Shown in pieces: positions 1-64,000 of a stretch of 64,000 nucleotides of DNA (the stretch's first letter is position 1; each line of letters opens with the position of its first letter). The notes beneath the pieces were generated by a model. It made no database searches and was not told the origin of the DNA. It saw only the letters and a program-made list of their open reading frames with translations. Source of the DNA: Morinoia aosen. Its lineage: Eukaryota; Arthropoda; Malacostraca; Amphipoda; Talitridae. The DNA lies in assembly GCA_030386875.1 (NCBI GenBank), contig CM059580.1, forward strand, positions 2,012,838 to 2,076,837. The letters run 5' to 3'. A program made the position numbers and the translations under genes.

Positions 1-155
1 GATATTTTTAGGTGATAACCTTTATTGTGTTATTAACTAGAAGATCCCAGAAGTGGGTTCAGGCTCTGCAGGCTTAGTGGGGTTAGCTAATAATAAATTA
101 CAAATCCAAATAACTAACAGCTCAAGCGAGCAACGGTTTCCGCTGTTTCAATGAC

Positions 156-729
156 TGGAACTGCTATGAAACACAAAACTAAACCTACCGCTATAACTCG
201 TTTAATACTAATTTGCGCCGGAAAGTACATAGCACAAAAGTTGTTTATATCGATACAATTAGCACTATACAGGCAACAAAAATTTGAAAATCAAAAAGTG
301 TGTTGTCCTCCACTTGTTGTCCTCCTATATCTTTTTTTTTCAAATGCTTCTTTTTCTCAAGATGAAGAAAAAATTCTCTCATACTGCAGTGCCTGTGCTC
401 ATGAACTAGGCCTAGGCTATTTTTTCACAAAAACTATGTCATTGGAACTGCTATGAAACACAAAACTAAACCTACCGCTATAACTCGTTTAATACTAATT
501 TGCGCCGGAAAGTACATAGCACAAAAGTTGTTTATATCGATACAATTAGCACTATACAGGCAACAAAAATTTGAAAATCAAAAAGTGTGTTGTCCTCCAC
601 TTGTTGTCCTCCTATACCTTTTTTTTTCAAATGCTTCTTTTTCTCAAGATGAAGAAAAAATTCTCTCATACTGCAGTGCCTGTGCTCATGAACTAGGCCT
701 AGGCTATTTTTTCACAAAAACTATGTCAT
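156..729. repeat. 287-bp direct tandem duplication (two copies)
   Basis: A 287-bp segment starting TGGAACTGCTATGAAAC occurs at 156-442 and again at 443-729, almost base for base (one T/C difference seen in the CTATAT/CTATAC stretch). The near identity implies a recent duplication or an assembly duplication. The two short open frames here, each about 100 codons, are simply copies of each other and resemble no family I know. Confidence 0.9.
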
Positions 730-1834
730 CATTCCACAAAAATAGGTAATAATTCAATAAAAACTAGATAATAATTACATAATAACTAGATAATTATTTC
801 CCAAAAATAGGTTATCATTTCACAAAACCTTTAATAATAATTTCAAAAAACCTAGATAATAATTTACAATTACAAAACTAGATTATCCTTTTGTTACTAA
901 AGAGCACATGTACCCAAAATTTTTATTCAGATTCAAATAACTGCTTGAATTTATAGAGCTTTGACTTCCCAAAGCAAGGTTCAAGGTCCCACATAACTTA
1001 CACAAACTTTTAACTAGCTAGCACATTTGTTTGTAATTTTAAAATAATTATCTTCTCACACTTTTCATAAACACATTACTCACAATTATGTTGACTACTT
1101 CAAAAACTATAATTAATACATTATTGTATCCAACAAATTCTATTACATATATTATTAAAACAACATATTTTATGAAATGTTTAATAAATTTGCTATCAAG
1201 AATTAATAAATCAAAAATATCAAATCTAAAATCTTCATCAGGAACTAGTACAAAATAAAAGTTCCCGAGCTAGACGTGCATTAGAGAGAAATAAGACAGG
1301 TCTCAGGAATTCGCGATTAAAGCGGTCCATATATGGACGATCAATTTTATTGTCAATATAATTCTCAATGATAAATATTGACAATTTAATTGATCGTCTG
1401 TGGGCTTGATTGACGACCGTCAAATAATCGACTTAGTGAGCAACAAAAAATATTTCATCAATATATTGAGTCAGTGATATTGACAATTAAATTGATCGTC
1501 TATGGGCCGCTTAAGACACCACTTGACCATGAACAAGAAAGCCCAAGCTTTTAAATCTAGATGAACAAGAAAAAAAATCATCACAAAGACTCGATTTACA
1601 CGAAGGCTTGGAGAACTCGCTTCAAAAAATAGATCCTCGACAACAAAAAAATATGTCACAATCACCGTCTCGCACCCTCCATCACTCGTGATCAAACCAA
1701 CTAGTATGACATGACTTGCGAATCCTGTTTTTTTCATGAACATTAATGATTTCCTTCGGTAACTCGGACTTACTTCACAGTTTCTAAACAGTCTTACAAT
1801 TTTTTTAAGGCAAACGATTGTTGAAACACTTGCG
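730..1834. other. AT-rich intergenic DNA with a small inverted repeat
   Basis: No gene is supported. 730-900 is a degenerate AT-rich repeat of CTAGATAATAATT-like words. Around 1333-1358 the sequence GGACGATCAATTTTATTGTC is the inverse of two downstream copies of GACAATTTAATTGATCGTC-type sequence near 1377-1400 and 1473-1503, so this stretch can fold. It may be a MITE remnant. Confidence 0.5.
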
Positions 1835-2245
1835 CAGTGGCGGAGCCAGCCGAAAAGTTGGGAAGAGGACAAGATCCCTGCTAAATTATTTTTTTGGGGA
1901 GGGGGAGTGGCAGATTTTAATTATCAGCAATCTTTTTATTCTATTAGGGGGCAGACATTATCATCATCTATCTTTTTATTCTATTAAGGGGCAGACATTA
2001 TTACCAGCAATGTTTTTATTCTATTAGGGGGCAGACATTATTATCAGCGATCTTTTCATTCTATTAGGGGGCAAACATTAAGTATCAGCAATATTTTTAT
2101 TCTTTTAGGGGGCAGACATTAATTATCAGCAATCTTTTTGTTCTGTTAGGGGGGGGCAGAGATTAATTATCAGCAATATTTTACCCTTTTACTTAAAACG
2201 GCGACTAAAACTGGCCCCGTGACCCCCTCTCTAGCTGCGCTACTG
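1835..2245. mobile_element. Non-autonomous hAT-like element carrying a 41-bp minisatellite
   Basis: The left end reads CAGTGGCGGAGCCAG and the inverted right end CAGTAGCGCAGCTAG, a typical hAT-type terminal inverted repeat. The flanks are CACTTGCG on the left and CACTTAAC on the right, compatible with a decayed 8-bp target duplication (first five bases identical). The interior from about 1914 to 2180 is a 41-bp tandem unit (GGGGGCAGACATTATTATCA...) in about seven variable copies. No transposase is present. Confidence 0.6.
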
Positions 2246-3315
2246 CACTTAACCCGTCTCCACATGGTCGACCTACCATGAGGTTTGAAGAAAATGGGTC
2301 AACTGTGCAACTTACTGTACATTCATTTTTCAAGTTAGAAGTTTCATTGGGGGTTCATTGTAAAGAGAGAGAGAGTTGCTCTTTCTGTCAGTGGGGGAAA
2401 AAACTGCTAACCCAATGAAAATCTACGAAATTCGAGTTTTTATTTCGGTAAAATACAAAAAACCGAAAGCAGAAAATCACTGGCCATTTTTTATTTATTG
2501 CACTTTTATGTTTTTTATGATGCACTTTCATAGATTCTGAGTTGCTGAATCTTGTGGTATGTGAATTTTTTTTTCAGGTCCAATAGTTCTGGAGTTATGT
2601 GCACTATATGTAAAACACAGTGTTTATTTTTTAGTTCATTTTGTGTATAGGCTGTTATCAAGCAGTTTCATTGTTTGTAAAGAGTTTGATATGCATAGAG
2701 CTTTTCCTCCCGAATGCAATGGTGGTATTATTTTTTGCGTAGGAGTAAATCTGTGGATTTGGACTCCCATTTTCGGAACAAAAAACATAAGAAAATAAAA
2801 ATGATGGCGGCCTTCTTAGAGGCAGAGTGTGTGCTGGTATGCCTCAGCTACACTGCTGGCCTTCTAAGAGGTTGTGCAGCGCCGGTAGCTACACTCCAGA
2901 CTGAGCAGAAGAATTCATACAGATTTGAGCTTGACACATCTCCTTCCCTGTTCCTCCCACCTAATTTTACCTTACACCAATGAATAGCGCTCAACGAGAC
3001 GCTTAAGACCATATATGGCAACCCTAGGTTTGCTGATGTGAAACATGTGCTAGCTTTGCCGACCTTCTAAGAGTCCAGGACGTGGCGACGGGTTAAGGTA
3101 AAGATCAAATTTACCACCGGACAACCAATTTGGGGTGCACATTTTCAGTCGATACTTCACCTTTTTCTACATGCTACGACCCGAGAGCAGCGCGCTGAGC
3201 GCATACGAGCGTTACCTGAATAAACGGATAGGAATAAAGATTTTGAGCTCCATATAAGTTACCGGAAATGCATGGCAAGAGCGGAAGAATGCATTTTGAG
3301 CACTCAAAGGTTAGG
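2246..3315. other. Intergenic or intronic DNA, no gene recognised
   Basis: Only short open frames (for example 2714-2983) without recognisable motifs, splice sites or repeats I can name. It lies upstream of the first visible tolloid exon, so it is probably intron of that gene. Confidence 0.4.
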
Positions 3316-3657
3316 TTATTGATTAGTTTAAGCCTCCCTATCCGCAACAAAGGCGATCCAAAGAGAGGAAGACACCATTTAGTATGGAGTTTAGGGAAAG
3401 GGGAATCTATATGGAAAGGGAATAGAAACAGGAAGTTGAGAAGAAAGATTGTGAAGTAAGATCAAAGTCGAAGTAGAAAGTAGTAGGTGCTGAAAAACAG
3501 GACAGCAGTTAACCAAAAAAATGCTCCTTAACATAACAAACCCCATTTTACTTCAACAAAAAGAAGGCCTACCTAACTCTCAGCCCGGGACCTCACACAT
3601 TTCCCCCTGGGAGTGCTAATTTCCATAGATACAATAGTTGTATCCCCCTGAGAGGTA
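3316..3657 (-). repeat. Dispersed repeat family A, copy 1
   Basis: An inverted copy of a roughly 350-bp repeat seen six times in the window. In sense orientation it opens with CAGGGGGATACAA, then TTGTATCTATGGGAATTAG, and ends near AAACTAACTAATAAT. I see no tRNA-like head and no coding capacity, so it may be the 3' tail of a LINE or a SINE of another origin. A 15-bp minisatellite starts about 20 bp past its 5' end. Confidence 0.75.
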
Positions 3658-3678
3658 CGAGGATGAATAACATGGCCG

Positions 3679-4285
3679 TGGTTCTTGTGGCTGTGGTGAG
3701 ATTGTGGCTGTGGTAAGGCTGTGGCTGTGGTGAGATTGTGGCTGTGGTGAGATTGTGGCTGTGGTATGGCTGTGGCTGTGGTGAGATTGTGGCTGTGGTA
3801 AGGCTGTGGCTGTGGTAAGGCTGTGGCTGTGGTGAGATTGTGGCTGTGGTGAGATTGTGGCTGTGGTAGGGCTGTGGCTGTGGTAGGGCTGTGGCTGTGG
3901 TAGGGCTGTGGCTGTGGTAGGGCTGTGGCTGTGGTAGGGCTGTGGCTGTGGTAGGGCTGTGGCTGTGGTAAGGCTGTGGCTGTGGTAAGGCTGTGGCTGT
4001 GGTAAGGTTGTGGCTGTGGTAAGGTTGTGGCTGTGGTAAGGTTGTGGCTGTGGTAAGGTTGTGGCTGTGGTAAGGTTGTGGCTGTGGTAAGGTTGTGGCT
4101 GTGGTAAGGTTGTGGCTGTGGTAAGGTTGTGGCTGTGGTAAGGTTGTGGCTGTGGTAAGGTTGTGGCTGTGGTAAGGTTGTGGCTGTGGTAAGGTTGTGG
4201 CTGTGGTAAGGTTGTGGCTGTGGTAAGGTTGTGGCTGTGGTAAGGTTGTGGCTGTGGTAAGGTTGTGGCTGTGGTAAGGTCGTAT
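3679..4285. repeat. 15-bp minisatellite GTGGCTGTGGTAAGG
   Basis: About 40 tandem copies of GTGGCTGTGGTAAGG with TAGGG and GAGAT variants concentrated in the left half. Because the unit is a multiple of three, open frames run through it (His/Gln/Pro/Thr-rich on the minus strand). These are by-products of the repeat. It lies in the intron before the first CUB exon. Confidence 0.95.
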
Positions 4286-4390
4286 CTTTAACATTACCTC
4301 AAACCAAACTACAACTGCTGTGGCGGTACCATGGCTACACTAATAACTGGCTAACTGCGTCTTAACCCCACTCCCCCCCCCCCCCCCCAG

Positions 4391-4615
4391 AGTGCGGCAG
4401 GACCCACCAGGAGAACTCGGGGACCCTGCGGTCTCCCCCCCACCCAAGCACTGGGGGCCCCTCCGAGGGGCACCGCTGTGAGTGGCGGATCACGGCCACT
4501 CATGGCGAGAAGATCGTCCTCAACATCACGGCGCTCGATATCTACAAGACGGAGAAGTGCACCACAGATTACCTCGAGATCCGGGATGGCGTGTGGCAGC
4601 GTGACCCTTTGCTGG
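4391..4615 (+). CDS. tld: Tolloid/BMP1-like: CUB1 domain, first exon
   Basis: Exon after a C-rich tract ending CCCCAG, with donor G|GTGGGT at 4616. It encodes 74 codons with 2 nt borrowed at the start and 1 nt at the end. The peptide holds the first part of a CUB domain: ECGRT (Cys1), HRCEWRI (Cys2), GEKIVLNITALDIY, EKC (Cys3) and the CUB calcium-site signature DYLEIRDG. The match in order and spacing is to CUB1 of tolloid/BMP1 metalloproteases, secreted enzymes that cleave chordin/Sog and procollagens. The insert PPHPSTGGPSEG is longer than usual for the family. The catalytic astacin domain would be encoded upstream and is not in the window. A 20-bp minisatellite begins right at the donor. 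The domain call is firm; tolloid rather than another CUB/EGF protein is inferred from domain order. Confidence 0.87.
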
Positions 4616-5596
4616 GTGGGTGGTAGTGCTGGTAGTGCGGGGGTAGTGCTAGTAGTGCAGTAGTAGTGCGGGGGTAGAGTTGGTAGTGCAGTGGTAGTGC
4701 TAGGGTAATGCTGGTAGTGCTGGGGCAATGCTGGTAGTGCTGGGGCAATGCTGGTAGTGCTCGGGTAATTCTGGTAATGCTGGGGTAATGCTGGTAGTGT
4801 TGGGGTAATGCTGGTAGTGCTGGGGTAATACTGATAGTGATGGGGTAATGCTGGTAGTGATGGGGTAATGCTGGTAGTGTTGGGGTAATGCTGGTAGTGC
4901 TGGGGTAATGCTGGTAGTGCTGAGGTAATGCTGGTAGTGCTGGGGTAATGCTCGTAGTGCTGGGGTAATGCTCGTAGTGCTGGGTTAAAGCTGGTAGTGC
5001 TGGGTTAAAGCTGGTAGTGCTGGGTTGAAGCTGGTAGTGCTGAGGTAATGCTGGTAGTGCTGAGGTAATGCTGGTAGTGCTGAGGTAAAGCTGGTAGTGC
5101 TGGGGTAATGCTGGTAGTACTGGGGTAATGCTGGTAGTGCTGTGGTAAAGCTGGTAGTGCTGAGGTAAAGCTGGTAGTGCTGAGGTAAAGCTGGTAGTGC
5201 TGAGGTAAAGCTGGTAGTGCTGTGGTAAAGCTGGTAGTGCTGAGGTAAAGCTGGTAGTGCTGAGGTAATGCTGGTAGTGCTGTGGTAAAGCTGGTAGTGC
5301 TGAGGTAAAGCTGGTAGTGCTGAGGTAAAGCTGGTAGTGCTGAGGTAAAGCTGGTAGTGCTGAGGTAAAGCTGGTAGTGCTGAGGTAATGCTGGTAGTGC
5401 TGTGGTAAAGCTGGTAGTGCTGAGGTAAAGCTGGTAGTGCTGAGGTAAAGCTGGTAGTGCTGAGGTAAAGCTGGTAGTGCTGAGGTAATGCTGGTAGTGC
5501 TGGGGTAATGCTGGTAGTACTGGGTTAATGCTGGTAGTGCTGGGGTAAAGCTGGTAGTGCTGAGGTAAAGCTGGTAGTGCTGGGGTAATGCTGGTA
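4616..5596. repeat. 20-bp minisatellite adjoining the CUB1 exon donor
   Basis: About 48 copies of a 20-bp unit (GCTGGTAGTGCTGAGGTAAA and variants GGGGTAATG, GTGGTAAAG). It starts directly after the splice donor GTGGGTGGTAGTGCTGG and ends abutting repeat family A copy 2 near 5600. Higher-order alternation of AAAG- and AATG-type units is visible. Confidence 0.95.
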
Positions 5597-5607
5597 ACCG
5601 CAAAAAA

Positions 5608-5905
5608 ACAAGGAAGAAAGTAGGCACTATTAGGTATGAAGGGAACGCGGAATCTATACAGAAGGGGCATGAGCATGGTAAGTTGAGAAAGAAGTATATG
5701 AAATAAGATAAAAGTTGAAGAAGAAAGCAGTAGGTGCTGGACAGCAGGACAGCAGTGAACCGAAAAAAGGTGGTCTTTAACAAAAAAATTAACATTTAAT
5801 TTCAACAACAAGAAGACCTACGTAACCCTCGGCTCGGGCCCTCACACATAGTCCCCCCTGGGAACGCTAATTCCCATAGATACAATAGTTGTGTCCCCAG
5901 AGGGA
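5608..5905 (-). repeat. Dispersed repeat family A, copy 2 (truncated)
   Basis: Inverted family A copy lacking the far 3' end: it begins in the AAGGAAGAAAGTAGGCACTATT part and ends at TGTGTCCCCAGAGGG. The truncation point coincides with the end of the 20-bp minisatellite. Confidence 0.7.
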
Positions 5906-6034
5906 AATGGGCTTGTAACCTAGATACTCAACACTGCGAGCAGCGCTACTGAGTTATAGCGATGGGTAAACTATCAGCGCACTAACTACCCGTTACAGTG
6001 GCCCCTTGTGACTAATGCCTCTTACACTCTCCAG

Positions 6035-6157
6035 GTCGGCTGTGTGGCAGCATCCTCCTGCCCTACACCGTCGTCTCACAGGGCAGTCGCCTCCTCGTCA
6101 CCTACGTCACGTCCCACAACCAGGCCGGCCACCGCGGCTTCGAAGCGCAGTACGAAG
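6035..6157 (+). CDS. tld: Tolloid/BMP1-like: CUB1 domain, second exon
   Basis: Acceptor CTCTCCAG at 6034, donor G|GTGTGT at 6158. 123 nt: 2 nt completing the Gly codon left by the previous exon, 40 codons, and 1 nt left over. The peptide begins RLCGS, supplying the fourth CUB cysteine, continues ILLPYTVVSQGSRLLVTYVT, and ends GHRGFEAQYE, the usual hydrophobic C-terminal strand of CUB1 (GKGF.A.YE in BMP1). Joined to 4391-4615 it makes a complete four-cysteine CUB domain of about 115 residues. Phase agreement on both sides supports this pairing. Confidence 0.87.
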
Positions 6158-6196
6158 GTGTGTGTAATATAAAGGATAGTGGTGACAAGGTAGAGT

Positions 6197-6380
6197 CATT
6201 TCTATTGGGTAAATACACCTCCTCTTGTTCGGCTAGCCAATAGAAATGCTTCATTTCAAACGCCCTGGATGACGTCACAGGTTTTTAAACCAATAGTGGA
6301 ACCAGATTTTGGGCCAGCAGTGTTACCAGATGCAATGTGAGCGCTACTATTGGTCTGTTGCCGTGACGTCAGCATTGCCA
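6197..6380. other. Intronic patch with CCAAT words and two CRE-like sites
   Basis: CATTTCTATTGG (about 6197-6208) and CCAATAGAAATG (about 6237-6248) form an inverted repeat. Two further CCAATAG/CTATTGG words follow, plus two TGACGTCA palindromes near 6271 and 6364. This could be a short inverted transposon remnant or a regulatory patch. There is no evidence of function. Confidence 0.35.
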
Positions 6381-6699
6381 CACGGTCGACAGAAACACTG
6401 GTTGTACGCTACCTCGTTTCTTTAACCGTGGTACATCACTGGCGTGCTCTCATGAGGATTAAATAACCAATTAAAATATAAATATTCTTTCAGATGTCGC
6501 TACTTAAAATGCTGCTCAGAAATTGTCACGGTAATAAACACTCGTCGAATGCAAATTATGCAGGCATTCCATGACGTGATGCAAGAAGCGGAATTATTCT
6601 TCCTTGCTCCCGGGTTAGATTTTGAAGGCAAGATGAAAGACTCGTCGCCAATTCCACGACCATATTTACAAGGATGAGTTTGTAGAAAAGCATTCGTCG

Positions 6700-6986
6700 T
6701 CTTTTGCGGTGTTTCTCTCCGTTGGGAAAAGGGAGACCTCAGCCACAATTCCCCACTCTACCCAGGTGTCGGAAATGGGTACCGGCTTGACCGGGGGTAA
6801 CCGTCATGGCGTCCTGGTGTTAGTTGAGGCATTTGGTATACCAATGTACGGAGTGATGTGTGTCAGGCTTGGTTGGAAATAAAGCATCCTTAGATGCCGA
6901 TGTTAGTTTGTTCGTTCAACCAAGCCTGACACACACCACCTTGTACATTGGTATACCAAATGCCTCATAACTAACACCAGGACGCC
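6700..6986 (+). repeat. SINE 3' part in + orientation, meeting an inverted copy
   Basis: CCACTCTACCCAGGTGTCGG, GGGTACCGGCTTGACCGGGG and the tail GTCATGGCGTCCTGGTG run in + orientation from about 6750. The same words occur reversed at 7940-8010. Between about 6829 and 6986 the sequence is a long hairpin (GGTATACCAATGTAC... and ...GTACATTGGTATACC; CAGGCTTGGTTG and CAACCAAGCCTG). Two related SINEs appear to have inserted tail to tail. Confidence 0.65.
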
Positions 6987-7960
6987 ATGACGGTTGGTAT
7001 ATCTAATGCGTCATAACTAACACCAGGACGTCATGACGGTTGGTATATCTAATGCGTCATAACTAACACCAGGACGCCATGACGGTTGGTATATCAAGTG
7101 CCTCATAACTAACACCAGGACGCCATGACGGCTGGTATATCAAGTGCCTCATAACTAACACCAGGACGCCATGACGGTTGGTATATCAAATGCCTCATAA
7201 CTAACACCAGGACGCCATGACGGCTGGTATATCAAGTGCCTCATAACTAACACCAGGACGCCATGACGGTTGGTATATCAAATGCCTCATAACTAACACC
7301 AGGACGCCATGACGGTTGGTATATCAAATGCCTCATAACTAACACCAGGACGCCATGACGGTTGGTGTACCAAATGCCTCATAACTAACACCAGGACGCC
7401 ATGACGGTTGGTATACCAAATGCCTCATAACTAACACCAAGACGCCATGACGGTTGGTATACCAAATGCCTCATAACTAACACCAGGACGCCATGACGGT
7501 TGGTATATCAAGTGCCTCATAACTAACACCAGGACGCCATGACGGTTGGTATATCAAATGCCTCATACTTACACCAGGACGCCATGACGGTTGGTGTACC
7601 AAATGCCTCATAACTAACACCAGGACGCCATGACGGTTGGTATATCAAATGCCTCATAACTAACACCAGGACGCCATGACGGTTGGTATATCAAGTGCCT
7701 CATAACTAACACCAGGACGCCATGACGGTTGGTATACCAAATGCCTCATAACTAACACCAGGACGCTATGACGGTTGGTATATCAAATGCCTCATAACTA
7801 ACACCAGGACGCCATGACGGTTGGTGTACCAAATGCCTCATAACTAACACCAGGACGCCATGACGGTTGGTATATCAAATGCCTCATAACTAACACCAGG
7901 ACGCCATGACGGTTGGTATACCAAATGCCTCATAACTAACACCAGGACGCCATGACGGTT
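6984..7960. repeat. 46-bp minisatellite made of SINE tail units
   Basis: About 21 copies of a 46-bp unit containing TGACGGTTGGTATACCAAAT, then GCCTCATAACTAACACCAGG and ACGCCA. The unit equals the 3' tail of the minus-strand SINE that immediately follows (7950-8140), so the array looks like an expansion of the SINE tail. ATATC/ATACC and A/G variants alternate. Confidence 0.9.
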
Positions 7961-8140
7961 ACCCCCGGTCAAGCCGGTACCCATTTCCGACACCTGGGTA
8001 GAGTGGGCAATTGTGCTTTGAATTTTTCACCTATATCCAAAGGAGAAAATCGCCACATAGCGCCGGGATTCGAACCCTCGACACCTTCACGGAAGGGCGG
8101 GTTCCTTAACCATTCGGCTACGACGAGCATCCTGTACCAA
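7950..8140 (-). repeat. tRNA-derived SINE, minus strand
   Basis: On the minus strand a tRNA-like head reads GTAGCCGAATGGTTAAGG (A box) and GGGTTCGAATCCCGGCG (B box), followed by a TGGCGATTTTCTCC body and the CCCAGGTGTCGGAAATGGGT region. A functional tRNA gene is unlikely because the body continues straight into the SINE. A 15-bp minisatellite starts within 20 bp of its 5' end. Confidence 0.8.
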
Positions 8141-8154
8141 GGTTCAGTATGATT

Positions 8155-8453
8155 CTTTGTTATCAATTTCTTTGTTATCAATTTCTTTGTTATCAATTTC
8201 TTTGTTATCAATTTCTTTGTTATCAATTTCTTTGTTATCAATTTCTTTGTTACCAATTTCTTTGTTATCAATTTCTTTGTTATCAATTTCTTTGTTATCA
8301 ATTTCTTTGTTATCAATTTCTTTGTTATCAATTTCTTTGTTATCAATTTCTTTGTTATCAATTTCTTTGTTATCAATTTCTTTGTTATCAATTTTTTGTT
8401 ATCAATTTCTTTGTTATCAATTTCTTTGTTATCAATTTCTTTGTTATCAATTC
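8155..8453. repeat. 15-bp minisatellite TTTCTTTGTTATCAA
   Basis: Twenty nearly perfect copies (one C variant near 8250, one 2-nt deletion near 8393). It lies between the SINE head and the polypyrimidine tract of the CUB2 acceptor. The periodic open frames here are repeat by-products. Confidence 0.95.
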
Positions 8454-8504
8454 AAACGTACAGGATGATGATTGGAATAAAAACACACCTTTACCGTGTT
8501 GCAG

Positions 8505-8650
8505 CGGTGTGCGGGGGGGAGCTCTCCCAGGAGGGGGGGCGGCTGGAGTCCCCCAACTACCCGGACGACTACCGCCAAGACAAGGAGTGTGTCTGGCTCA
8601 TCACCGTCCCTGAGGGCTATCAGGTGGCGCTCCGCTTCCATTCCTTCGAG
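8505..8650 (+). CDS. tld: Tolloid/BMP1-like: CUB2 domain, first exon
   Basis: Acceptor GTGTTGCAG at 8504, donor GAG|GTACTG at 8651. Two nt complete an Ala codon with the G left by 6035-6157, then 48 codons end in phase 0. The peptide starts EAVCGGELS, contains the family phrase [16 protein letters not shown] and ends ALRFHSFE, closely matching BMP1/tolloid CUB2 ([18 protein letters not shown]). It carries the first two CUB2 cysteines. The last 18 or so exon bases plus the donor are repeated four more times downstream (8709-8890 and near 9950), so the authentic donor is the first of several look-alikes. Confidence 0.88.
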
Positions 8651-8916
8651 GTACTGTCCGTCTGTTGTCCTCCTGTCCGCCTGTTGTCCTCCTGTCCGCC
8701 TGTTGTCCTCCTCCGCTTCCATTCCTTCGAGGTACTGTCCGCCTGTTGTCCTCCTGTCCGCCTGTTGTCCTCCTGTCCGCCTGTTGTCCTCCTCCGCTTC
8801 CATTCCTTCGAGGTACTGTCCGCCTGTTGTCCTCCTGTCCGCCTGTTGTCCTCCTCCGCTTCCATTCCTTCGAGGTACTGTCCGCCTGTTGAACTTGAAC
8901 TTGAACTTGAACTTGA
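8625..8916. repeat. Minisatellite built from the CUB2 exon end and donor
   Basis: Units of CGCTTCCATTCCTTCGAG followed by GTACTGTCCGCCTGTTGTCC and further CTCCTGTCCGCCTGTTGTC words recur about every 60-80 bp. The first half of each unit is coding sequence of exon 8505-8650 including its GAG|GTACTG donor. A short GAACTT microsatellite (8889-8916) ends the block. Confidence 0.9.
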
Positions 8917-9143
8917 GGGCCGACAGTGTCGGGGCCTTTGTAACGGCCTACAATTCCCTCCACAATTTTCACACAAAGAGTTCAGCGCCTGGTACCAGAC
9001 TTGTCCACTAAACTACTCAGGATCTACGATCCTTGTCACAAGCCTCCATTAGAAGGCATCACCGGGACAGCCAGTGTGTCAAAACACCATCCCCCGGCAC
9101 ATTGGGTCATTACAGCCCATTCTACCAGACTGGCTCATTCCAG

Positions 9144-9868
9144 TCACTGTCTCTTACTCCAGGCACGCACAAGAAACACTTTCATAGCCTCAGTGATACT
9201 CGCATTACACTCCTGATCCAATCCAGCAAGACAGCTCATACCGCAATCATCTTCAGCACATCTGGCATTCCACTCATTCTCTCCATACTGCTCAGACACC
9301 ACATTCATAAAACTCTCTCTCTCTTGCTCATACTTACTACATTCCAGCACAAAATGCTCAATTGTTTCCTCTACTCCACTATTACACTGCTGACATAATC
9401 TGTTATTATTCTCATTCCATCTCCATGTACGTCTGTTCACACTCAATGACTTACATCTCACAGCAAACAAGAGTTGACTTCCAAAACTACCATCATAGAA
9501 CAGCTCAAACTTAGGTGCTTTCTTTTTCATATACCAGTTAAGTGTAGGCTTCCGCATCATGCTAAGCTTCCACTTATTCAATCCATACTCTTTTGTTTGT
9601 CTCTCAATCTCTTTCTTCCACCTCTTGCAGTCCCACTCAGGCCCTACACCTCCTACATTTATTAAACTCCAGTCATCCACAGGTCTCCCAATTCTAACAT
9701 GAATAATCTTTTGCATACTGAGTTTCCTTGCATGCCCCCAACATACTTTCTCCCAATAGCTTACACTCAGATTCCATTCAAAGATTCGCCTTACCCACCT
9801 GCTATTCTGCATTCTTTCAATTCTCACCTTATAATTCAGCACAGCTTTCATCATTCTTTCTGAAAATA
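9144..9868 (-). pseudogene. Non-LTR retrotransposon ORF2 C-terminal fragment, copy 1
   Basis: A minus-strand open frame of about 240 residues ending at 9144. It contains SYWEKVCWGHARKLSMQK, a FYDGSFGSQLLFAVRCKSLS block, and a putative zinc-binding CQQCNSGVEETIEHFVLEC module (CxxC...H...C) as found near the C-terminus of I/Jockey/CR1-type ORF2 proteins. No reverse transcriptase core is present, so it is a 5'-truncated insert. Related copies lie at 56042-56758 and 61815-62040. It sits inside the intron between the two CUB2 exons and splits the donor-derived minisatellite into two blocks. The superfamily assignment is inferred from the CCHC-like module. Confidence 0.75.
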
Positions 9869-9985
9869 GGCCTCCTGTCCGCCTGTTGTCCTCCTGTCCG
9901 CCTGTTGTCCTCCTGTCCGCCTGTTGTCCTCCTGTCCGCCTGTTGTCCTCCTCCGCTTCCATTCCTTCGAGGTACTGACCGCCTG
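9869..9985. repeat. Second block of the CUB2 donor minisatellite
   Basis: CCTGTCCGCCTGTTGTCCTC repeats followed by another CTTCCATTCCTTCGAGGTAC unit, the same family as 8625-8890, resuming on the far side of the LINE fragment. The array was probably continuous before the insertion. Confidence 0.88.
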
Positions 9986-10028
9986 TCGTCCTCTTGTCTA
10001 CACCGCATACCAATAATACCACCATGAT

Positions 10029-10386
10029 GTGTACCGTGCAGATCGAGAACCATACCCTGCAGATAGAGAACCATACCCTGCAGATAGAGAACCATACCCT
10101 GCAGATCGAGAACCATACCCTGCAGATAGAGAACCATACCCTGCAGATCGAGAACCATACCCTGCAGATAGAGAACCATACCCTGCAGATAGAGAACCAT
10201 ACCCTGCAGATAGAGAACCATACCCTGCAGATAGAGAACCATACCCTGCAGATAGAGAACCATACCCTGCAGATAGAGAACCATACCCTGCAGATAGAGA
10301 ACCATACCCTGCAGATAGAGAACCATACCCTACAGATCGAGAACCACGATGGAGATTGGACCATGACCGCACTGTGTACCGTGCAG
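10029..10386. repeat. 21-bp minisatellite of the CUB2b splice acceptor
   Basis: About 15 copies of CTGCAGATAGAGAACCATAC plus one base, then two diverged copies ending at the real acceptor GTGCAG|ATCGAGAACCAC. Each unit repeats an AG dinucleotide and the first codons (Ile-Glu-Asn-His) of exon 10387-10582. Up to 16 decoy 3' splice sites therefore precede the true one. Confidence 0.93.
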
Positions 10387-10582
10387 ATCGAGAACCACGA
10401 CGAGTGCGTCTACGACTACCTGGACATCCGGGACGGTCACGGCGACAACGACACGCTGATAGGCGTGTACTGCGGCTACAAGCTGCCGGACGACGTCAAG
10501 AGCGTCTCAAACAAGATGAGGATCAAGTTTGTGACCGATGGGTCCGTGCAGAAGGCGGGCTTCTCGGCAACCTTCATGAAAG
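10387..10582 (+). CDS. tld: Tolloid/BMP1-like: CUB2 domain, second exon
   Basis: Acceptor CCGTGCAG at 10386, donor G|GTGAGT at 10583; 65 codons plus 1 nt. Joined in phase 0 to 8505-8650 the junction reads [20 protein letters not shown], mirroring BMP1 CUB2 SFEIERHD.C.YDYLE.RDG. It carries Cys3 and Cys4 (DEC, YCGY), the calcium-site DYLDIRDG, and ends [13 protein letters not shown], the usual CUB2 C-terminal strand before EGF1. Because upstream repeat units also carry AG|AT-GAGAACCA, the acceptor was chosen by homology to the SFE-IE junction, by phase and as the most 3' copy. Confidence 0.88.
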
Positions 10583-10846
10583 GTGAGTGGGTGAATGGGT
10601 GGATGGGGAAAGGGGTAAGTGGGGAAAGGGTGAGTTTCCACGAGTGTCTCCAACACGATGAGGATCAAGCTTGTGATCCTCACACAGCCCCGTTCAACAC
10701 CCCTCCAAGTAACATACCCACAACTAACACACACCCCTGTTCAACACCCCCCCCCAATAAACACACCCCAAGTAACACCCACACAACCAACACAGCCCCC
10801 TGTTTAACACCCCCTCACAACTAACACCTCCGTCCCCCACCCGCAG

Positions 10847-10969
10847 AGTACGACGAGTGTGCGGGCACGGACCACGGCTGCGGGCACCGCTGCATCAACC
10901 AGCTCGGCGGGTACGAGTGTCAGTGCAACATCGGCTACGAGCTCCACTCTGATGGGCGGCGTTGCGAGG
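10847..10969 (+). CDS. tld: Tolloid/BMP1-like: EGF1 (calcium-binding type)
   Basis: Acceptor CACCCGCAG at 10846, donor G|GTGAGG at 10970. Phase 2 start (AG joins the G left upstream to make Glu), 40 codons, 1 nt left over. The peptide [16 protein letters not shown], then [17 protein letters not shown], then SDGRRCE has six cysteines in EGF order and the DEC...C..LGGY.C.C..GYEL pattern of calcium-binding EGF modules, as in tolloid EGF1 directly after CUB2. The next exon should start CUB3, but what follows is a 1.5-kb G-rich repeat and then an assembly gap. No further tolloid exon is seen to the right. Confidence 0.88.
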
Positions 10970-12442
10970 GTGAGGGGGTGTGTGGTGAGTGTGTGGAGTG
11001 TGTGGAGTGTGTGGGGTGTGTGGTGTATTGGGGGGTGGGGAGTGTGTGGGATGTGTGGCGTATTGGGGGGTGGGGAGTGTGTGGGGTGTGTGGCGTATTG
11101 GGGGGGTAGAGTGTGTGGGGTGTGTGGTGTATTGCGGGGTGGGGAGTGTGTGGAGTGTGTGGGGTGTGTGGTGTATTGGGGGGTGGGGAGTGTGTGGGAT
11201 GTGTGGCGTATTGGGGGGTGGGGAGTGTGTGGGGTGTGTGGCGTATTGGGGGTGGGGAGTATGTGGGGTGTGTGGTGTATTGGGGGGTGGGGAGTGTGGG
11301 GAGTGTGTGGAGTGTGTGGGGTGTGTGGTGTATTGGGGGGGTGGGGAATGTGTGGGGTGTGTGGCGTATTGGGGGGTGGGGAGTGTGTGGGGTGTGTGGC
11401 GTATTGGGGGTGGGGAGTATGTGGGGTGTGTGGTGTATTGGGGGGTGGGGAGTGTGGGGAGTGTGTGGAGTGTGTGGGGTGTGTGGTGTATTGGGGGGTG
11501 GGGAATGTGTGGGGTGTGTGGCGTATTGGGGGGTGGGGAGTGTGTGGGGTGTGTGGCGTATTGGGGGTGGGGAGTATGTGGGGTGTGTGGTGTATTGGGG
11601 GGTGGGGAGTGTGTGGAGTGTGTGGGGTGTGTGGTGTATTGGGGGGTGGGGAGTATGTGGAGTGTGTGGGGTGTGTGGTGTATTGGAGGGGGGGGAGTGT
11701 GTGGGGTGTATTGGGGGGTGGGGAGTGTGTGGAGTGTGTGGGGTGTGTGGTGTATTGGGGGGTGGGGAGTGTGTGGGATGTGTGGCGTATTGGGGGGTGG
11801 GGAGTGTGTGGGGTGTGTGGCGTATTGGGGGTGGGGAGTATGTGGGGTGTGTGGTGTATTGGGGGGTGGGGAGTGTGGGGAGTGTGTGGAGTGTGTGGGG
11901 TGTGTGGTGTATTGGGGGGTGGGGAATGTGTGGGGTGTGTGGCGTATTGGGGGGTGGGGAGTGTGTGGGGTGTGTGGCGTATTGGGGGTGGGGAGTATGT
12001 GGGGTGTGTGGTGTATTGGGGGGTGGGGAGTGTGGGGAGTGTGTGGAGTGTGTGGGGTGTGTGGTGTATTGGGGGGTGGGGAATGTGTGGGGTGTGTGGC
12101 GTATTGGGGGGTGGGGAGTGTGTGGGGTGTGTGGCGTATTGGGGGTGGGGAGTATGTGGGGTGTGTGGTGTATTGGGGGGTGGGGAGTGTGTGGGGTGTG
12201 TGGTGTATTGGGGGGTGGGGAGTATGTGGAGTGTGTGGGGTGTGTGGTGTATTGGAGGGGGGGGAGTGTGTGGGGTGTGGGGTGTATTGGGGGGTGGGGA
12301 GTGTGTGGAGTGTGTGGGGTGTGTGGTGTATTGGGGGGTGGGGAGTGTGTGGGATGTGTGGCGTATTGGGGGGTGGGGAGTGTGTGGGGTGTGTGGCGTA
12401 TTGGGGGTGGGGAGTATGTGGGGTGTGTGGTGTATTGGGGGT
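10970..12442. repeat. G-rich minisatellite (about 35 bp) after the EGF1 donor
   Basis: GTGTGGGGTGTGTGGCGTAT with TGGGGGGTGGGGAGT words repeat about 40 times, arranged in higher-order blocks of three to five units. It begins at the EGF1 splice donor (GTGAGGGGGTGTGTGG) and runs into the N gap. The + strand is very G-rich with many GGGG runs, so G-quadruplex formation and assembly trouble are plausible. Confidence 0.95.
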
Positions 12443-12942
12443 NNNNNNNNNNNNNNNNNNNNNNNNNNNNNNNNNNNNNNNNNNNNNNNNNNNNNNNNNN
12501 NNNNNNNNNNNNNNNNNNNNNNNNNNNNNNNNNNNNNNNNNNNNNNNNNNNNNNNNNNNNNNNNNNNNNNNNNNNNNNNNNNNNNNNNNNNNNNNNNNNN
12601 NNNNNNNNNNNNNNNNNNNNNNNNNNNNNNNNNNNNNNNNNNNNNNNNNNNNNNNNNNNNNNNNNNNNNNNNNNNNNNNNNNNNNNNNNNNNNNNNNNNN
12701 NNNNNNNNNNNNNNNNNNNNNNNNNNNNNNNNNNNNNNNNNNNNNNNNNNNNNNNNNNNNNNNNNNNNNNNNNNNNNNNNNNNNNNNNNNNNNNNNNNNN
12801 NNNNNNNNNNNNNNNNNNNNNNNNNNNNNNNNNNNNNNNNNNNNNNNNNNNNNNNNNNNNNNNNNNNNNNNNNNNNNNNNNNNNNNNNNNNNNNNNNNNN
12901 NNNNNNNNNNNNNNNNNNNNNNNNNNNNNNNNNNNNNNNNNN
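12443..12942. other. Assembly gap of exactly 500 N
   Basis: All bases are N. A round 500 usually marks a gap of unknown size placed by a scaffolder. The repeat to the left (35-bp G-rich) differs from the one to the right (31-bp), so two arrays are joined across it. Confidence 0.99.
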
Positions 12943-15490
12943 TGGGGGCCAGGAGAGAGGGACAAGGCTAAGGTGGGGGCCAGGAGAGAGGGACAAGGCT
13001 AAGGTGGGGGGCCAGGAGAGATGAGACAAAGCTAAGGTGGGGGCCAGGAGAGAGGGACAAGGCTAAGGTGGGGGGCCAGGAGAGAGGGACAAGGCTAAGG
13101 TGGGGGGCCAGGAGAGAGGGACAAGGCTGAGGTGGGGGCCAGGAGAGAGGGACAAGGCTAAGGTGGGGGCCAGGAGAGAGGGACAAGGCTAAGGTGGGGG
13201 GCCAGGAGAGAGGGACAAGGCTGAGGTGGGGGGCCAGGAGAGAGGGACAAGGCTGAGGTGGGGGCCAGGAGAGAGGGACAAGGCTGAGGTGGGGGCCAGG
13301 AGAGATGAGACAAAGCTAAGGTGGGGGCCAGGAGAGAGGGACAAGGCTGAGGTGGGGGCCAGGAGAGAGGGACAAGGCTAAGGTGGGGGCCAGGAGAGAG
13401 GGACAAGGCTGAGGTGGGGGGCCAGGAGAGAGGGACAAGGCTAAGGTGGGGGGGCCAGGAGAGAGGGACAAGGCTAAGGTGGGGGCCAGGAGAGAGGGAC
13501 AAGGCTAAGGTGGGGGGCCAGGAGAGAGGGACAAGGCTAAGGTGGGGGCCAGGAGAGAGGGACAAGGCTGAGGTGGGGGGGCCAGGAGAGAGGGACAAGG
13601 CTAAGGTGGGGGGCCAGGAGAGAGGGACAAGGCTAAGGTGGGGGCCAGGAGAGAGGGACAAGGCTAAGGTGGGGGCCAGGAGAGAGGGACAAGGCTGAGG
13701 TGGGGGCCAGGAGAGAGGGACAAGGCTAAGGTGGGGGCCAGGAGAGAGGGACAAGGCTAAGGTGGGGGCCAGGAGAGAGGGACAAGGCTGAGGTGGGGGC
13801 CAGGAGAGAGGGACAAGGCTGAGGTGGGGGCCAGGAGAGAGGGACAAGGCTGAGGGGGGGGGGCCAGGAGAGAGGGACAAGGCTGAGGTGGGGGGGCCAG
13901 GAGAGAGGGACAAGGCTAAGGTGGGGGCCAGGAGAGAGGGACAAGGCTAAGGTGGGGGGCCAGGAGAGAGGGACAAGGCTAAGGTTGGGGCCAGGAGAGA
14001 GGGACAAGGCTAAGGTGGGGGCCAGGAAAGAGGGACAAAGCTAAGGTGGGGGGCCAGGAGAGAGGGACAAGGCTGAGGTGGGGGGGTCAGGAGAGAGGGA
14101 CAAGGCTAAGGTGGGGGCCAGGAGAGAGGGACAAGGCTAAGGTGGGGGCCAGGAGAGAGGGACAAAGCTAAGGTGGGGGGCCAGGAGAGAGGGACAAGGC
14201 TAAGGTGGGGGCCAGGAGAGAGGGACAAGGCTAAGGTGGGGGCCAGGAGAGAGGGACAAGGCTAAGGTGGGGGCCAGGAGAGAGGGACAAGGCTAAGGTG
14301 GGGGCCAGGAGAGAGGGACAAGGCTAAGGTGGGGGCCAGAGAGAGGGACAAAGCTAAGGTGGGGGGCCAGGAGAGAGGGACAAGGCTAAGGTGGGGGCCA
14401 GGAGAGAGGGACAAGGCTGAGGTGGGGGGCCAGGAGAGAGGGACAAGGCTGAGGTGGGGGGCCAGAGAGAGGGACAAAGCTAAGGTGGGGGCCAGGAGAG
14501 AGGGACAAGGCTGAGGTGGGGGGCCAGGAGAGAGGGACAAGGCTAAGGTGGGGGGCCAGGAGAGAGGGACAAGGCTAAGGTGGGGGCCTGGAGAGAGGGA
14601 CAAAGCTAAGGTGGGGGCCTGGAGAGAGGGACAAGCCTAAGGTGGGGGGCCAGGAGAGAGGGACAAGGCTAAGGTGGGGGGCCAGGAGAGAGGGACAAGG
14701 CTAAGGTGGGGGGCCAGGAGAGAGGGACAAGGCTGCGGTGGGGGCCAGGAGAGAGGGACAAGGCTGAGGTGGGGGCCAGGAGAGAGGGACAAGGCTAAGG
14801 TGGGGGGCCAGGAGAGAGGGACAAGGCTGAGGTGGGGGCCAGGAGAGAGGGACAAGGCTAAGGTGGGGGCCAGGAGAGAGGGACAAGGCTGAGGTGGGGG
14901 CCAGGAGAGAGGGACAAGGCTAAGGTGGGGGCCTGGAGAGAGGGACAAAGCTAAGGTGGGGGCCAGGAGAGAGGGACAAGGCTAAGGTGGGGGCCAGGAG
15001 AGAGGGACAAGGCTGAGGTGGGGGGCCAGGAGAGAGGGACAAAGCTAAGGTGGGGGGCCAGGAGAGAGGGACAAGGCTAAGGTGGGGGGCCAGGAGAGAG
15101 GGACAAGGCTAAGGTGGGGGCCAGGAGAGAGGGACAAGGCTGAGGTGGGGGGCCAGGAGAGAGGGACAAGGCTAAGGTGGGGGCCAGGAGAGAGGAGACA
15201 AGGCTAAGGTGGGGGGCCAGGAGAGAGGGACAAGGCTAAGGTGGGAGGCAGGAGAGAGGGACAAGGCTGAGGTGGGGGGCCAGGAGAGAGGGACAAGGCT
15301 AAGGTGGGGGCCAGGAGAGAGGAGACAAGGCTAAGGTGGGGGGCCAGGAGAGAGGGACAAGGCTGAGGTGGGGGCCAGGAGAGAGGGACAAGGCTGAGGT
15401 GGGGGGCCAGGAGAGAGGGACAAGGCTAAGGTGGGGGGCCAGGAGAGAGGGACAAGGCTAAGGTGGGGGCCAGGAGAGAGGAGACAAGGC
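12943..15490. repeat. 31-bp minisatellite GGGGGCCAGGAGAGAGGGAC...
   Basis: About 80 copies of a 30-32-bp unit: GGCCAGGAGAGAGGGACAAG followed by GCTAAGGTGGG. Copy number of G in the GGGG run and A/G in CTAAGG/CTGAGG vary. The first visible copy abuts the N gap, so the array is longer than shown. Frames open in both directions are by-products. Confidence 0.97.
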
Positions 15491-15956
15491 TAGAGTGTTA
15501 GCCAGGACAGAGGGGCAAAGCTAAGAAGGGGAGAGGCCAGCAGAGAGGGACAAGGCTAAGGTGGGGGAAGAACAGAGGGTGCAGGGAAGAAGTGTATAAT
15601 CGGTAGAAGGCAAGAAGGCACCGGAAGGGGCTCGAGGATGGGACTAAGTGGACGAATGAGTCACAACATAGCGAGAGGGAGGAGGGGGACAGGAGGCGCA
15701 GTGCGGAACAGGAGGGACAGGACAGTGTGCGAAGCAGGATACAGAGACGAGTTAGGAGCAACAGAAAGAGACATGGGGGGGGGGGGGGGGTGGAGGTAGG
15801 GAAATGGCACAAGGGCGGCACAGGAGTAGGAGTACAAGAGAGGTGGGCGGGGGAAGGAGTGAGGGTCCAATTTGCAACAGAAAGATAGGAAGGGCTAGAA
15901 GAGGGTGGGTTGGGGCAGTAGCAGTGAGGGGATGGATTGATTGGTACGTAGGCGGC

Positions 15957-16361
15957 CGAATGCAGTGCAGTGTGTGCTGTGCTGTGCATCATGTGCAGTG
16001 TGTGCTGTAGAGAGCTGTGCATCATGTGCAGTGTATGCTGTAGAGAGCTGTGCATCATATGCAGTGTGTACTCCAGAGTGCAGTGTAGCGTGTGCTGTAG
16101 AGTGCTGTGCAGTGTGTGCTGTACAGTGCAGTGTGTGCTGTACAGAGCAGTGTGTGCTGTAAAGTGCAGTGTGTGCTGTTGAGTGCTGGGCGGTGCGTGC
16201 TCCAGAACGTAGTGCTGTGGAGTGCAGTGTAGCGTGTGCTGTAGAGTGTTGTGCCGTGTGTGCCGTACAGTGCTGTGCGGTGGGTACTGTAGAAAGAAGT
16301 GCTTCATGTGCAGTATGTGCTGTAGAGTGCAGTGCAGTACAGTGCTGTGCCCGGCGTGCAG
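15957..16361. repeat. CAGTGTGTGCTGTAGAGTG repeats up to a splice acceptor
   Basis: Irregular 18-25-bp units of GTGCAGTGTGTGCTGTAGAG type run right up to the acceptor GGCGTGCAG at 16361. The usual polypyrimidine tract is replaced by this GT/CAG-rich repeat, so many AG dinucleotides precede the exon. Confidence 0.85.
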
Positions 16362-16547
16362 GGGGAGCTAGACCAGCACCAGGCGCAGTACACGGTGCTC
16401 GAGAAGAAGTACTACAAGGCGAAGAAGATCATCAAGGAGTACCAGTCTCGAGAGCGCGACTTCCTGCACCGCGAGGAGTACCACCTCTCCCAGCTCGAGG
16501 AGAAGGACCAGCACTACAACGCCCTTCTCAAGCAGCTCAAGGACAAG
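16362..16547 (+). CDS. Spn: Neurabin/spinophilin-like: coiled-coil exon
   Basis: First recognisable exon of the second gene, 62 codons in phase 0, acceptor at 16361 and donor AAG|GTGAGA at 16548. The peptide begins GELDQHQAQYTVLEKKYYKA, continues KKIIKEYQSRERDFLHREEY and ends ALLKQLKDK. It is a heptad-rich coiled coil resembling the segment after the PDZ domain in neurabins (AKKLIK.FQ..E.DF pattern). Neurabin and spinophilin are actin-bundling scaffolds that bring protein phosphatase 1 to the cytoskeleton and synapse. The N-terminal actin-binding, PP1-docking and PDZ parts are not in the window. The family call rests on this exon plus the SAM domain downstream. Another coiled-coil SAM scaffold is possible. 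Confidence 0.75.
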
Positions 16548-16805
16548 GTGAGAGACTCGAGGACGAGGTGATGGCAGCTCAAGGACAAAGTGAAACTTGA
16601 GGACGAGGGGCTGAACTTGAGGACGAGAGGATGGACTTGAGGACGAGAGGATGGACTTGAGGACGAGGGGATGGACTTGAGGACGAGGGGATAGACTTGA
16701 GGACGAGGGGATAGACTTGAGGACGAGGGGATAGACGAGGACGAGGTGAGAGACTTGAGGACGAGGTGAGAGCAGCTCAAGGACAAGGTGAGACTCAAGG
16801 ACACA
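16548..16805. repeat. Minisatellite derived from the exon end/donor
   Basis: Exon 16362-16547 ends CAGCTCAAGGACAAG|GTGAGA. The same string recurs at 16576-16590 and 16773-16787, with about ten GACTTGAGGACGAGGGGAT units between. The units look like decayed copies of the exon end plus donor. Confidence 0.85.
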
Positions 16806-17005
16806 ACTTGTGTTGTCGGGCTTTCCAATCAGCTCTAGGACAGTGTGAGAGAGACCAGGGTGTCGTGGTTCCTCCCTCCCTTCCTTCCTCTCCTTAGTGC
16901 CATCCGTCAGCTGGTGTAGGCCACGGTAAGTTGACAGGTGGTGCAGGCCAGGCTAACAGATGATACAGGCCAGTACACCAGGAACTAACCAGCCCCACAC
17001 CACAG

Positions 17006-17320
17006 GTCATCACACTGGAGGGCCAACTATCCGCCCTGGGGGCCCCCAGCCCCCCTCCGGCGCCCCTCACGGACGACGCCCCCACAGAGACGTCCCCTGC
17101 GAAGGAGGCACCCCCCGCCGCGCCCCCCCACCGGGAGGAGCTGCTGTTGTCGGACACGGAGGTGCTGGGGGTCGGGGGCGGGTCCGTCGAGTCCCTGGAC
17201 GACTGCGTACCGCCCCACGCCCTCCTCGACGTGTCCGCAGGGCGCGCCAAGGCAGACCTCGCCACCAGGGGCGGCCTTGCCCACCGAGCCCTGCCCAGCG
17301 GTGTCCGGCGCGCCAGTGTG
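17006..17320 (+). CDS. Spn: Neurabin/spinophilin-like: Pro/Ala-rich linker exon
   Basis: Acceptor CACCACAG at 17005; donor GTG|GTGGGT at 17321 chosen because phase and length (105 codons) fit. The start VITLEGQLSALG continues the coiled coil of the previous exon (LKDK-VITLE). The rest is a disordered, GC-rich linker (PSPPPAPLTDDAPTETSPA, then PHREELLLSDTEVLG) ending GVRRASV. The RRAS stretch resembles a basophilic-kinase site, but this is only a motif. Several GTG triplets near the 3' end make the exact donor uncertain by one or two codons, though they are all in the same phase. Confidence 0.75.
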
Positions 17321-17608
17321 GTGGGTGCCTGGGTGCTGGGGTGTGGGTGGTGGTTGGGGATATAGGGGTCTGGTATATAGGTGGGGGGTTCGTGAATGGG
17401 GATGGTGAGTGCAGGATAAAAATAAACAACAGGGAAGTTCTCCTTGTTAACTTGGTATTCCATGCAAAGTTTCTTTGTGCACTGTGTCATTTTCAGAGAA
17501 CATTGACTTACCAGGCTGTTGCAATATTACGGGGTAGAAATATCCTTTTTTAATGGACACGTTTAGTTCAAAGTTACGCTAATTGCTTAGTCTTTGGAGT
17601 GCTCTGCC

Positions 17609-17962
17609 CTTCAGGGGGACACAACTATTGTATCTATGGGAATTGGCTCTCCCAGGGGGACTACGTGAGGCCTCAAGCTGAGAGTTAGGTAGGCTTTCTT
17701 TTTGTTGAAATAAAATGTTTTTGTTATGTTAAGGACCACCTTTTTTCAGTTGACTGCTGTCCTGTTTTCCAGCACCTACTACTTTCTTCTTCAACTTTTA
17801 TCTTGTTTCATGAACTTCTTTCTTCGCTTACTGTTTCAGTGTCCTTTCTGCGTAGATTCCGCGTTCCCTTAACTACAAAATAAATGGTTCCTTCCTCCTT
17901 ATTCTCTTTGGATCGCCTTTGTGGCAGATAGGGTAGCTCAAACTAACTAATAATACTGATCT
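17609..17962 (+). repeat. Dispersed repeat family A, copy 3 (full length)
   Basis: CAGGGGGACACAACTATTGT through GGGAATTGGCTCTCCCAGGG, AAAATGTTTTTGTTATGTTAA, CAGCACCTACTACTTTCTTC, to CAAACTAACTAATAA. It is one of the longest copies and lies in an intron of the neurabin-like gene in sense orientation. Confidence 0.8.
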
Positions 17963-18067
17963 TTCTACAGTCCTTATTAAACGGGCTCTTACTTTTATTG
18001 TAAAAGCATATTGCAATGGAAACTGTGTCCTGAACAGCACGGTGCTCTACACCATAGCACTATGCTC

Positions 18068-19775
18068 CGCTGCACCCCACCATACTCCCACACCATACCA
18101 CACCATACCACACTATACTACACCATACCACACTATATTACACCATACCACACTATACTACACCATACCACACTATACCACACTATACTACACCATACCA
18201 CACTATACTACACCATACCACACTATACTACACCATACCACACTATACTACACCATATCACACTATACTACACCATACCACACTATACTACACCATACCA
18301 CACTATACCACACTATACCACACTATACTACACCATACCACACTATACTACACCATACCACACTATACTACACCATACCACACTATACCACACCATACCA
18401 CACTATACTACACCATACCACACTATACTACACCATACCACACTATACCACACCATACCACACTATACTACACCATACCACACTATACCACACTATACTA
18501 CACCATACCACACTATACCACACTATACTACACCATACCACACTATACTACACCATACCACACTATACTACACCATACCACACTATACTACACCATATCA
18601 CACTATACTACACCATACCACACTATACTACACCATACCACACTATACTACACCATACCACACTATACTACACCATACCACACTATACTACACCATACCA
18701 CACTATACTACACCATACCACACTATACTACACCATACCACACTATACTACACCATACCACACTATACTACACCATACCACACTATACTACACCATACCA
18801 CACTATACTACACCATACCACACTATACTACACCATACCACACTATACCACACCATACCACACTATACCACACCATACCACACTATACTACACCATACCA
18901 CACTATACTACACCATACCACACTACCTCACACCACACTATACCACACTACCTCACACCACACTATACCACACCACACTATACCACACCACACTATACCA
19001 CACCACACTATACCACACCACACTATACCACACCACACTATACCACACCACACGATACCACACCACACTATACCACACCATACTATACCACACCATACTA
19101 TACCACACCATACTATACCACACCAAACTACACCACACCATACTACACCACACCATACTACACCACACCATACTACACCACACCATACTACACCACACCA
19201 TACTACACCACACCATACTACACCACACCATACTACACCACACCATACTACACCACACCATACTACACCACACCATACTACACCACACCATACTACACCA
19301 CACCATACTACACCACACCATACTACACCACACCATACTACACCACACCATACTACACCACACCATACTACACCACACCATACTACACCACACCATACTA
19401 CACCACACCATACTACACCACACCATACTACACCACACCATACTACACCACAGTATACCACACCACACCATACTATACCACATCATACTATACCACAGTA
19501 TACCACACCACAGTATACCACACCACACCATACCACACCACACCATACCACACCATACTACACCACACCATACTACACCACACCATACTACACCACACCA
19601 TACTACACCACACCATACTACACCACACCATACTACACCACACCATACTACACCACACCATACTACACCACACCATACTACACCACACCATACTACACCA
19701 CACCATACTACACCACAGTATACCACACCACAGTATACCACACCATACTACACCACACCAAACCACACCACACCA
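18068..19775. repeat. CACTATACTACACCATAC minisatellite (1.7 kb)
   Basis: Built of 5-bp words (CACAC, CATAC, TATAC) arranged in 20- to 30-bp higher-order units. The left half is CACTATACTACACCATACCA and the right half CACACCATACTACACCA. It ends about 30 bp before the acceptor at 19804. Very long open frames pass through because no stop word is present; they are not genes. Confidence 0.97.
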
Positions 19776-19804
19776 CAACATAATGCCTTTCCCCGATGCC
19801 ACAG

Positions 19805-20019
19805 GACCGCAGCCGTGAGGAAAGCGACGGCAGCCTACCCCCCTCTCCCAGCAGGGACCCCCCCGCCCCCCCAGACCCACACCCGTGGGGGCCTGCACTC
19901 CCCTGACCGTGTCCCCCCCACGGGGGCACAACCCGCCCCTGCTGGTGGGGGAGGTGGTGGGTCTAATGCAGCCCTGCAGCAGCAGCAGCAGCAGCTGCCT
20001 GACCTCAAACCTCAGCACG
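19805..20019 (+). CDS. Spn: Neurabin/spinophilin-like: linker exon with an apparent +1 frameshift
   Basis: Acceptor GATGCCACAG at 19804, donor G|GTGAGG at 20020. Entering in phase 0 from 17006-17320 gives DRSREESDGSLPPSPSRDP, which then reaches a stop. The +1 frame instead continues to a Gly-rich stretch, a six-Gln run and LPDLKPQH, and leaves the 1 nt needed by the next exon. The exon is 215 nt, one more than phase requires. C7 runs near 19857-19873 are the likely site of one extra C, either an assembly error or a real lesion. Phase matching is satisfied on both sides only with that single-base excess. Confidence 0.65.
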
Positions 20020-20039
20020 GTGAGGCCCTTGTTTCCCCT

Positions 20040-20665
20040 CCACCTCTCTTCAGTGTGGCCTCAGTGTTGCCTCAGTGTTTGCTCCTCAGTGTGGCCTCGG
20101 GTCCTGTCCTCAGTGTGGCCTCGGGTCCTGTCCTCGGTGTGGCCTCGGGTCCTGTCCTCGGTGTGGCCTCGGGTCCTGTCCTTGGTGTGGCCTCGGGTCC
20201 TGTCCTCGGTGTGGCCTCGGGTCCTGTCCTCGGTGTGGCCTCGGGTCCTGTCCTCGGTGTGGCCTCGGGTCCTGTCCTCGGTGTGGCCTCGGGTCCTGTC
20301 CTCGGTGTGGCCTCGGGTCCTGTCCTCGGTGTGGCCTCGGGTCCTGTCCTCGGTGTGGCCTCGGGTCCTGTCCTCGGTGTGGCCTCGGGTCCTGTCCTCG
20401 GTGTGGCCTCGGGTCCTGTCCTCGGTGTGGCCTCGGGTCCTGTCCTCGGTGTGGCCTCGGGTCCTGTCCTCGGTGTGGCCTCGGGTCCTGTCCTCAGTGT
20501 GGCCTCGGGTCCTGTCCTCAGTGTGGCCTCGGGTCCTGTCCTCGGTGTGGCCTCGGGTCCTGTCCTCGGTGTGGCCTCGGGTCCTGTCCTCAGTGTGGCC
20601 TCGGGTCCTGTCCTCAGTGTGGCCTCGGGTCCTGTCCTCGGTGTGGCCTCGGGTCCTCTCTTCAT
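20040..20665. repeat. 24-bp minisatellite after the 20019 donor
   Basis: About 25 copies of GTGTGGCCTCGGGTCCTGTC+CTCG, starting some 30 bp after the donor. The first copies are degenerate (GTGTGGCCTCAGTGTTGCCT), marking the older end. 24 bp is a multiple of three, so all frames stay open. Confidence 0.95.
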
Positions 20666-21019
20666 TGTCACGTGACCTCTCCTTTTGCTGCACTTAGCAC
20701 TACCGTCGAGCTGAGCAAAACCTGCGTCAGCACCATTTTGATTGAAAGTGAAATTTTTCTGGCGATATTGACCGAGTCTCTCGGTTGATAACTCAGAACT
20801 TGTGCTCTAGCACGTTGCTTGCTATACGTCCCATCGTTGGGTCGTTTGAAAAATTCCAACCTCTTTTAAATCTCTGGTATCTAATGGACCCATTTGATGC
20901 TTTCCATTTATGTTATGAACTGCTAATCACTCGAGTTGAACATCGAACTTCAGTTCAACCCATCGCAGTCAATGCGTCAGAAGACCAAACGTGAGACTCA
21001 TTTTGTTTCCCCTTCCCAG

Positions 21020-21407
21020 GAGCGTCGCCGCCCCCCTACACACCGCCCCCCGCCGCGCCCCCCAAGCACCCCCCTCCCGTGGCCCGTGTCCTGCCCGTCA
21101 ACCGGCCTGCTGACCTGCCTGAGCCTCCTTTGCCCGATGGCCTGCAGCAACAATTGACCCAACAACAACAGTTGACCCAGCAGCAACAGCTCGTCCAACA
21201 GCAACAATTGACCCAACAACAGCAGCTGGCTCAGCAACAACAGCTCGTCCAACAGCAACAGCTGGCTCAACAACAACAATTGACCCAACAACAGCAGCTG
21301 GCCCAACAGCAACAGCTGGCTCAGCAACAACAGCAGATGGTGTCTTCTCCCCGCCCGCCACAGCCAACAAACCTCGCCATGCAGCTAAAGTCTCTCCTGA
21401 CTCAGAG
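21020..21407 (+). CDS. Spn: Neurabin/spinophilin-like: Pro-rich and poly-Gln exon
   Basis: Acceptor CTTCCCAG at 21019, donor AG|GTGGGT at 21408; 2 nt, 128 codons, 2 nt. It opens ASPPPYTPPPAAPPKHPPP, continues VARVLPVNRPADLPEPPL, then about eleven 15-bp units encoding QLTQQ/QLAQQ/QLVQQ, and ends NLAMQLKSLLTQ. The Gln array is a coding minisatellite of CAG/CAA with CTG/TTG every fifth codon, giving a Leu every five residues. The incoming GA joins the G from exon 19805-20019 to make Gly. The outgoing AG joins A at 22436 to make Arg. Such disordered Q-rich linkers are common in arthropod scaffolds and say little about function. Confidence 0.75.
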
Positions 21408-21775
21408 GTGGGTTTCTCTGGGTGCTGGGCTGGTCAGGTCATTAGTGGGCTTTAAATGTCATAGGTGGTAGGTCTTTAGAGGTCATTAGAGATCATCAAT
21501 GGTCATTCGTGTCAGGTGTTTAGTGGTCATATGAAGTCAATAGTGACAGGCAGCCTTGATTAGGGTGGAAAGTGCTTTATTATAATCTATTTTTCCACTG
21601 AAATTCGAGCCGTGTACCGTCCAAACTCGACGATTTGCAGAGTCGAGTTCCCGGAAAACCTTTGGTGCCTTGGTGCTCTCTTGCTTGAAGGGACAACTAA
21701 AATAGTCTCTGGCCGAAGTTATCGTCAACTAAATTTATTCTTATTGAGCAAGCCTCCAAGAGCTGAAACACTTAG

Positions 21776-22040
21776 GGCCTGTTGACACGATCATTGAGTG
21801 CGCGCGTGAGCAGTGAAGAGAGGCGCGAGCCCCGCTCACTTGCTCTTACGATAACGATTATATAATGATTTATTAATTATATAAATGAATAACGATTATG
21901 TAATGTGCTTTTGCTGAAATGATGTGAATTTTGTAATTTTTGGACTGTGAGACCTACGGCGCGACATAAGCGCTAGCAAATCGATGCTAATACTACTACT
22001 ATTTGCTCTTGCTTTAGGTTCATTTACTGCTCAATGACTG
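21776..22040. mobile_element. MITE family B, partial copy
   Basis: GCCTGTTGACACGATCATTG and AGTGCGCGCGTGAGCAGTGA match the ends of the complete copy at 35364-35669, and TTCATTTACTGCTCAATGAC matches its interior. The right half is lost or replaced by TATATAATGATT-type AT-rich DNA. It sits in an intron. Confidence 0.65.
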
Positions 22041-22274
22041 CCTCTAAGCCTCCAAGAGCCCTTGGCTCCTGAAGGTGCCTGCGCAGCACAATGCACATAA
22101 TGTCTACGTAGAGCTGGGTTGCCACCGCCCCTGGAGAAGGTGCTGGCATGTCAAGGGTGGTGTGATGGTCAGGAAAGTGTTGTGTGTGCTGTGGTGTAGG
22201 GCTGTGTGGAGGGACCTCACTCCCTAGTGGTGCGCCTCCCCGGCGGTGGTGCGCAGCGGTAGTCGGGTGTAGCT

Positions 22275-22430
22275 GGGGCTCATGTCCCCCCTTGGTGCTC
22301 ATGTCCCCCCTTGGTGCTCATGTCCCCCCTTGGTGCTCATGTCCCCCCTTGGTGCTCATGTCCCCCCTTGGTGCTCATGTCCCCTCTTTGGTGCTCATGT
22401 TCCCTTGGTACTCATGTCCCCTTGGTGCTC
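22275..22430. repeat. 19-bp minisatellite up to the 22435 acceptor
   Basis: Seven or so copies of CATGTCCCCCCTTGGTGCT. The last, degenerate unit (CCCCTTGGTGCTCCCCAG) is the polypyrimidine tract and AG of the next exon, so the array is made of acceptor sequence. Confidence 0.9.
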
Positions 22431-22435
22431 CCCAG

Positions 22436-22539
22436 AGGCGTGGAGGCAGAGAGCGTGGTGGCGGGCGCAGGTCATCGCAGGTCCCCTTCTTCCCTCATGG
22501 AGGACGTGAGGCAGGCCGTGCTGGAGGCCGACCTGCAGT
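22436..22539 (+). CDS. Spn: Neurabin/spinophilin-like: short linker exon
   Basis: Acceptor GTGCTCCCCAG at 22435, donor T|GTGAGT at 22540; 1 nt, 34 codons, 1 nt. The peptide starts GVEAESVVAGAGHRRSPSSL and ends MEDVRQAVLEADLQ. The last part is an amphipathic helix. The outgoing T joins TG of exon 23942-24033 to give Leu (DLQ-L-GKKPH). Assignment to the gene rests on phase agreement and position rather than on recognised homology. Confidence 0.72.
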
Positions 22540-22785
22540 GTGAGTAGTGAGGCAGGCCAGACATTATAACAACAATACAATATCAACTGAACATAGGAAT
22601 TTTCCAGTGTCAGTAGTGATTCAGAACAACAATAACGGGACGCAATAAAGGAATTGCCCAGGGGTGGCTGTACGAAGAAGCAAGCATGCAATATACGAGT
22701 ACATGGAATTGAAGTGCTTTACTAAAGACAGCGTGTGATTTGAGGCCTCAACCGCCACACTGTGTGTAGGTGTGGCCATGGTACC

Positions 22786-23667
22786 GCACCTTCCCTCAGA
22801 TGGGAGTCATTTCCTTTCCTCAGATGGGAGTCATTTCCTTTCCTCAGATGGGAGTCGGTACCTTCCCTCAGATGGGGAGTCATTACCTTCCCTCAGATGG
22901 GAGTCATTTCCTTTCCTCAGATGGGAGTCGGTACCTTCCCTCTGATGGGGAGTCGGTACCTTCCCTCTGATGGGGAGTCATTACCTTCCCTCAGATGGGA
23001 GTCATTTCCTTTCCTCAGATGGGAGTCATTACCTTCCCTCTGATGGGAGTCAGTACCTTCCCTCTGATGGGAGTCATTACCTTCCCTCAGATGGGAGTCA
23101 TTTCCTTTCCTCAGATGGGAGTCATTACCTTCCCTCTGATGGGAGTCAGTACCTTCCCTCTGATGGGAGTCAGTACCTTCCCTCAGATGGGAGTCAGTAC
23201 CGTCTCTCAGATGGAAGTCATTACCTTCCCTCAGATGGGAGTCATTTCCTTCACTCAGATGGGAGTCATTTACTTTCCTCAGATGGTAGTCAGTACCTTC
23301 CCTCAGATGGAAGTCATTACCTTCCCTCAGATACGAGTCATTACCTTCCCTCAGATACGAGTCATTACCTTCCCTCAGATACGAGTCATTACCTTCCCTC
23401 AGATACGAGGCATTACCTTCCCTCAGATACGAGTCATTACCTTCCCTCAGATACGAGTCATTACCTTCCCTCAGATACGAGTCATTACCTTCCCTCAGAT
23501 ACGAGTCATTACCTTCCCTCAGATACGAGTCATTACCTTCCCTCAGATACGAGTCATTACCTTCCCTCAGATACGAGTCATTACCTTCCCTCAGATACGA
23601 GGCATTACCTTCCCTCAGATACGAGTCATTACCTTCCCTCAGATACGAGTCATTACCTTCCCTCAGT
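22786..23667. repeat. 23-25-bp minisatellite CCTCAGATGGGAGTCATTACCTTC
   Basis: About 37 copies. The left half is CAGATGGGAGTCATTTCCTT with TGATGGG variants, and the right half is homogeneous CAGATACGAGTCATTACCTT. The array ends exactly where a family A fragment begins (CCTCAG|TAGGATGCAAC). Confidence 0.95.
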
Positions 23668-23760
23668 AGGATGCAACTTTTGTATCTATGAGATTTGGCA
23701 CTCCCGGGGGAAAATGGGAGGTCCCCATCTTAGAGTTAAGTAGGCCTTCTTTTTTTTTGA
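23668..23760 (+). repeat. Dispersed repeat family A, copy 4 (5' fragment)
   Basis: TTTTGTATCTATGAGATTTG, GCACTCCCGGGGGAAAATGG and TTAGAGTTAAGTAGGCCTTC match the first 90 bp of family A. It directly follows the last minisatellite unit. Confidence 0.65.
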
Positions 23761-23865
23761 GTCAAGTTGTCTTTGCAAAATCGGGGATGACCGCAACAAT
23801 TGCGTGTTTTTTTTCCTCTTTCTTCAATAGAGAAATAACTTATGTGTCACCCCCTCCCTCCCTAC

Positions 23866-23941
23866 AGTGGGCAAGTATCTAATTCCCCCCCCCCCTCAGT
23901 GGGCAAAAATCTAATTTCTCCCTCCCCCCCCCCCCCTCCAG
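23866..23941. repeat. Triplicated splice acceptor
   Basis: CAGTGGGCAAG/CAGTGGGCAAA occurs three times (from about 23866, 23898 and 23939), each preceded by a C-rich tract. Only the last continues into the open exon TGGGCAAGAAGCCCCAC. The units, about 32 to 41 bp, are duplications of polypyrimidine tract + AG + exon start. Confidence 0.8.
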
Positions 23942-24033
23942 TGGGCAAGAAGCCCCACATCTCGGCCCCGCTGCACGTCTCCTCCACCGCGCAGATCGTC
24001 ACCACGGGCCGTCTCGACGCGCAGCACATCTCT
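23942..24033 (+). CDS. Spn: Neurabin/spinophilin-like: linker exon
   Basis: Acceptor CCCTCCAG at 23941, donor TCT|GTGAGT at 24034; 2 nt then 30 codons ending in phase 0. The peptide is GKKPHISAPLHVSSTAQIV then TTGRLDAQHIS. Two further acceptor-like copies lie within 80 bp upstream. The most 3' one is the copy whose following sequence stays open to a consensus donor in the right phase. No domain is recognised. Confidence 0.75.
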
Positions 24034-24344
24034 GTGAGTTGTGTTGTGTGTGTTGTGTGACTTGTATGGGTTGTGTTTTTGTGTGTTGTGAGAGCTATTT
24101 TTAATGCAAATGTTCTATATTGTGAGAGTTGTATTGTTTGTTGCGATGTGAGTATTGCATTTTGAGTTTGGTGAGTATTTTAATGTGTGGTGTGAGGTTA
24201 CAGACTGCCACATGCCACACCAGTTCCCCATACCACACGAGTTGCCTCATAACATACTCTGCCACATGCTCCACATGCCCTTTCTCATACTCCCCGCCCC
24301 CCCCCCCCCCCCCTCTCATGCTCTCCTTTCCACCCCCCCGCCAG

Positions 24345-24468
24345 ATCCAGGAGTCGACGACCTCCATAGCGATCGGTGCCCCCAACGCAGGCCCCGCACC
24401 CCCCGCAGCGTGGGCCGTGCAGGGCCTCGTGTGCTCCACCCAGCGCCCCGCCGTCTCTGAGGCCCCAG
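24345..24468 (+). CDS. Spn: Neurabin/spinophilin-like: linker exon
   Basis: Acceptor CCCGCCAG at 24344 after a pure C tract, donor G|GTTTGT at 24469; 41 codons plus 1 nt. The peptide is IQESTTSIAIGAPNAGPAPP then AAWAVQGLVCSTQRPAVSEAP. The leftover G pairs with AT at 25514 to give Asp. The donor GTTTGT is weaker than the others, and the minisatellite that follows repeats this same junction, so an alternative donor within the array cannot be excluded. Confidence 0.7.
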
Positions 24469-24737
24469 GTTTGTTGTGTGGGGCCCTGTGGGTGTTGTGT
24501 GGGGCCCTGTGGGTGTTGTGTGGGGCCCTGTGGGTGTTGTGTGGGGCCCTGTGGGTGTTGTGTGGGGCCCTGTGGGTGTGTGGGGCCCTGTGGGTGTTGT
24601 GTGGGGCCCTGTGGGTGTTGTGTGGGGCCCTGTGGGTGTTGTGTGGGGCCCTGTGGGTGTTGTGTGGGGCCCTGTGGGTGTTGTGTGGGGCCCTGTGGGT
24701 GTTGTGTGGGGCCCTGTGGGTGTTGTGTGGGGCCCTT
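24469..24737. repeat. 21-bp minisatellite starting at the 24468 donor
   Basis: About 12 copies of GGCCCTGTGGGTGTTGTGTG plus one base. The exon end plus donor, GGCCCCAGGTTTGTTGTGTG, matches the unit at most positions, so the array appears to have grown from the exon/intron junction. One unit has lost 3 bp near 24577. Confidence 0.92.
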
Positions 24738-25513
24738 CATTTTTGTGTGACGATAGGTTTTGTGCAATGTACCTATTTAGAGCTACAGCTTTTCTGGCCT
24801 ATGATTTACCTCCATGGCTTTAAATTTGGTTCGCAAATATTGATCCCAAGACGAGAAAGACAGGATTTTAGTCTAGACTGAAAAATGTGTCAGGCGTTTT
24901 GGCCGAGCCAAGTCTACGGTGGTGGCGTTGCTGGCGGTAGCTCGCGGCTCCACACCCGATGTTTGTCGTGAGCACAAACCCATCCCTGACGCCCTCTAAC
25001 GACTTCTAAGGCAGCTGGCAACCTTATAGAAAGAGAAGCAAAATCCTACTGTTACTGCTGCGGCTAGGGTTCTGTACCCGGACCGAGGGTCCGAGTAGGT
25101 TCAAATCTTTTTTGCGGTGACCGTTAAACTAGGCTTTTGTTGCGAGTGACTCACTCCCTACATGCTGCTCTTTATACCTTTTGTGTGTGTTCTGCTCTGA
25201 GTGTTCCATGTTAGCTGACCCTGAAGTGGCACACATGTGTACCACCAGGTAAATTGTTCATTTACGTACCGGAACATACAAATAACATTCCAACTATTTT
25301 GCTACCTTTTCCGAAATGAATTTTAGAGTGAAAGGTAACACATTATGGTTCAAGTGTATTCTTTACACTTTTCAAAAAGGTTAAAAATGTATTAGAGCAG
25401 AAATGCTGGTTTTTCAAAACGACTTCTTTTAGCCTAACCAAAATGACCGTAAGCAAGCGCACAATCGGAGTCAACGTGTTGATAGGATTCACATTCATAC
25501 CTTGTACTTGCAG
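24738..25513. other. Intron, no feature recognised
   Basis: Ordinary-looking intron DNA between a minisatellite and the acceptor CTTGTACTTGCAG. There is a GC-richer patch at 24890-25010 of possible SINE origin, but no clear A/B boxes. Confidence 0.4.
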
Positions 25514-26160
25514 ATGACGGTCAGCGTGCGCTGCCAACTACTCAGACCACCGCCACCACCTCCGCCGCCGCCGCCACCTCCACCACCTCCAGCAGCAGCA
25601 GGACGTCGGTGCTGGGAGGCTGGTCCCCATTCCAGACCCTTAGGAGCGTGGTGGGGTCCACAGGGGGGAGCGCCGCTCCCAGCAACGTGGTCCTTATTGG
25701 CAAGCGGCACATTGAGGTGGACCAAAGCGTCGTGCCTGTGGGAGACTACCCCCCTGCACCCCCATCCGCCTTCCCCCCCTCCTCCACTGCCGCCTCCCCC
25801 GCCACCACCCTCGAGAGGGCCGCCAAAGGGGTCCACCCCTTGCCCCCCATCCATGACCCCCTCAACTACCACCCCCACCAGAAGCACCTTCATCACCACC
25901 ATCATCACCACATCCAGCAGCAGAATGTGCAGCAGCAACAGCAGATCCAGCTCCAACAGCAGCTACAGCAACAACAGCAGCTACAGCAACAACAGCAGCT
26001 ACAGTATCAGCAGCAGCTGGAGTTGCAGCGACAGCAACAGCAGCAACAACAGCTGCAACAACAACAACAACAGCAGCAACAGCAAGTGTATGCCACTCTG
26101 GACAACTCAGCTGCAGCCAACTTTGCTAGCGTGCCCTCTTGTGATTGGTCAGTCGAGCAG
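25514..26160 (+). CDS. Spn: Neurabin/spinophilin-like: low-complexity exon ending in the start of the SAM domain
   Basis: Acceptor TACTTGCAG at 25513; donor CAG|GTGGGT at 26161; 2 nt plus 215 codons, phase 0 at the end. It encodes DGQRALPTTQTTATTSAAAA, Ser/Thr runs, an ordered-looking block (LGGWSPFQTLRSVVGST, NVVLIGKRHIEVDQSVVPVG), a Pro-rich part, a seven-His run, a long Gln-rich tract, then VYATLDNSAAANFAS and CDWSVEQ. The last words are the canonical start of a SAM domain (W.VE.V..WL), completed by exon 28811-28963. The donor was chosen because SVEQ-VVQWLQ restores the SAM helix and because both exons are phase 0. The exon end and donor are the seed of the following 2.4-kb array. Confidence 0.8.
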
Positions 26161-28566
26161 GTGGGTGGCTTCGTGTGATTGATCAGTCGAGCAGGTGGGT
26201 GCTCTCTTGTGATTGGTCAGTCGAGCAGGTGGGTGGCTTCGTGTGATTGATCAGTCGAGCAGGTGGGTGGCCTCTTGTGATTGGTTAGTCGAACAGGTGG
26301 GTGGCTTCGTGTGATTGGTCAGTCAAGCTGGTTGGTGGCTTCGTGTGATTGGTCAGTCGAGCTGGTGGGTGGCTTCGTGTGATTGGTCAGTCGAGCTGGG
26401 GGGCGGCCTCTTGTGATTGGTCAGTCGAGCTGATGGGCGGCCTCTTGTGATTGGTCAGACGAGCTGATGGGTGGCTTCTTGTGATTGGTCAGTCGAGCTG
26501 ATGGGCGGCCTCTTGTGATTGGTCAGTCGAGCTGGTGGGTGGCCTCTTGTGATTGGTCAGTCGAGCTGATGGGCGGCCTCTTGTGATTGATCAGTCGAGC
26601 TGGTGGGTGGCCTCTTGTGATTGGTCAGTCGAGCTGGTGGGCAGCCTCTTGTGATTGGTCAGTCGAGCTGGTGGGTGGCCTCTTGTGATTGGTCAGTCGA
26701 GCTGGTGGGCGGCCTCTTGTGATTGGTCAGTCGAGCTGGTGGGTGGCCTCTTGTGATTGGTCAGTCGAGCTGATGGGCGGCCTCTTGTGATTGGTCAGTC
26801 GAGCTGGTGGGTGGCCTCTTGTGATTGGTCAGTCGAGCTGATGGCCGGCCTCTTGTGATTGGTCAGTCGAGCTGGGGGGCGGCCTCTTGTGATTGGTCAG
26901 TCGAGCTGATGGGCGGCCTCTTGTGATTGGTCAGTCGAGCTGGTGGGTGGCCTCTTGTGATTGGTCAGTCGAGCTGATGGGCGGCCTCTTGTGATTGGTC
27001 AGTCGAGCTGGTGGGTGGCCTCTTGTGATTGGTCAGTCGAGCTGGTGGGCGTCCTCTTGGGATTGGTCAGTCGAGCTGATGGGTGGCTTCGAGTGATTGG
27101 TCAGTCGAGCTGATGGGTGGCCTCTTGTGATCGGTCAGTCGAGCTGATGGGTGGCTTCGAGTGATTGGTCAGTCGAGCTGATGGGCGGCCTCTTGGGATT
27201 GGTCAGTCGAGCTGATGGGTGGCTTCGAGTGATTGGTCAGTCGAGCTGATGGGTGGCTTCGAGTGATTGGTCAGTCGAGCTGATGGGTGGCTTCGAGTGA
27301 TTGGTCAGTCGAGCTGATGGGTGGCCTCTTGTGATTGGTCAGTCGAGCTGATGGGTGGCTTCGAGTGATTGGTCAGTCGAGCTGATGGGTGGCCTCTTGT
27401 GATTGGTCAGTCAAGCTGATGGGTGGCTTCGAGTGATTGGTCAGTCGAGCTGATGGGCGGCCTCTTGGGATTGGTCAGTCGAGCTGATGGGTGGCTTCGA
27501 GTGATTGGTCAGTCGAGCTGGTGGGTGGCCTCTTGTGATTGGTCAGTCGAGCTGGTGGGCGGCCTCTTGTGATTGGTCAGTCGAGCTGATGGGTGGCTTC
27601 GAGTGATTGGTCAGTCGAGCTGATGGGTGGCTTCGAGTGATTGGTCAGTCGAGCTGATGGGTGGCTTCGAGTGATTGGTCAGTCGAGCTGATGGGTGGCT
27701 TCTTGGGATTGGTCAGTCGAGCTGATGGGTGGCTTCGAGTGATTGGTCAGTCGAGCTGATGGGTGGCCTCTTGTGATTGGTCAGTCGAGCTGATGGGTGG
27801 CTTCGAGTGATTGGTCAGTCGAGCTGATGGGTGGCCTCTTGTGATTGGTCAGTCGAGCTGATGGGTGGCTTTGAGTGATTGGTCAGTCGAGCTGATGGGC
27901 GGCCTCTTGGGATTGGTCAGTCGAGCTGATGGGCGGCCTCTTGTGATTGGTCAGTCGAGCTGATGGGTGGCCTCTTGTGATTGGTCAGTCGAGCTGATGG
28001 GCGGCCTCTTGTGATTGGTCAGTCGAGCTGATGGGCGGCCTCTTGTGATTGGTCAGTCGAGCTGATGGGCGGCCTCTTGTGATTGGTCAGTCGAGCTGAT
28101 GGGCGGCCTCTTGTGATTGGTCAGTCGAGCTGATGGGCGGCCTCTTGGGATTGGTCAGTCGAGCTGATGGGCGGCCTCTTGGGATTGGTCAGTCGAGCTG
28201 ATGGGTGGCTTCTTGGGATTGGTCAGTCGAGCTGATGGGCGGCCTCTTGTGATTGGTCAGTCGAGCTGATGGGCGGCCTCTTGTGATTGGTCAGTCGAGC
28301 TGGTGGGTGGCCTCTTGTGATTGGTCAGTCGAGCTGGTGGGCGGCCTCTTGGGATTGGTCAGTCGAGCTGATGGGTGGCTTCGAGTGATTGGTCAGTCGA
28401 GCTGGTGGGCGGCCTCTTGTGATTGGTCAGTCGAGCTGGTGGGTGGCCTCTTGTGATTGGTCAGTCGAGCTGATGGGTGGCTTCGAGTGATTGGTCAGTC
28501 GAGCTGGTGGGCGGCCTCTTGGGATTGGTCAGTCGAGCTGATGGGTGGCTTCGAGTGATTGGTCAG
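26130..28566. repeat. 34-bp minisatellite copied from the SAM exon end and donor
   Basis: About 70 copies of GATTGGTCAGTCGAGCTGAT plus GGGTGGCCTCTTGT. The first copy is genuine coding sequence (CCTCTTGTGATTGGTCAGTC encoding PSCDWSV, then GAGCAG|GTGGGT). Early copies keep GAGCAGGTGGGT. Later ones carry GAGCTGGTGGGT, then GAGCTGATGGGT, in which the donor GT is lost. CTTCGAGTG/CTCTTGTG variants form higher-order patterns. Confidence 0.97.
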
Positions 28567-28717
28567 TTGCAACACTTTTGTTGTAGCGTGAAAAGTTTTC
28601 TGGTTGTGTTAGCAGTTTCTTTTCCGTCTAATTGCGATGAATTTGCATCATGATTTTGACTTACTGACACAGTGTAGGACGAGCTGTTCTTGTTGAGATG
28701 CACTGTTATCATGCGTG

Positions 28718-28813
28718 GTGCAGTGGCTGCAGTGCAGGCAGTGCAGTTTGCTGTATGTGCAGGTGGTGCAGTGGCTGCAGTGCAGGCAGTGCAGTTTGCT
28801 GTATGTGCAGGTG
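28718..28813. repeat. 48-bp duplication of the SAM exon acceptor
   Basis: Two full 48-bp units lie before the true exon, each with GTGCAGTGGCTGCAGTGCAG and TTTGCTGTATGTGCAGGTG. Each unit contains an acceptor TGTATGTGCAG and the exon start GTGGTGCAGTGGCTGCAG. 48 bp is 16 codons, so the frame stays open through the copies. Confidence 0.88.
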
Positions 28814-28963
28814 GTGCAGTGGCTGCAGTGCAGTGGGCTGGGGCAGTGCACAGCACAGTTCAGAGCGGCAGGCGTGACCGGGACTCGACTTCTCAACCTC
28901 GACGCGCGGGACCTCAAGTTGCTGGCCGAGTGTAGTGAGGATCGGAGCTGTATTAAACGCAAG
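28811..28963 (+). CDS. Spn: Neurabin/spinophilin-like: main SAM-domain exon
   Basis: Acceptor TATGTGCAG at 28810, donor AAG|GTGGGT at 28964; 51 codons in phase 0. The peptide VVQWLQCSGLGQCTAQFRAA, then GVTGTRLLNLDARDLKLLAE, ends DRSCIKRK. Together with SVEQ of the previous exon it gives a complete SAM fold pattern: W.VE.V..WL...GL.....F....VTG..LL.L...DLK.L......R..IKRK. SAM is present in neurabin-type members of the family and mediates oligomerisation. A duplicated copy of the acceptor 48 bp upstream could give a form with 16 extra residues in frame. Confidence 0.82.
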
Positions 28964-29192
28964 GTGGGTGTGTTGTGGCATGTGTGGGTGTGTGTTGTGG
29001 GGTGTGTGGGTGTGTGTTGTACCGTGTGTGAGGGTGGGTGTGTTGCAGCAGCAGGTTGTGCCGGCAAGACGGGGCTTGTTTTGCAGCCGCTCTTCAGAAC
29101 ACGTTTGTTTTGGTTGAGGCAGCCTTTGCAAACTAACCTAATCCTGAACTAGTTATGCATCATGCCCTTAACCTCCTTTCTCTTTTACGCAG

Positions 29193-29318
29193 GTCAAAGA
29201 GCTCAGAGCTAACGTCGAGAAGGAGAAGAAGATCATAGAGAAGGAGAAGAAAGAGAAGGAGCGGCTCCAGAAGAAGGCTGAGAAGCTGGCACAAAAGGCA
29301 GAGAAGAAGCGCAAGTAG
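29193..29318 (+). CDS. Spn: Neurabin/spinophilin-like: terminal exon, charged tail and stop
   Basis: Acceptor TTTTACGCAG at 29192; 41 codons then TAG at 29316-29318. The peptide VKELRANVEKEKKIIEKEKK then EKERLQKKAEKLAQKAEKKRK is a Lys/Glu-rich single helix, as follows the SAM domain in neurabin proteins (K.L...MEKARKAQEK pattern). All ten exons from 16362 join in phase except for the one-base excess in 19805-20019. Confidence 0.8.
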   Translation, partial: VKELRANVEKEKKIIEKEKKEKERLQKKAEKLAQKAEKKRK

Positions 29319-29742
29319 TGCGGGGCTGATCTGTGTAGGCTATACAGCCCCCTGTGTGTCTGCTGTGCCTCCTGTGTGCCGGCTACACGTGCTGTTCTGC
29401 TGCATCTCGCTCAGGGAATACATAGGGGCGTGACTGGGCCAAGTGGTGCTGTGTGGTGCCACCAGATAGTGCTGTGTGGTGCCACCAGACAGCGCTGTGT
29501 GGTGCCACCAGACAGTGCTGTGTGGTGCCACCAGACAGCGCTGTGTGGTGCCACCAGACAGTGCTGTGTGGTGCCACCAGACAGCGCTGGCTGGTGGCAC
29601 AAAGTAGCACCGTATAATAACATGTAGTGCCACAAGACGTTTAGTGATGCCCCCTCTCGACGGAGCGTCGCAGCCCCCCACAACTCGGTGCACTTGTGTT
29701 TCCAATAGGGCGATTCTTTGAGAATCTTATTCGTAGAATAAA
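29319..29742 (+). other. Probable 3' UTR with a 23-bp repeat and poly(A) signal
   Basis: After the stop, about seven copies of CAGTGCTGTGTGGTGCCACCAGA lie at 29440-29590. The first AATAAA downstream is at 29737-29742. That it is the used signal is inference. Confidence 0.5.
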
Positions 29743-30342
29743 AAGAAGAACCAGAGATCGTTGCACTTGTTGGTGATCACGTGCGCACTCAGCACGTCAT
29801 TTGTTACCGTGCAAGCCCGACAATACGCTAGCTGGTTGGTAGCTGTACTAGGGGAGCGATAGGCTCCCGAGCTTTTCTACGTGGCTAGGTGCGCTTTACT
29901 CTCGCGAAAGCGCGTTTCTAGTTCAGGAATTAGTCCGTAAGGGCGCTAGCACTCGGCCCGTCTTTTGTAGTAATAAGAGGCAAGTAAGTCTAAGAATTGA
30001 ACTGTGCATTTTTGTCTGCTGGAGAGAGGGCTTAGGACGCTGCATCGGCGCTGCTGGCAACCTGGCTACCGTGCCGTGTGCGGCGCTTGCGCTGGTGGCA
30101 ACTTGGCTACCGTGCCGTGTGCGGCGCCTGCGCTGCTGGCAACAAGAGGGCGCCGTACCATAGCAAGTATCAGGCACACGCCAAAGGGCGCGTAGCTAAC
30201 GCCTGTGTGTTGGACTACACTCAGTAACGGCTGTATGGAGTGTGTGCCGGGCCTGTCTTCCTCTGGTACTAGCGAGGCTTTGTTGCCTGGGTCGTTAGCA
30301 GTCAGGTGTTGAGTGGCTGTGGTGTTGTGGGTGCCACTCTAC
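29743..30342. other. Intergenic, with a 46-bp duplication
   Basis: No gene recognised. Near 30048-30143 the words CTGGCAACCTGGCTACCGTG and CCGTGTGCGGCGC are duplicated with few changes. GC-rich words continue up to the next array. Confidence 0.4.
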
Positions 30343-31420
30343 CGCCCCCCTCTCCCTCGCTGCCATTCTCTCCCGCCCCCCTCTCCCTCGCTGCCACTAT
30401 CTCCCGCCCCCCTCTCCCTCGCTGCCATTCTCTCCCGCCCCCCTCTCCCTCGCTGCCCCTATCTCCCGCCCCCCTCTCCCTCGCTGCCACTCTCTCCCGC
30501 CCCCCTCTCCCTCGCTGCCCCTATCTCCCGCCCCCCTCTCCCTCGCTGCCACTCTCTCCCGCCCCCCTCTCCCTCGCTGCCACTCTCTCCCGCCCCCCTC
30601 TCCCTCGCTGCCCCTATCTCCCGCCCCCCTCTCCCTCGCTGCCACTCTCTCCCGCCCCCCTCTCCCTCGCTGCCACTCTCTCCCGCCCCCCTCTCCCTCG
30701 CTGCCACTCTCTCCCGCCCCCCTCTCCCTCGCTGCCACTATCTCCCGCCCCCCTCTCCCTCGCTGCCCCTATCTCCCGCCCCCCTCTCCCTCGCTGCCAT
30801 TCTCTCCCGCCCCCCTCTCCCTCGCTGCCACTCTCTCCCGCCCCCCTCTCCCTCGCTGCCACTCTCTCCCGCCCCCCTCTCCCTCGCTGCCCCTATCTCC
30901 CGCCCCCCTCTCCCTCGCTGCCACTCTCTCCCGCCCCCCTCTCCCTCGCTGCCACTCTCTCCCGCCCCCCTCTCCCTCGCTGCCACTCTCTCCCGCCCCC
31001 CTCTCCCTCGCTGCCCCTATCTCCCGCCCCCCTCTCCCTCGCTGCCATTCTCTCCCGCCCCCCTCTCCCTCGCTGCCCCTATCTCCCGCCCCCCTCTCCC
31101 TCGCTGCCCCTATCTCCCGCCCCCCTCTCCCTCGCTGCCACTCTCTCCCGCCCCCCTCTCCCTCGCTGCCACTCTCTCCCGCCCCCCTCTCCCTCGCTGC
31201 CACTCTCTCCCGCCCCCCTCTCCCTCGCTGCCACTCTCTCCCGCCCCCCTCTCCCTCGCTGCCACTCTCTCCCGCCCCCCTCTCCCTCGCTGCCACTCTC
31301 TCCCGCCCCCCTCTCCCTCGCTGCCACTCTCTCCCGCCCCCCTCTCCCTCGCTGCCACTCTCTCCCGCCCCCCCCTCTCCCTCGCTGCCACTTCTGCTCC
31401 CGCTCCCCTCTCCTCTCCCT
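30343..31420. repeat. 31-bp minisatellite CTCGCTGCCACTCTCTCCCG
   Basis: About 34 copies of CGCTGCCACTCTCTCCCG+CCCCCCTCTCCCT. Three unit variants (CCACTCTC, CCCCTATC, CCATTCTC) are interspersed. Open in all six frames; not coding. Confidence 0.97.
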
Positions 31421-31594
31421 CGCTGCACCCCCCTCCACTGGGGAGCCACCAGCACTATCTCCTGCAGCCAGCAACTCTCCCACAACCACGTGGACCCTGG
31501 TGGTTTGAGAGATTCGAGGTACCAGCGTTGATCTCGCTCCTGCTGCGTGAGGTGGGTCTGAAAATGAAAACCGTTTGTGTATCAAAATACTGAA

Positions 31595-31740
31595 ACCGTT
31601 TAGGAATGAAAATATGAAACCGTTTAGAAATGAAAATATGAAACCGTTTAGAAATGAAAATATGAAACCGTTTTGCAATGAAAATTTAAAGCCCGTTTCG
31701 AAATCAAAATATATGAACCATTTGGGAATGGAAATATAAG
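31595..31740. repeat. 24-bp repeat GAAACCGTTTAGAAATGAAA
   Basis: Six decaying copies of GAAACCGTTTAGAAATGAAA plus ATAT. Confidence 0.85.
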
Positions 31741-31864
31741 AAGTTTCCAAAGGTAAGTATAAAAACAGTTTAGAAATGCCTAACATTTAGCGGAGGTGGC
31801 CAGTTGTGGAGAGTGTAAGAATGTTTACTCGGTTTCATAGAAGAGTTTGATTTTTTGATATTAT

Positions 31865-32925
31865 GAACCATTCCTCTCTCCAGTCATTCCGCTCTCCAGT
31901 CATTCCGCTCTCCAGTCATTCCGCTCTCCAGTCATTCCGCTCTCCAGTCATTCCGCTCTCCAGTCATTCAGATCTCCAGTCATTCCGCTCTCCAGTCATT
32001 CCGCTCTCCAGTAATTCCGCTCTCCAGTCATTCCGCTCTCCAGTCATTCCGCCCTCCAGTCATTCCGCCCTCCAGTCATTCCGCCCTCCAGTCATTCCGC
32101 CCTCCAGTCATTCCGCCCTCCAGTCATTCCGCCCTCCAGTCATTCCGCCCTCCAGTCATTCCGCCCTCCTGTCATTCCGCCCTCCAGTCATTCCGCCCTC
32201 CAGTCATTCCGCCCTCCAGTCATTCCGCCCTCCAGTCATTCCGCCCTCCAGTCATTCCGCCCTCCAGTCATTCCGCCCTCCAGTCATTCCGCCCTCCAGT
32301 CATTCCGCCCTCCAGTCATTCCGCCCTCCAGTCATTCCGCCCTCCAGTCATTCCGCCCTCCAGTCATTCCGCCCTCCAGTAATTCCGCTCTCCAGTAATT
32401 CTGCTCTCCAGTCATTCTGCTCTCCAGTCATTCTGCTCTACAGTCATTCCGCCCTCCAGTCATTCCGCCCTCCAGTCATTCCGCCCTCCAGTCATTCCGC
32501 CCTCCAGTCATTCCGCCCTCCTGTCATTCCGCCCTCCAGTCATTCCGCCCTCCAGTCATTCCGCCCTCCAGTCATTCCGCCCTCCAGTCATTCCGCCCTC
32601 CAGTCATTCCGCCCTCCAGTCATTCCGCCCTCCAGTCATTCCGCTCTCCAGTCATTCCGCTCTCCAGTCATTCCGCTCTCCAGTCATTCCGCTCTCCAGT
32701 CATTCCGCTCTCCAGTCATTCCGCTCTCCAGTCATTCCGCTCTCCAGTCATTCCGCTCTCCAGTCATTCCGCTCTCCAGTCATTCCGCTCTTCAGTCATT
32801 CCGCTCTCCAGTCATTCCGCTCTCCACTCATTCCGCTCTCCACTCATTCCGCTTTCCAGTCATTCCGCTCTCCAGTCATTCCACTCTCCAGTCATTCCGC
32901 TCTCCAGTCATTCCGTAAGAACATT
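31865..32925. repeat. 16-bp minisatellite CTCCAGTCATTCCGCC
   Basis: About 66 copies. Units with CGCT flank a homogenised core of CGCC units, as expected of unequal exchange. Confidence 0.97.
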
Positions 32926-33299
32926 CTGTCTTGCATTCCCTAGAGTGGAGTCACTTCAATTCGATGTGGATAGTGTGGTGGTGAGGCCTCATGGTTGGTG
33001 AGGCATACGGTGGGAGGCAGCTGTGAGGCTCAGCCCTGCCTCACCAGCAGTTTGCCTGCCTCTCGGCCCTGAGTGGTGAGCTGTCCTGCGAGTGTGGTGA
33101 GGTGGTGTCTGTGTAGTGCCCTGGTCCCCTGTTCCTCCCCTCCCCCCAGCACGCATCTCCTTGAGGCACCCCTCTGGGTGGGGGTGGCTCCCCTCTCCCT
33201 TCCTCTCTCCCTCTCGAGGGGCCCCTCGAGTGTTCCCTCGCCCCTCCCGAGGTGCAAGTGAGGGGCCAAGGTCACACGTGGCTCGAACGCACTTCATTT

Positions 33300-34505
33300 C
33301 CTCCAAGGACTTCCCGGTGCCCTTAGAGGAAGTCCTTAGTGCTCTAAGGACTTCCCGGTGCCCTTAGAGGGATTCCTTAGTCCTTAAAGGACTTCCCGGT
33401 GCCCTTAGAGGGAATCCTTAGTCCTTAAAGGACTTCCCGGTGCCCTTAGAGGGAATCCTTAGTCCTCTAAGGACTTCCCGGTGCCCTTAGAGGGAATCCT
33501 TAGTCCTTAAAGGACTTCCCGGTGCCCTTAGAGGGAATCCTTAGTCCTCTAAGGACTTCCCGGTGCCCTTAGAAGGAATCCTTAGTCCTTAAAGGACTTC
33601 CCGGTGCCCTTAGAGGAAGTTCTTAGTCCTCTAAGGACTTCCCGGTGCCCTTAGAGGGAATCCTTAGTCCTTAAAGGACTTCCCGGTGCCCTTAGAGGAA
33701 GTTCTTAGTCCTCTAAGGACTTCCCGGTGCCCTTAGAGGGAATCCTTAGTCCTTAAAGGACTTCCCGGTGCCCTTAGAGGAAGTTCTTAGTCCTCTAAGG
33801 ACTTCCCGGTGCCCTTAGAAGGAATCCTTAGTCCTTAAAGGACTTCCCGGTGCCCTTAGAGGAAGTTCTTAGTCCTCTAAGGACTTCCCGGTGCCCTTAG
33901 AGGGAATCCTTAGTCCTTAAAGGACTTCCCGGTGCCCTTAGAGGAAGTTCTTAGTCCTCTAAGGACTTCCCGGTGCCCTTAGAGGGAATCCTTAGTCCTT
34001 AAAGGACTTCCCGGTGCCCTTAGAGGAAGTTCTTAGTCCTCTAAGGACTTCCCGGTGCCCTTAGAGGAAGTTCTTAGTCCTCTAAGGACTTCCCGGTGCC
34101 CTTAGAGGGAATCCTTAGTCCTTAAAGGACTTCCCGGTGCCCTTAGAGGAAGTTCTTAGTCCTCTAAGGACTTCCCGGTGCCCTTAGAGGAAGTTCTTAG
34201 TCCTCTAAGGACTTCCCGGTGCCCTTAGAGGGAATCCTTAGTCCTTAAAGGGCTTCCCGGTGCCCTTAGAGGGAATCCTTAGTCCTTAAGGACTTCCCGG
34301 TGCCCTTAGAGGGAATCCTTAGTCCTTAAGGACTTTCCGGTGCCCTTAGAAGGAATCCTTAGTCCTTAAAGGACTTCCCGGTGCCCTTAAAAGAAGTCCT
34401 TAGTCCTCTAAGGACTTTCCAGTGCCCTTAAAAGAAGTCCTTAGTCCTCTAAGGACTTTCCAGTGCCCTTAGAGGAAGTCCTTAGTCCTCTAAGGATTTC
34501 CTTCC
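33300..34505. repeat. 38-40-bp near-palindromic minisatellite
   Basis: About 30 copies of AAGGACTTCCCGGTGCCCTT+AGAGGGAATCCTTAGTCCTT or ...GAGGAAGTTCTTAGTCCTCT. The junction AGTCCTTAAAGGACT is nearly self-complementary, so every unit can form a small hairpin. Two unit types alternate regularly. Confidence 0.95.
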
Positions 34506-34602
34506 AGGACTTTGCTAGGCTCTACTTAATTACTTCTACTTCGTGTTGACCGAAGCTGTCGTTAAATGAGTTTATTATTATTATTTACTTTGCATGCTGC
34601 AG

Positions 34603-34680
34603 AGCTGTCGAGCGTCGACCAATCGCGATGCAGGAGCGGCTGGATGCCTTCCGTTCATTGGTGGAGGCGGGGGGCGTGTC
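34603..34680 (+). other. Possible isolated exon
   Basis: After a T-rich tract and GCATGCTGCAG the sequence is open as AVERRPIAMQERLDAFRSLV then EAGGVSG, followed by GTGTGTGTG. The residue mix looks coding, but I recognise no family and no partner exon. It may be chance. Confidence 0.25.
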
Positions 34681-35363
34681 GGGGGTGTGTGTGTTGTGTA
34701 CGTGAGGGCTGTGTGCAGTGCAGGTGTGCTCGCACACTGCCTCACCTCCTGCTGCTAGTGTGCCCGGTCCTGGTGTGTGTGTTCGTATGTATGTACGTTT
34801 GCCCCCCCCCCTCCCCTTGTGTTGAAGTGTGTTGTGCTGTCAGCGTCCCCCCCACCCCCGCAATCCACCCCCTCCACCTCCCCCCTTTATTTTTACTTCC
34901 TCAGTCACTCAAGCCTGCTTTGAACGCCTGCCCTTTCCACCATTCGCCCGCTTTGCTGCCATCTTATTATAACCTAACTTAAAAATTACGGACATTTTTT
35001 CCTCCGCGTATTAGTTTTAAAATTGGGCAATATTTACATGTTATGTGACTATTGATAACTTGAACGACTGATTGACTTGGTAATTAAAAAGATACATAGC
35101 TTTAAGTAAGTAAGCAAAAAGCGTGACAAGTGTTCGCTGAGCGCAGCGGCCGTTTCGTCTTCCCCCCCCCCCCCCCTCTCTCTCTCCCCCCCACTCCCCT
35201 CTCCCCTGCCTCACTCGTCATCGGCTCAATGAAACTAGTACGAGTGGGAGCACGTGGAGTTCGCCTGTAAATATCTATATGTCCCTCCTCTCATACCAGT
35301 AAACTCTTCAGACCTCGTCAGCTCTTGTATTCTTTTCCTCGTGATCGTCATTATGCATTAAGG
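34681..35363. other. C-rich and microsatellite-like intergenic DNA
   Basis: Contains GTGTGTGT, C tracts and CTCTCTCT runs (about 35160-35210). No gene or mobile element recognised. Confidence 0.4.
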
Positions 35364-35669
35364 CCTGTTTACACGGTCATTGAGTGCGCGCGTGAGCAGT
35401 GAAGAGAAGCGCAAGCCCCGCCCATTTGCTCTCGCTTCAGGCGCATTTACTGCTCAGTGACAGGCGCATTTACTGTTCAGTGACAGGCGCATTTACTGCT
35501 CAGTGACAGTGCGGCTGTAATGACACTGACAAGCTCTGGTCAGCGTCATTAAGATGAGCATAGTCTGCACTGTCAGTGAGCAGTAAATGCGCTTGAAGCG
35601 AGAGCAAGTGGGCGGGGCTTGCGCCTCTCTTCACTGCTCACGCGCGCACTCAATGATCGTGGGAACAGG
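35364..35669. mobile_element. MITE family B, complete inverted-repeat copy
   Basis: The left end CCTGTTTACACGGTCATTGA is the inverse of the right end TCAATGATCGTGGGAACAGG with few mismatches, and arms of about 130 bp continue inward (AGTGCGCGCGTGAGCAGTGA, GCGCAAGCCCCGCCCA, TTTACTGCTCAGTGACAG). The left arm holds three direct copies of CAGGCGCATTTACTG. No coding capacity; target duplication not clear. A partial copy is at 21776-22040. Confidence 0.8.
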
Positions 35670-36360
35670 ATTTCAGAATAGCTACAAGTCTCGGAGTGAA
35701 GGCCTCCAGTTGCGTGATGCAGTCCACCTGCCAGGAGGCGGGTTTGTTGGTTGTATCCGATGCATATACAGGAATTATTATTTTTCTAGTCATTTGGAGT
35801 ATTTTCTCTAGATTATCTAAACTATTGATGAAATAATGTAAAAATGAAAATGTCAGACAACTTCGAGGAAATTTCAATCGGAATTTTATTTAGTGTTTGA
35901 CGCAAGAAGGGCAGTTTTGACATCTACGAATATTTGCCACCTTTTTTGAGATACAAGGATAAAGCCGTATCCTTCTGTTTCCCAGCTTACCGAGATGTAT
36001 GCTCCTACTCAGTCGCAGCTTATGAGCGTATTTTTTGTTCTAAAAAGGTGATGGAACTAAGATATCAAGGAAAGTATAGAATGTATTCAGAAGGCTGAAA
36101 AATTGAGTTCCTATTTAGTTTTAAAATTTAACTGCTAAAAAACGTTGAATATTGGATGTAGAATAGGTTCACGAAAAGTATAAATCCCAGTAAAGATAAA
36201 AATTTGAGTGGGACTGAATTGGGTCTCGACTATAGATCGTCATGATACTGTGCGAAACGCATCAGCGTCTATCATGGAATATCTGGCTTGTATTGCGTAA
36301 CTCAGAAATTTCTAAGTAAATGTTATTATACCAGTAATATGCTCTATTTCCGTTCTTGAA

Positions 36361-37460
36361 AACCGGCGTGCCAAATTGCGACCAGTCGCGCGAACGGAAA
36401 CTCGAACGCACTCTTTCTCCCTAAAAACAGGGTAAAGAAGACCGGCAGGCGGCAGCAGAGGGACTTCATAACGCCGTTAGGTACAGAATTTCTGGAGATT
36501 TCTTGAGTTCACCTCGTGCGACTTTACACTTAAGTTTACCCACTCGTAACTTTGGAACGGATGCACCCATCGACTTAAAATTACTCTCAAATGAAAGAGT
36601 GAAACATTTCCAGTAGTACGGTGTCCTACACATGACCACGGCCTCAACGGTTTTCGAAAAAATAGAGAAATTCTGCGTTGAGCCTATCCGACTCGCGCGC
36701 CCTCAAAAAACTTAAGTTTACCCACTCGTAACTTTGGAACGGATGCACCCATCGACTTAAAATTACTCTCAAATGAAAGAGTGAAACATTTCCAGTAGTA
36801 CGGTGTCCTACACATGACCACGGCCTCAACAGTTTTCGAAAAAATAGAGAAATTCTGCGTTGAGCCTATCCGACTCGCGCGCCCTCAGAAAACTTAAGTT
36901 TACCCACTCGTAACTTTCGAACGGATGCACCCATCGACTTAAAATTACTCTCAAATGAAAGAGTGAAACATTTCCAGTAGTACGGTGTCCTACACATGAC
37001 CACGGCCTCAACGGTTTTCGGAAAAATAGAGAAATTCTGCGTTGAGCCTATCCGACTCGCGCGCCCTCAGAAAACTTAAGTTTACCCACTCGTAACTTTC
37101 GAACGGATGCACCTATCGACTTAAAATTACTCTCAAATGAAAGAGTGAAACATTTCCAGTAGTAAGGTGTCCTACACATGACCACGGCCTCAACGGTTTT
37201 CGAAAAAATAGAGAAATTCTGCGTTGAGCCTATCCGACTCGCGCGCCCTAAAAAAACTTAAGTTTACCCACTCGTAACTTTCGAACGGATGCACCCATCG
37301 ACTTAAAATTACTCTCAAATGAAAGAGTGAAACATTTCCAGTAGTACGGTGTCCTACACATGACCACGGCCTCAACGGTTTTCGAAAAAATAGAGAAATT
37401 CTGCGTTGAGCCTATCCGACTCGCGCGCCCTCAGAAAACTTAAGTTTACCGACTCGTATC
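36361..37460. repeat. Left inverted-repeat arm with five 182-bp units
   Basis: A terminal part (AACCGGCGTGCCAAATTGCG to about 36528) is followed by five direct 182-bp units starting CTTAAGTTTACCCACTCGTA at about 36528, 36710, 36891, 37073 and 37257. Each contains CCTACACATGACCACGGCCT and ends GACTCGCGCGCCCT. The same sequence occurs inverted at 53590-54351. The outermost 160 bp is unique within each arm. The short open frames in each unit are repeat by-products. Confidence 0.93.
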
Positions 37461-39107
37461 TCGCGCGTTGTCAAAACATCCTATCCTAAGAATTCGAAAT
37501 AATAATATCCTCAACTTCACTTACAATGAACAGACCCTTTCATGACAAAAGAAGGCATGGGAAATTGAAAACAAATAAAATTAACCTCAGAGTCATATCA
37601 TTTTCTATATCAATATTTCCCGAGAATAAAAGCTTACGTTTTTTCTGTTCTATGGAGCTATATTTTGATCGCTATTCAAGCCTTTTTAATGGATATTTAA
37701 TTTGTCCTGTGCTTATGCACTATCGTTAAACCCTAGAAAACCTATAACATAATTTCTACTTCTTTTTCAAGAATTTGTTGAACCCTGAACGCATTGTTTG
37801 TTTCTCCTCGCGGTTACTGTGTCGATATAAGTTGTGTAACCTTGTTTTTTCTTTTGTTTTCATTTTATTTAAAAGTTAAACCAATCAAATGGTCTTTCAC
37901 AAAATTGGTTTGGTTTTTATATTTTCCAAAATTAGATTGAATGACTATTACGAGAAAATATTTATGATAAAGTAATTTATGGCAGTGCATAACAAATCAT
38001 TATTGACTGCCTGTTTTTTTCATGTCTTTGAATCAGGTGATTTAGGCGTTTATGCATATGCATCCGCTACGATTTTTGTGTTTCGTTTTCCGTACAGGCT
38101 AATACGTTTCTTTTATTTACGTCATTCTTCACGTAACTGTTTCGCTACCTCCATGCCTTATTTGAGGATGTATGCTCAGGTATTTTTGGGGTACTTTTTC
38201 CAACATTTATTTCACTTCAACAGCCGTTTACGATGCGTCAAGTTCAATATTGACGGGTTTTTTGCATTTGTTATTACAAATTAATAGCTTTACGTAAGAA
38301 AATTTGGCCATTGTATTGTTTTTTAAAGAGTCAAATTGATGGATGAATGAAATAAAAAATTTCTGAACGTTTCAAGAATACATTCTTAGGAGGGAGAACC
38401 ATGCTTTGAACCGCAAATTTTTATGAACCGCAAATTTTTACTGGCTCACTCGCCGTATGTATAAAACTGCCGAATTAATTTGTATGTTTTGAATAAATTT
38501 AGTTCAAATTCTACTCTAAGCACTTTAATGTACTATTCAATCTTTCTCACAGCCCAATGTCTAGATCCATCGTATCAGCATTTTGGAGATACAGATTTTT
38601 CAGTTTAACGTTTGCATTGGTATGGGTAAGTTTCGTTGAAGTTTTTAACTTTTAAGAAACAACGGATGGGTTACAGATTTCAGTTTTCGCATATGAAACT
38701 GTACAACTTATATTGGAAAGAAACAATTCTGTTCTTTACTTCATATTTAAAATGAGACTCTTAATCTGACTCAAAACAAATGTTTGTGAGTAGACGGCGT
38801 CTAGCTGTCCACTTTGCTGACACTACAAATGTCTGCTGACCAAGCCCCGAAATGTTTTTGAGACTCAGAGGCCTGCTCTCGGTTTGTTTTGAGATCCCTC
38901 CTGCATTTGCGCTTTGGATTACGATGTCTTCTTGCTCCATGCATACTGCGTTAGTTTTATGACTAGCGTTGTGGTGTCAGGTTGTCCTTTCCATTAGTGA
39001 CAGCAGGTCATCATCTAAAATTTGACTCATCAAAGATCAAAACTTCTGGGTATTAAGTAAATAGAAAAGTGTTCCTTGACATTTTGTGAATTATTTCTTT
39101 TCTAAAA
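37461..39107. other. AT-rich DNA inside the inverted-repeat segment
   Basis: No gene recognised. The longest frames (such as 37979-38284) lack motifs and splice context I can support. Confidence 0.4.
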
Positions 39108-39290
39108 ATGGAGAGTGTTATCGAGCTCATGAAATCGTTTCCCAGCAAGAGCATGAACAGCAAACGAAAACTTTATAGAATTCTGTCTAGAAAGTTAGGA
39201 ACTCATAGACATGAAAGATCAAGAAATCGTTTCAGAAAACTCGAATTGTCAAGTCCAGCGTTCAACTTCCAAGTGGCCAGAATAGTTAAG
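39108..39290 (+). CDS. Unknown gene, candidate exon 1 (start codon)
   Basis: ATG at 39108 in TAAAAATGG context, 61 codons, then a consensus donor AAG|GTAAAT at 39291, phase 0. The peptide starts MESVIELMKSFPSKSMNSKR, continues KLYRILSRKLGTHRHERSRN and ends NFQVARIVK. It is strongly basic (many Arg/Lys, no hydrophobic segment), which would suit a nucleic-acid-binding N-terminus. I do not recognise the family. The two later exons (43290-43382 and 45188-45215/53131-53219) join in the same phase, giving a predicted 130-residue protein. The ORF alone is short; splice-site quality and phase matching are the main support. Confidence 0.45.
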
Positions 39291-39370
39291 GTAAATCTAT
39301 AAAATTAAATTAGTTTGTGCGAGTGTGACTCCGATTACATTTATGTTATTTTAATTCTTCTCGTGGGCTT

Positions 39371-39480
39371 TCGGACCGCCATAGCCGTGTGGCTTTCGGA
39401 CCCGCCTCCGTGCGGGCAAACCCGGGTTCGAGTCCCGGCGGCGCTGGTGGCGATTTTCTCTGTTGGGTATAGGGGTACAT
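39371..39480 (+). repeat. tRNA-derived SINE head
   Basis: CATAGCCGTGTGGCTTTCGG (A box) and CCCGGGTTCGAGTCCCGG (B box) followed by TGGTGGCGATTTTCTC, the same body start as the SINE at 7950-8140. The rest has decayed. It lies in the intron between candidate exons 1 and 2. Confidence 0.7.
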
Positions 39481-42382
39481 AGGGGAAAGTCCTATCTTTA
39501 GTTCTCTAAGTGATTAATCATATTAAGCAGCAAGATTTTGAATTATTTTCTCGCTAATATCTTTAAATATATATGTTATGTCCCGGGAATTTCCGGGAAA
39601 GTAGGAATTCCCGGACAGGGAAATTTCAGCCAAAAATCATCCCAGATCTCGGGATCCCTGGATGCAAACCCTAGTGGTATCCTACTTTGAATTTTAATGT
39701 TTTTGAAGTCCCTGTAACTCGAAAGCTAAGTAGTTTTTGTCATTTTATCCTTCGCAAAAAACGATTTTTTTTACTTCATAGACTTATGGTTGAAATTTGT
39801 CCGTACAAAAAAACACCCTTTATAGTGTAGATTATTCTTATACAGTAAAATACAAAGTTCCTGCGCATAATTTTTCTTTCGTTATTACAATATTCAAGTT
39901 AGTATTGAAGAAATTCAATTGGTTGGTCTGTCTTTTTTGGTTGGTCTGTCTCCATTTCACGCCCTTGATAGGATAGTTAATGACCGTACCTGTGATACGA
40001 GTTTGACCAGTGCACAAGCACATTAATGTTTTAATCGCGTGTACTATTAGGATGGATATATTTGTTTGGCATCCACATCTGGAAGATTTCTATATTGACA
40101 ATATCGAATCCCTTCATTTATGACGGGATTACCCAGGTGTCTTCTGAGTAGGCAAAGTAGGCAGCGCCTACCCTGCGAAGCATAGATCAGAATCAAATAA
40201 GTATGCACCAATTCAACGAAATTACAATGGTTGATTCAATTACTATGCTCCAAATCGCAAAATTATGATATACATGGAGATGAGGTAGGCAAAATTTGCA
40301 CACTGCCTTTCTTACCTGCATCTCCACTATGCAGGGTAACAAGAAAAGAAAAAAGAAAAGAAAAACCGTATATTTCCAAAAAGGTTGGCATATGAGATAC
40401 ATGACAAACATATTGTATTTTAAAAATTTCTTAATAGAAGACGGCATTAGACAAACGTACTATACGAGGAGTACTAATAGACAGACTATACGTAGTCTTG
40501 TAATAGACAAACCATACGAGGTGTACTAATAGACAAACTATGCGAGGCGCACAAATAGGTAAACCTTACTAGGCGTACTAATTAATAGACACGCCAGACG
40601 TGGCTTGCAAAATAGATTAACCCTGCCATGGGCTATTTAATTCAAAAATATCATTTCACGGATATTTTATGTCCCAAGAGATGGCTGACAACTTATATAT
40701 ATTTTGAAATACTACTAGAGAATTCTTCGGAATTCCTAAATGATTTTTTTAACCAAAAGTAAAAAAAGACAAAAAACGCTATACCGAAGCTGCTCGAAAC
40801 ACACCGTTGTAAATGACTATCAAGTATTGAGAAAAAGTTAGTCACAAAGTAATTTCTAGAGCACATCACGCAACACAACACGCACATCTAGAGAAGAGAC
40901 GCGTAAAAAAACTTACACACAAAATGAAAATCATGGCTTGTTCAGCATACGTACAGAGAGCTGATAATTTTTCACGATTTTTCACGAGCGCTATTTAATT
41001 TGTCTGCCCATATTCTTCATTTGTTCTATTCAGAAACGCGTAAACAGACTTACACGCAAAAATGAAACTCTTGGCTTGTTCAGCATACGGACATAGGGAT
41101 AATTTTTTCACGAGCGCTTTATTTCATTTGTGTGTTGATACTCTTAATTTTTTCTATTCACAGAAATGCCCTTCGGGGTCGTGGTAGATCTATTTATGAA
41201 TCCTCAAGCAAGCGCAATCAATTTATTTATTTCTGAAATTTGGTTCAGTGTTAACTGATCGCAGAGCTTTAGGTAAAATTTAATGTGTCTTGAGGTTTTG
41301 CTGTTACGCTAAAAATAGAAATAGAAACATATATATGCATATGTGTGTGTATATATAAATCAGCGAACGTGTACATGTGCACACAGATACATAGACATTC
41401 ATATTTGCGTGCGCACACATGCAAACACATGCACACACGTACACACACACATTCATATATATATATATACACGTATTGAAAATGAATAAAAGAAAAATAA
41501 AAATATTAATAAACATAAAAAACAATCTTGCTCTTGCTACATGTAAATTGACAGTCAAGCTTTGTGTAATCGTAAGAAAAAACCCGAGGAAAAATAAGAA
41601 ATATGATAAAAGACTTCGAAAAACGGATAAATGAAATGCTTTCTAATTTCCTCATAGAAATTTCCAAGAAAACTCAGGTTAGAGTCAAGGAACAACACAA
41701 CAGCAAAGAAAACATCTCGGGGTTCACATTTATCGGTATTCTCTTCAGCATTATACGGACATGTGTACATGGGATAAAATGGAGTAACATTGTGGCCGGA
41801 TATCAGATCTGAGTGGCGAATATTTACAAAGTTTGCAACGTATACGTAGATTAAACAATACTTAACAGTGATAATTTCAATTACGGAACTTTAGAGTTTT
41901 TTGATTTGAAAGTTCAGTGCTAGTGTGCGCTGAAACAAATGCTTAATTACCCCTTCCCCTAGCTCAGCAGAAATCGATTGAAACATTTTCGAGAATGAGT
42001 TTGAAATAGTGAGACAACGTTGGCCATAATTTATTTCATTAAAAAAATAGCACAACCCTCACATCTATAAACCTGTATATTTTTGTACACACAAAACGTA
42101 TTTCAGAGTCTGTTTGTCATACGGATGTTAAATATGAATACAGAAAGGAGAAAAAAGAAATAAAGATGAGGAAATACTCCTAATTATGGAAAAACGACCT
42201 TCAGTCCGCTGCATTGAACTGAATGCGGTGGTGCTCATTCTAGTCGACAGAAATCAGTAAGATGAATATTATAGAATGGCTTAGCAATAGTTAATTTAAA
42301 AAATTTCTAACTTTCTAACGCAAATTTCATGAAAATTAAAATTGCAGGTAAATGGGAAATTCACACCAAATTGATGCAGGTC
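39481..42382. other. AT-rich intron-like DNA with small repeats
   Basis: Contains CCCGGGAATTTCCGGGAAAG-type palindromes at 39580-39660 (transposon-end-like), a degenerate array of GTACTAATAGACAAAC/TACGAGGC words at 40446-40610, a direct duplication of about 135 bp (40897-41030 and 41034-41165, sharing GGCTTGTTCAGCATACG), and CA/TA microsatellites at 41320-41475. No gene is supported. Confidence 0.55.
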
Positions 42383-42960
42383 CTATGACAGAGATGCGAA
42401 ATGACGTGACACATTTACTCTAAATTGTTTGACAGTTTTAGAGTTTTTGATTTGCTGGGGAGCTTGTTCCACAAAAAGCTCCAGAAACTGAGAGAGCTTT
42501 TTGTCCCGCGTTAGATGAACGGAAATTGACCAAGACATAATTCCTCCGATTTGTTTTTTGTTTGGGATAATAGATGGAAACAATTTTACCACATCTGCAT
42601 TACTCTGAGAGAGGTACAGAGAGGAGAACACTTGTCGAGCTTTTTGGATCATTAATCTGTTCGTTATTCGGCATGATCGTATTCATTGAAATTTCCTTTA
42701 CATACCACTTTGGCTGCAAAGTTTAGACATTTTTGCATCTCTTCTTGACGGTATTGAGGTAAGTCTCCCCAGACTAGACTGCAGTAGTCCAGACGCGATA
42801 AAAGTAAAAACTGAATCACAAATAACCTAGATTTTTCGTCAAGCGTGTTCTTAATGCGATGAAATAACATTAAGGTTCCGTTAATTTTGTTGCACTTTGT
42901 TTCGACGTGTGAATTGAAAGTCATATTTTTGTCAAACCAAACACCAAGATTTTTTACCTT
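42383..42960 (-). pseudogene. Non-LTR retrotransposon reverse transcriptase C-terminal remnant
   Basis: Two minus-strand frames separated by a frameshift. The upper part (42664-42924) has TFNSHVETKCNKINGTLMLF, LDEKSRLFVIQFLLLSRLDY then CSLVWGD; the lower (42383-42652) has ELFVEQAPQQIKNSKTVKQF then RVNVSRHF. This matches the end of Jockey/RTE-type ORF2 (thumb region and the LWN.LP..I....S...FK...K..L motif). Catalytic motifs are upstream and missing. A dead fragment. Confidence 0.75.
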
Positions 42961-42997
42961 ATCTACTGGTTCAATTTTATCTTCTAAAAATGTCCGA

Positions 42998-43032
42998 CGC
43001 GTCCGACCGACCGACCGACCGACGGACGGACG
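42998..43032. repeat. GACC/GACG tetranucleotide microsatellite
   Basis: GACCGACCGACCGACCGACG continuing GACGGACG, about eight units. Confidence 0.9.
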
Positions 43033-43289
43033 CGGCTCTTATTATGGTATAGGTAGATTAATTATAATGAAAAATAAACGCTCTAAGCACAAGATTTTAC
43101 CGATAATATTTTCTATTGGGAAAAGCGTTTTGGAATAAGATAACCTAATATCGAAATACATACGACTGAAGGAAGTAACTCATGACTTCTGCAAATTAAA
43201 TGTCAGTTTATTCACATATAGTAATTTCAAGATGCGATAATTAAGTGTTCTTATACTCACTTATGTTCTTTTTTTCTTTTACTTTCAAG

Positions 43290-43382
43290 CTTAAAGGCGA
43301 CACAAGCAAAGGACCTCCCACCGGAGGAGTTCGTCTCAATGAATATTTCCACGCATCAGCATCTACGGGGAAGTGCGCTAAG
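43290..43382 (+). CDS. Unknown gene, candidate exon 2
   Basis: A textbook exon: long T/C tract then TTTCAAG| acceptor at 43289 and AAG|GTGAGT donor at 43383. 93 nt, 31 codons, phase 0 both sides. The peptide is LKGDTSKGPPTGGVRLNEYF then HASASTGKCAK. No family is recognised. Both exon 1 (39108-39290) and the candidate exon 3 are phase 0, so the three join without a stop. The surrounding DNA is AT-rich and stop-rich, so a 93-nt open segment with both consensus sites is unlikely by chance, though not impossible. Confidence 0.5.
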
Positions 43383-43748
43383 GTGAGTTCTAATCTGTTC
43401 CCATTCTGAGTTCTAATCTGTTAATCTGTTGAAGGAATGGTTTCTTCTTTGTGTTGAGCGAAAATTATATGAGACAAAAATTAATACAGAAATCCGACTC
43501 AAATGTGCTGAATTCAATGTATCCACTTTTCAGAAACCTATTTGTAATCTTTCATGTTGCTGTCGCTCGGCTAACATCGTCAGTTGTTGTACCTACTCAC
43601 CTCTCATTTGTTGTCTCAACATTTGCTCTTTCTACTTTTTCTCTTAATAATATGTTCAACCATTGAAATGGTGATGTTAATTTTATTATCATTTTTATTT
43701 TCACTTTCGGGGTCGGTCAGTTCAGTTTTGATAGTACTCAGTTCTGCG

Positions 43749-44903
43749 CAGGGATGGAAAAAACCCTGGGTTTTTAAGAAAAACCCAACCCACGTGGGTT
43801 TTTTGGGTATTTTTGGCTTTTATTTTTTTTTTTTGGGCTTTATTGGGTTTTTTGTAATGCCTTTTTTTGTTTAAAAGAGTTATTCACATAGCTCCAGTTG
43901 CGACTTTTCCAGATTTATTTACACTTATTGAGTAAATATTGTTATTTGATTACTTTATTTCCAACATTATATTACATCATTATATGAATTATTACATTCT
44001 ATGAACAATATATGAATTAAGTTTGTCCATCACAATTACCACTTACCAATTACCATATGCATAAGGACATAGCTGTGCAGTCTGTAAAGACATAAGATGT
44101 GCAAAGAGAATCGCTATGCTTGTCAATTCATAGTAAGTTGTTTTATCAGAAGACAGGCGCAAGTCATGTGAGAGGGAAGCGCCATGCAGATCATAAGTTA
44201 CCACCACAAGCAACTTGAAGCAAGACAGCTGCACATCACGTAACAGTCATGCTGTTAACAACTTAACATGTGTATTGTGTGAGATGGAGGGCTTAGCAGC
44301 GCAAGCCAAGTCAGTCAACCACACTGTTATATGTTACAACATGTAGTGACATGCCAAAATACTTTTTTTTTAAATTTGTCAAAAAAATCACTTTTTGCAG
44401 TTCAGGATAGCAACAAACACTAAAACGATCAGAAATAAATGCTCTAACGGATTCCATGATCAAATTTGTTCCAGTGCAGCTTGAATGTTCACCACAGGGC
44501 AGTCGTTTATTTACTTTCTTACCCAATGATGGCGGTGGTCGTGTCTTACCCCATCTGACTATAATTGTTAGACTTATTTCCGGCAAAGCTCTCACAGGAG
44601 ACAGATATTGAAGAGTGGTTGGCTGAGTACAATCCGGAGTTAGTCGGTGCGATTTATTTGTATAAATTGAACGACTCCAACATCTTCCCAAAACAAATGT
44701 TCAACATGAATATCACTAAGACAACGACTCCTTGTTGATTGTGGGATATTCAAGACATGAAACAGCAGAAAATGCAGATTCTTAAAAAAACACTGGCAGA
44801 GGGCTTCTGCAAAATTTTAAGCAATCTTCATTCTTGCTTCGCAAATTCAGGATTCGTTGAGAGAATATTCTAAACATTTGGAATTGTGCGGAATAAATTG
44901 ATA
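43749..44903 (+). pseudogene. Truncated hAT element copy
   Basis: Starts CAGGGATGGAAAAAACCCTG, the terminal sequence also found inverted at 59604. The interior matches the complete hAT at 57692-59604 in opposite orientation, including a decayed transposase C-terminal region near 44590-44900 (EWLAEYNPE.., then FGIVRNKL) broken by stops. It is cut at 44903 where a 141-bp repeat begins, so the other terminus is missing. Confidence 0.8.
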
Positions 44904-45044
44904 AAGCCTCCGGCCCGGCAGAAATATTCCAATAATCGACTTCTGTAGAATAATTTTGTATACGTTATGAATAATTGTGTATATGAATGAATAGTTTTTG
45001 TATATGAATAAAGGCTTCTTTATAGCCCAAATTATAGCCTCACT
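44904..45044 (+). repeat. 141-bp direct repeat, left copy
   Basis: AAGCCTCCGGCCCGGCAGAA through ATAATCGACTTCTGTAG and GAATAAAGGCTTCTTTATAG to GCCTCACT recurs at 53175-53315 with about two differences and the same length. The right copy forms the 3' part of candidate exon 3 and its poly(A) signal, so this left copy looks like a duplicated gene end. Confidence 0.9.
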
Positions 45045-45187
45045 ATAGCGGCAGACTGATTTTTGGCAGTTTTCCATTATAGTGGGGTTGTAATGAAAGG
45101 CATAAACATCAGAAAGCCTCGAAGACGGGAGCACTAAATGAGACCAATGGAGCTACTCAAGCCTTGGCATGTAGGATTCACCTACAG

Positions 45188-45215
45188 AAGAAAAAATGGG
45201 TCGTGGTCGTCGTCT
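45188..45215 (+). CDS. Unknown gene, candidate exon 3, part before the BEL insertion
   Basis: After TTCACCTACAG (acceptor at 45187) the sequence is open: KKKWVVVVV, then cut by the LTR at 45216. Removing the element and one copy of the GTCT target duplication continues the frame at 53131. Phase 0 agrees with exon 2. The polypyrimidine tract is poor, so the acceptor is less convincing than that of exon 2. If right, the BEL/Pao element disrupts the last exon of this gene in the sequenced haplotype. Confidence 0.35.
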
Positions 45216-46393
45216 TGTGAGAAATTTTAGGGCGCGCTGTGAAGGCCTCTCGTCAACAAAGTTTCTCACTTCGACCGTGGTCTTCTTTAACAAAGCAGTC
45301 AGGCAGAGAGAGAGATCTCGGCAGCAAGTGCCGTTGCGCTCCTCTATTATTATGTTCCTTTTCCTTTCTTTTGCTTACTTTTTTTTTTAAACGGTGCCGT
45401 TATTTCATTTTGATTATTTAAGTAATGCATGTTCGTGCTCCTGACCAGTCCAGTGATTAGTTCTAGTAAAGCCCGTTGGTGGGCTTTCAAGGTTTTGCCT
45501 TGATGGCGTATTAGCCGTAACCTTAACCCATAAACTTTAACGTGCCCAAGGGCCACTTAACCTTTACCTTGAACTTTAACGTGCCCAAGGGCCACTTAAC
45601 CTTTACCTTGAACTTTAACGTGCACAAGGGCCACTTAACCTTTACCTTGAACTTTAACGTGCCCAAGGGCCACTTAACCTTTACCTTGAACTTTAACGTG
45701 CCCAAGGGCCACTTAACTATTAACCTTAACGTGCCCACGGGACAACTAATCTTAGAACGCGCCTTATGGCTATTTAACTGCTTATGTAGACTAGGGTAGT
45801 TCGTAACTTTAATCGCATGCCTGCGCTGGACTGGCACCTTCTACTGATTTCCTCTTTAAATCTCTGAAAGCCGTAGGGCTCTTCTTCGGCATAAAATAAA
45901 GTGAGTATGTGTCGAAGGTTGCCTCATAAACGAAATTGAAAATTGACGAACAGTTCTCTTTGAGGTTATTTCTCCGAATTGAATTTCTTTACTCTTCTTT
46001 AGGAAGAATCAACCTTCATGTAATCTCCTGCCGCCTCCGCTGCATCAGCGTATGTTGCTGGTTTTTTAATGTCTTCACCTTGTGGGAAAGAGCAAGGCCA
46101 AATAAAGTTTAAAGCCTTCGTTGCATTTCTCGGTAAGAGTTAACTTTGCGATATAGAGTATAATCTGATGTCATACGTTTCATATTACATGAGCCTAGTT
46201 CTTTATTAGATCTTTAATCTATTGTTAAATCCTTTTTCACAGTTGTGTTGGTTCGTTCGCGCTCGCCTAGTCCTTGTTCTTGTTCCTCGTTCCTGTTGAC
46301 TGCGAGAACTGCGACGCGCCTTATGTAGCCGAAGAATTCTTCTTAATAAAAGGATAAAGATTCAGTACGAGTCATTCTTATCTTGTTCCAACA
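45216..46393 (+). repeat. 5' LTR of the BEL/Pao element
   Basis: Begins TGTGAGAAATTTTAGGG and ends CTTGTTCCAACA. It contains about five 39-bp tandem units (AACTTTAACGTGCCCAAGGG+CCACTTAACCTTTACC) at 45535-45720 and AATAAA words near 45894 and 46099. Matches the 3' LTR over its full length. Confidence 0.95.
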
Positions 46394-46545
46394 CAATTTA
46401 TTCTTCTTTATTTTTTGTTTTCTTCATTTTTAGGATTAGTCTTCATTGCTTTAACGTAACATTGCTTCTTAAGCGTAGGTTTGACTAACTGTATTGTAGT
46501 CAGCGTGTTAAATCATATATCAGCCCTAACCAGCAATTTGTCCCT

Positions 46546-49500
46546 ATGGCTGAATCTTCAAACGTCAGCGTGCCCGCCCTGGTACGTCGGCGAGCGGTCC
46601 TGAAGCGCAAAATAACCATGACTCTCAATGCTCTTCAGGTTGACAGTTCTGAGGAGCTCGTCGTGTCTGCTAGGGAATCTATCCTCGCCTGGCTAGGTGA
46701 GGTTAAACTATTAGATAAAGAGATTGTTGACTTAATGTTAAATGTAGAAGACTCTGTCGATATGTCCAGCTCTTTGCAGGACGAAATTGATGGTCAGTCC
46801 TCTTACGAAGTTGACATTAAACGGGAGCTAAACCTACTCTCTTTCCGTAAGGAAAATAAAAAAGAGCTTCCTCCGTCTCAAAATTTTGAGATAAAGTTGC
46901 CCAACTTGAGCTGTTGTACCTTTTCGGGAGAGGGAACTAGTGGTCAGGAATATTTCTCTTTCATAACACAATTTCAAAATGTTATTGGCTTACGCACCAA
47001 TTTGTCACCATGTGCAAAGTTCACGTATTTACGAACCTATTTGAAAGGTTTTGCTCTGAAATTAGTGACTAACCTACAAGTAACTGACGAAAACTATGAA
47101 GTAGCTCTGTCAATATTAGAGTCAGAGTTTCTAGACAAAGAAGCCTTGATTGATTCATTCTTCAAGAAATTATTAAGCTTGAAGCCAAAGTTTGACCCAA
47201 CTTACCTGCAAACGAAAATATTTTTAAGTGAAGTTAAATGCGTATTGTCGGATTTGAAGTTGTATCAAATTGATCTTCTGTCTTCTTTCTCTTTAGGGAA
47301 GCTTATTAGCCATATAGTGTTTAATAAGTTACCTGTACCCTTCCAGCATGAACTCATTTCTAAAGTTGCCAACTCTTATCCTTCTGTTCAGGAAATTTTT
47401 GATAATGCTGCTGAGGTTGTCCGCAGTCTTAACTTGAGAACGCGAAAGACTGATTTTTCTCAGGATAGGTCTGTTAACCAGGCAGAGTCGGGTAAATCCC
47501 CTTCTGCTAATCCTTCCTATTTCAAGCCTGTTTTGACTAACTCTAATGTTGCTTCTGGTAAGACAGAGTATAGGAACTACTGTAAATTTTGTTCTAGTAA
47601 CAACCATTCCATGGTGAACTGCTCGAAGTACCGTTCCTTCTCTGAGCGTAGGGACAGGTGTAACGAGTTGAAGCTTTGTAACATGTGCACTAGCTCTAAA
47701 CATTCCAGGACCCAATGCAACAAGAGGCTGGATTATGCATGTAAGTTTTGTGGTAAAAATAATCATATTGCAGCTATGTGCGCGGCAAAGAGTCCGGTGT
47801 CTTCAAACTACTGTTTGAATCATTCCCAAGATTTCAGCGGAAGATACCTGTTGCCCTCCTTGACTATAACCGTGAGTAGGGGTAATAGGAAAACTAGGGT
47901 GCGTTGTCTCTTGGATACTGGGAGTCAGCGCTCCTATATTTCCGGTAAAGCTCTTGACCGCATCAGGTTTCCTACTGATAGGCTACAACGTAGCTATTTG
48001 GTAAACAGTTTTCTGGAAAGCGGATATCGCTCCTTTTCTGAAGTCAGTATCGCTGTAGATCTGACCGATAAATCAGGTACTCTACAACTACCTGTCTTGG
48101 TAGATGATGACTTTAATCTCTCCTTTACCATCGATTGCCTGACCGATGCCTTAAGCAACGTGAAGGGGTATGGTTTGGCAGATAATGGTCTTTGCAACTC
48201 CGACACCGTGATGTTGGAGGGGCTGTTGGGAGTAGATGCTATTCAGTACCTCAACCTTTCTGTTGTGAAATGTATGTACGGGTCAGCCTTCCGTTACGAA
48301 GGAGGAATTATACCGTTCGGAAATATTGAAAACTTCTTGACGCGCAAGCAGGTAGAAAAGAAAAATTTAACTGAAAGTAAATCATTAGATAGGGACGAAA
48401 ATGTAGACTCGTCTTTAGTGAACTTTGTTTTAGACCCCACTGCAGTTGCTTTGGACCCCATTCCTAGTATTATGCCTGATAATATGGTTGAGGGTCATTT
48501 GGAGAACTTGTTCAAAGTCGAGTCTCTAGGAATTTCTGATCAGTCAGGATCTTCTGTCGATCAGGAGCAAATACAAAAGTTTTGTTCGAGCATAGAGTTT
48601 CTCGACAATAAATATTATGTTGACTTGCCTTGGTATGAGGACAGGGTCGGAAATGTAAAACCTAACTTTAATGTTGCTAAGGCTGTTCTTGATAAGGTGA
48701 CAACTAGGTTAGACTTGAACGGTCTGTTATCTGATTATAGAGATCAGTTTGATAAGCAAGTTAGTGACGGTATTTTAGAGAAATTAGACCTAAGCAAGAT
48801 TGATGTTTCAAAACATGTCTGGATTCCGCACCGACCAGTCATAAAAACAGAAGCCCAGGTGACTACTAAAATTCGTCCTGTGCTTAACTGCAGTCTTAAA
48901 ATAGGAAATACGCCTTCGTTGAACGAGGCTGCCTACCCGGGCGTTGACTTGCTACAAAAATTGTTGGGTCTTCTTATTCGGATTCGTCTGGATGATTTTT
49001 TAGTTACTGCCGATATAAAATCGGCGTTCTTGCAGATCCGGTTAAAGTCTGATGCTGATAAAAATAGGTTTTCTATCCTCTTGAAGGCTGAGGATGGCAC
49101 TTTGATGGCTTATCGCTACACAACCCTTGTGTTTGGCTTTGTGTCATCTCCTTTCATTCTGAACTACATCATTAAACATCATTTAGCTCAGTTTCCTGAC
49201 GACTCTTCTAAAAAAATCTTAAAAACCAAGTTTTACGTAGACAATGTTTTCTTCACTGGAAATTCTGCCGACTCCTTGGAAGAACTGTACGAAGTCTCCA
49301 AGGATAGGATGCTGCGGGGGGGTTTCGAGCTCCGGAGTTGGGCTTCGAACAATCCTTGCCTTAATGAGGTATTCAAGAATGATGGTACCTGCGTTTCCCA
49401 TGGCTGTGACTACGAACGCGTGTTGGGATACAGATTTTTTCCAGACGCAGACGAGTTGCGCCTTGCAGGCGTGGATGTTACTTCACAGGCTGGTCCCCTC

Positions 49501-51921
49501 TCGAAGCGGCAAGTTCTCTCCACATTGTCGAAGATATTTGACCCTTTGGGTTTGTGTCTGCCGGTCACTGTTCGCGGTAAGATTTTGCTTCGAAAGATTT
49601 GGCAGACGGGGATATCGTGGGATGATGAGCTCCCTGACCCTCTTGATAAAGAGTGGAAAAAATTAGCTGTAGATCTCGAAAAGTTGCCTTCCGTGACTTT
49701 TGATCGTAAGACATGTTGCAGGGGAGACGAGGTAGATCTGGTGGTGTTTACCGATGCTGCGAAAGAGCTGTATGGGTGCTGTTTTTATGTTCATGTCCCT
49801 TCTAAATCTAACACTTGCGTAGCTTCATCTAATTTGATATTTGCGAAGAGTAAAGTAGCCCCTTTGAAGTCAAAGTCCCTTCCTACTCTCGAACTGCTAG
49901 CCGTGTTCCTTGCATTCAAATGCTTGAACTCTATTTTGGAAGCTCTAAATGATGTAAGTGTGAGGTCGTTAACCTTTTGTGTAGACGCTCAAATTGTCTT
50001 ATCGTGGATTCTCTCCGAAAACGTAAAGACAAAAAACATTTTTGCTCGAAATAGAGTAAGTGACATCTCTAACTTCCGAAAAGAGATTCGTGACACCCAT
50101 AACTTGCAGTGCCAATTTAGGTATATTCCCACAGACTTGAACCCTGCTGATTTCCTGACGCGGGGTTTGAGGGCCTCTGATTTTGCTCAAAAACTACAGA
50201 ATTGGGTCCATGGCCCGGACTTCCTAGCGGCGGACCAAATTAGTTGGCCCGTTGGGGAATTACGTTGCCTTAGTGAAGCTACCAAACTAATGACACATGC
50301 AGTTTCTAGTACTTACGAAACTGAACCTATCATACCTTCGAATAAGTTTTCCGACCTAAAAAAGCTATTGAAAGTTACCTCGCTTGTGATTTTGTTCATA
50401 GCAAAACTAAAAAAAGAATCGTTGTCTCTCTCTGACGCAATGCACCGAGGGAAGACTTACTGGATCAAACGTGAACAGAAGCTCGGGTTTGCCGAGGAAA
50501 TTGAATACCTTGAAAGCCCTGCCCACAGAAGGTCTCTACCTAATCTGGTAAATAACTTGAACCTTTTCTTGGACGAAGAAGGTATTCTCCGCTCAAAGGG
50601 AAGGCTTGCCAAATGTTTAAAGTTTTCGTATGATGTCAAAAACCCAATTTTGTTGCCTAAAACTTCTTTTTTTACAGAATTAGTAGTTTGGGAGAGTCAC
50701 TTGCATTGTAAGCACTTAGGTGTAGCCTCAACCTTGAATGTATGCCGTGGGAAGGCATTTTGGATTCCCCAGGGAAGAACGGTAGTTAAGCGAGTAATCG
50801 CTAAATGTATAACGTGTAGAAAGCTCAACAGTCTGCCGTTCCGCTATCCGAAGCGCACGGATTTTAATAAAGATAAAGTGAATTTTGTGAAACCGTATCA
50901 GCATACTGGCGTAGATTTTACCGGCCATTTTTGGGTAAAATTTGGCAACGAAGTCGTAAAAATGTATCTCCTCTTGTTTACTTGTTTGAACATACGAGCC
51001 ATACACTTGGAGCTCGTACCTGACCTCTCGTCCTCTAGTTTCCTTCTTGCCTTTGTAAAATTTTGCAACGCGTATTGTATCCCAGATTGCATTTACAGTG
51101 ATAACGCTTCCTCATTCTTGCAGGCTGCTTCTATATTTTCCGGCTCGAGTGTTGGTAACGAGTTCTCCGAATACTTGTTGCGAAATAATATCAAACATCT
51201 TACAATTCCTTTGTATTCTGCTTGGGTGGGATCCGCCTGGGAGAGAATGATTAAAACTGTAAAATCATGCTTGAGAAAGTCTATTGGTCGTAAAAGAATG
51301 AACTACTTTGAATTCTCTTCTCTTCTGTCCGACGTACAGAACTCGGTTAACTCACGACCGTTAACTTACTCTGATAATGATCCTAACTTTACAATAATCA
51401 CGCCAAACTCTTTCCTTAAAATTCAGCCTAGTGGCAGTTTGTTTCTTAGTGTTCCTAATGAGAACTTTGTACCTGCAAATAAAAGCAATTTGGTTTCCAC
51501 TTTAGCTGTCCGAGAAGAGGTATTTGCCCACTTCAGGGACCTATGGTACTCGGACTATCTCTTGTCGTTGCGCGAGGGAAGTAAAGATCTTTACGATGAC
51601 CGGTGGGTAGATAAAATTAGGCCTGGCGATGTCGTGCTCATTGAAAGTGTTGCTAAGCCCCGTCCTTTCTGGCAGATGGGACGCGTAGCGAGGTTGCTCA
51701 CTGGGGCAGATGGTGCGACGAGGAGTGCGGTGGTGGTGAGGCCCGATCGTTCTGAGGGCGTTTACTCTGTCTCCCACCTTTACCCTCTGGAATTGTCGCT
51801 GGCGACGGTTGCCCCCGATGAAGTGCCTTCACCGCAGAACTCCGTGGAAACCCTTCCAGAAGGAAGGCCTGTTAGAGCTGCCGCCCTTAAATGCAAGAAT
51901 TTGTTGAAACAAGGCAATTGA
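46546..51921 (+). CDS. BEL/Pao gag-pol polyprotein
   Basis: 1791 codons, uninterrupted. Order: gag-like DUF1759 region (about residues 130-300, LPNLSCCTFSGEG, EYFSFITQFQ); cysteine/histidine knuckles (345-415, CKFCSSNNHSMVNC, CKFCGKNNHIAAMC); aspartic protease with DTGSQ near 457; reverse transcriptase with ADIKSAFLQI (Asp823) and FYVDN (Asp899; YVDN replaces the commoner YVDD, a variant I recall in other BEL elements); Peptidase_A17/connection; RNase H (VVFTDAAKELYG, near 1064); integrase with HLHCKHLG...CITC zinc site (about 1386-1424) and catalytic Asp1457, Asp1519 and Glu1566; chromodomain-like tail not evident. The first ATG is used, 152 nt after the 5' LTR. All catalytic blocks look intact, so the element may be active. 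Confidence 0.95.
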   Translation: MAESSNVSVPALVRRRAVLKRKITMTLNALQVDSSEELVVSARESILAWLGEVKLLDKEIVDLMLNVEDSVDMSSSLQDEIDGQSSYEVDIKRELNLLSFRKENKKELPPSQNFEIKLPNLSCCTFSGEGTSGQEYFSFITQFQNVIGLRTNLSPCAKFTYLRTYLKGFALKLVTNLQVTDENYEVALSILESEFLDKEALIDSFFKKLLSLKPKFDPTYLQTKIFLSEVKCVLSDLKLYQIDLLSSFSLGKLISHIVFNKLPVPFQHELISKVANSYPSVQEIFDNAAEVVRSLNLRTRKTDFSQDRSVNQAESGKSPSANPSYFKPVLTNSNVASGKTEYRNYCKFCSSNNHSMVNCSKYRSFSERRDRCNELKLCNMCTSSKHSRTQCNKRLDYACKFCGKNNHIAAMCAAKSPVSSNYCLNHSQDFSGRYLLPSLTITVSRGNRKTRVRCLLDTGSQRSYISGKALDRIRFPTDRLQRSYLVNSFLESGYRSFSEVSIAVDLTDKSGTLQLPVLVDDDFNLSFTIDCLTDALSNVKGYGLADNGLCNSDTVMLEGLLGVDAIQYLNLSVVKCMYGSAFRYEGGIIPFGNIENFLTRKQVEKKNLTESKSLDRDENVDSSLVNFVLDPTAVALDPIPSIMPDNMVEGHLENLFKVESLGISDQSGSSVDQEQIQKFCSSIEFLDNKYYVDLPWYEDRVGNVKPNFNVAKAVLDKVTTRLDLNGLLSDYRDQFDKQVSDGILEKLDLSKIDVSKHVWIPHRPVIKTEAQVTTKIRPVLNCSLKIGNTPSLNEAAYPGVDLLQKLLGLLIRIRLDDFLVTADIKSAFLQIRLKSDADKNRFSILLKAEDGTLMAYRYTTLVFGFVSSPFILNYIIKHHLAQFPDDSSKKILKTKFYVDNVFFTGNSADSLEELYEVSKDRMLRGGFELRSWASNNPCLNEVFKNDGTCVSHGCDYERVLGYRFFPDADELRLAGVDVTSQAGPLSKRQVLSTLSKIFDPLGLCLPVTVRGKILLRKIWQTGISWDDELPDPLDKEWKKLAVDLEKLPSVTFDRKTCCRGDEVDLVVFTDAAKELYGCCFYVHVPSKSNTCVASSNLIFAKSKVAPLKSKSLPTLELLAVFLAFKCLNSILEALNDVSVRSLTFCVDAQIVLSWILSENVKTKNIFARNRVSDISNFRKEIRDTHNLQCQFRYIPTDLNPADFLTRGLRASDFAQKLQNWVHGPDFLAADQISWPVGELRCLSEATKLMTHAVSSTYETEPIIPSNKFSDLKKLLKVTSLVILFIAKLKKESLSLSDAMHRGKTYWIKREQKLGFAEEIEYLESPAHRRSLPNLVNNLNLFLDEEGILRSKGRLAKCLKFSYDVKNPILLPKTSFFTELVVWESHLHCKHLGVASTLNVCRGKAFWIPQGRTVVKRVIAKCITCRKLNSLPFRYPKRTDFNKDKVNFVKPYQHTGVDFTGHFWVKFGNEVVKMYLLLFTCLNIRAIHLELVPDLSSSSFLLAFVKFCNAYCIPDCIYSDNASSFLQAASIFSGSSVGNEFSEYLLRNNIKHLTIPLYSAWVGSAWERMIKTVKSCLRKSIGRKRMNYFEFSSLLSDVQNSVNSRPLTYSDNDPNFTIITPNSFLKIQPSGSLFLSVPNENFVPANKSNLVSTLAVREEVFAHFRDLWYSDYLLSLREGSKDLYDDRWVDKIRPGDVVLIESVAKPRPFWQMGRVARLLTGADGATRSAVVVRPDRSEGVYSVSHLYPLELSLATVAPDEVPSPQNSVETLPEGRPVRAAALKCKNLLKQGN

Positions 51922-51948
51922 AAATTGCCTTCTCTGTCCCGGGGAGTG

Positions 51949-53126
51949 TGTGAGAAATTTTAGGGCGCGCTGTGAAGGCCTCTCGTCAACAAAGTTTCTC
52001 ACTTCGACCGTGGTCTTCTTTAACAAAGCAGTCAGGCAGAGAGAGAGATCTCGGCAGCAAGTGCCGTTGCGCTCCTCTATTATTATGTTCCTTTTCCTTT
52101 CTTTTGCTTACTTTTTTTTTTAAACGGTGCCGTTATTTCATTTTGATTATTTAAGTAATGCATGTTCGTGCTCCTGACCAGTCCAGTGATTAGTTCTAGT
52201 AAAGCCCGTTGGTGGGCTTTCAAGGTTTTGCCTTGATGGCGTATTAGCCGTAACCTTAACCCATAAACTTTAACGTGCCCAAGGGCCACTTAACCTTTAC
52301 CTTGAACTTTAACGTGCCCAAGGGCCACTTAACCTTTACCTTGAACTTTAACGTGCACAAGGGCCACTTAACCTTTACCTTGAACTTTAACGTGCCCAAG
52401 GGCCACTTAACCTTTACCTTGAACTTTAACGTGCCCAAGGGCCACTTAACTATTAACCTTAACGTGCCCACGGGACAACTAATCTTAGAACGCGCCTTAT
52501 GGCTATTTAACTGCTTATGTAGACTAGGGTAGTTCGTAACTTTAATCGCATGCCTGCGCTGGACTGGCACCTTCTACTGATTTCCTCTTTAAATCTCTGA
52601 AAGCCGTAGGGCTCTTCTTCGGCATAAAATAAAGTGAGTATGTGTCGAAGGTTGCCTCATAAACGAAATTGAAAATTGACGAACAGTTCTCTTTGAGGTT
52701 ATTTCTCCGAATTGAATTTCTTTACTCTTCTTTAGGAAGAATCAACCTTCATGTAATCTCCTGCCGCCTCCGCTGCATCAGCGTATGTTGCTGGTTTTTT
52801 AATGTCTTCACCTTGTGGGAAAGAGCAAGGCCAAATAAAGTTTAAAGCCTTCGTTGCATTTCTCGGTAAGAGTTAACTTTGCGATATAGAGTATAATCTG
52901 ATGTCATACGTTTCATATTACATGAGCCTAGTTCTTTATTAGATCTTTAATCTATTGTTAAATCCTTTTTCACAGTTGTGTTGGTTCGTTCGCGCTCGCC
53001 TAGTCCTTGTTCTTGTTCCTCGTTCCTGTTGACTGCGAGAACTGCGACGCGCCTTATGTAGCCGAAGAATTCTTCTTAATAAAAGGATAAAGATTCAGTA
53101 CGAGTCATTCTTATCTTGTTCCAACA
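51949..53126 (+). repeat. 3' LTR of the BEL/Pao element
   Basis: Same length and sequence as 45216-46393 as far as compared by eye, including the 39-bp internal units at 52268-52453. It starts 27 nt after the gag-pol stop codon. Confidence 0.95.
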
Positions 53127-53130
53127 GTCT

Positions 53131-53219
53131 TCGCTGTACGCTATCTCAAGAAAAGTTCCATGTGGAAGGTTTTGAAGCCTCCGGCCCGGCAGAAATATTC
53201 CAATAATCGACTTCTGTAG
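53131..53219 (+). CDS. Unknown gene, candidate exon 3 continued, with stop
   Basis: Continues the frame broken at 45215: FAVRYLKKSSMWKVLKPPAR then QKYSNNRLL and TAG at 53217-53219. AATAAA follows at 53278-53283, a plausible poly(A) signal. The combined exon has 38 codons and is very basic. Its second half is duplicated at 44904-45044, and its first bases recur at 53314-53336 (TGTACGCTATCTCGAGAAAG) followed by GTAAGG, so this gene end has suffered local duplication. Product unknown. Confidence 0.38.
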
Positions 53220-53589
53220 AATAATTTTGTATACGTTATGAATAATTTTGTATATGAATGAATAATTTTTGTATATGAATAAAGGCTTCTTTATAGCCCA
53301 AATTATAGCCTCACTGTACGCTATCTCGAGAAAGCTGAGAAGGTAAGGTAGGAGCTAAAATAAATGTAAAGGATGTATTCAGTTTATGTGTAAAGAGTCC
53401 AGACCTTCAAACGATCATGTGCATGTTGAATTCATCCTAATTATGTTGTAATTTTCACAATATCTTCCCCCAATGACAGTCAAGTTGACAGTATTAGGCA
53501 TCAAACTTATTCAGAAATTAACATGACTGCAAGTACAGAAAAAATGAGACTTACAGATACTAATATTAGCCCGTTTGAGAGTTATTTGA
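53220..53589. other. 3' flank of the unknown gene
   Basis: Right copy of the 141-bp repeat (to 53315), a partial second copy of the exon 3 start, then AT-rich DNA without recognisable features up to the inverted-repeat arm. Confidence 0.5.
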
Positions 53590-54351
53590 AGTCGATGGGT
53601 GCATTCTTTAAGAAATGACAAGTGGTCCAAGCCAAGTTTTTTTGAGGGAGCGCGAGTCGGATAGGCTCAACGCAGAATTTCTCTATTTTTTCGAAAACCG
53701 TTGAGGCCGTGGTCATGTGTAGGACACCGTACTACTGGAAATGTTTCACTCTTTCATTTGAGAGTAATTTTAAGTCGATGGGTGCATCCGTTCGAAAGTT
53801 ACGAGTGGGTAAACTTAAGTTATTTGAGGGCGCGCGAGTCGGATAGGCTCAACGCAGAATTTCTCTATTTTTTCGAAAACCGTTGAGGCCGTGGTCATGT
53901 GTAGGACACCGTACTACTGGAAATGTTTCACTCTTTCATTTGAGAGTAATTTTAAGTCGATGGGTGCATCCGTTCGAAAGTTACGAGTGGGTAAACTTAA
54001 GTTATTTGAGGGCGCGCGAGTCGGATAGGCTCAACGCAGAATTTCTCTATTTTTTCGAAAACCGTTGAGGCCGTGGTCATGTGTAGGACACCGTACTACT
54101 GGAAATGTTTCACTCTTTCATTTGAGAGTAATTTTAAGTCGATGGGTGCATCCGTTCCAAAGTTACGAGTGGGTAAACTTAAGTGTAAAGTCGCACGAGG
54201 TGAACTCAAGAAATCTCCAGAAATTCTGTACCTAACGGCGTTATGAAGTCCCTCTGCTGCCGCCTGCCGGTCTTCTTTACCCTGTTTTTAGGGAGAAAGA
54301 GTGCGTTCGAGTTTCCGTTCGCGCGACTGGTCGCAATTTGGCACGCCGGTT
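53590..54351. repeat. Right inverted-repeat arm with 182-bp units
   Basis: The reverse complement of 36361-37460: one diverged partial unit (GTCGATGGGTGCATTCTTTA), three good 182-bp units carrying AGGCCGTGGTCATGTGTAGG, then the terminal part GTGTAAAGTCGCACGAGGTG to GGCACGCCGGTT. Units within this arm are more alike than units between arms, suggesting within-arm homogenisation. Confidence 0.93.
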
Positions 54352-54545
54352 ATCATTGATATGTATCAGTCTTGATTGGAATAAAATATCCTCTTTTCTC
54401 GTTCCGATTGCACATGCTATGACACTGTGGCTTAGTAATAGCCATTTGTCCGCAGTTGAGTAACGTACGGATGGCAGGATTTCGAACCTACGGTGGGCTC
54501 TTGCGTCTGCCACACTACGCTTTCGCTGAACGGCAAAAAATATTA
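54352..54545 (-). repeat. tRNA-derived SINE, minus strand, abutting the right arm
   Basis: On the minus strand GCGTAGTGTGGCAGACGCAA (A box) and GTAGGTTCGAAATCCTGCC (B box), then a 3' part ending GATACATATCAATGATAA directly against the outer edge of the inverted repeat. Different family from the 7950 SINE. Confidence 0.65.
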
Positions 54546-54668
54546 AACTGGCAGTCGTTAGAGAAAATTCATGCACTTATAATGGATGACGTGGTCTATA
54601 ATGCAAGGCAACCCTCATCCATTACAGGTCATCGATAAAGCGGCAGCTTGCTTTTGTTGTATGTCTGC

Positions 54669-55030
54669 CCATCAGGGGGATACAAATATTGTGTCTCTGG
54701 GAATTAGCGCCCCGGGGGGACAATGTGAAGGCCCAAGCTGAGAGTTAAGTAGGCCTTGTTTTTGTTGAAATAAAATGCTTTTGTTCTGTTAAGAATCATC
54801 TTTCGGTTCACTACTGTCCTTTTTTTCAGCACCTAGTTACTACTTTCTTCTTCAACTTTTATCTTGTTTCATGACCTTCTTTCTCATCTTACTGTTTCTA
54901 GTTATGCCTTTTCTGCATAGGTTGTGCATTTCCTTAACTTCATCCTAAGTGGTGCCTTCTTCCTTCCTCTCTTTGGATTGCCTTTGTTTAGGATAGGGAG
55001 GCTTAAACTAACTTAACTAATAATTTAATT
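54669..55030 (+). repeat. Dispersed repeat family A, copy 5
   Basis: CAGGGGGATACAAATATTGT, GGGAATTAGCGCCCCGGGGG, TTTCAGCACCTAGTTACTAC to AACTAACTTAACTAATAA. Nearly full length. Confidence 0.8.
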
Positions 55031-55255
55031 TAATCTGCTGTATGTATGAAATGAGGGTCAAATTTTACTCTGATGTTAACTATTTTCATAATTTCATTGC
55101 TATAGATAGGTAATATTGTCAGTTTCAAGACGTTTTACACGAATGACAATGTATTTGCAAATGCTTAGTTTCCAAGTTATTTAAGTTTGAAGTTATACAA
55201 ACTGCGCTCTTGAATGGCCTTTTTTGCGCAAAAGCAGTCATTCTTTTTGCATTAG

Positions 55256-55546
55256 AAACGAAAGCTAACCCCCTATTATAAACGTAAAGAGGTTGGGTTG
55301 TGAGGGATAGCCACAGTTCTTCTAGTAAAAATTATATATAAAGGTTTCTAGTGACGTCCGTTTACATCGACTCCAAGATGGCTGCCGCCCTATTGTGTAC
55401 CGGGTGGCGCCATGGCGGCAGCCACCTTGGAGTTGATGTAAACGGACGTCACAAGAAACCTTCATTTATAATTTTCCCTAGAAGAACTTTAGCTACCCCT
55501 CACAACCCAACCTCTTTACGTTTGTAATAGGGGGTTAGCTTCCGTT
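55256..55546. mobile_element. Foldback MITE
   Basis: Almost the whole element is one inverted repeat: AAGCTAACCCCCTATTATAA, AAGAGGTTGGGTTGTGAGGG, GACGTCCGTTTACATCGACT and CCAAGATGGCTGCCGCC on the left are mirrored on the right, with only a dozen bases (around 55403-55411) between arms. The outer AACG/CGTT also pair. No coding capacity and no clear target duplication. Confidence 0.85.
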
Positions 55547-56041
55547 GTTAATTAAATTATGCTAGGCGCACACGCTTGCCTGGCACGCACAAGCCAACTT
55601 CAAAGTTGAATAATTCAAAAATAATGCATCAGAGAGCAGAATGTCATTTCTGTAAAACATTCTTAATTGTGTTCCTTTAATGATTCTTTGCAACAAAATT
55701 ATGGAAATTGTTGACAACATTAAAGTAAAATTTGACCAAAATGAGAAACACTTTGAACAGTAGGCACCTCAAGCTCTTAAAAGGAATTCGAATAGTCTGC
55801 TGTTTCTGTCAGGGACTCTTTCTTGGTTGATACTGCATAAAATATTTGCTTGACCTTTGGAGAATTCTTTTAAAAGAATATATATATGGTTCAAGAATTT
55901 CAGGAAGCCATTCAATTATGATATGTGTTTAGAGTAGTAGGATGACTAAATATTATGAGTAAATAAGGTAGGACTAGGACGGCTAGCATTGTGTGCTCCA
56001 CAATGGACAGCTACAGAAGCTATTAGAGGTCACCTAGGCTG
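55547..56041. other. AT-rich intergenic DNA
   Basis: No gene or repeat recognised. Confidence 0.4.
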
Positions 56042-56758
56042 GAGCCTATTTTCAGAATAAATTATGAAAGCTGTGCTGAACAATAAGATAAGAATTTAAA
56101 AAATGCAGAATAGCAGGTGGATAAAGCAAATTTTTAAATTGAATATGAGTGTAAGCTATTGGGAGAAACTATGTTGGGAGCATGCAAGGAAACTAAGCAT
56201 GCAAAAAATTATCCATGTTAGAATTGGGAGACCTATGGATGACTGGCTTTTAATGAATGTTGGAGGTGGAGGCCCAAAGAGGTGGAAAAAGAGATTGAGA
56301 GGTGAACAAAACAGTATGGATTGAATAAATGAATGACTAGCATGTTGCAAAAGCCTACATTTATCTGCTATATGCAAAAGAAAGTGCCTAAGTGTGAGAT
56401 GTTCTATGATGGTAGTTTTGGAAGCCAACTCTTGTTTGCTGTGAATTGTAAGACATTGAGCTTGGATAGCTGCACATGGAGATGGAATGAGAATAAAAGA
56501 TTATGTTGGCAGTATGATAAGAAAGAGTAAGTAACAATTAAACATTTTATGCTGGAATGTAGTAAGTATGAGCAAGAGAAAGAGAGAAAGTTAGATGGAT
56601 ATGGTGTTTGAGCAGTATGGAGAGAATAAGTGGTATACCATATATGCTGAACATAATTGTGGTATAATTTATCTTGCTGGATTGGATCAGGAGTGTAATT
56701 TGAGTATCATTGAAGCTATGAAAAGTTTTCTAGTACTTGCTTGGAGTAAGAGACAGTG
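56042..56758 (+). pseudogene. Non-LTR retrotransposon ORF2 C-terminal fragment, copy 2
   Basis: The same family as 9144-9868 but more decayed. SYWEKLCWEHARKLSMQK is followed after a frameshift/stop by KCEMFYDGSFGSQLLFAVN and CTWRWNENKRLCWQ. The downstream CxxC/H part is broken (stop near 56530), and the end LVLAWSKRQ-like region near 56740 is recognisable. Not functional. Confidence 0.75.
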
Positions 56759-57240
56759 ACTGGGATAAAGCCATTCATGTTGAGTTCCTTGATATTTTGT
56801 TCAAACAATGACATAGTTATTATAAAAATGCCTTTAATGGTTTCAGTTCCATTAAAAAACCTCCATCTTGAGAGTTTAATTACCACTATGATAACTAATT
56901 ATTTGTTATGACCCTATATGATGTAAATTATTTTTACTTTTTATTTTTTCAGTAATATATGATCAAAGAATTATAAAGTGTTTCTAACTAAGATTTTTCT
57001 GTTAGTTTTAATGCATTACTTTAATATGCCCGTTTGAAAAAATAGTTTGAAATTGCTGCCATTTTACCTTTTGGTTTTAAGTACAAAACTATTTACATTA
57101 ATTCATTATCATTTCAAAATTAGTTTCTGTTATTACAGAAGCCAAAGATCATATTTTCATGTAAGAAGAGATTTTCAAAAGCTGCTCACATTCATGTCTT
57201 CATATTATTGTTTCATTATGTCAATTGTATTTATATGTCC
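56759..57240. other. AT-rich intergenic DNA
   Basis: No gene or repeat recognised. Confidence 0.4.
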
Positions 57241-57575
57241 CCTCAGGGGGATACAAATATTGTATCTATGGGAATTAGCGCTCCCAGGGGGACTATGTGA
57301 GTGCCCAAGTTTAGAGTTAAGTATGCCTTCTTTTTGTTGAAGTAGAATGTTTTTGTTATGTTGAGAATTTTCTTTTTTCGGTTCACTGCTGTCCTGTTTT
57401 TTCAGCACCTACTACTTTCTTCTTCAACTTTTATCATGTTTCCTAATCTTCTTTTCCAACTTACTGTTCCTCATTCTTTTATCTCCATACTAAATGGTGC
57501 CTTCCTCCTTCCTCTCTTTGATACGCTCTTTTTTTTAGCGGTTAGGGAGGCTTAAACTAACTTATAATCTAATCT
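57241..57575 (+). repeat. Dispersed repeat family A, copy 6
   Basis: CCTCAGGGGGATACAAATAT, TATGGGAATTAGCGCTCCCA, CTGTTTTTTCAGCACCTACT to GGCTTAAACTAACTTATAAT. Nearly full length. Confidence 0.8.
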
Positions 57576-57691
57576 AATTTGTATTTATATATCTATACAC
57601 AAAACTTTGAATAGCTCAACATGGAAAAAAAATTACTCTCAATCTATTGTAAAAACATTGTCAAGGGCTTTTATTATAGACAAGTTTGTTT

Positions 57692-59604
57692 CAGGGTTGT
57701 CACATAAAAAACCCACCCAAAAAAACCCACACTAAAAAACCCACTAAATAGTGTTTTTTTTTAGGTTTTATTATTAATATGTAAATTTTATTTGCTTTCA
57801 AGCTTATAGAATCAAAATGAGCTAAATATTTATCTTGTCAAAATAAGTATCTAAGTCATGTGCATGACTATGACAAGAAATCATTGAAAAACAGAACACC
57901 AACCCTATACAAATCAAATTAGAAAAACCTTAATCACAAAAAAACTTGAGGGACTAATATATTTTAATGAATTCCATTTCCAAAGTAAAAAAACAAAAAT
58001 TTAGAAACAAATGCAGTTTGACTACTTGATAATATAGAGATTTCTGAATTTTCCCTGTCTTCTAGACTAGACTGCTACTACAGTACTACTGTGTTTCTCT
58101 TTCTACATCCACTGCCATTTCATCGTTGTCATCCTCATCATGATCATTTGTGAGGTGGCGATATACTTAGACCATTTTTGTGCGCGTTCTGATCCTAATC
58201 TATTTCTCAATTTACTCCACACAATTCCAAATGTTGAAAAAATTCTCTCAATAGATCCTGAACTTGCGGGGCAAGAATCAAGATTGCTTATAAACTTGCA
58301 GAAACCCTCTGCCAGTGTTTTTTCATGAATCTGCATTTTCTGCTGTTTCATGTCTTGAATATCCCACCACCAACAAGGAGTCATTGTCTTAGTGATATTC
58401 TCATTGAACATGTGTTTTGGGAAGATGTTGGAGTCCTTCAATTTATAGGAGTAGAGAGCACCGATGAACTCCGGATTGTACTCAGCCAACCACTCTTCAA
58501 TATCAGTCTCCTGTGAGAGCTTTGCCTTAAATGTTGTAAAATGAAACATCAATATCGAGTTCATTATCTTGTTGATCAGTCTAATGTGAAACTAGGCTAA
58601 GTGAATTAGGTTAAACATTATTGTACACCCTAGAATAATGTAATGGTAGGATGCCCTAGAAGTTGCTGAACTTATTCGGGCCCACAGGTAGCTAGACTCA
58701 AATTTGACCATTGTATTAGACTTAAGAAACATTCTACCTCTGTATTACCTGTGGTAAATAAATTGTTTAAATTGTTTAAATTGAAATAAGTTTAACAATT
58801 ATAGTCAGATGGGGCAAGACAACCGCAGCCATCATGGAGTGAGAAAGTAAAGAAACTACTGACCTATGGGGAGCATTCAAGCTGCACTGGAACAAATTTG
58901 ACAATGGAATCTGTTAGAGCATTTACTTCTAATCATTTTAGTGTTTGTTGCTATCCTGTACTGCGAAAAGTGAATTTTTTGGCAAATTCAAAAAAAAAAT
59001 TGGCATGTCACTACATGTTGTAACATGTAACAGTGTGGTTGACTAACTTGACTTGCACAGCCAAGCACTCCAGCTCACACAATACACATGTTAAGTTGTT
59101 TACAGCATGACTGTTAAGTGATGTGCAGGCTGTCTTGCTTCAAGTTGCTTGTGGTTACTTATGATCTGCATGGTGCTTCCCTCACATGACTTGCGCCTGT
59201 CTGCTGCTAAAACAACTTACTATGAATTGACGAGCGTAGCAATTCTCTTTGGACATCTTATATCTTTACAGACTGCAGAGCTATGTCTCTATGCATATGG
59301 TAATTGGTAAATGGTAATTGGGATGGACAAACTTAATTCATATATTGTTCATATAATGTAATAATTCATATAATAATGTAATATAATGTTAGAAATAAAG
59401 TAATCAAAAAACAATATTTACTCAATAAGAGTTTGTATATAAATCTGAAATAAGGGCAATGGAAGTTGTGTGAAGAATTCTTTTACAAAAACAGGTATTA
59501 CAAAAAACCCAATAAAGCCCCAAAAAAACAATAAAACCCATAAAACCCCCCAAAAAAACAGGTGGGTTGGGTTTTTTAAAAAACCCTGGGTTTTTCCATC
59601 CCTG
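57692..59604 (-). mobile_element. Complete-ended hAT element with perfect 8-bp target duplication
   Basis: Ends CAGGGTTGTCAC and, inverted, CAGGGATGGAAA. The flanks GTTTGTTT (57684-57691) and GTTTGTTT (59605-59612) are identical, the 8-bp duplication expected of hAT. Subterminal AAAAACCCACC / GGTGGGTTGGGTTTTT repeats mark both ends. A decayed transposase fragment lies inside on the minus strand. 1913 bp, so internally deleted. Confidence 0.92.
58103..58564 (-). pseudogene. hAT transposase C-terminal fragment
   Basis: A minus-strand frame of 153 codons. It contains EEWLAEYNPEFIGALYSYKL and, near its C-terminus, SSGSIERIFSTFGIVWSKL then RNRLGSERAQK, the hAT dimerisation-domain signature (S..ERVFS..G.....RN.L). 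The upstream part with the catalytic residues is absent or unreadable, so the protein cannot be active. A second, more decayed copy lies at about 44590-44900. In this family the transposase lies antisense to the CAGGGTTG end. Confidence 0.85.
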
Positions 59605-60991
59605 GTTTGTTTACCAACTAATGTTTTCCATGTTGAGATATTTTGTTAACCAATGTTAATTTTAATATCAACTTTTTTGAAAATGAGCCCTCTCTCTTCT
59701 TTTGTAAGTGCTCCCAACTTCTTTGCTGTAACCTGTACAAACAGCTGATGCAAAGGTGCACTGTTATAGGCCTGCTGCTAAACATCAATGAGACAACTTC
59801 CATTTTTTAACTAACTTTGAACTCCTTAGTTTTGAATTGATATAAACAGACATATAATCTAAGTATTGAATTGATACAAATAGGCATGAAATGAAGGTGA
59901 AAATAGGTTAAATAAATAGTATAAATGGATTACATAGAAAAAACATAAAAAATCTTCTTTTGGAATATTGATAGTATGAGTTAAAAAGGATAATTTCTGA
60001 CATAGAATGAGAGTAAAAATAGGTAGAATGAGCGCTATGAGAGGATTACCTAGAAAAATTTTATAAAATCATATTGATAGTATGAGCAAAAAAGAAAGAT
60101 TTCTAAGAATGTGATTTCTGAGCATCATCAAGAGCATCAATGGCATGCCACATTTGCTGAATGTACATCTGAAATGAAGGCAAAACTTTTGCACAAGACT
60201 TGCACATGTTGCTATTTTTGCTAAGTGCTGCTGTGTAGAACACTAGGAGAATCATTTTGGGTATCAGAACCAGCCCTGAATTTTGGAGTTTTGGTACTGA
60301 TTCTGATGCACAAGAGAAACTACAATACTGAGATTCTTTCTATGATCAAGTGTCTATCTCTACTTAATAGTGAGAGAGTATGAGTGTAACCTGCAAACCC
60401 TAAGTGTTGAATACATTGACTGCCGTACAACCCAATGGTGGGTTGTGCTTAAGTTTTTCTTGTTGCAAAACAACCTATCATTTGAAAAAGTTTTAAGTCT
60501 TTTAAAGTTGATGGCATTTAACCCCTTCTCCGGCAGAAACGTGTACACACGTTTTCACAAAATGTTATTTTTCAGTCATCGACTCAACGACGAGTATACT
60601 CGTCTAAAACTTTACCTTAAAAAACCAGCTACATACGCATATACTTGTCGATTTAAAGCCTTTGTCAGCCATTCTACGTGTGAAACGAGTATTCTTGTCA
60701 AATCATACGCCTGGCAGAGGCGACAGGGTAGAGCTGTGGGATTTCAAGGACATTGTTACTAGACTTGCTCCGACAGCCATTGTCGTTGGATGGGTGTTGT
60801 TTGCATCCACATTTGCATTTATTTTTTTGTAGCATTTTCAAGTGGTACACCCCAAATGTCTAGTTCAACGGAATGGAAAGAAAAGATAATTACACACTGT
60901 TTTCATAACCAGCATCAAAAATACTATATAGAACCAAAATAAAAAAATTAGTCTGAAAGAGAAACGTTTTGGAAAAAAAATTGTTGGAAGG
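59605..60991. other. Intergenic AT-rich DNA
   Basis: No gene recognised. A TTTAACCCCTTCTCCGGCAG word near 60520 looks like a transposon end, but I could not find its partner. A frame at 60370-60762 has no recognised motif. Confidence 0.4.
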
Positions 60992-61213
60992 TGTTAACAC
61001 GTTGACTGCCGTGAGTTCAACTAAAGTTCAGTACAAACTAAAATTTAGAGTCAATTGTAGTAAGCCATTCTGAAAATAGCAAACATGTGCATTGGGCCTT
61101 CATTCAGCTTTGACTAAGTATTTGGAATAATCTAGTTTGTGACTACAGGTGGGTCTGCAGTGTTATGAAAATTCCCTCCATGTACCACCGGTGGTACACG
61201 GGGTGGTTAACGT
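60992..61213. mobile_element. Possible piggyBac-like MITE
   Basis: TTAACACGTTGACTGCCGTG at the left and CCGGTGGTACACGGGGTGGTTAA at the right (about 61190-61212), both bounded by TTAA, the piggyBac target. Terminal inverted similarity is weak, so this is tentative. Confidence 0.35.
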
Positions 61214-61604
61214 GTTGATAGATTCGGTTAATGTTTAATATGTATAAAGTTTTTAACATCTTTTGAATTTAAATTTGAGTTGAATCCTGAACTTCAGTTT
61301 AACCCATCGCAATTAACGTGTTGAAGTGTTACTGAGTAATTTCAACTTGCAGTCTGTTCAATTGGGAGATCTTCATTTGCATAATACGTTTTACAAGCTG
61401 ACTGATGCTGATCTTAAATGCAAAGTTTTTTCTATAGTGACCTATTAATATTTTCTTTTGGTTTTCAAAGTTGTTGAACATCAAAATATGTTGCTTTTTA
61501 TTTCAGTAGAAAGACGAAAACTTGATGCAGGCACATTTTTGTGATGGTAATCGTTACAATATAGGGTAAATTTGAGGATGAAACGGTGATTGTATCCCTA
61601 GTTA

Positions 61605-61766
61605 ATGATGAGTTGGTTCACTGTAAATAACTTAGTGGTTAGCATTTTTACCATTTATGTAGCATACACTGCATACAGCCTGAGCTCCCTGCTCACGGTG
61701 CCGTCATGCGAGCCTGGGGACGTGTGCCTCAAGCCCTACCTGGCCACGGACCACCCCCGCCTCCAG
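61605..61766 (+). CDS. CLPTM1L: CLPTM1L-like, probable first coding exon
   Basis: Two consecutive ATGs (61605, 61608), 54 codons in phase 0, donor CAG|GTGCGT at 61767. The peptide starts MMSWFTVNNLVVSIFTIYVA, then YTAYSLSSLLTVPSCEPGDV, and ends CLKPYLATDHPRLQ. It has one N-terminal hydrophobic segment (about residues 10-30), then a short lumenal stretch with two Cys and the PYL....P.LQ motif seen at the same place in CLPTM1L. CLPTM1-family proteins are multi-pass ER/plasma-membrane proteins; CLPTM1L has been linked to scrambling of a GPI precursor. The next exons should lie beyond 64000. Which of the two ATGs is used is not decidable. The call rests on one exon. Confidence 0.6.
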
Positions 61767-61814
61767 GTGCGTTGCTCCAGGTCCTCTTGTTTGTGCGGCA
61801 TTATTGCTTACTTC

Positions 61815-62040
61815 TGAAAACAGTTTATTTTGCATTACAGTCATCGTACAAAAGACCCAACTGAATCCAAGTTGAATAAATGGATGCTTAGCGTGACGCA
61901 AAAGCCTACACTTATCTAGTATATGCAAACGGAAGTGCCTAAGAGTGAGATGTTCTATGATGGTAGTTTTGGAATCCAACTCATGTTTGCTGTGAGATGT
62001 AAGGCCTTGAGTGTGAGCAGGCGCACATGGAGATCAACAT
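61815..62040 (+). pseudogene. Non-LTR retrotransposon fragment, copy 3
   Basis: YMQTEVPKSEMFYDGSFGIQ then LMFAVRCKALSVSRRTWRS is the same family as 9144-9868 and 56042-56758. Only about 75 residues remain. It lies in the first CLPTM1L-like intron. Confidence 0.7.
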
Positions 62041-62082
62041 CTTTACGTAAGATTTTCGTCTCTGAAGACGAAAGAAATTTCA

Positions 62083-62400
62083 GGGGACAAAACCCAGAAA
62101 TTTCTGGTTACGAAACTCAAAAATTTCAGGTTATGAAATCCACAAATTGCACGTTACGAAACCCAGAAATTTCAGGTTACGAAACCCAGAAATTTCTGGT
62201 TACGAAACTCAAAAATTTCAGGTTACAAAGCCCAGAAATTTCAGGTTACAAAACCCAGAAATTTCAGGTTACAAAACCCAGAAATTTCAGGTTACAAAAC
62301 CCAGAAATTTCAGGTTACGAAACCCAGAAATTTCAGGTTACAAAGCCCAGAAGTTTCAGGTTACAAAACCCAGAAATTTCAGGTTACGAAACCCAGAATC
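62083..62400. repeat. 25-bp minisatellite CCCAGAAATTTCAGGTTACG
   Basis: About 13 copies of AAACCCAGAAATTTCAGGTT+ACGAA/ACAAA, beginning some 40 bp after the LINE fragment. Confidence 0.93.
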
Positions 62401-62936
62401 TCAAAAATTCAAATAATGCGTGCTCGACTTTGCAGCCGCTTGAACCCCCCAAAATGCAAATACACTTGTAGGATCCTGTATTTTGTTTTGAAATTTGTGT
62501 GATGAAGGAAATGTTAAATGATTTGCATATCTTATTCATTCTTATGGTTTAATAAATAATTTTTTTCTACTTCTAACCCATATGTCATACAAAATTGGTA
62601 TTTTTTTATAATTTTTAAAGGTTTAAGGGGGTATTATTGGTGCCTTGTAATGAATCAAGCCTTTTACATCTAAAATGCTAATAAAAAATCCCATTACAAG
62701 AACCATTTCTGGAATGAATTAATTTTGTAGGTTGAGGTATGAAAATTTTCCATGCTTATTCCACAATATATTCTTTTTTAATTATATGTTATTATTTATT
62801 ATCTTAATTGAGCTGATAGGTCGATTTTTCGGAAATCTTACTTTAAAATGAAAAGGAGAACCAAGGCGTATATAAAGATTTTTACTTGTAAACATTTCGG
62901 AAAATCTGGTTTCTATCTTCAGTACTGAAAATGAAG
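62401..62936. other. AT-rich intron-like DNA
   Basis: No feature recognised. Confidence 0.4.
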
Positions 62937-64000
62937 TAACAGATAAAAAATGAAATTAGATGTCTACTACAATAAGAGAACTTCCAGTAACCTCAATAAA
63001 CATGAAAAATAAAATGCAAGTATAAACAAAAAAGGGGGACTGCTAAAAACTATAATCGTACACCTACACCCACACACACTCACACACCCACACGGACACT
63101 AAAAACTATAGGCATACCTAAGCTGTTGGGGCAATGTGTAATTTTGCGGCACTTTGATCATTATTCAATTTTGGTTTAACTGTATATATGAATAGTGATT
63201 CTAAAACTCTCAGATCGTGTTCCCTATTAGTTGTAGCAAGAGTTGAAAAATTTGATGTTTTAAATGGATGGTCGCACTTAAAACAATGGTCTCGGATTGC
63301 AGACTGAGAAGGGCAGGCGTATGGACGACCTGTACGGTGAGATATACCTGAGTGTTGGCTGTGGCGAATAAACTGCTGGAGCATTGTGCTACCAACATAC
63401 GATTGCATGCAACAATCACATTCATACAGATACACACAACCACTTTGCAGGCATTCATTCACACGTTCCTTCCTATGAAAAAATGAGGCTATTTTAAAAT
63501 TGTTCCTATAAAATACACGGACGTCAATAGAGATAAAATATGTATGCACCAACGACATGAGTTCTTTCTTCAGTTCAGTATTCAAATAGACGAGGTAAGG
63601 TAAGTTGACAAATACTTTTTCTTTTGCAGCCGTCAGAGTTAAAGGAGGAGAAGAAAGTTTTTTATCTAAAAATGTTTTTACAACTTTTTACTCTTGCTAC
63701 AGCTAATAGGGAACACGATCTGAGAGTTTTAGAATCACTATTCATATATACAGTTAAACCGAAATTGAATAATGATCAAAGTGCCGCAAAATTACACATT
63801 GCCCCAACAGCTTAGGTATACCTATAGTTTTTAGTGTCCGTGTGGGTGTGTGAGTGTGTGTGGGTGTAGGTGTGCGATTATAGTTTTTAGCAGTCCCCCT
63901 TTTTTGTTTATACTTGCATTTTATTTTTCATGTTTATTGAGGTTACTAGAAGTTCTCTTATTGTAGTAGACATCTAATTTCATTTTTTATCTGTTACTTC
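62937..64000. mobile_element. Inverted pair of Penelope-like element 3' ends
   Basis: About 300 bp at 62937-63240 reappears as its reverse complement from about 63690 to the window end (GGCATACCTAAGCTGTTGGG versus CCCAACAGCTTAGGTATACC; AAAAAGGGGGACTGCTAAAA versus TTTTAGCAGTCCCCCTTTTT). Each arm includes the C-terminal coding end of a Penelope-type element and its 3' tail with a CACACA run. The right arm continues beyond the window. Confidence 0.85.
63118..63585 (-). pseudogene. Penelope-like element GIY-YIG endonuclease fragment
   Basis: A minus-strand frame of 155 codons, open to a stop at 63118. It holds VYLYECDCCMQSYVGST (GIY-YIG-type core, here YLYECD...YVGST), HSQHSGISHRTGRPYACPSQ, SAIRDHCFKCDHPF and ends LRVLESLFIYTVKPKLN, the standard order for the C-terminal endonuclease of Penelope-like retroelements. 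The reverse transcriptase is missing, so it is a 5'-truncated copy. The last 41 residues are repeated on the opposite strand at about 63690-63815. Confidence 0.85.

Follow-up and report, generated by a model that had tools for sequence, protein, structure and literature searches.

Why do tandem arrays lie at so many exon/intron borders in two unrelated genes of the amphipod Morinoia aosen, and do they carry copies of those borders? The window, the whole stretch of DNA that was analysed, comprises 64,000 nucleotides of contig CM059580.1 (GenBank assembly GCA_030386875.1). Its left half, from about 4.4 to 29.3 kb, holds two gene parts on the forward strand, one tolloid/BMP1-like and one neurabin-like. 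The product of the first, a tolloid/BMP1-like protein, has two CUB domains and one EGF-like domain (Pfam); exons 1 and 2 joined gave a CUB match with E=2.6e-24 (Pfam). A BMP1-like protein of Armadillidium had the highest identity (72%) in the tolloid alignment. In a separate search this protein matched at 61% over 86% of the query, and insect records matched at 65–67% over 39–61%. Scanning viral and genome contigs with the tolloid alignment returned a single match, bacterial and at 31%, and nothing useful. In the second gene, ten exons are tentatively placed between 16362 and 29319; they encode a coiled coil and a SAM domain. Neurabin-1 is the best match to this SAM domain among solved structures, and the only named match to the SAM exons is a Scylla protein (61%). 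No Rfam family reached the gathering threshold in the window, and ARAGORN reported one doubtful tRNA at 39375, irrelevant to the arrays.

The gene models comprise 15 acceptors and 14 donors, 29 splice sites in all, with uneven support. The junction between tolloid exons 3 and 4 and the SAM junction were placed by protein alignments that cross them without a gap. Matches in tblastn ended at 8650–8653 and at 16550, and the match to the SAM exon started at 28808. For tolloid exon 4 the matches begin at least 6 nt upstream of 10387, and once at 10279, owing to the likeness of the repeat copies to the exon. The single coil homologue matches from 16329 (tblastn), and the acceptor at 16362 is therefore tentative. 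Exons 2–7 of the second gene are based mainly on open frames and GT/AG, and the exon at 19805–20019 has no clean in-frame join with the neighbouring exons.

Arrays found by TRF (score of at least 50) make up 9667 of the 16373 bases (59%) in the 13 introns with both ends known. They make up 18% of exon bases, and 10% of the region between 36 and 64 kb. The exons and arrays discussed here are listed in Table 1.

Table 1. Exons and tandem arrays in the left half of the window. The name mirage, taken from amphioxus, is given to arrays that contain copies of a junction and are probably of that type.
Feature	Position	Strand	Basis and remarks
Tolloid-like exon 1 of the window	4391..4615	+	First part of CUB domain; tblastn
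20-bp array, about 49 copies	4616..5596	+	Abuts; begins 0 nt (merged array) or 6 nt (best TRF row) after donor; TRF
Tolloid-like exon 2	6035..6157	+	Protein alignment, tblastn
Tolloid-like exon 3	8505..8650	+	Last 21 nt are part of repeat unit; protein alignment, tblastn
Donor mirage	8630..8888	+	62/81-bp units; exon end TTCGAG and donor GTACTG; real junction and three decoys
8630 array continued past inserted element	9871..9982	+	Fourth decoy junction at 9966–9977
Acceptor mirage, 21-bp units	10032..10398	+	Real acceptor preceded by 15 decoys; TRF array stops at 10346, 40 nt before exon
Tolloid-like exon 4	10387..10582	+	Protein alignment, tblastn
Tolloid-like exon 5 (EGF-like)	10847..10969	+	Pfam, tblastn
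GTGTGGGG-type array	10975..12441	+	Abuts; 5 nt after donor 10969; ends at assembly gap
Neurabin-like coiled-coil exon	16362..16547	+	Last 17 nt found again exactly in array; tentative acceptor; tblastn
Donor mirage	16536..16802	+	Units of about 20 bp; 12 decoys listed
19-bp array	22274..22430	+	Abuts only; ends 5 nt before acceptor 22436
Acceptor mirage, weakest of the six	23852..23951	+	Three copies of pyrimidines followed by AG/TGGGCAA; last is the real junction, 23942
21-bp array	24472..24736	+	Abuts only; starts 3 nt after donor 24468
Donor mirage	26131..28567	+	34-bp units (71), beginning with the real junction; last 27 exon nt and donor
Acceptor mirage	28715..28833	+	48-bp units, 2.5 copies; last half-copy is SAM exon start
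Neurabin-like SAM-domain exon	28811..28963	+	Pfam, structure match, tblastn
22-bp GTGTGTTG-type repeat	28968..29041	+	Abuts only; 4 nt after donor 28963; score 98

Six exon borders are copied, splice signal included, into repeats of the adjoining introns. With a 24-nt probe (12 exon and 12 intron nucleotides) for each junction, the score in its own intron was compared with the best score in 15 other introns, and 6 of the 29 junctions recurred better in their own intron than in any other. Three are donors (8650, 16547 and 26160, with own-intron scores of 22.0, 18.0 and 24.0 against 8.0, 12.5 and 8.0 elsewhere) and three are acceptors (10387, 23942 and 28811, with 23.0, 16.0 and 24.0 against 9.5, 9.5 and 12.0). 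Listed copy by copy, all six have the exon sequence and the splice signal in register. When 30 nt of exon alone served as the probe, the own intron ranked first at five of the six (all but 23942) and at none of the other sites among the 29. A score of at least 14 was reached at 5 of the 29 borders and in less than 1% of 974 interior-exon comparisons, in which 30-mers occasionally score high (maximum 22.5). All 71 units of the 34-bp array match the exon copy with 0 to 6 mismatches over the 27 nt derived from the exon. Their similarity to the exon shows no gradient with distance from it (Spearman 0.06, p=0.59), and outward growth from the exon is thus not supported in this array. As to the escape of end copies from homogenisation, a trait of mirages, the unit of the 16536 array farthest from the exon agrees with the exon end at 17 of 17 positions, and the 34-bp array has no gradient.

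A preliminary description of this DNA had reported arrays touching or overlapping twelve splice sites, with units that include exon sequence plus the splice signal in at least six cases. TRF finds arrays at all the positions given, and the probe scores and copy listings agree with the six cases and with the match of each such unit to its own exon border. The wider claim stands to about half its extent. Six arrays span a junction and five abut one (4616, 10970, 22435, 24469 and 28964), with no clear exon copy found by either the 24-nt or the 30-nt probe. The acceptor at 16361 is untouched – an array with a score of at least 50 stops 68 nt short of it, and a weak 15-mer repeat (score 47) reaches 16350. 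Donor 22539 was considered as a seventh copied junction, but its score of 12.5, its 3 exon nucleotides and its position outside the TRF arrays led us to treat it as chance.

The arrays with copied junctions are probably boundary-spanning minisatellites of the mirage type, grown from tandem duplication across existing exon/intron junctions. A small tandem duplication of about 20 to 80 bp would straddle the junction, and the gene would survive if one outer copy still gave an intact exon end and splice signal. The remaining copies would fall into the intron and be free to multiply. As the array grew, the surplus decoys would have to be harmless, by decaying, by staying in frame or by losing to the authentic site. 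The exon-side copy is presumably the one used in splicing, judging from homology. Duplication would come before expansion, and selection would let junction-spanning duplications persist. A speculative step is that the junction sequence itself, G/T-rich at donors and pyrimidine-rich at acceptors, seeds slippage, which is suggested by the excess of arrays at borders described below.

A mutational hotspot, compatible with the mirage origin, is possible but not likely. While the DNA is transcribed and replicated, G-rich donors and C-rich acceptor tracts would form G-quadruplexes or R-loops that trigger duplication. Downstream of donors, G makes up 39% and T 32% of the first 50 nt; the corresponding values for intron middles are 24% and 28%. 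The six donor flanks without an array still have 34% G. The flank composition could also result from the arrays themselves. On the non-template strand, two of the 14 donor flanks have a strict G4 motif; on the template strand, three of the 15 acceptor flanks do. The sample is tiny, and the frequency of such motifs in 467 interior windows is 0.00 to two decimals. In human genes, G4 motifs and short tandem repeats are described as enriched at splice junctions (PMC9065059). The consensus units at 8630, 10032 and 26131, however, are not G4-like.

The excess at borders was measured against random placement of 15 intron arrays (TRF score of at least 100) within their introns, with a reach of up to 30 nt into exons. 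Seven of the 15 have an edge within 6 nt of a splice site, compared to 1.7 expected (p=0.00025; 0.00035 in a repeat run), and five overlap a border or abut it at 0 nt, compared to 1.4 expected (p=0.007), the one at 4616 merely abutting. These p values were obtained post hoc, in a window chosen for showing the pattern, and they say nothing about the whole genome. The preliminary description had proposed a strong bias of tandem duplication to exon/intron borders in this genome. A null model confined to introns made the excess more extreme. Within 6 nt, the counts were 9 of 19 arrays with a score of at least 50 (p=0.00015), 7 of 13 at 200 or more (p<0.0001), 4 of 10 at 400 or more (p=0.007), and 2 of 6 at 1000 or more (p=0.16). 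By gene, they were 5 of 8 in the second (p=0.001) and 2 of 7 in the first (p=0.12). Without four exon-containing arrays, 3 of 11 lie within 6 nt (p=0.08) and 5 of 11 within 30 nt (p=0.018). It is thus supported that arrays stand at borders in this window more than random placement predicts, mostly via the exon-containing arrays. The excess rests on few arrays in one window.

Chance offers another account: in sequence this dense in arrays, some will touch exons and these were picked out. In its favour are the 59% of intron bases in arrays, the choice of the window after the fact, and an excess that is not significant without four exon-containing arrays, in the first gene alone or among the six largest arrays. 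It is quite unlikely all the same, given the counts within 6 nt and at the border itself under random placement, and the rarity in exon interiors of the 30-mer scores reached at five borders.

The preliminary description had offered selection as an alternative, in which arrays elsewhere in exons are removed and those that keep a working splice site survive. This fits in part. Five TRF arrays lie inside exons, and the period is divisible by 3 in four of them, as would follow from a general process of tandem duplication under a filter of selection; exonic arrays are not simply removed, however, as those in frame survive. A survival filter alone leaves the excess of borders over intron interiors unexplained. 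Arrays that touch no border were also considered as remains of splice sites since lost, at which they would have been seeded, and the scores of consensus units do not support this. Among 21 arrays (score of at least 100, 3500–29325), units scoring 5 or more as donors were 3 in sense and 4 in antisense orientation, and acceptor-like units 3 and 2; among the 13 that touch no site, the figures were 2 and 4 for donors and 1 and 1 for acceptors. Donor-like scores gave a Wilcoxon p of 0.10 in this weak test, whose donor weights were textbook frequencies, and the improvised acceptor score gave only 3.1 to the real acceptor unit at 10032.

The decoy sites differ between arrays. The real junction and the four decoys that follow it, the first five units of the 34-bp array, read CAG/GTGGGT, and later units have CTG. 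GT is intact in 24 of the 71 units, the real one included, and is lost in 47 of the 70 decoys. In the donor window, positions −2 and +1 are changed most often, in 66 and 45 of the 70 decoys. Change is not confined to the signal, since 68 of 70 decoys also differ at the base that begins the exon-derived part. Of the units with GT, 18 have scores between 6.0 and 7.5, higher than several donors that these two genes use. In the 16536 array, GT is kept in 5 of 12 decoys, the seven without it being consecutive ones in the middle, and in the small 8630 array it is kept in 4 of 4. As for reading frame, 2 of the 4 decoys of donor 8650 are in frame and open. In the 16536 array the first decoy is not in frame, and each of the remaining 11 is preceded by an in-frame stop; in the 34-bp array all of the first seven decoys (those examined for frame) are behind a stop. 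Every one of the 15 acceptor decoys upstream of 10387 keeps the frame and is open, and the same holds for the sole decoy with a true AG at 28811 and for the nearer of the two at 23942.

The nearest acceptor decoys are thus in frame and open, and the two larger donor arrays are without GT in most decoys. This split is suggestive only, because copies within one array are not independent. A broader reading, which we consider unlikely, is that junctions are a general nursery of minisatellites in this lineage, on conditions set by the spliceosome: acceptor arrays, in which use of an upstream AG is possible, persist with in-frame, open decoys, and donor arrays enlarge after the decoy GT has been disabled. 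If this were true, the arrays would be a natural record of the surplus splice sites that a genome tolerates.

Very unlikely, in our view, is that the arrays are kept for a role in splicing, with extra acceptors giving in-frame protein variants and G-rich donor flanks acting as intronic enhancers. The open frames of the acceptor decoys would fit this. Length of a VNTR is described to alter splicing in human ABCA7 (PMC5954066), and a C. elegans minisatellite to be over-represented near alternative splicing regions (PMC4039745). But the frame is shared by descent within an array, which leaves about five independent distances, of which four are divisible by 3 (p about 0.045), and the inserts would fall inside the CUB or SAM domain, where the aligned homologues have none.

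The mirage origin places the junctions before the arrays, and the age of the introns bears on this. For the tolloid gene, starts or ends of matches within 4 residues of a junction were counted among 120 homologous proteins or fragments; there were 10 at the junction of exons 1 and 2, 37 at exons 2 and 3, 3 at exons 3 and 4, and 33 at exons 4 and 5, some of the starts being merely chosen start codons. The intron between exons 3 and 4 has arrays at both ends. A partial Ladona record (P0032) stops exactly at its position, and two sequences, one from Timema (P0077) and one other (P0097), start there after unrelated residues; many other homologues read through, perhaps as cDNA or for lack of the intron. 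At the K/V junction of the neurabin-like gene, three of three homologues diverge directly after K/R-V, as in a translated intron. From these protein alignments we conclude that both introns occur in other animals too, and are older than the arrays. Three of the six copied junctions belong to these introns, which indicates that their arrays grew on existing junctions.

The same introns weigh against intron gain, in which a duplicated exon segment with AGGT made the introns and left arrays at their ends by origin (the Rogers model). This mechanism is known (PMC4974935) and has been proposed for lancelet mirages (PMC3087553), and the SAM intron, which like the intron at 22540–23941 may still be a candidate, reads CAG/GTGG at both junctions. 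In the two introns that have arrays at either end (8651–10386 and 26161–28810), however, the donor-side and acceptor-side units differ, and we regard intron gain as highly improbable. Just as remote is mis-assembly of the repeats: a gap of 500 N separates two arrays, and both genes break off there, but point differences between units are numerous and in mixed order, the arrays join unique exon sequence and one is apparently split by an inserted element, so that copy number could be wrong and the junction copies hardly.

The preliminary description knew of no account of splice-site seeding on such a scale, and here it was mistaken, as the kind is already known. Mirages are described in the amphioxus genes Adh3, the globins BflGb6 and BflGb9, TnC and PGBD5, where the 5' or 3' boundary is duplicated in many copies with AG/GT, in units of 10–72 bp (Adh3) to 150–160 bp (globin) (PMC3087553, PMC3902484). 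RT-PCR suggests regular splicing there (PMC3087553). As described in these papers, they resemble the present arrays in being tandem copies of the boundary on both donor and acceptor sides. They differ in phylum, and the present case, known from DNA alone, has six junctions in two adjacent genes, one of them with 71 units, and two larger donor arrays without GT in most decoys. Intron 18 of human ABCA7 has a VNTR of 25 bp that includes the exon 18 donor, and the next donor, one unit downstream, is used in some transcripts and causes a frameshift (PMC5954066). The 34-bp array likewise includes the authentic donor and further copies, and use of its next unit would also shift the frame. The ABCA7 array, as presented there, starts with the donor GT, is described as intronic, shows disease-associated length variation and is a single locus.

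Introns gained by tandem duplication, as in potato RdRp and ATP2A1, have duplicated splice signals in common with the present arrays (PMC4974935). The mirage introns here are old at both positions that could be checked, with no new intron shown. Among crustaceans, penaeid shrimp are described as having genomes very rich in tandem repeats, some of them intronic (PMC7878876), but these are SSRs with short units, and the relevant passages of that paper make no mention of arrays at splice junctions. Among the open-licence literature matches listed, none concerned junction-spanning minisatellites in a crustacean.

What is added here is the crustacean host, the density, 6 of 29 junctions in two genes, and the suggestive split between acceptor and donor decoys. 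The literature covered has boundary minisatellites in lancelets and in a single human gene, and a dense, independent case in a crustacean would show that duplications across junctions arise repeatedly among animals. Arrays with many decoys are natural experiments in how the spliceosome chooses among near-identical sites and in how introns lengthen. Gene finders may also mis-call exon ends at such loci, and the single gap of the assembly in this stretch falls between two arrays.

The minisatellite that spans the exon 3 donor of the tolloid/BMP1-like gene, with a unit made of exon sequence plus the splice signal, appears to be split in two by an inserted element (the array as a whole covers 8630–9982). 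This element is probably the tail of a non-LTR retroelement, judging by the appearance of its ORF. No Pfam domains were found in it. A second element, one with inverted ends, contains an intron array of 22 copies of a 46-bp unit (6948–7960). This array overlaps the right inverted end of the element, so it probably originated from a transposon end, and not from a splice site.

Mobile elements and flanking arrays in the window
Feature	Position	Strand	Details
Non-LTR retroelement tail (probable)	8889–9870	minus	ORF appearance; (TTGAAC)n at end
Element with inverted ends	6744–8015		ends 82 bp, 99% complementary
LTR-type retrotransposon	45518–52450		open 1810-aa ORF with Pao peptidase domain (Pfam)
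182-bp tandem arrays	36528–37458 and 53574–54184		one array on each side of the Pao element region

The two genes are separated by a run of exactly 500 N (12443–12942) with an array on each side. At this gap the tolloid/BMP1-like gene lacks downstream exons and the neurabin-like gene lacks its upstream part, and when 12 homologues were used as tblastn queries, no additional exons turned up there at E ≤ 1e-3. Therefore, the true size of the gap is probably much greater than 500 bases, or unrelated contigs have been joined. Within the neurabin-like gene, the frame of the exon at 19805–20019 does not join cleanly to the neighboring exons – possibly a homopolymer error or a missed intron.

Tandem repeats are also found outside the two genes. 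There is a tandem duplication at 156–729 (287-bp unit, 99% matches), and three large arrays with units of 31, 16 and 41 bp lie 3’ of the neurabin-like gene (30337–34501), outside all exons found. The Pao retrotransposon is flanked on each side by the same 39-bp tandem repeat, presumably located in its LTRs. The two 182-bp arrays, compared by eye, share their unit but are in opposite orientation.
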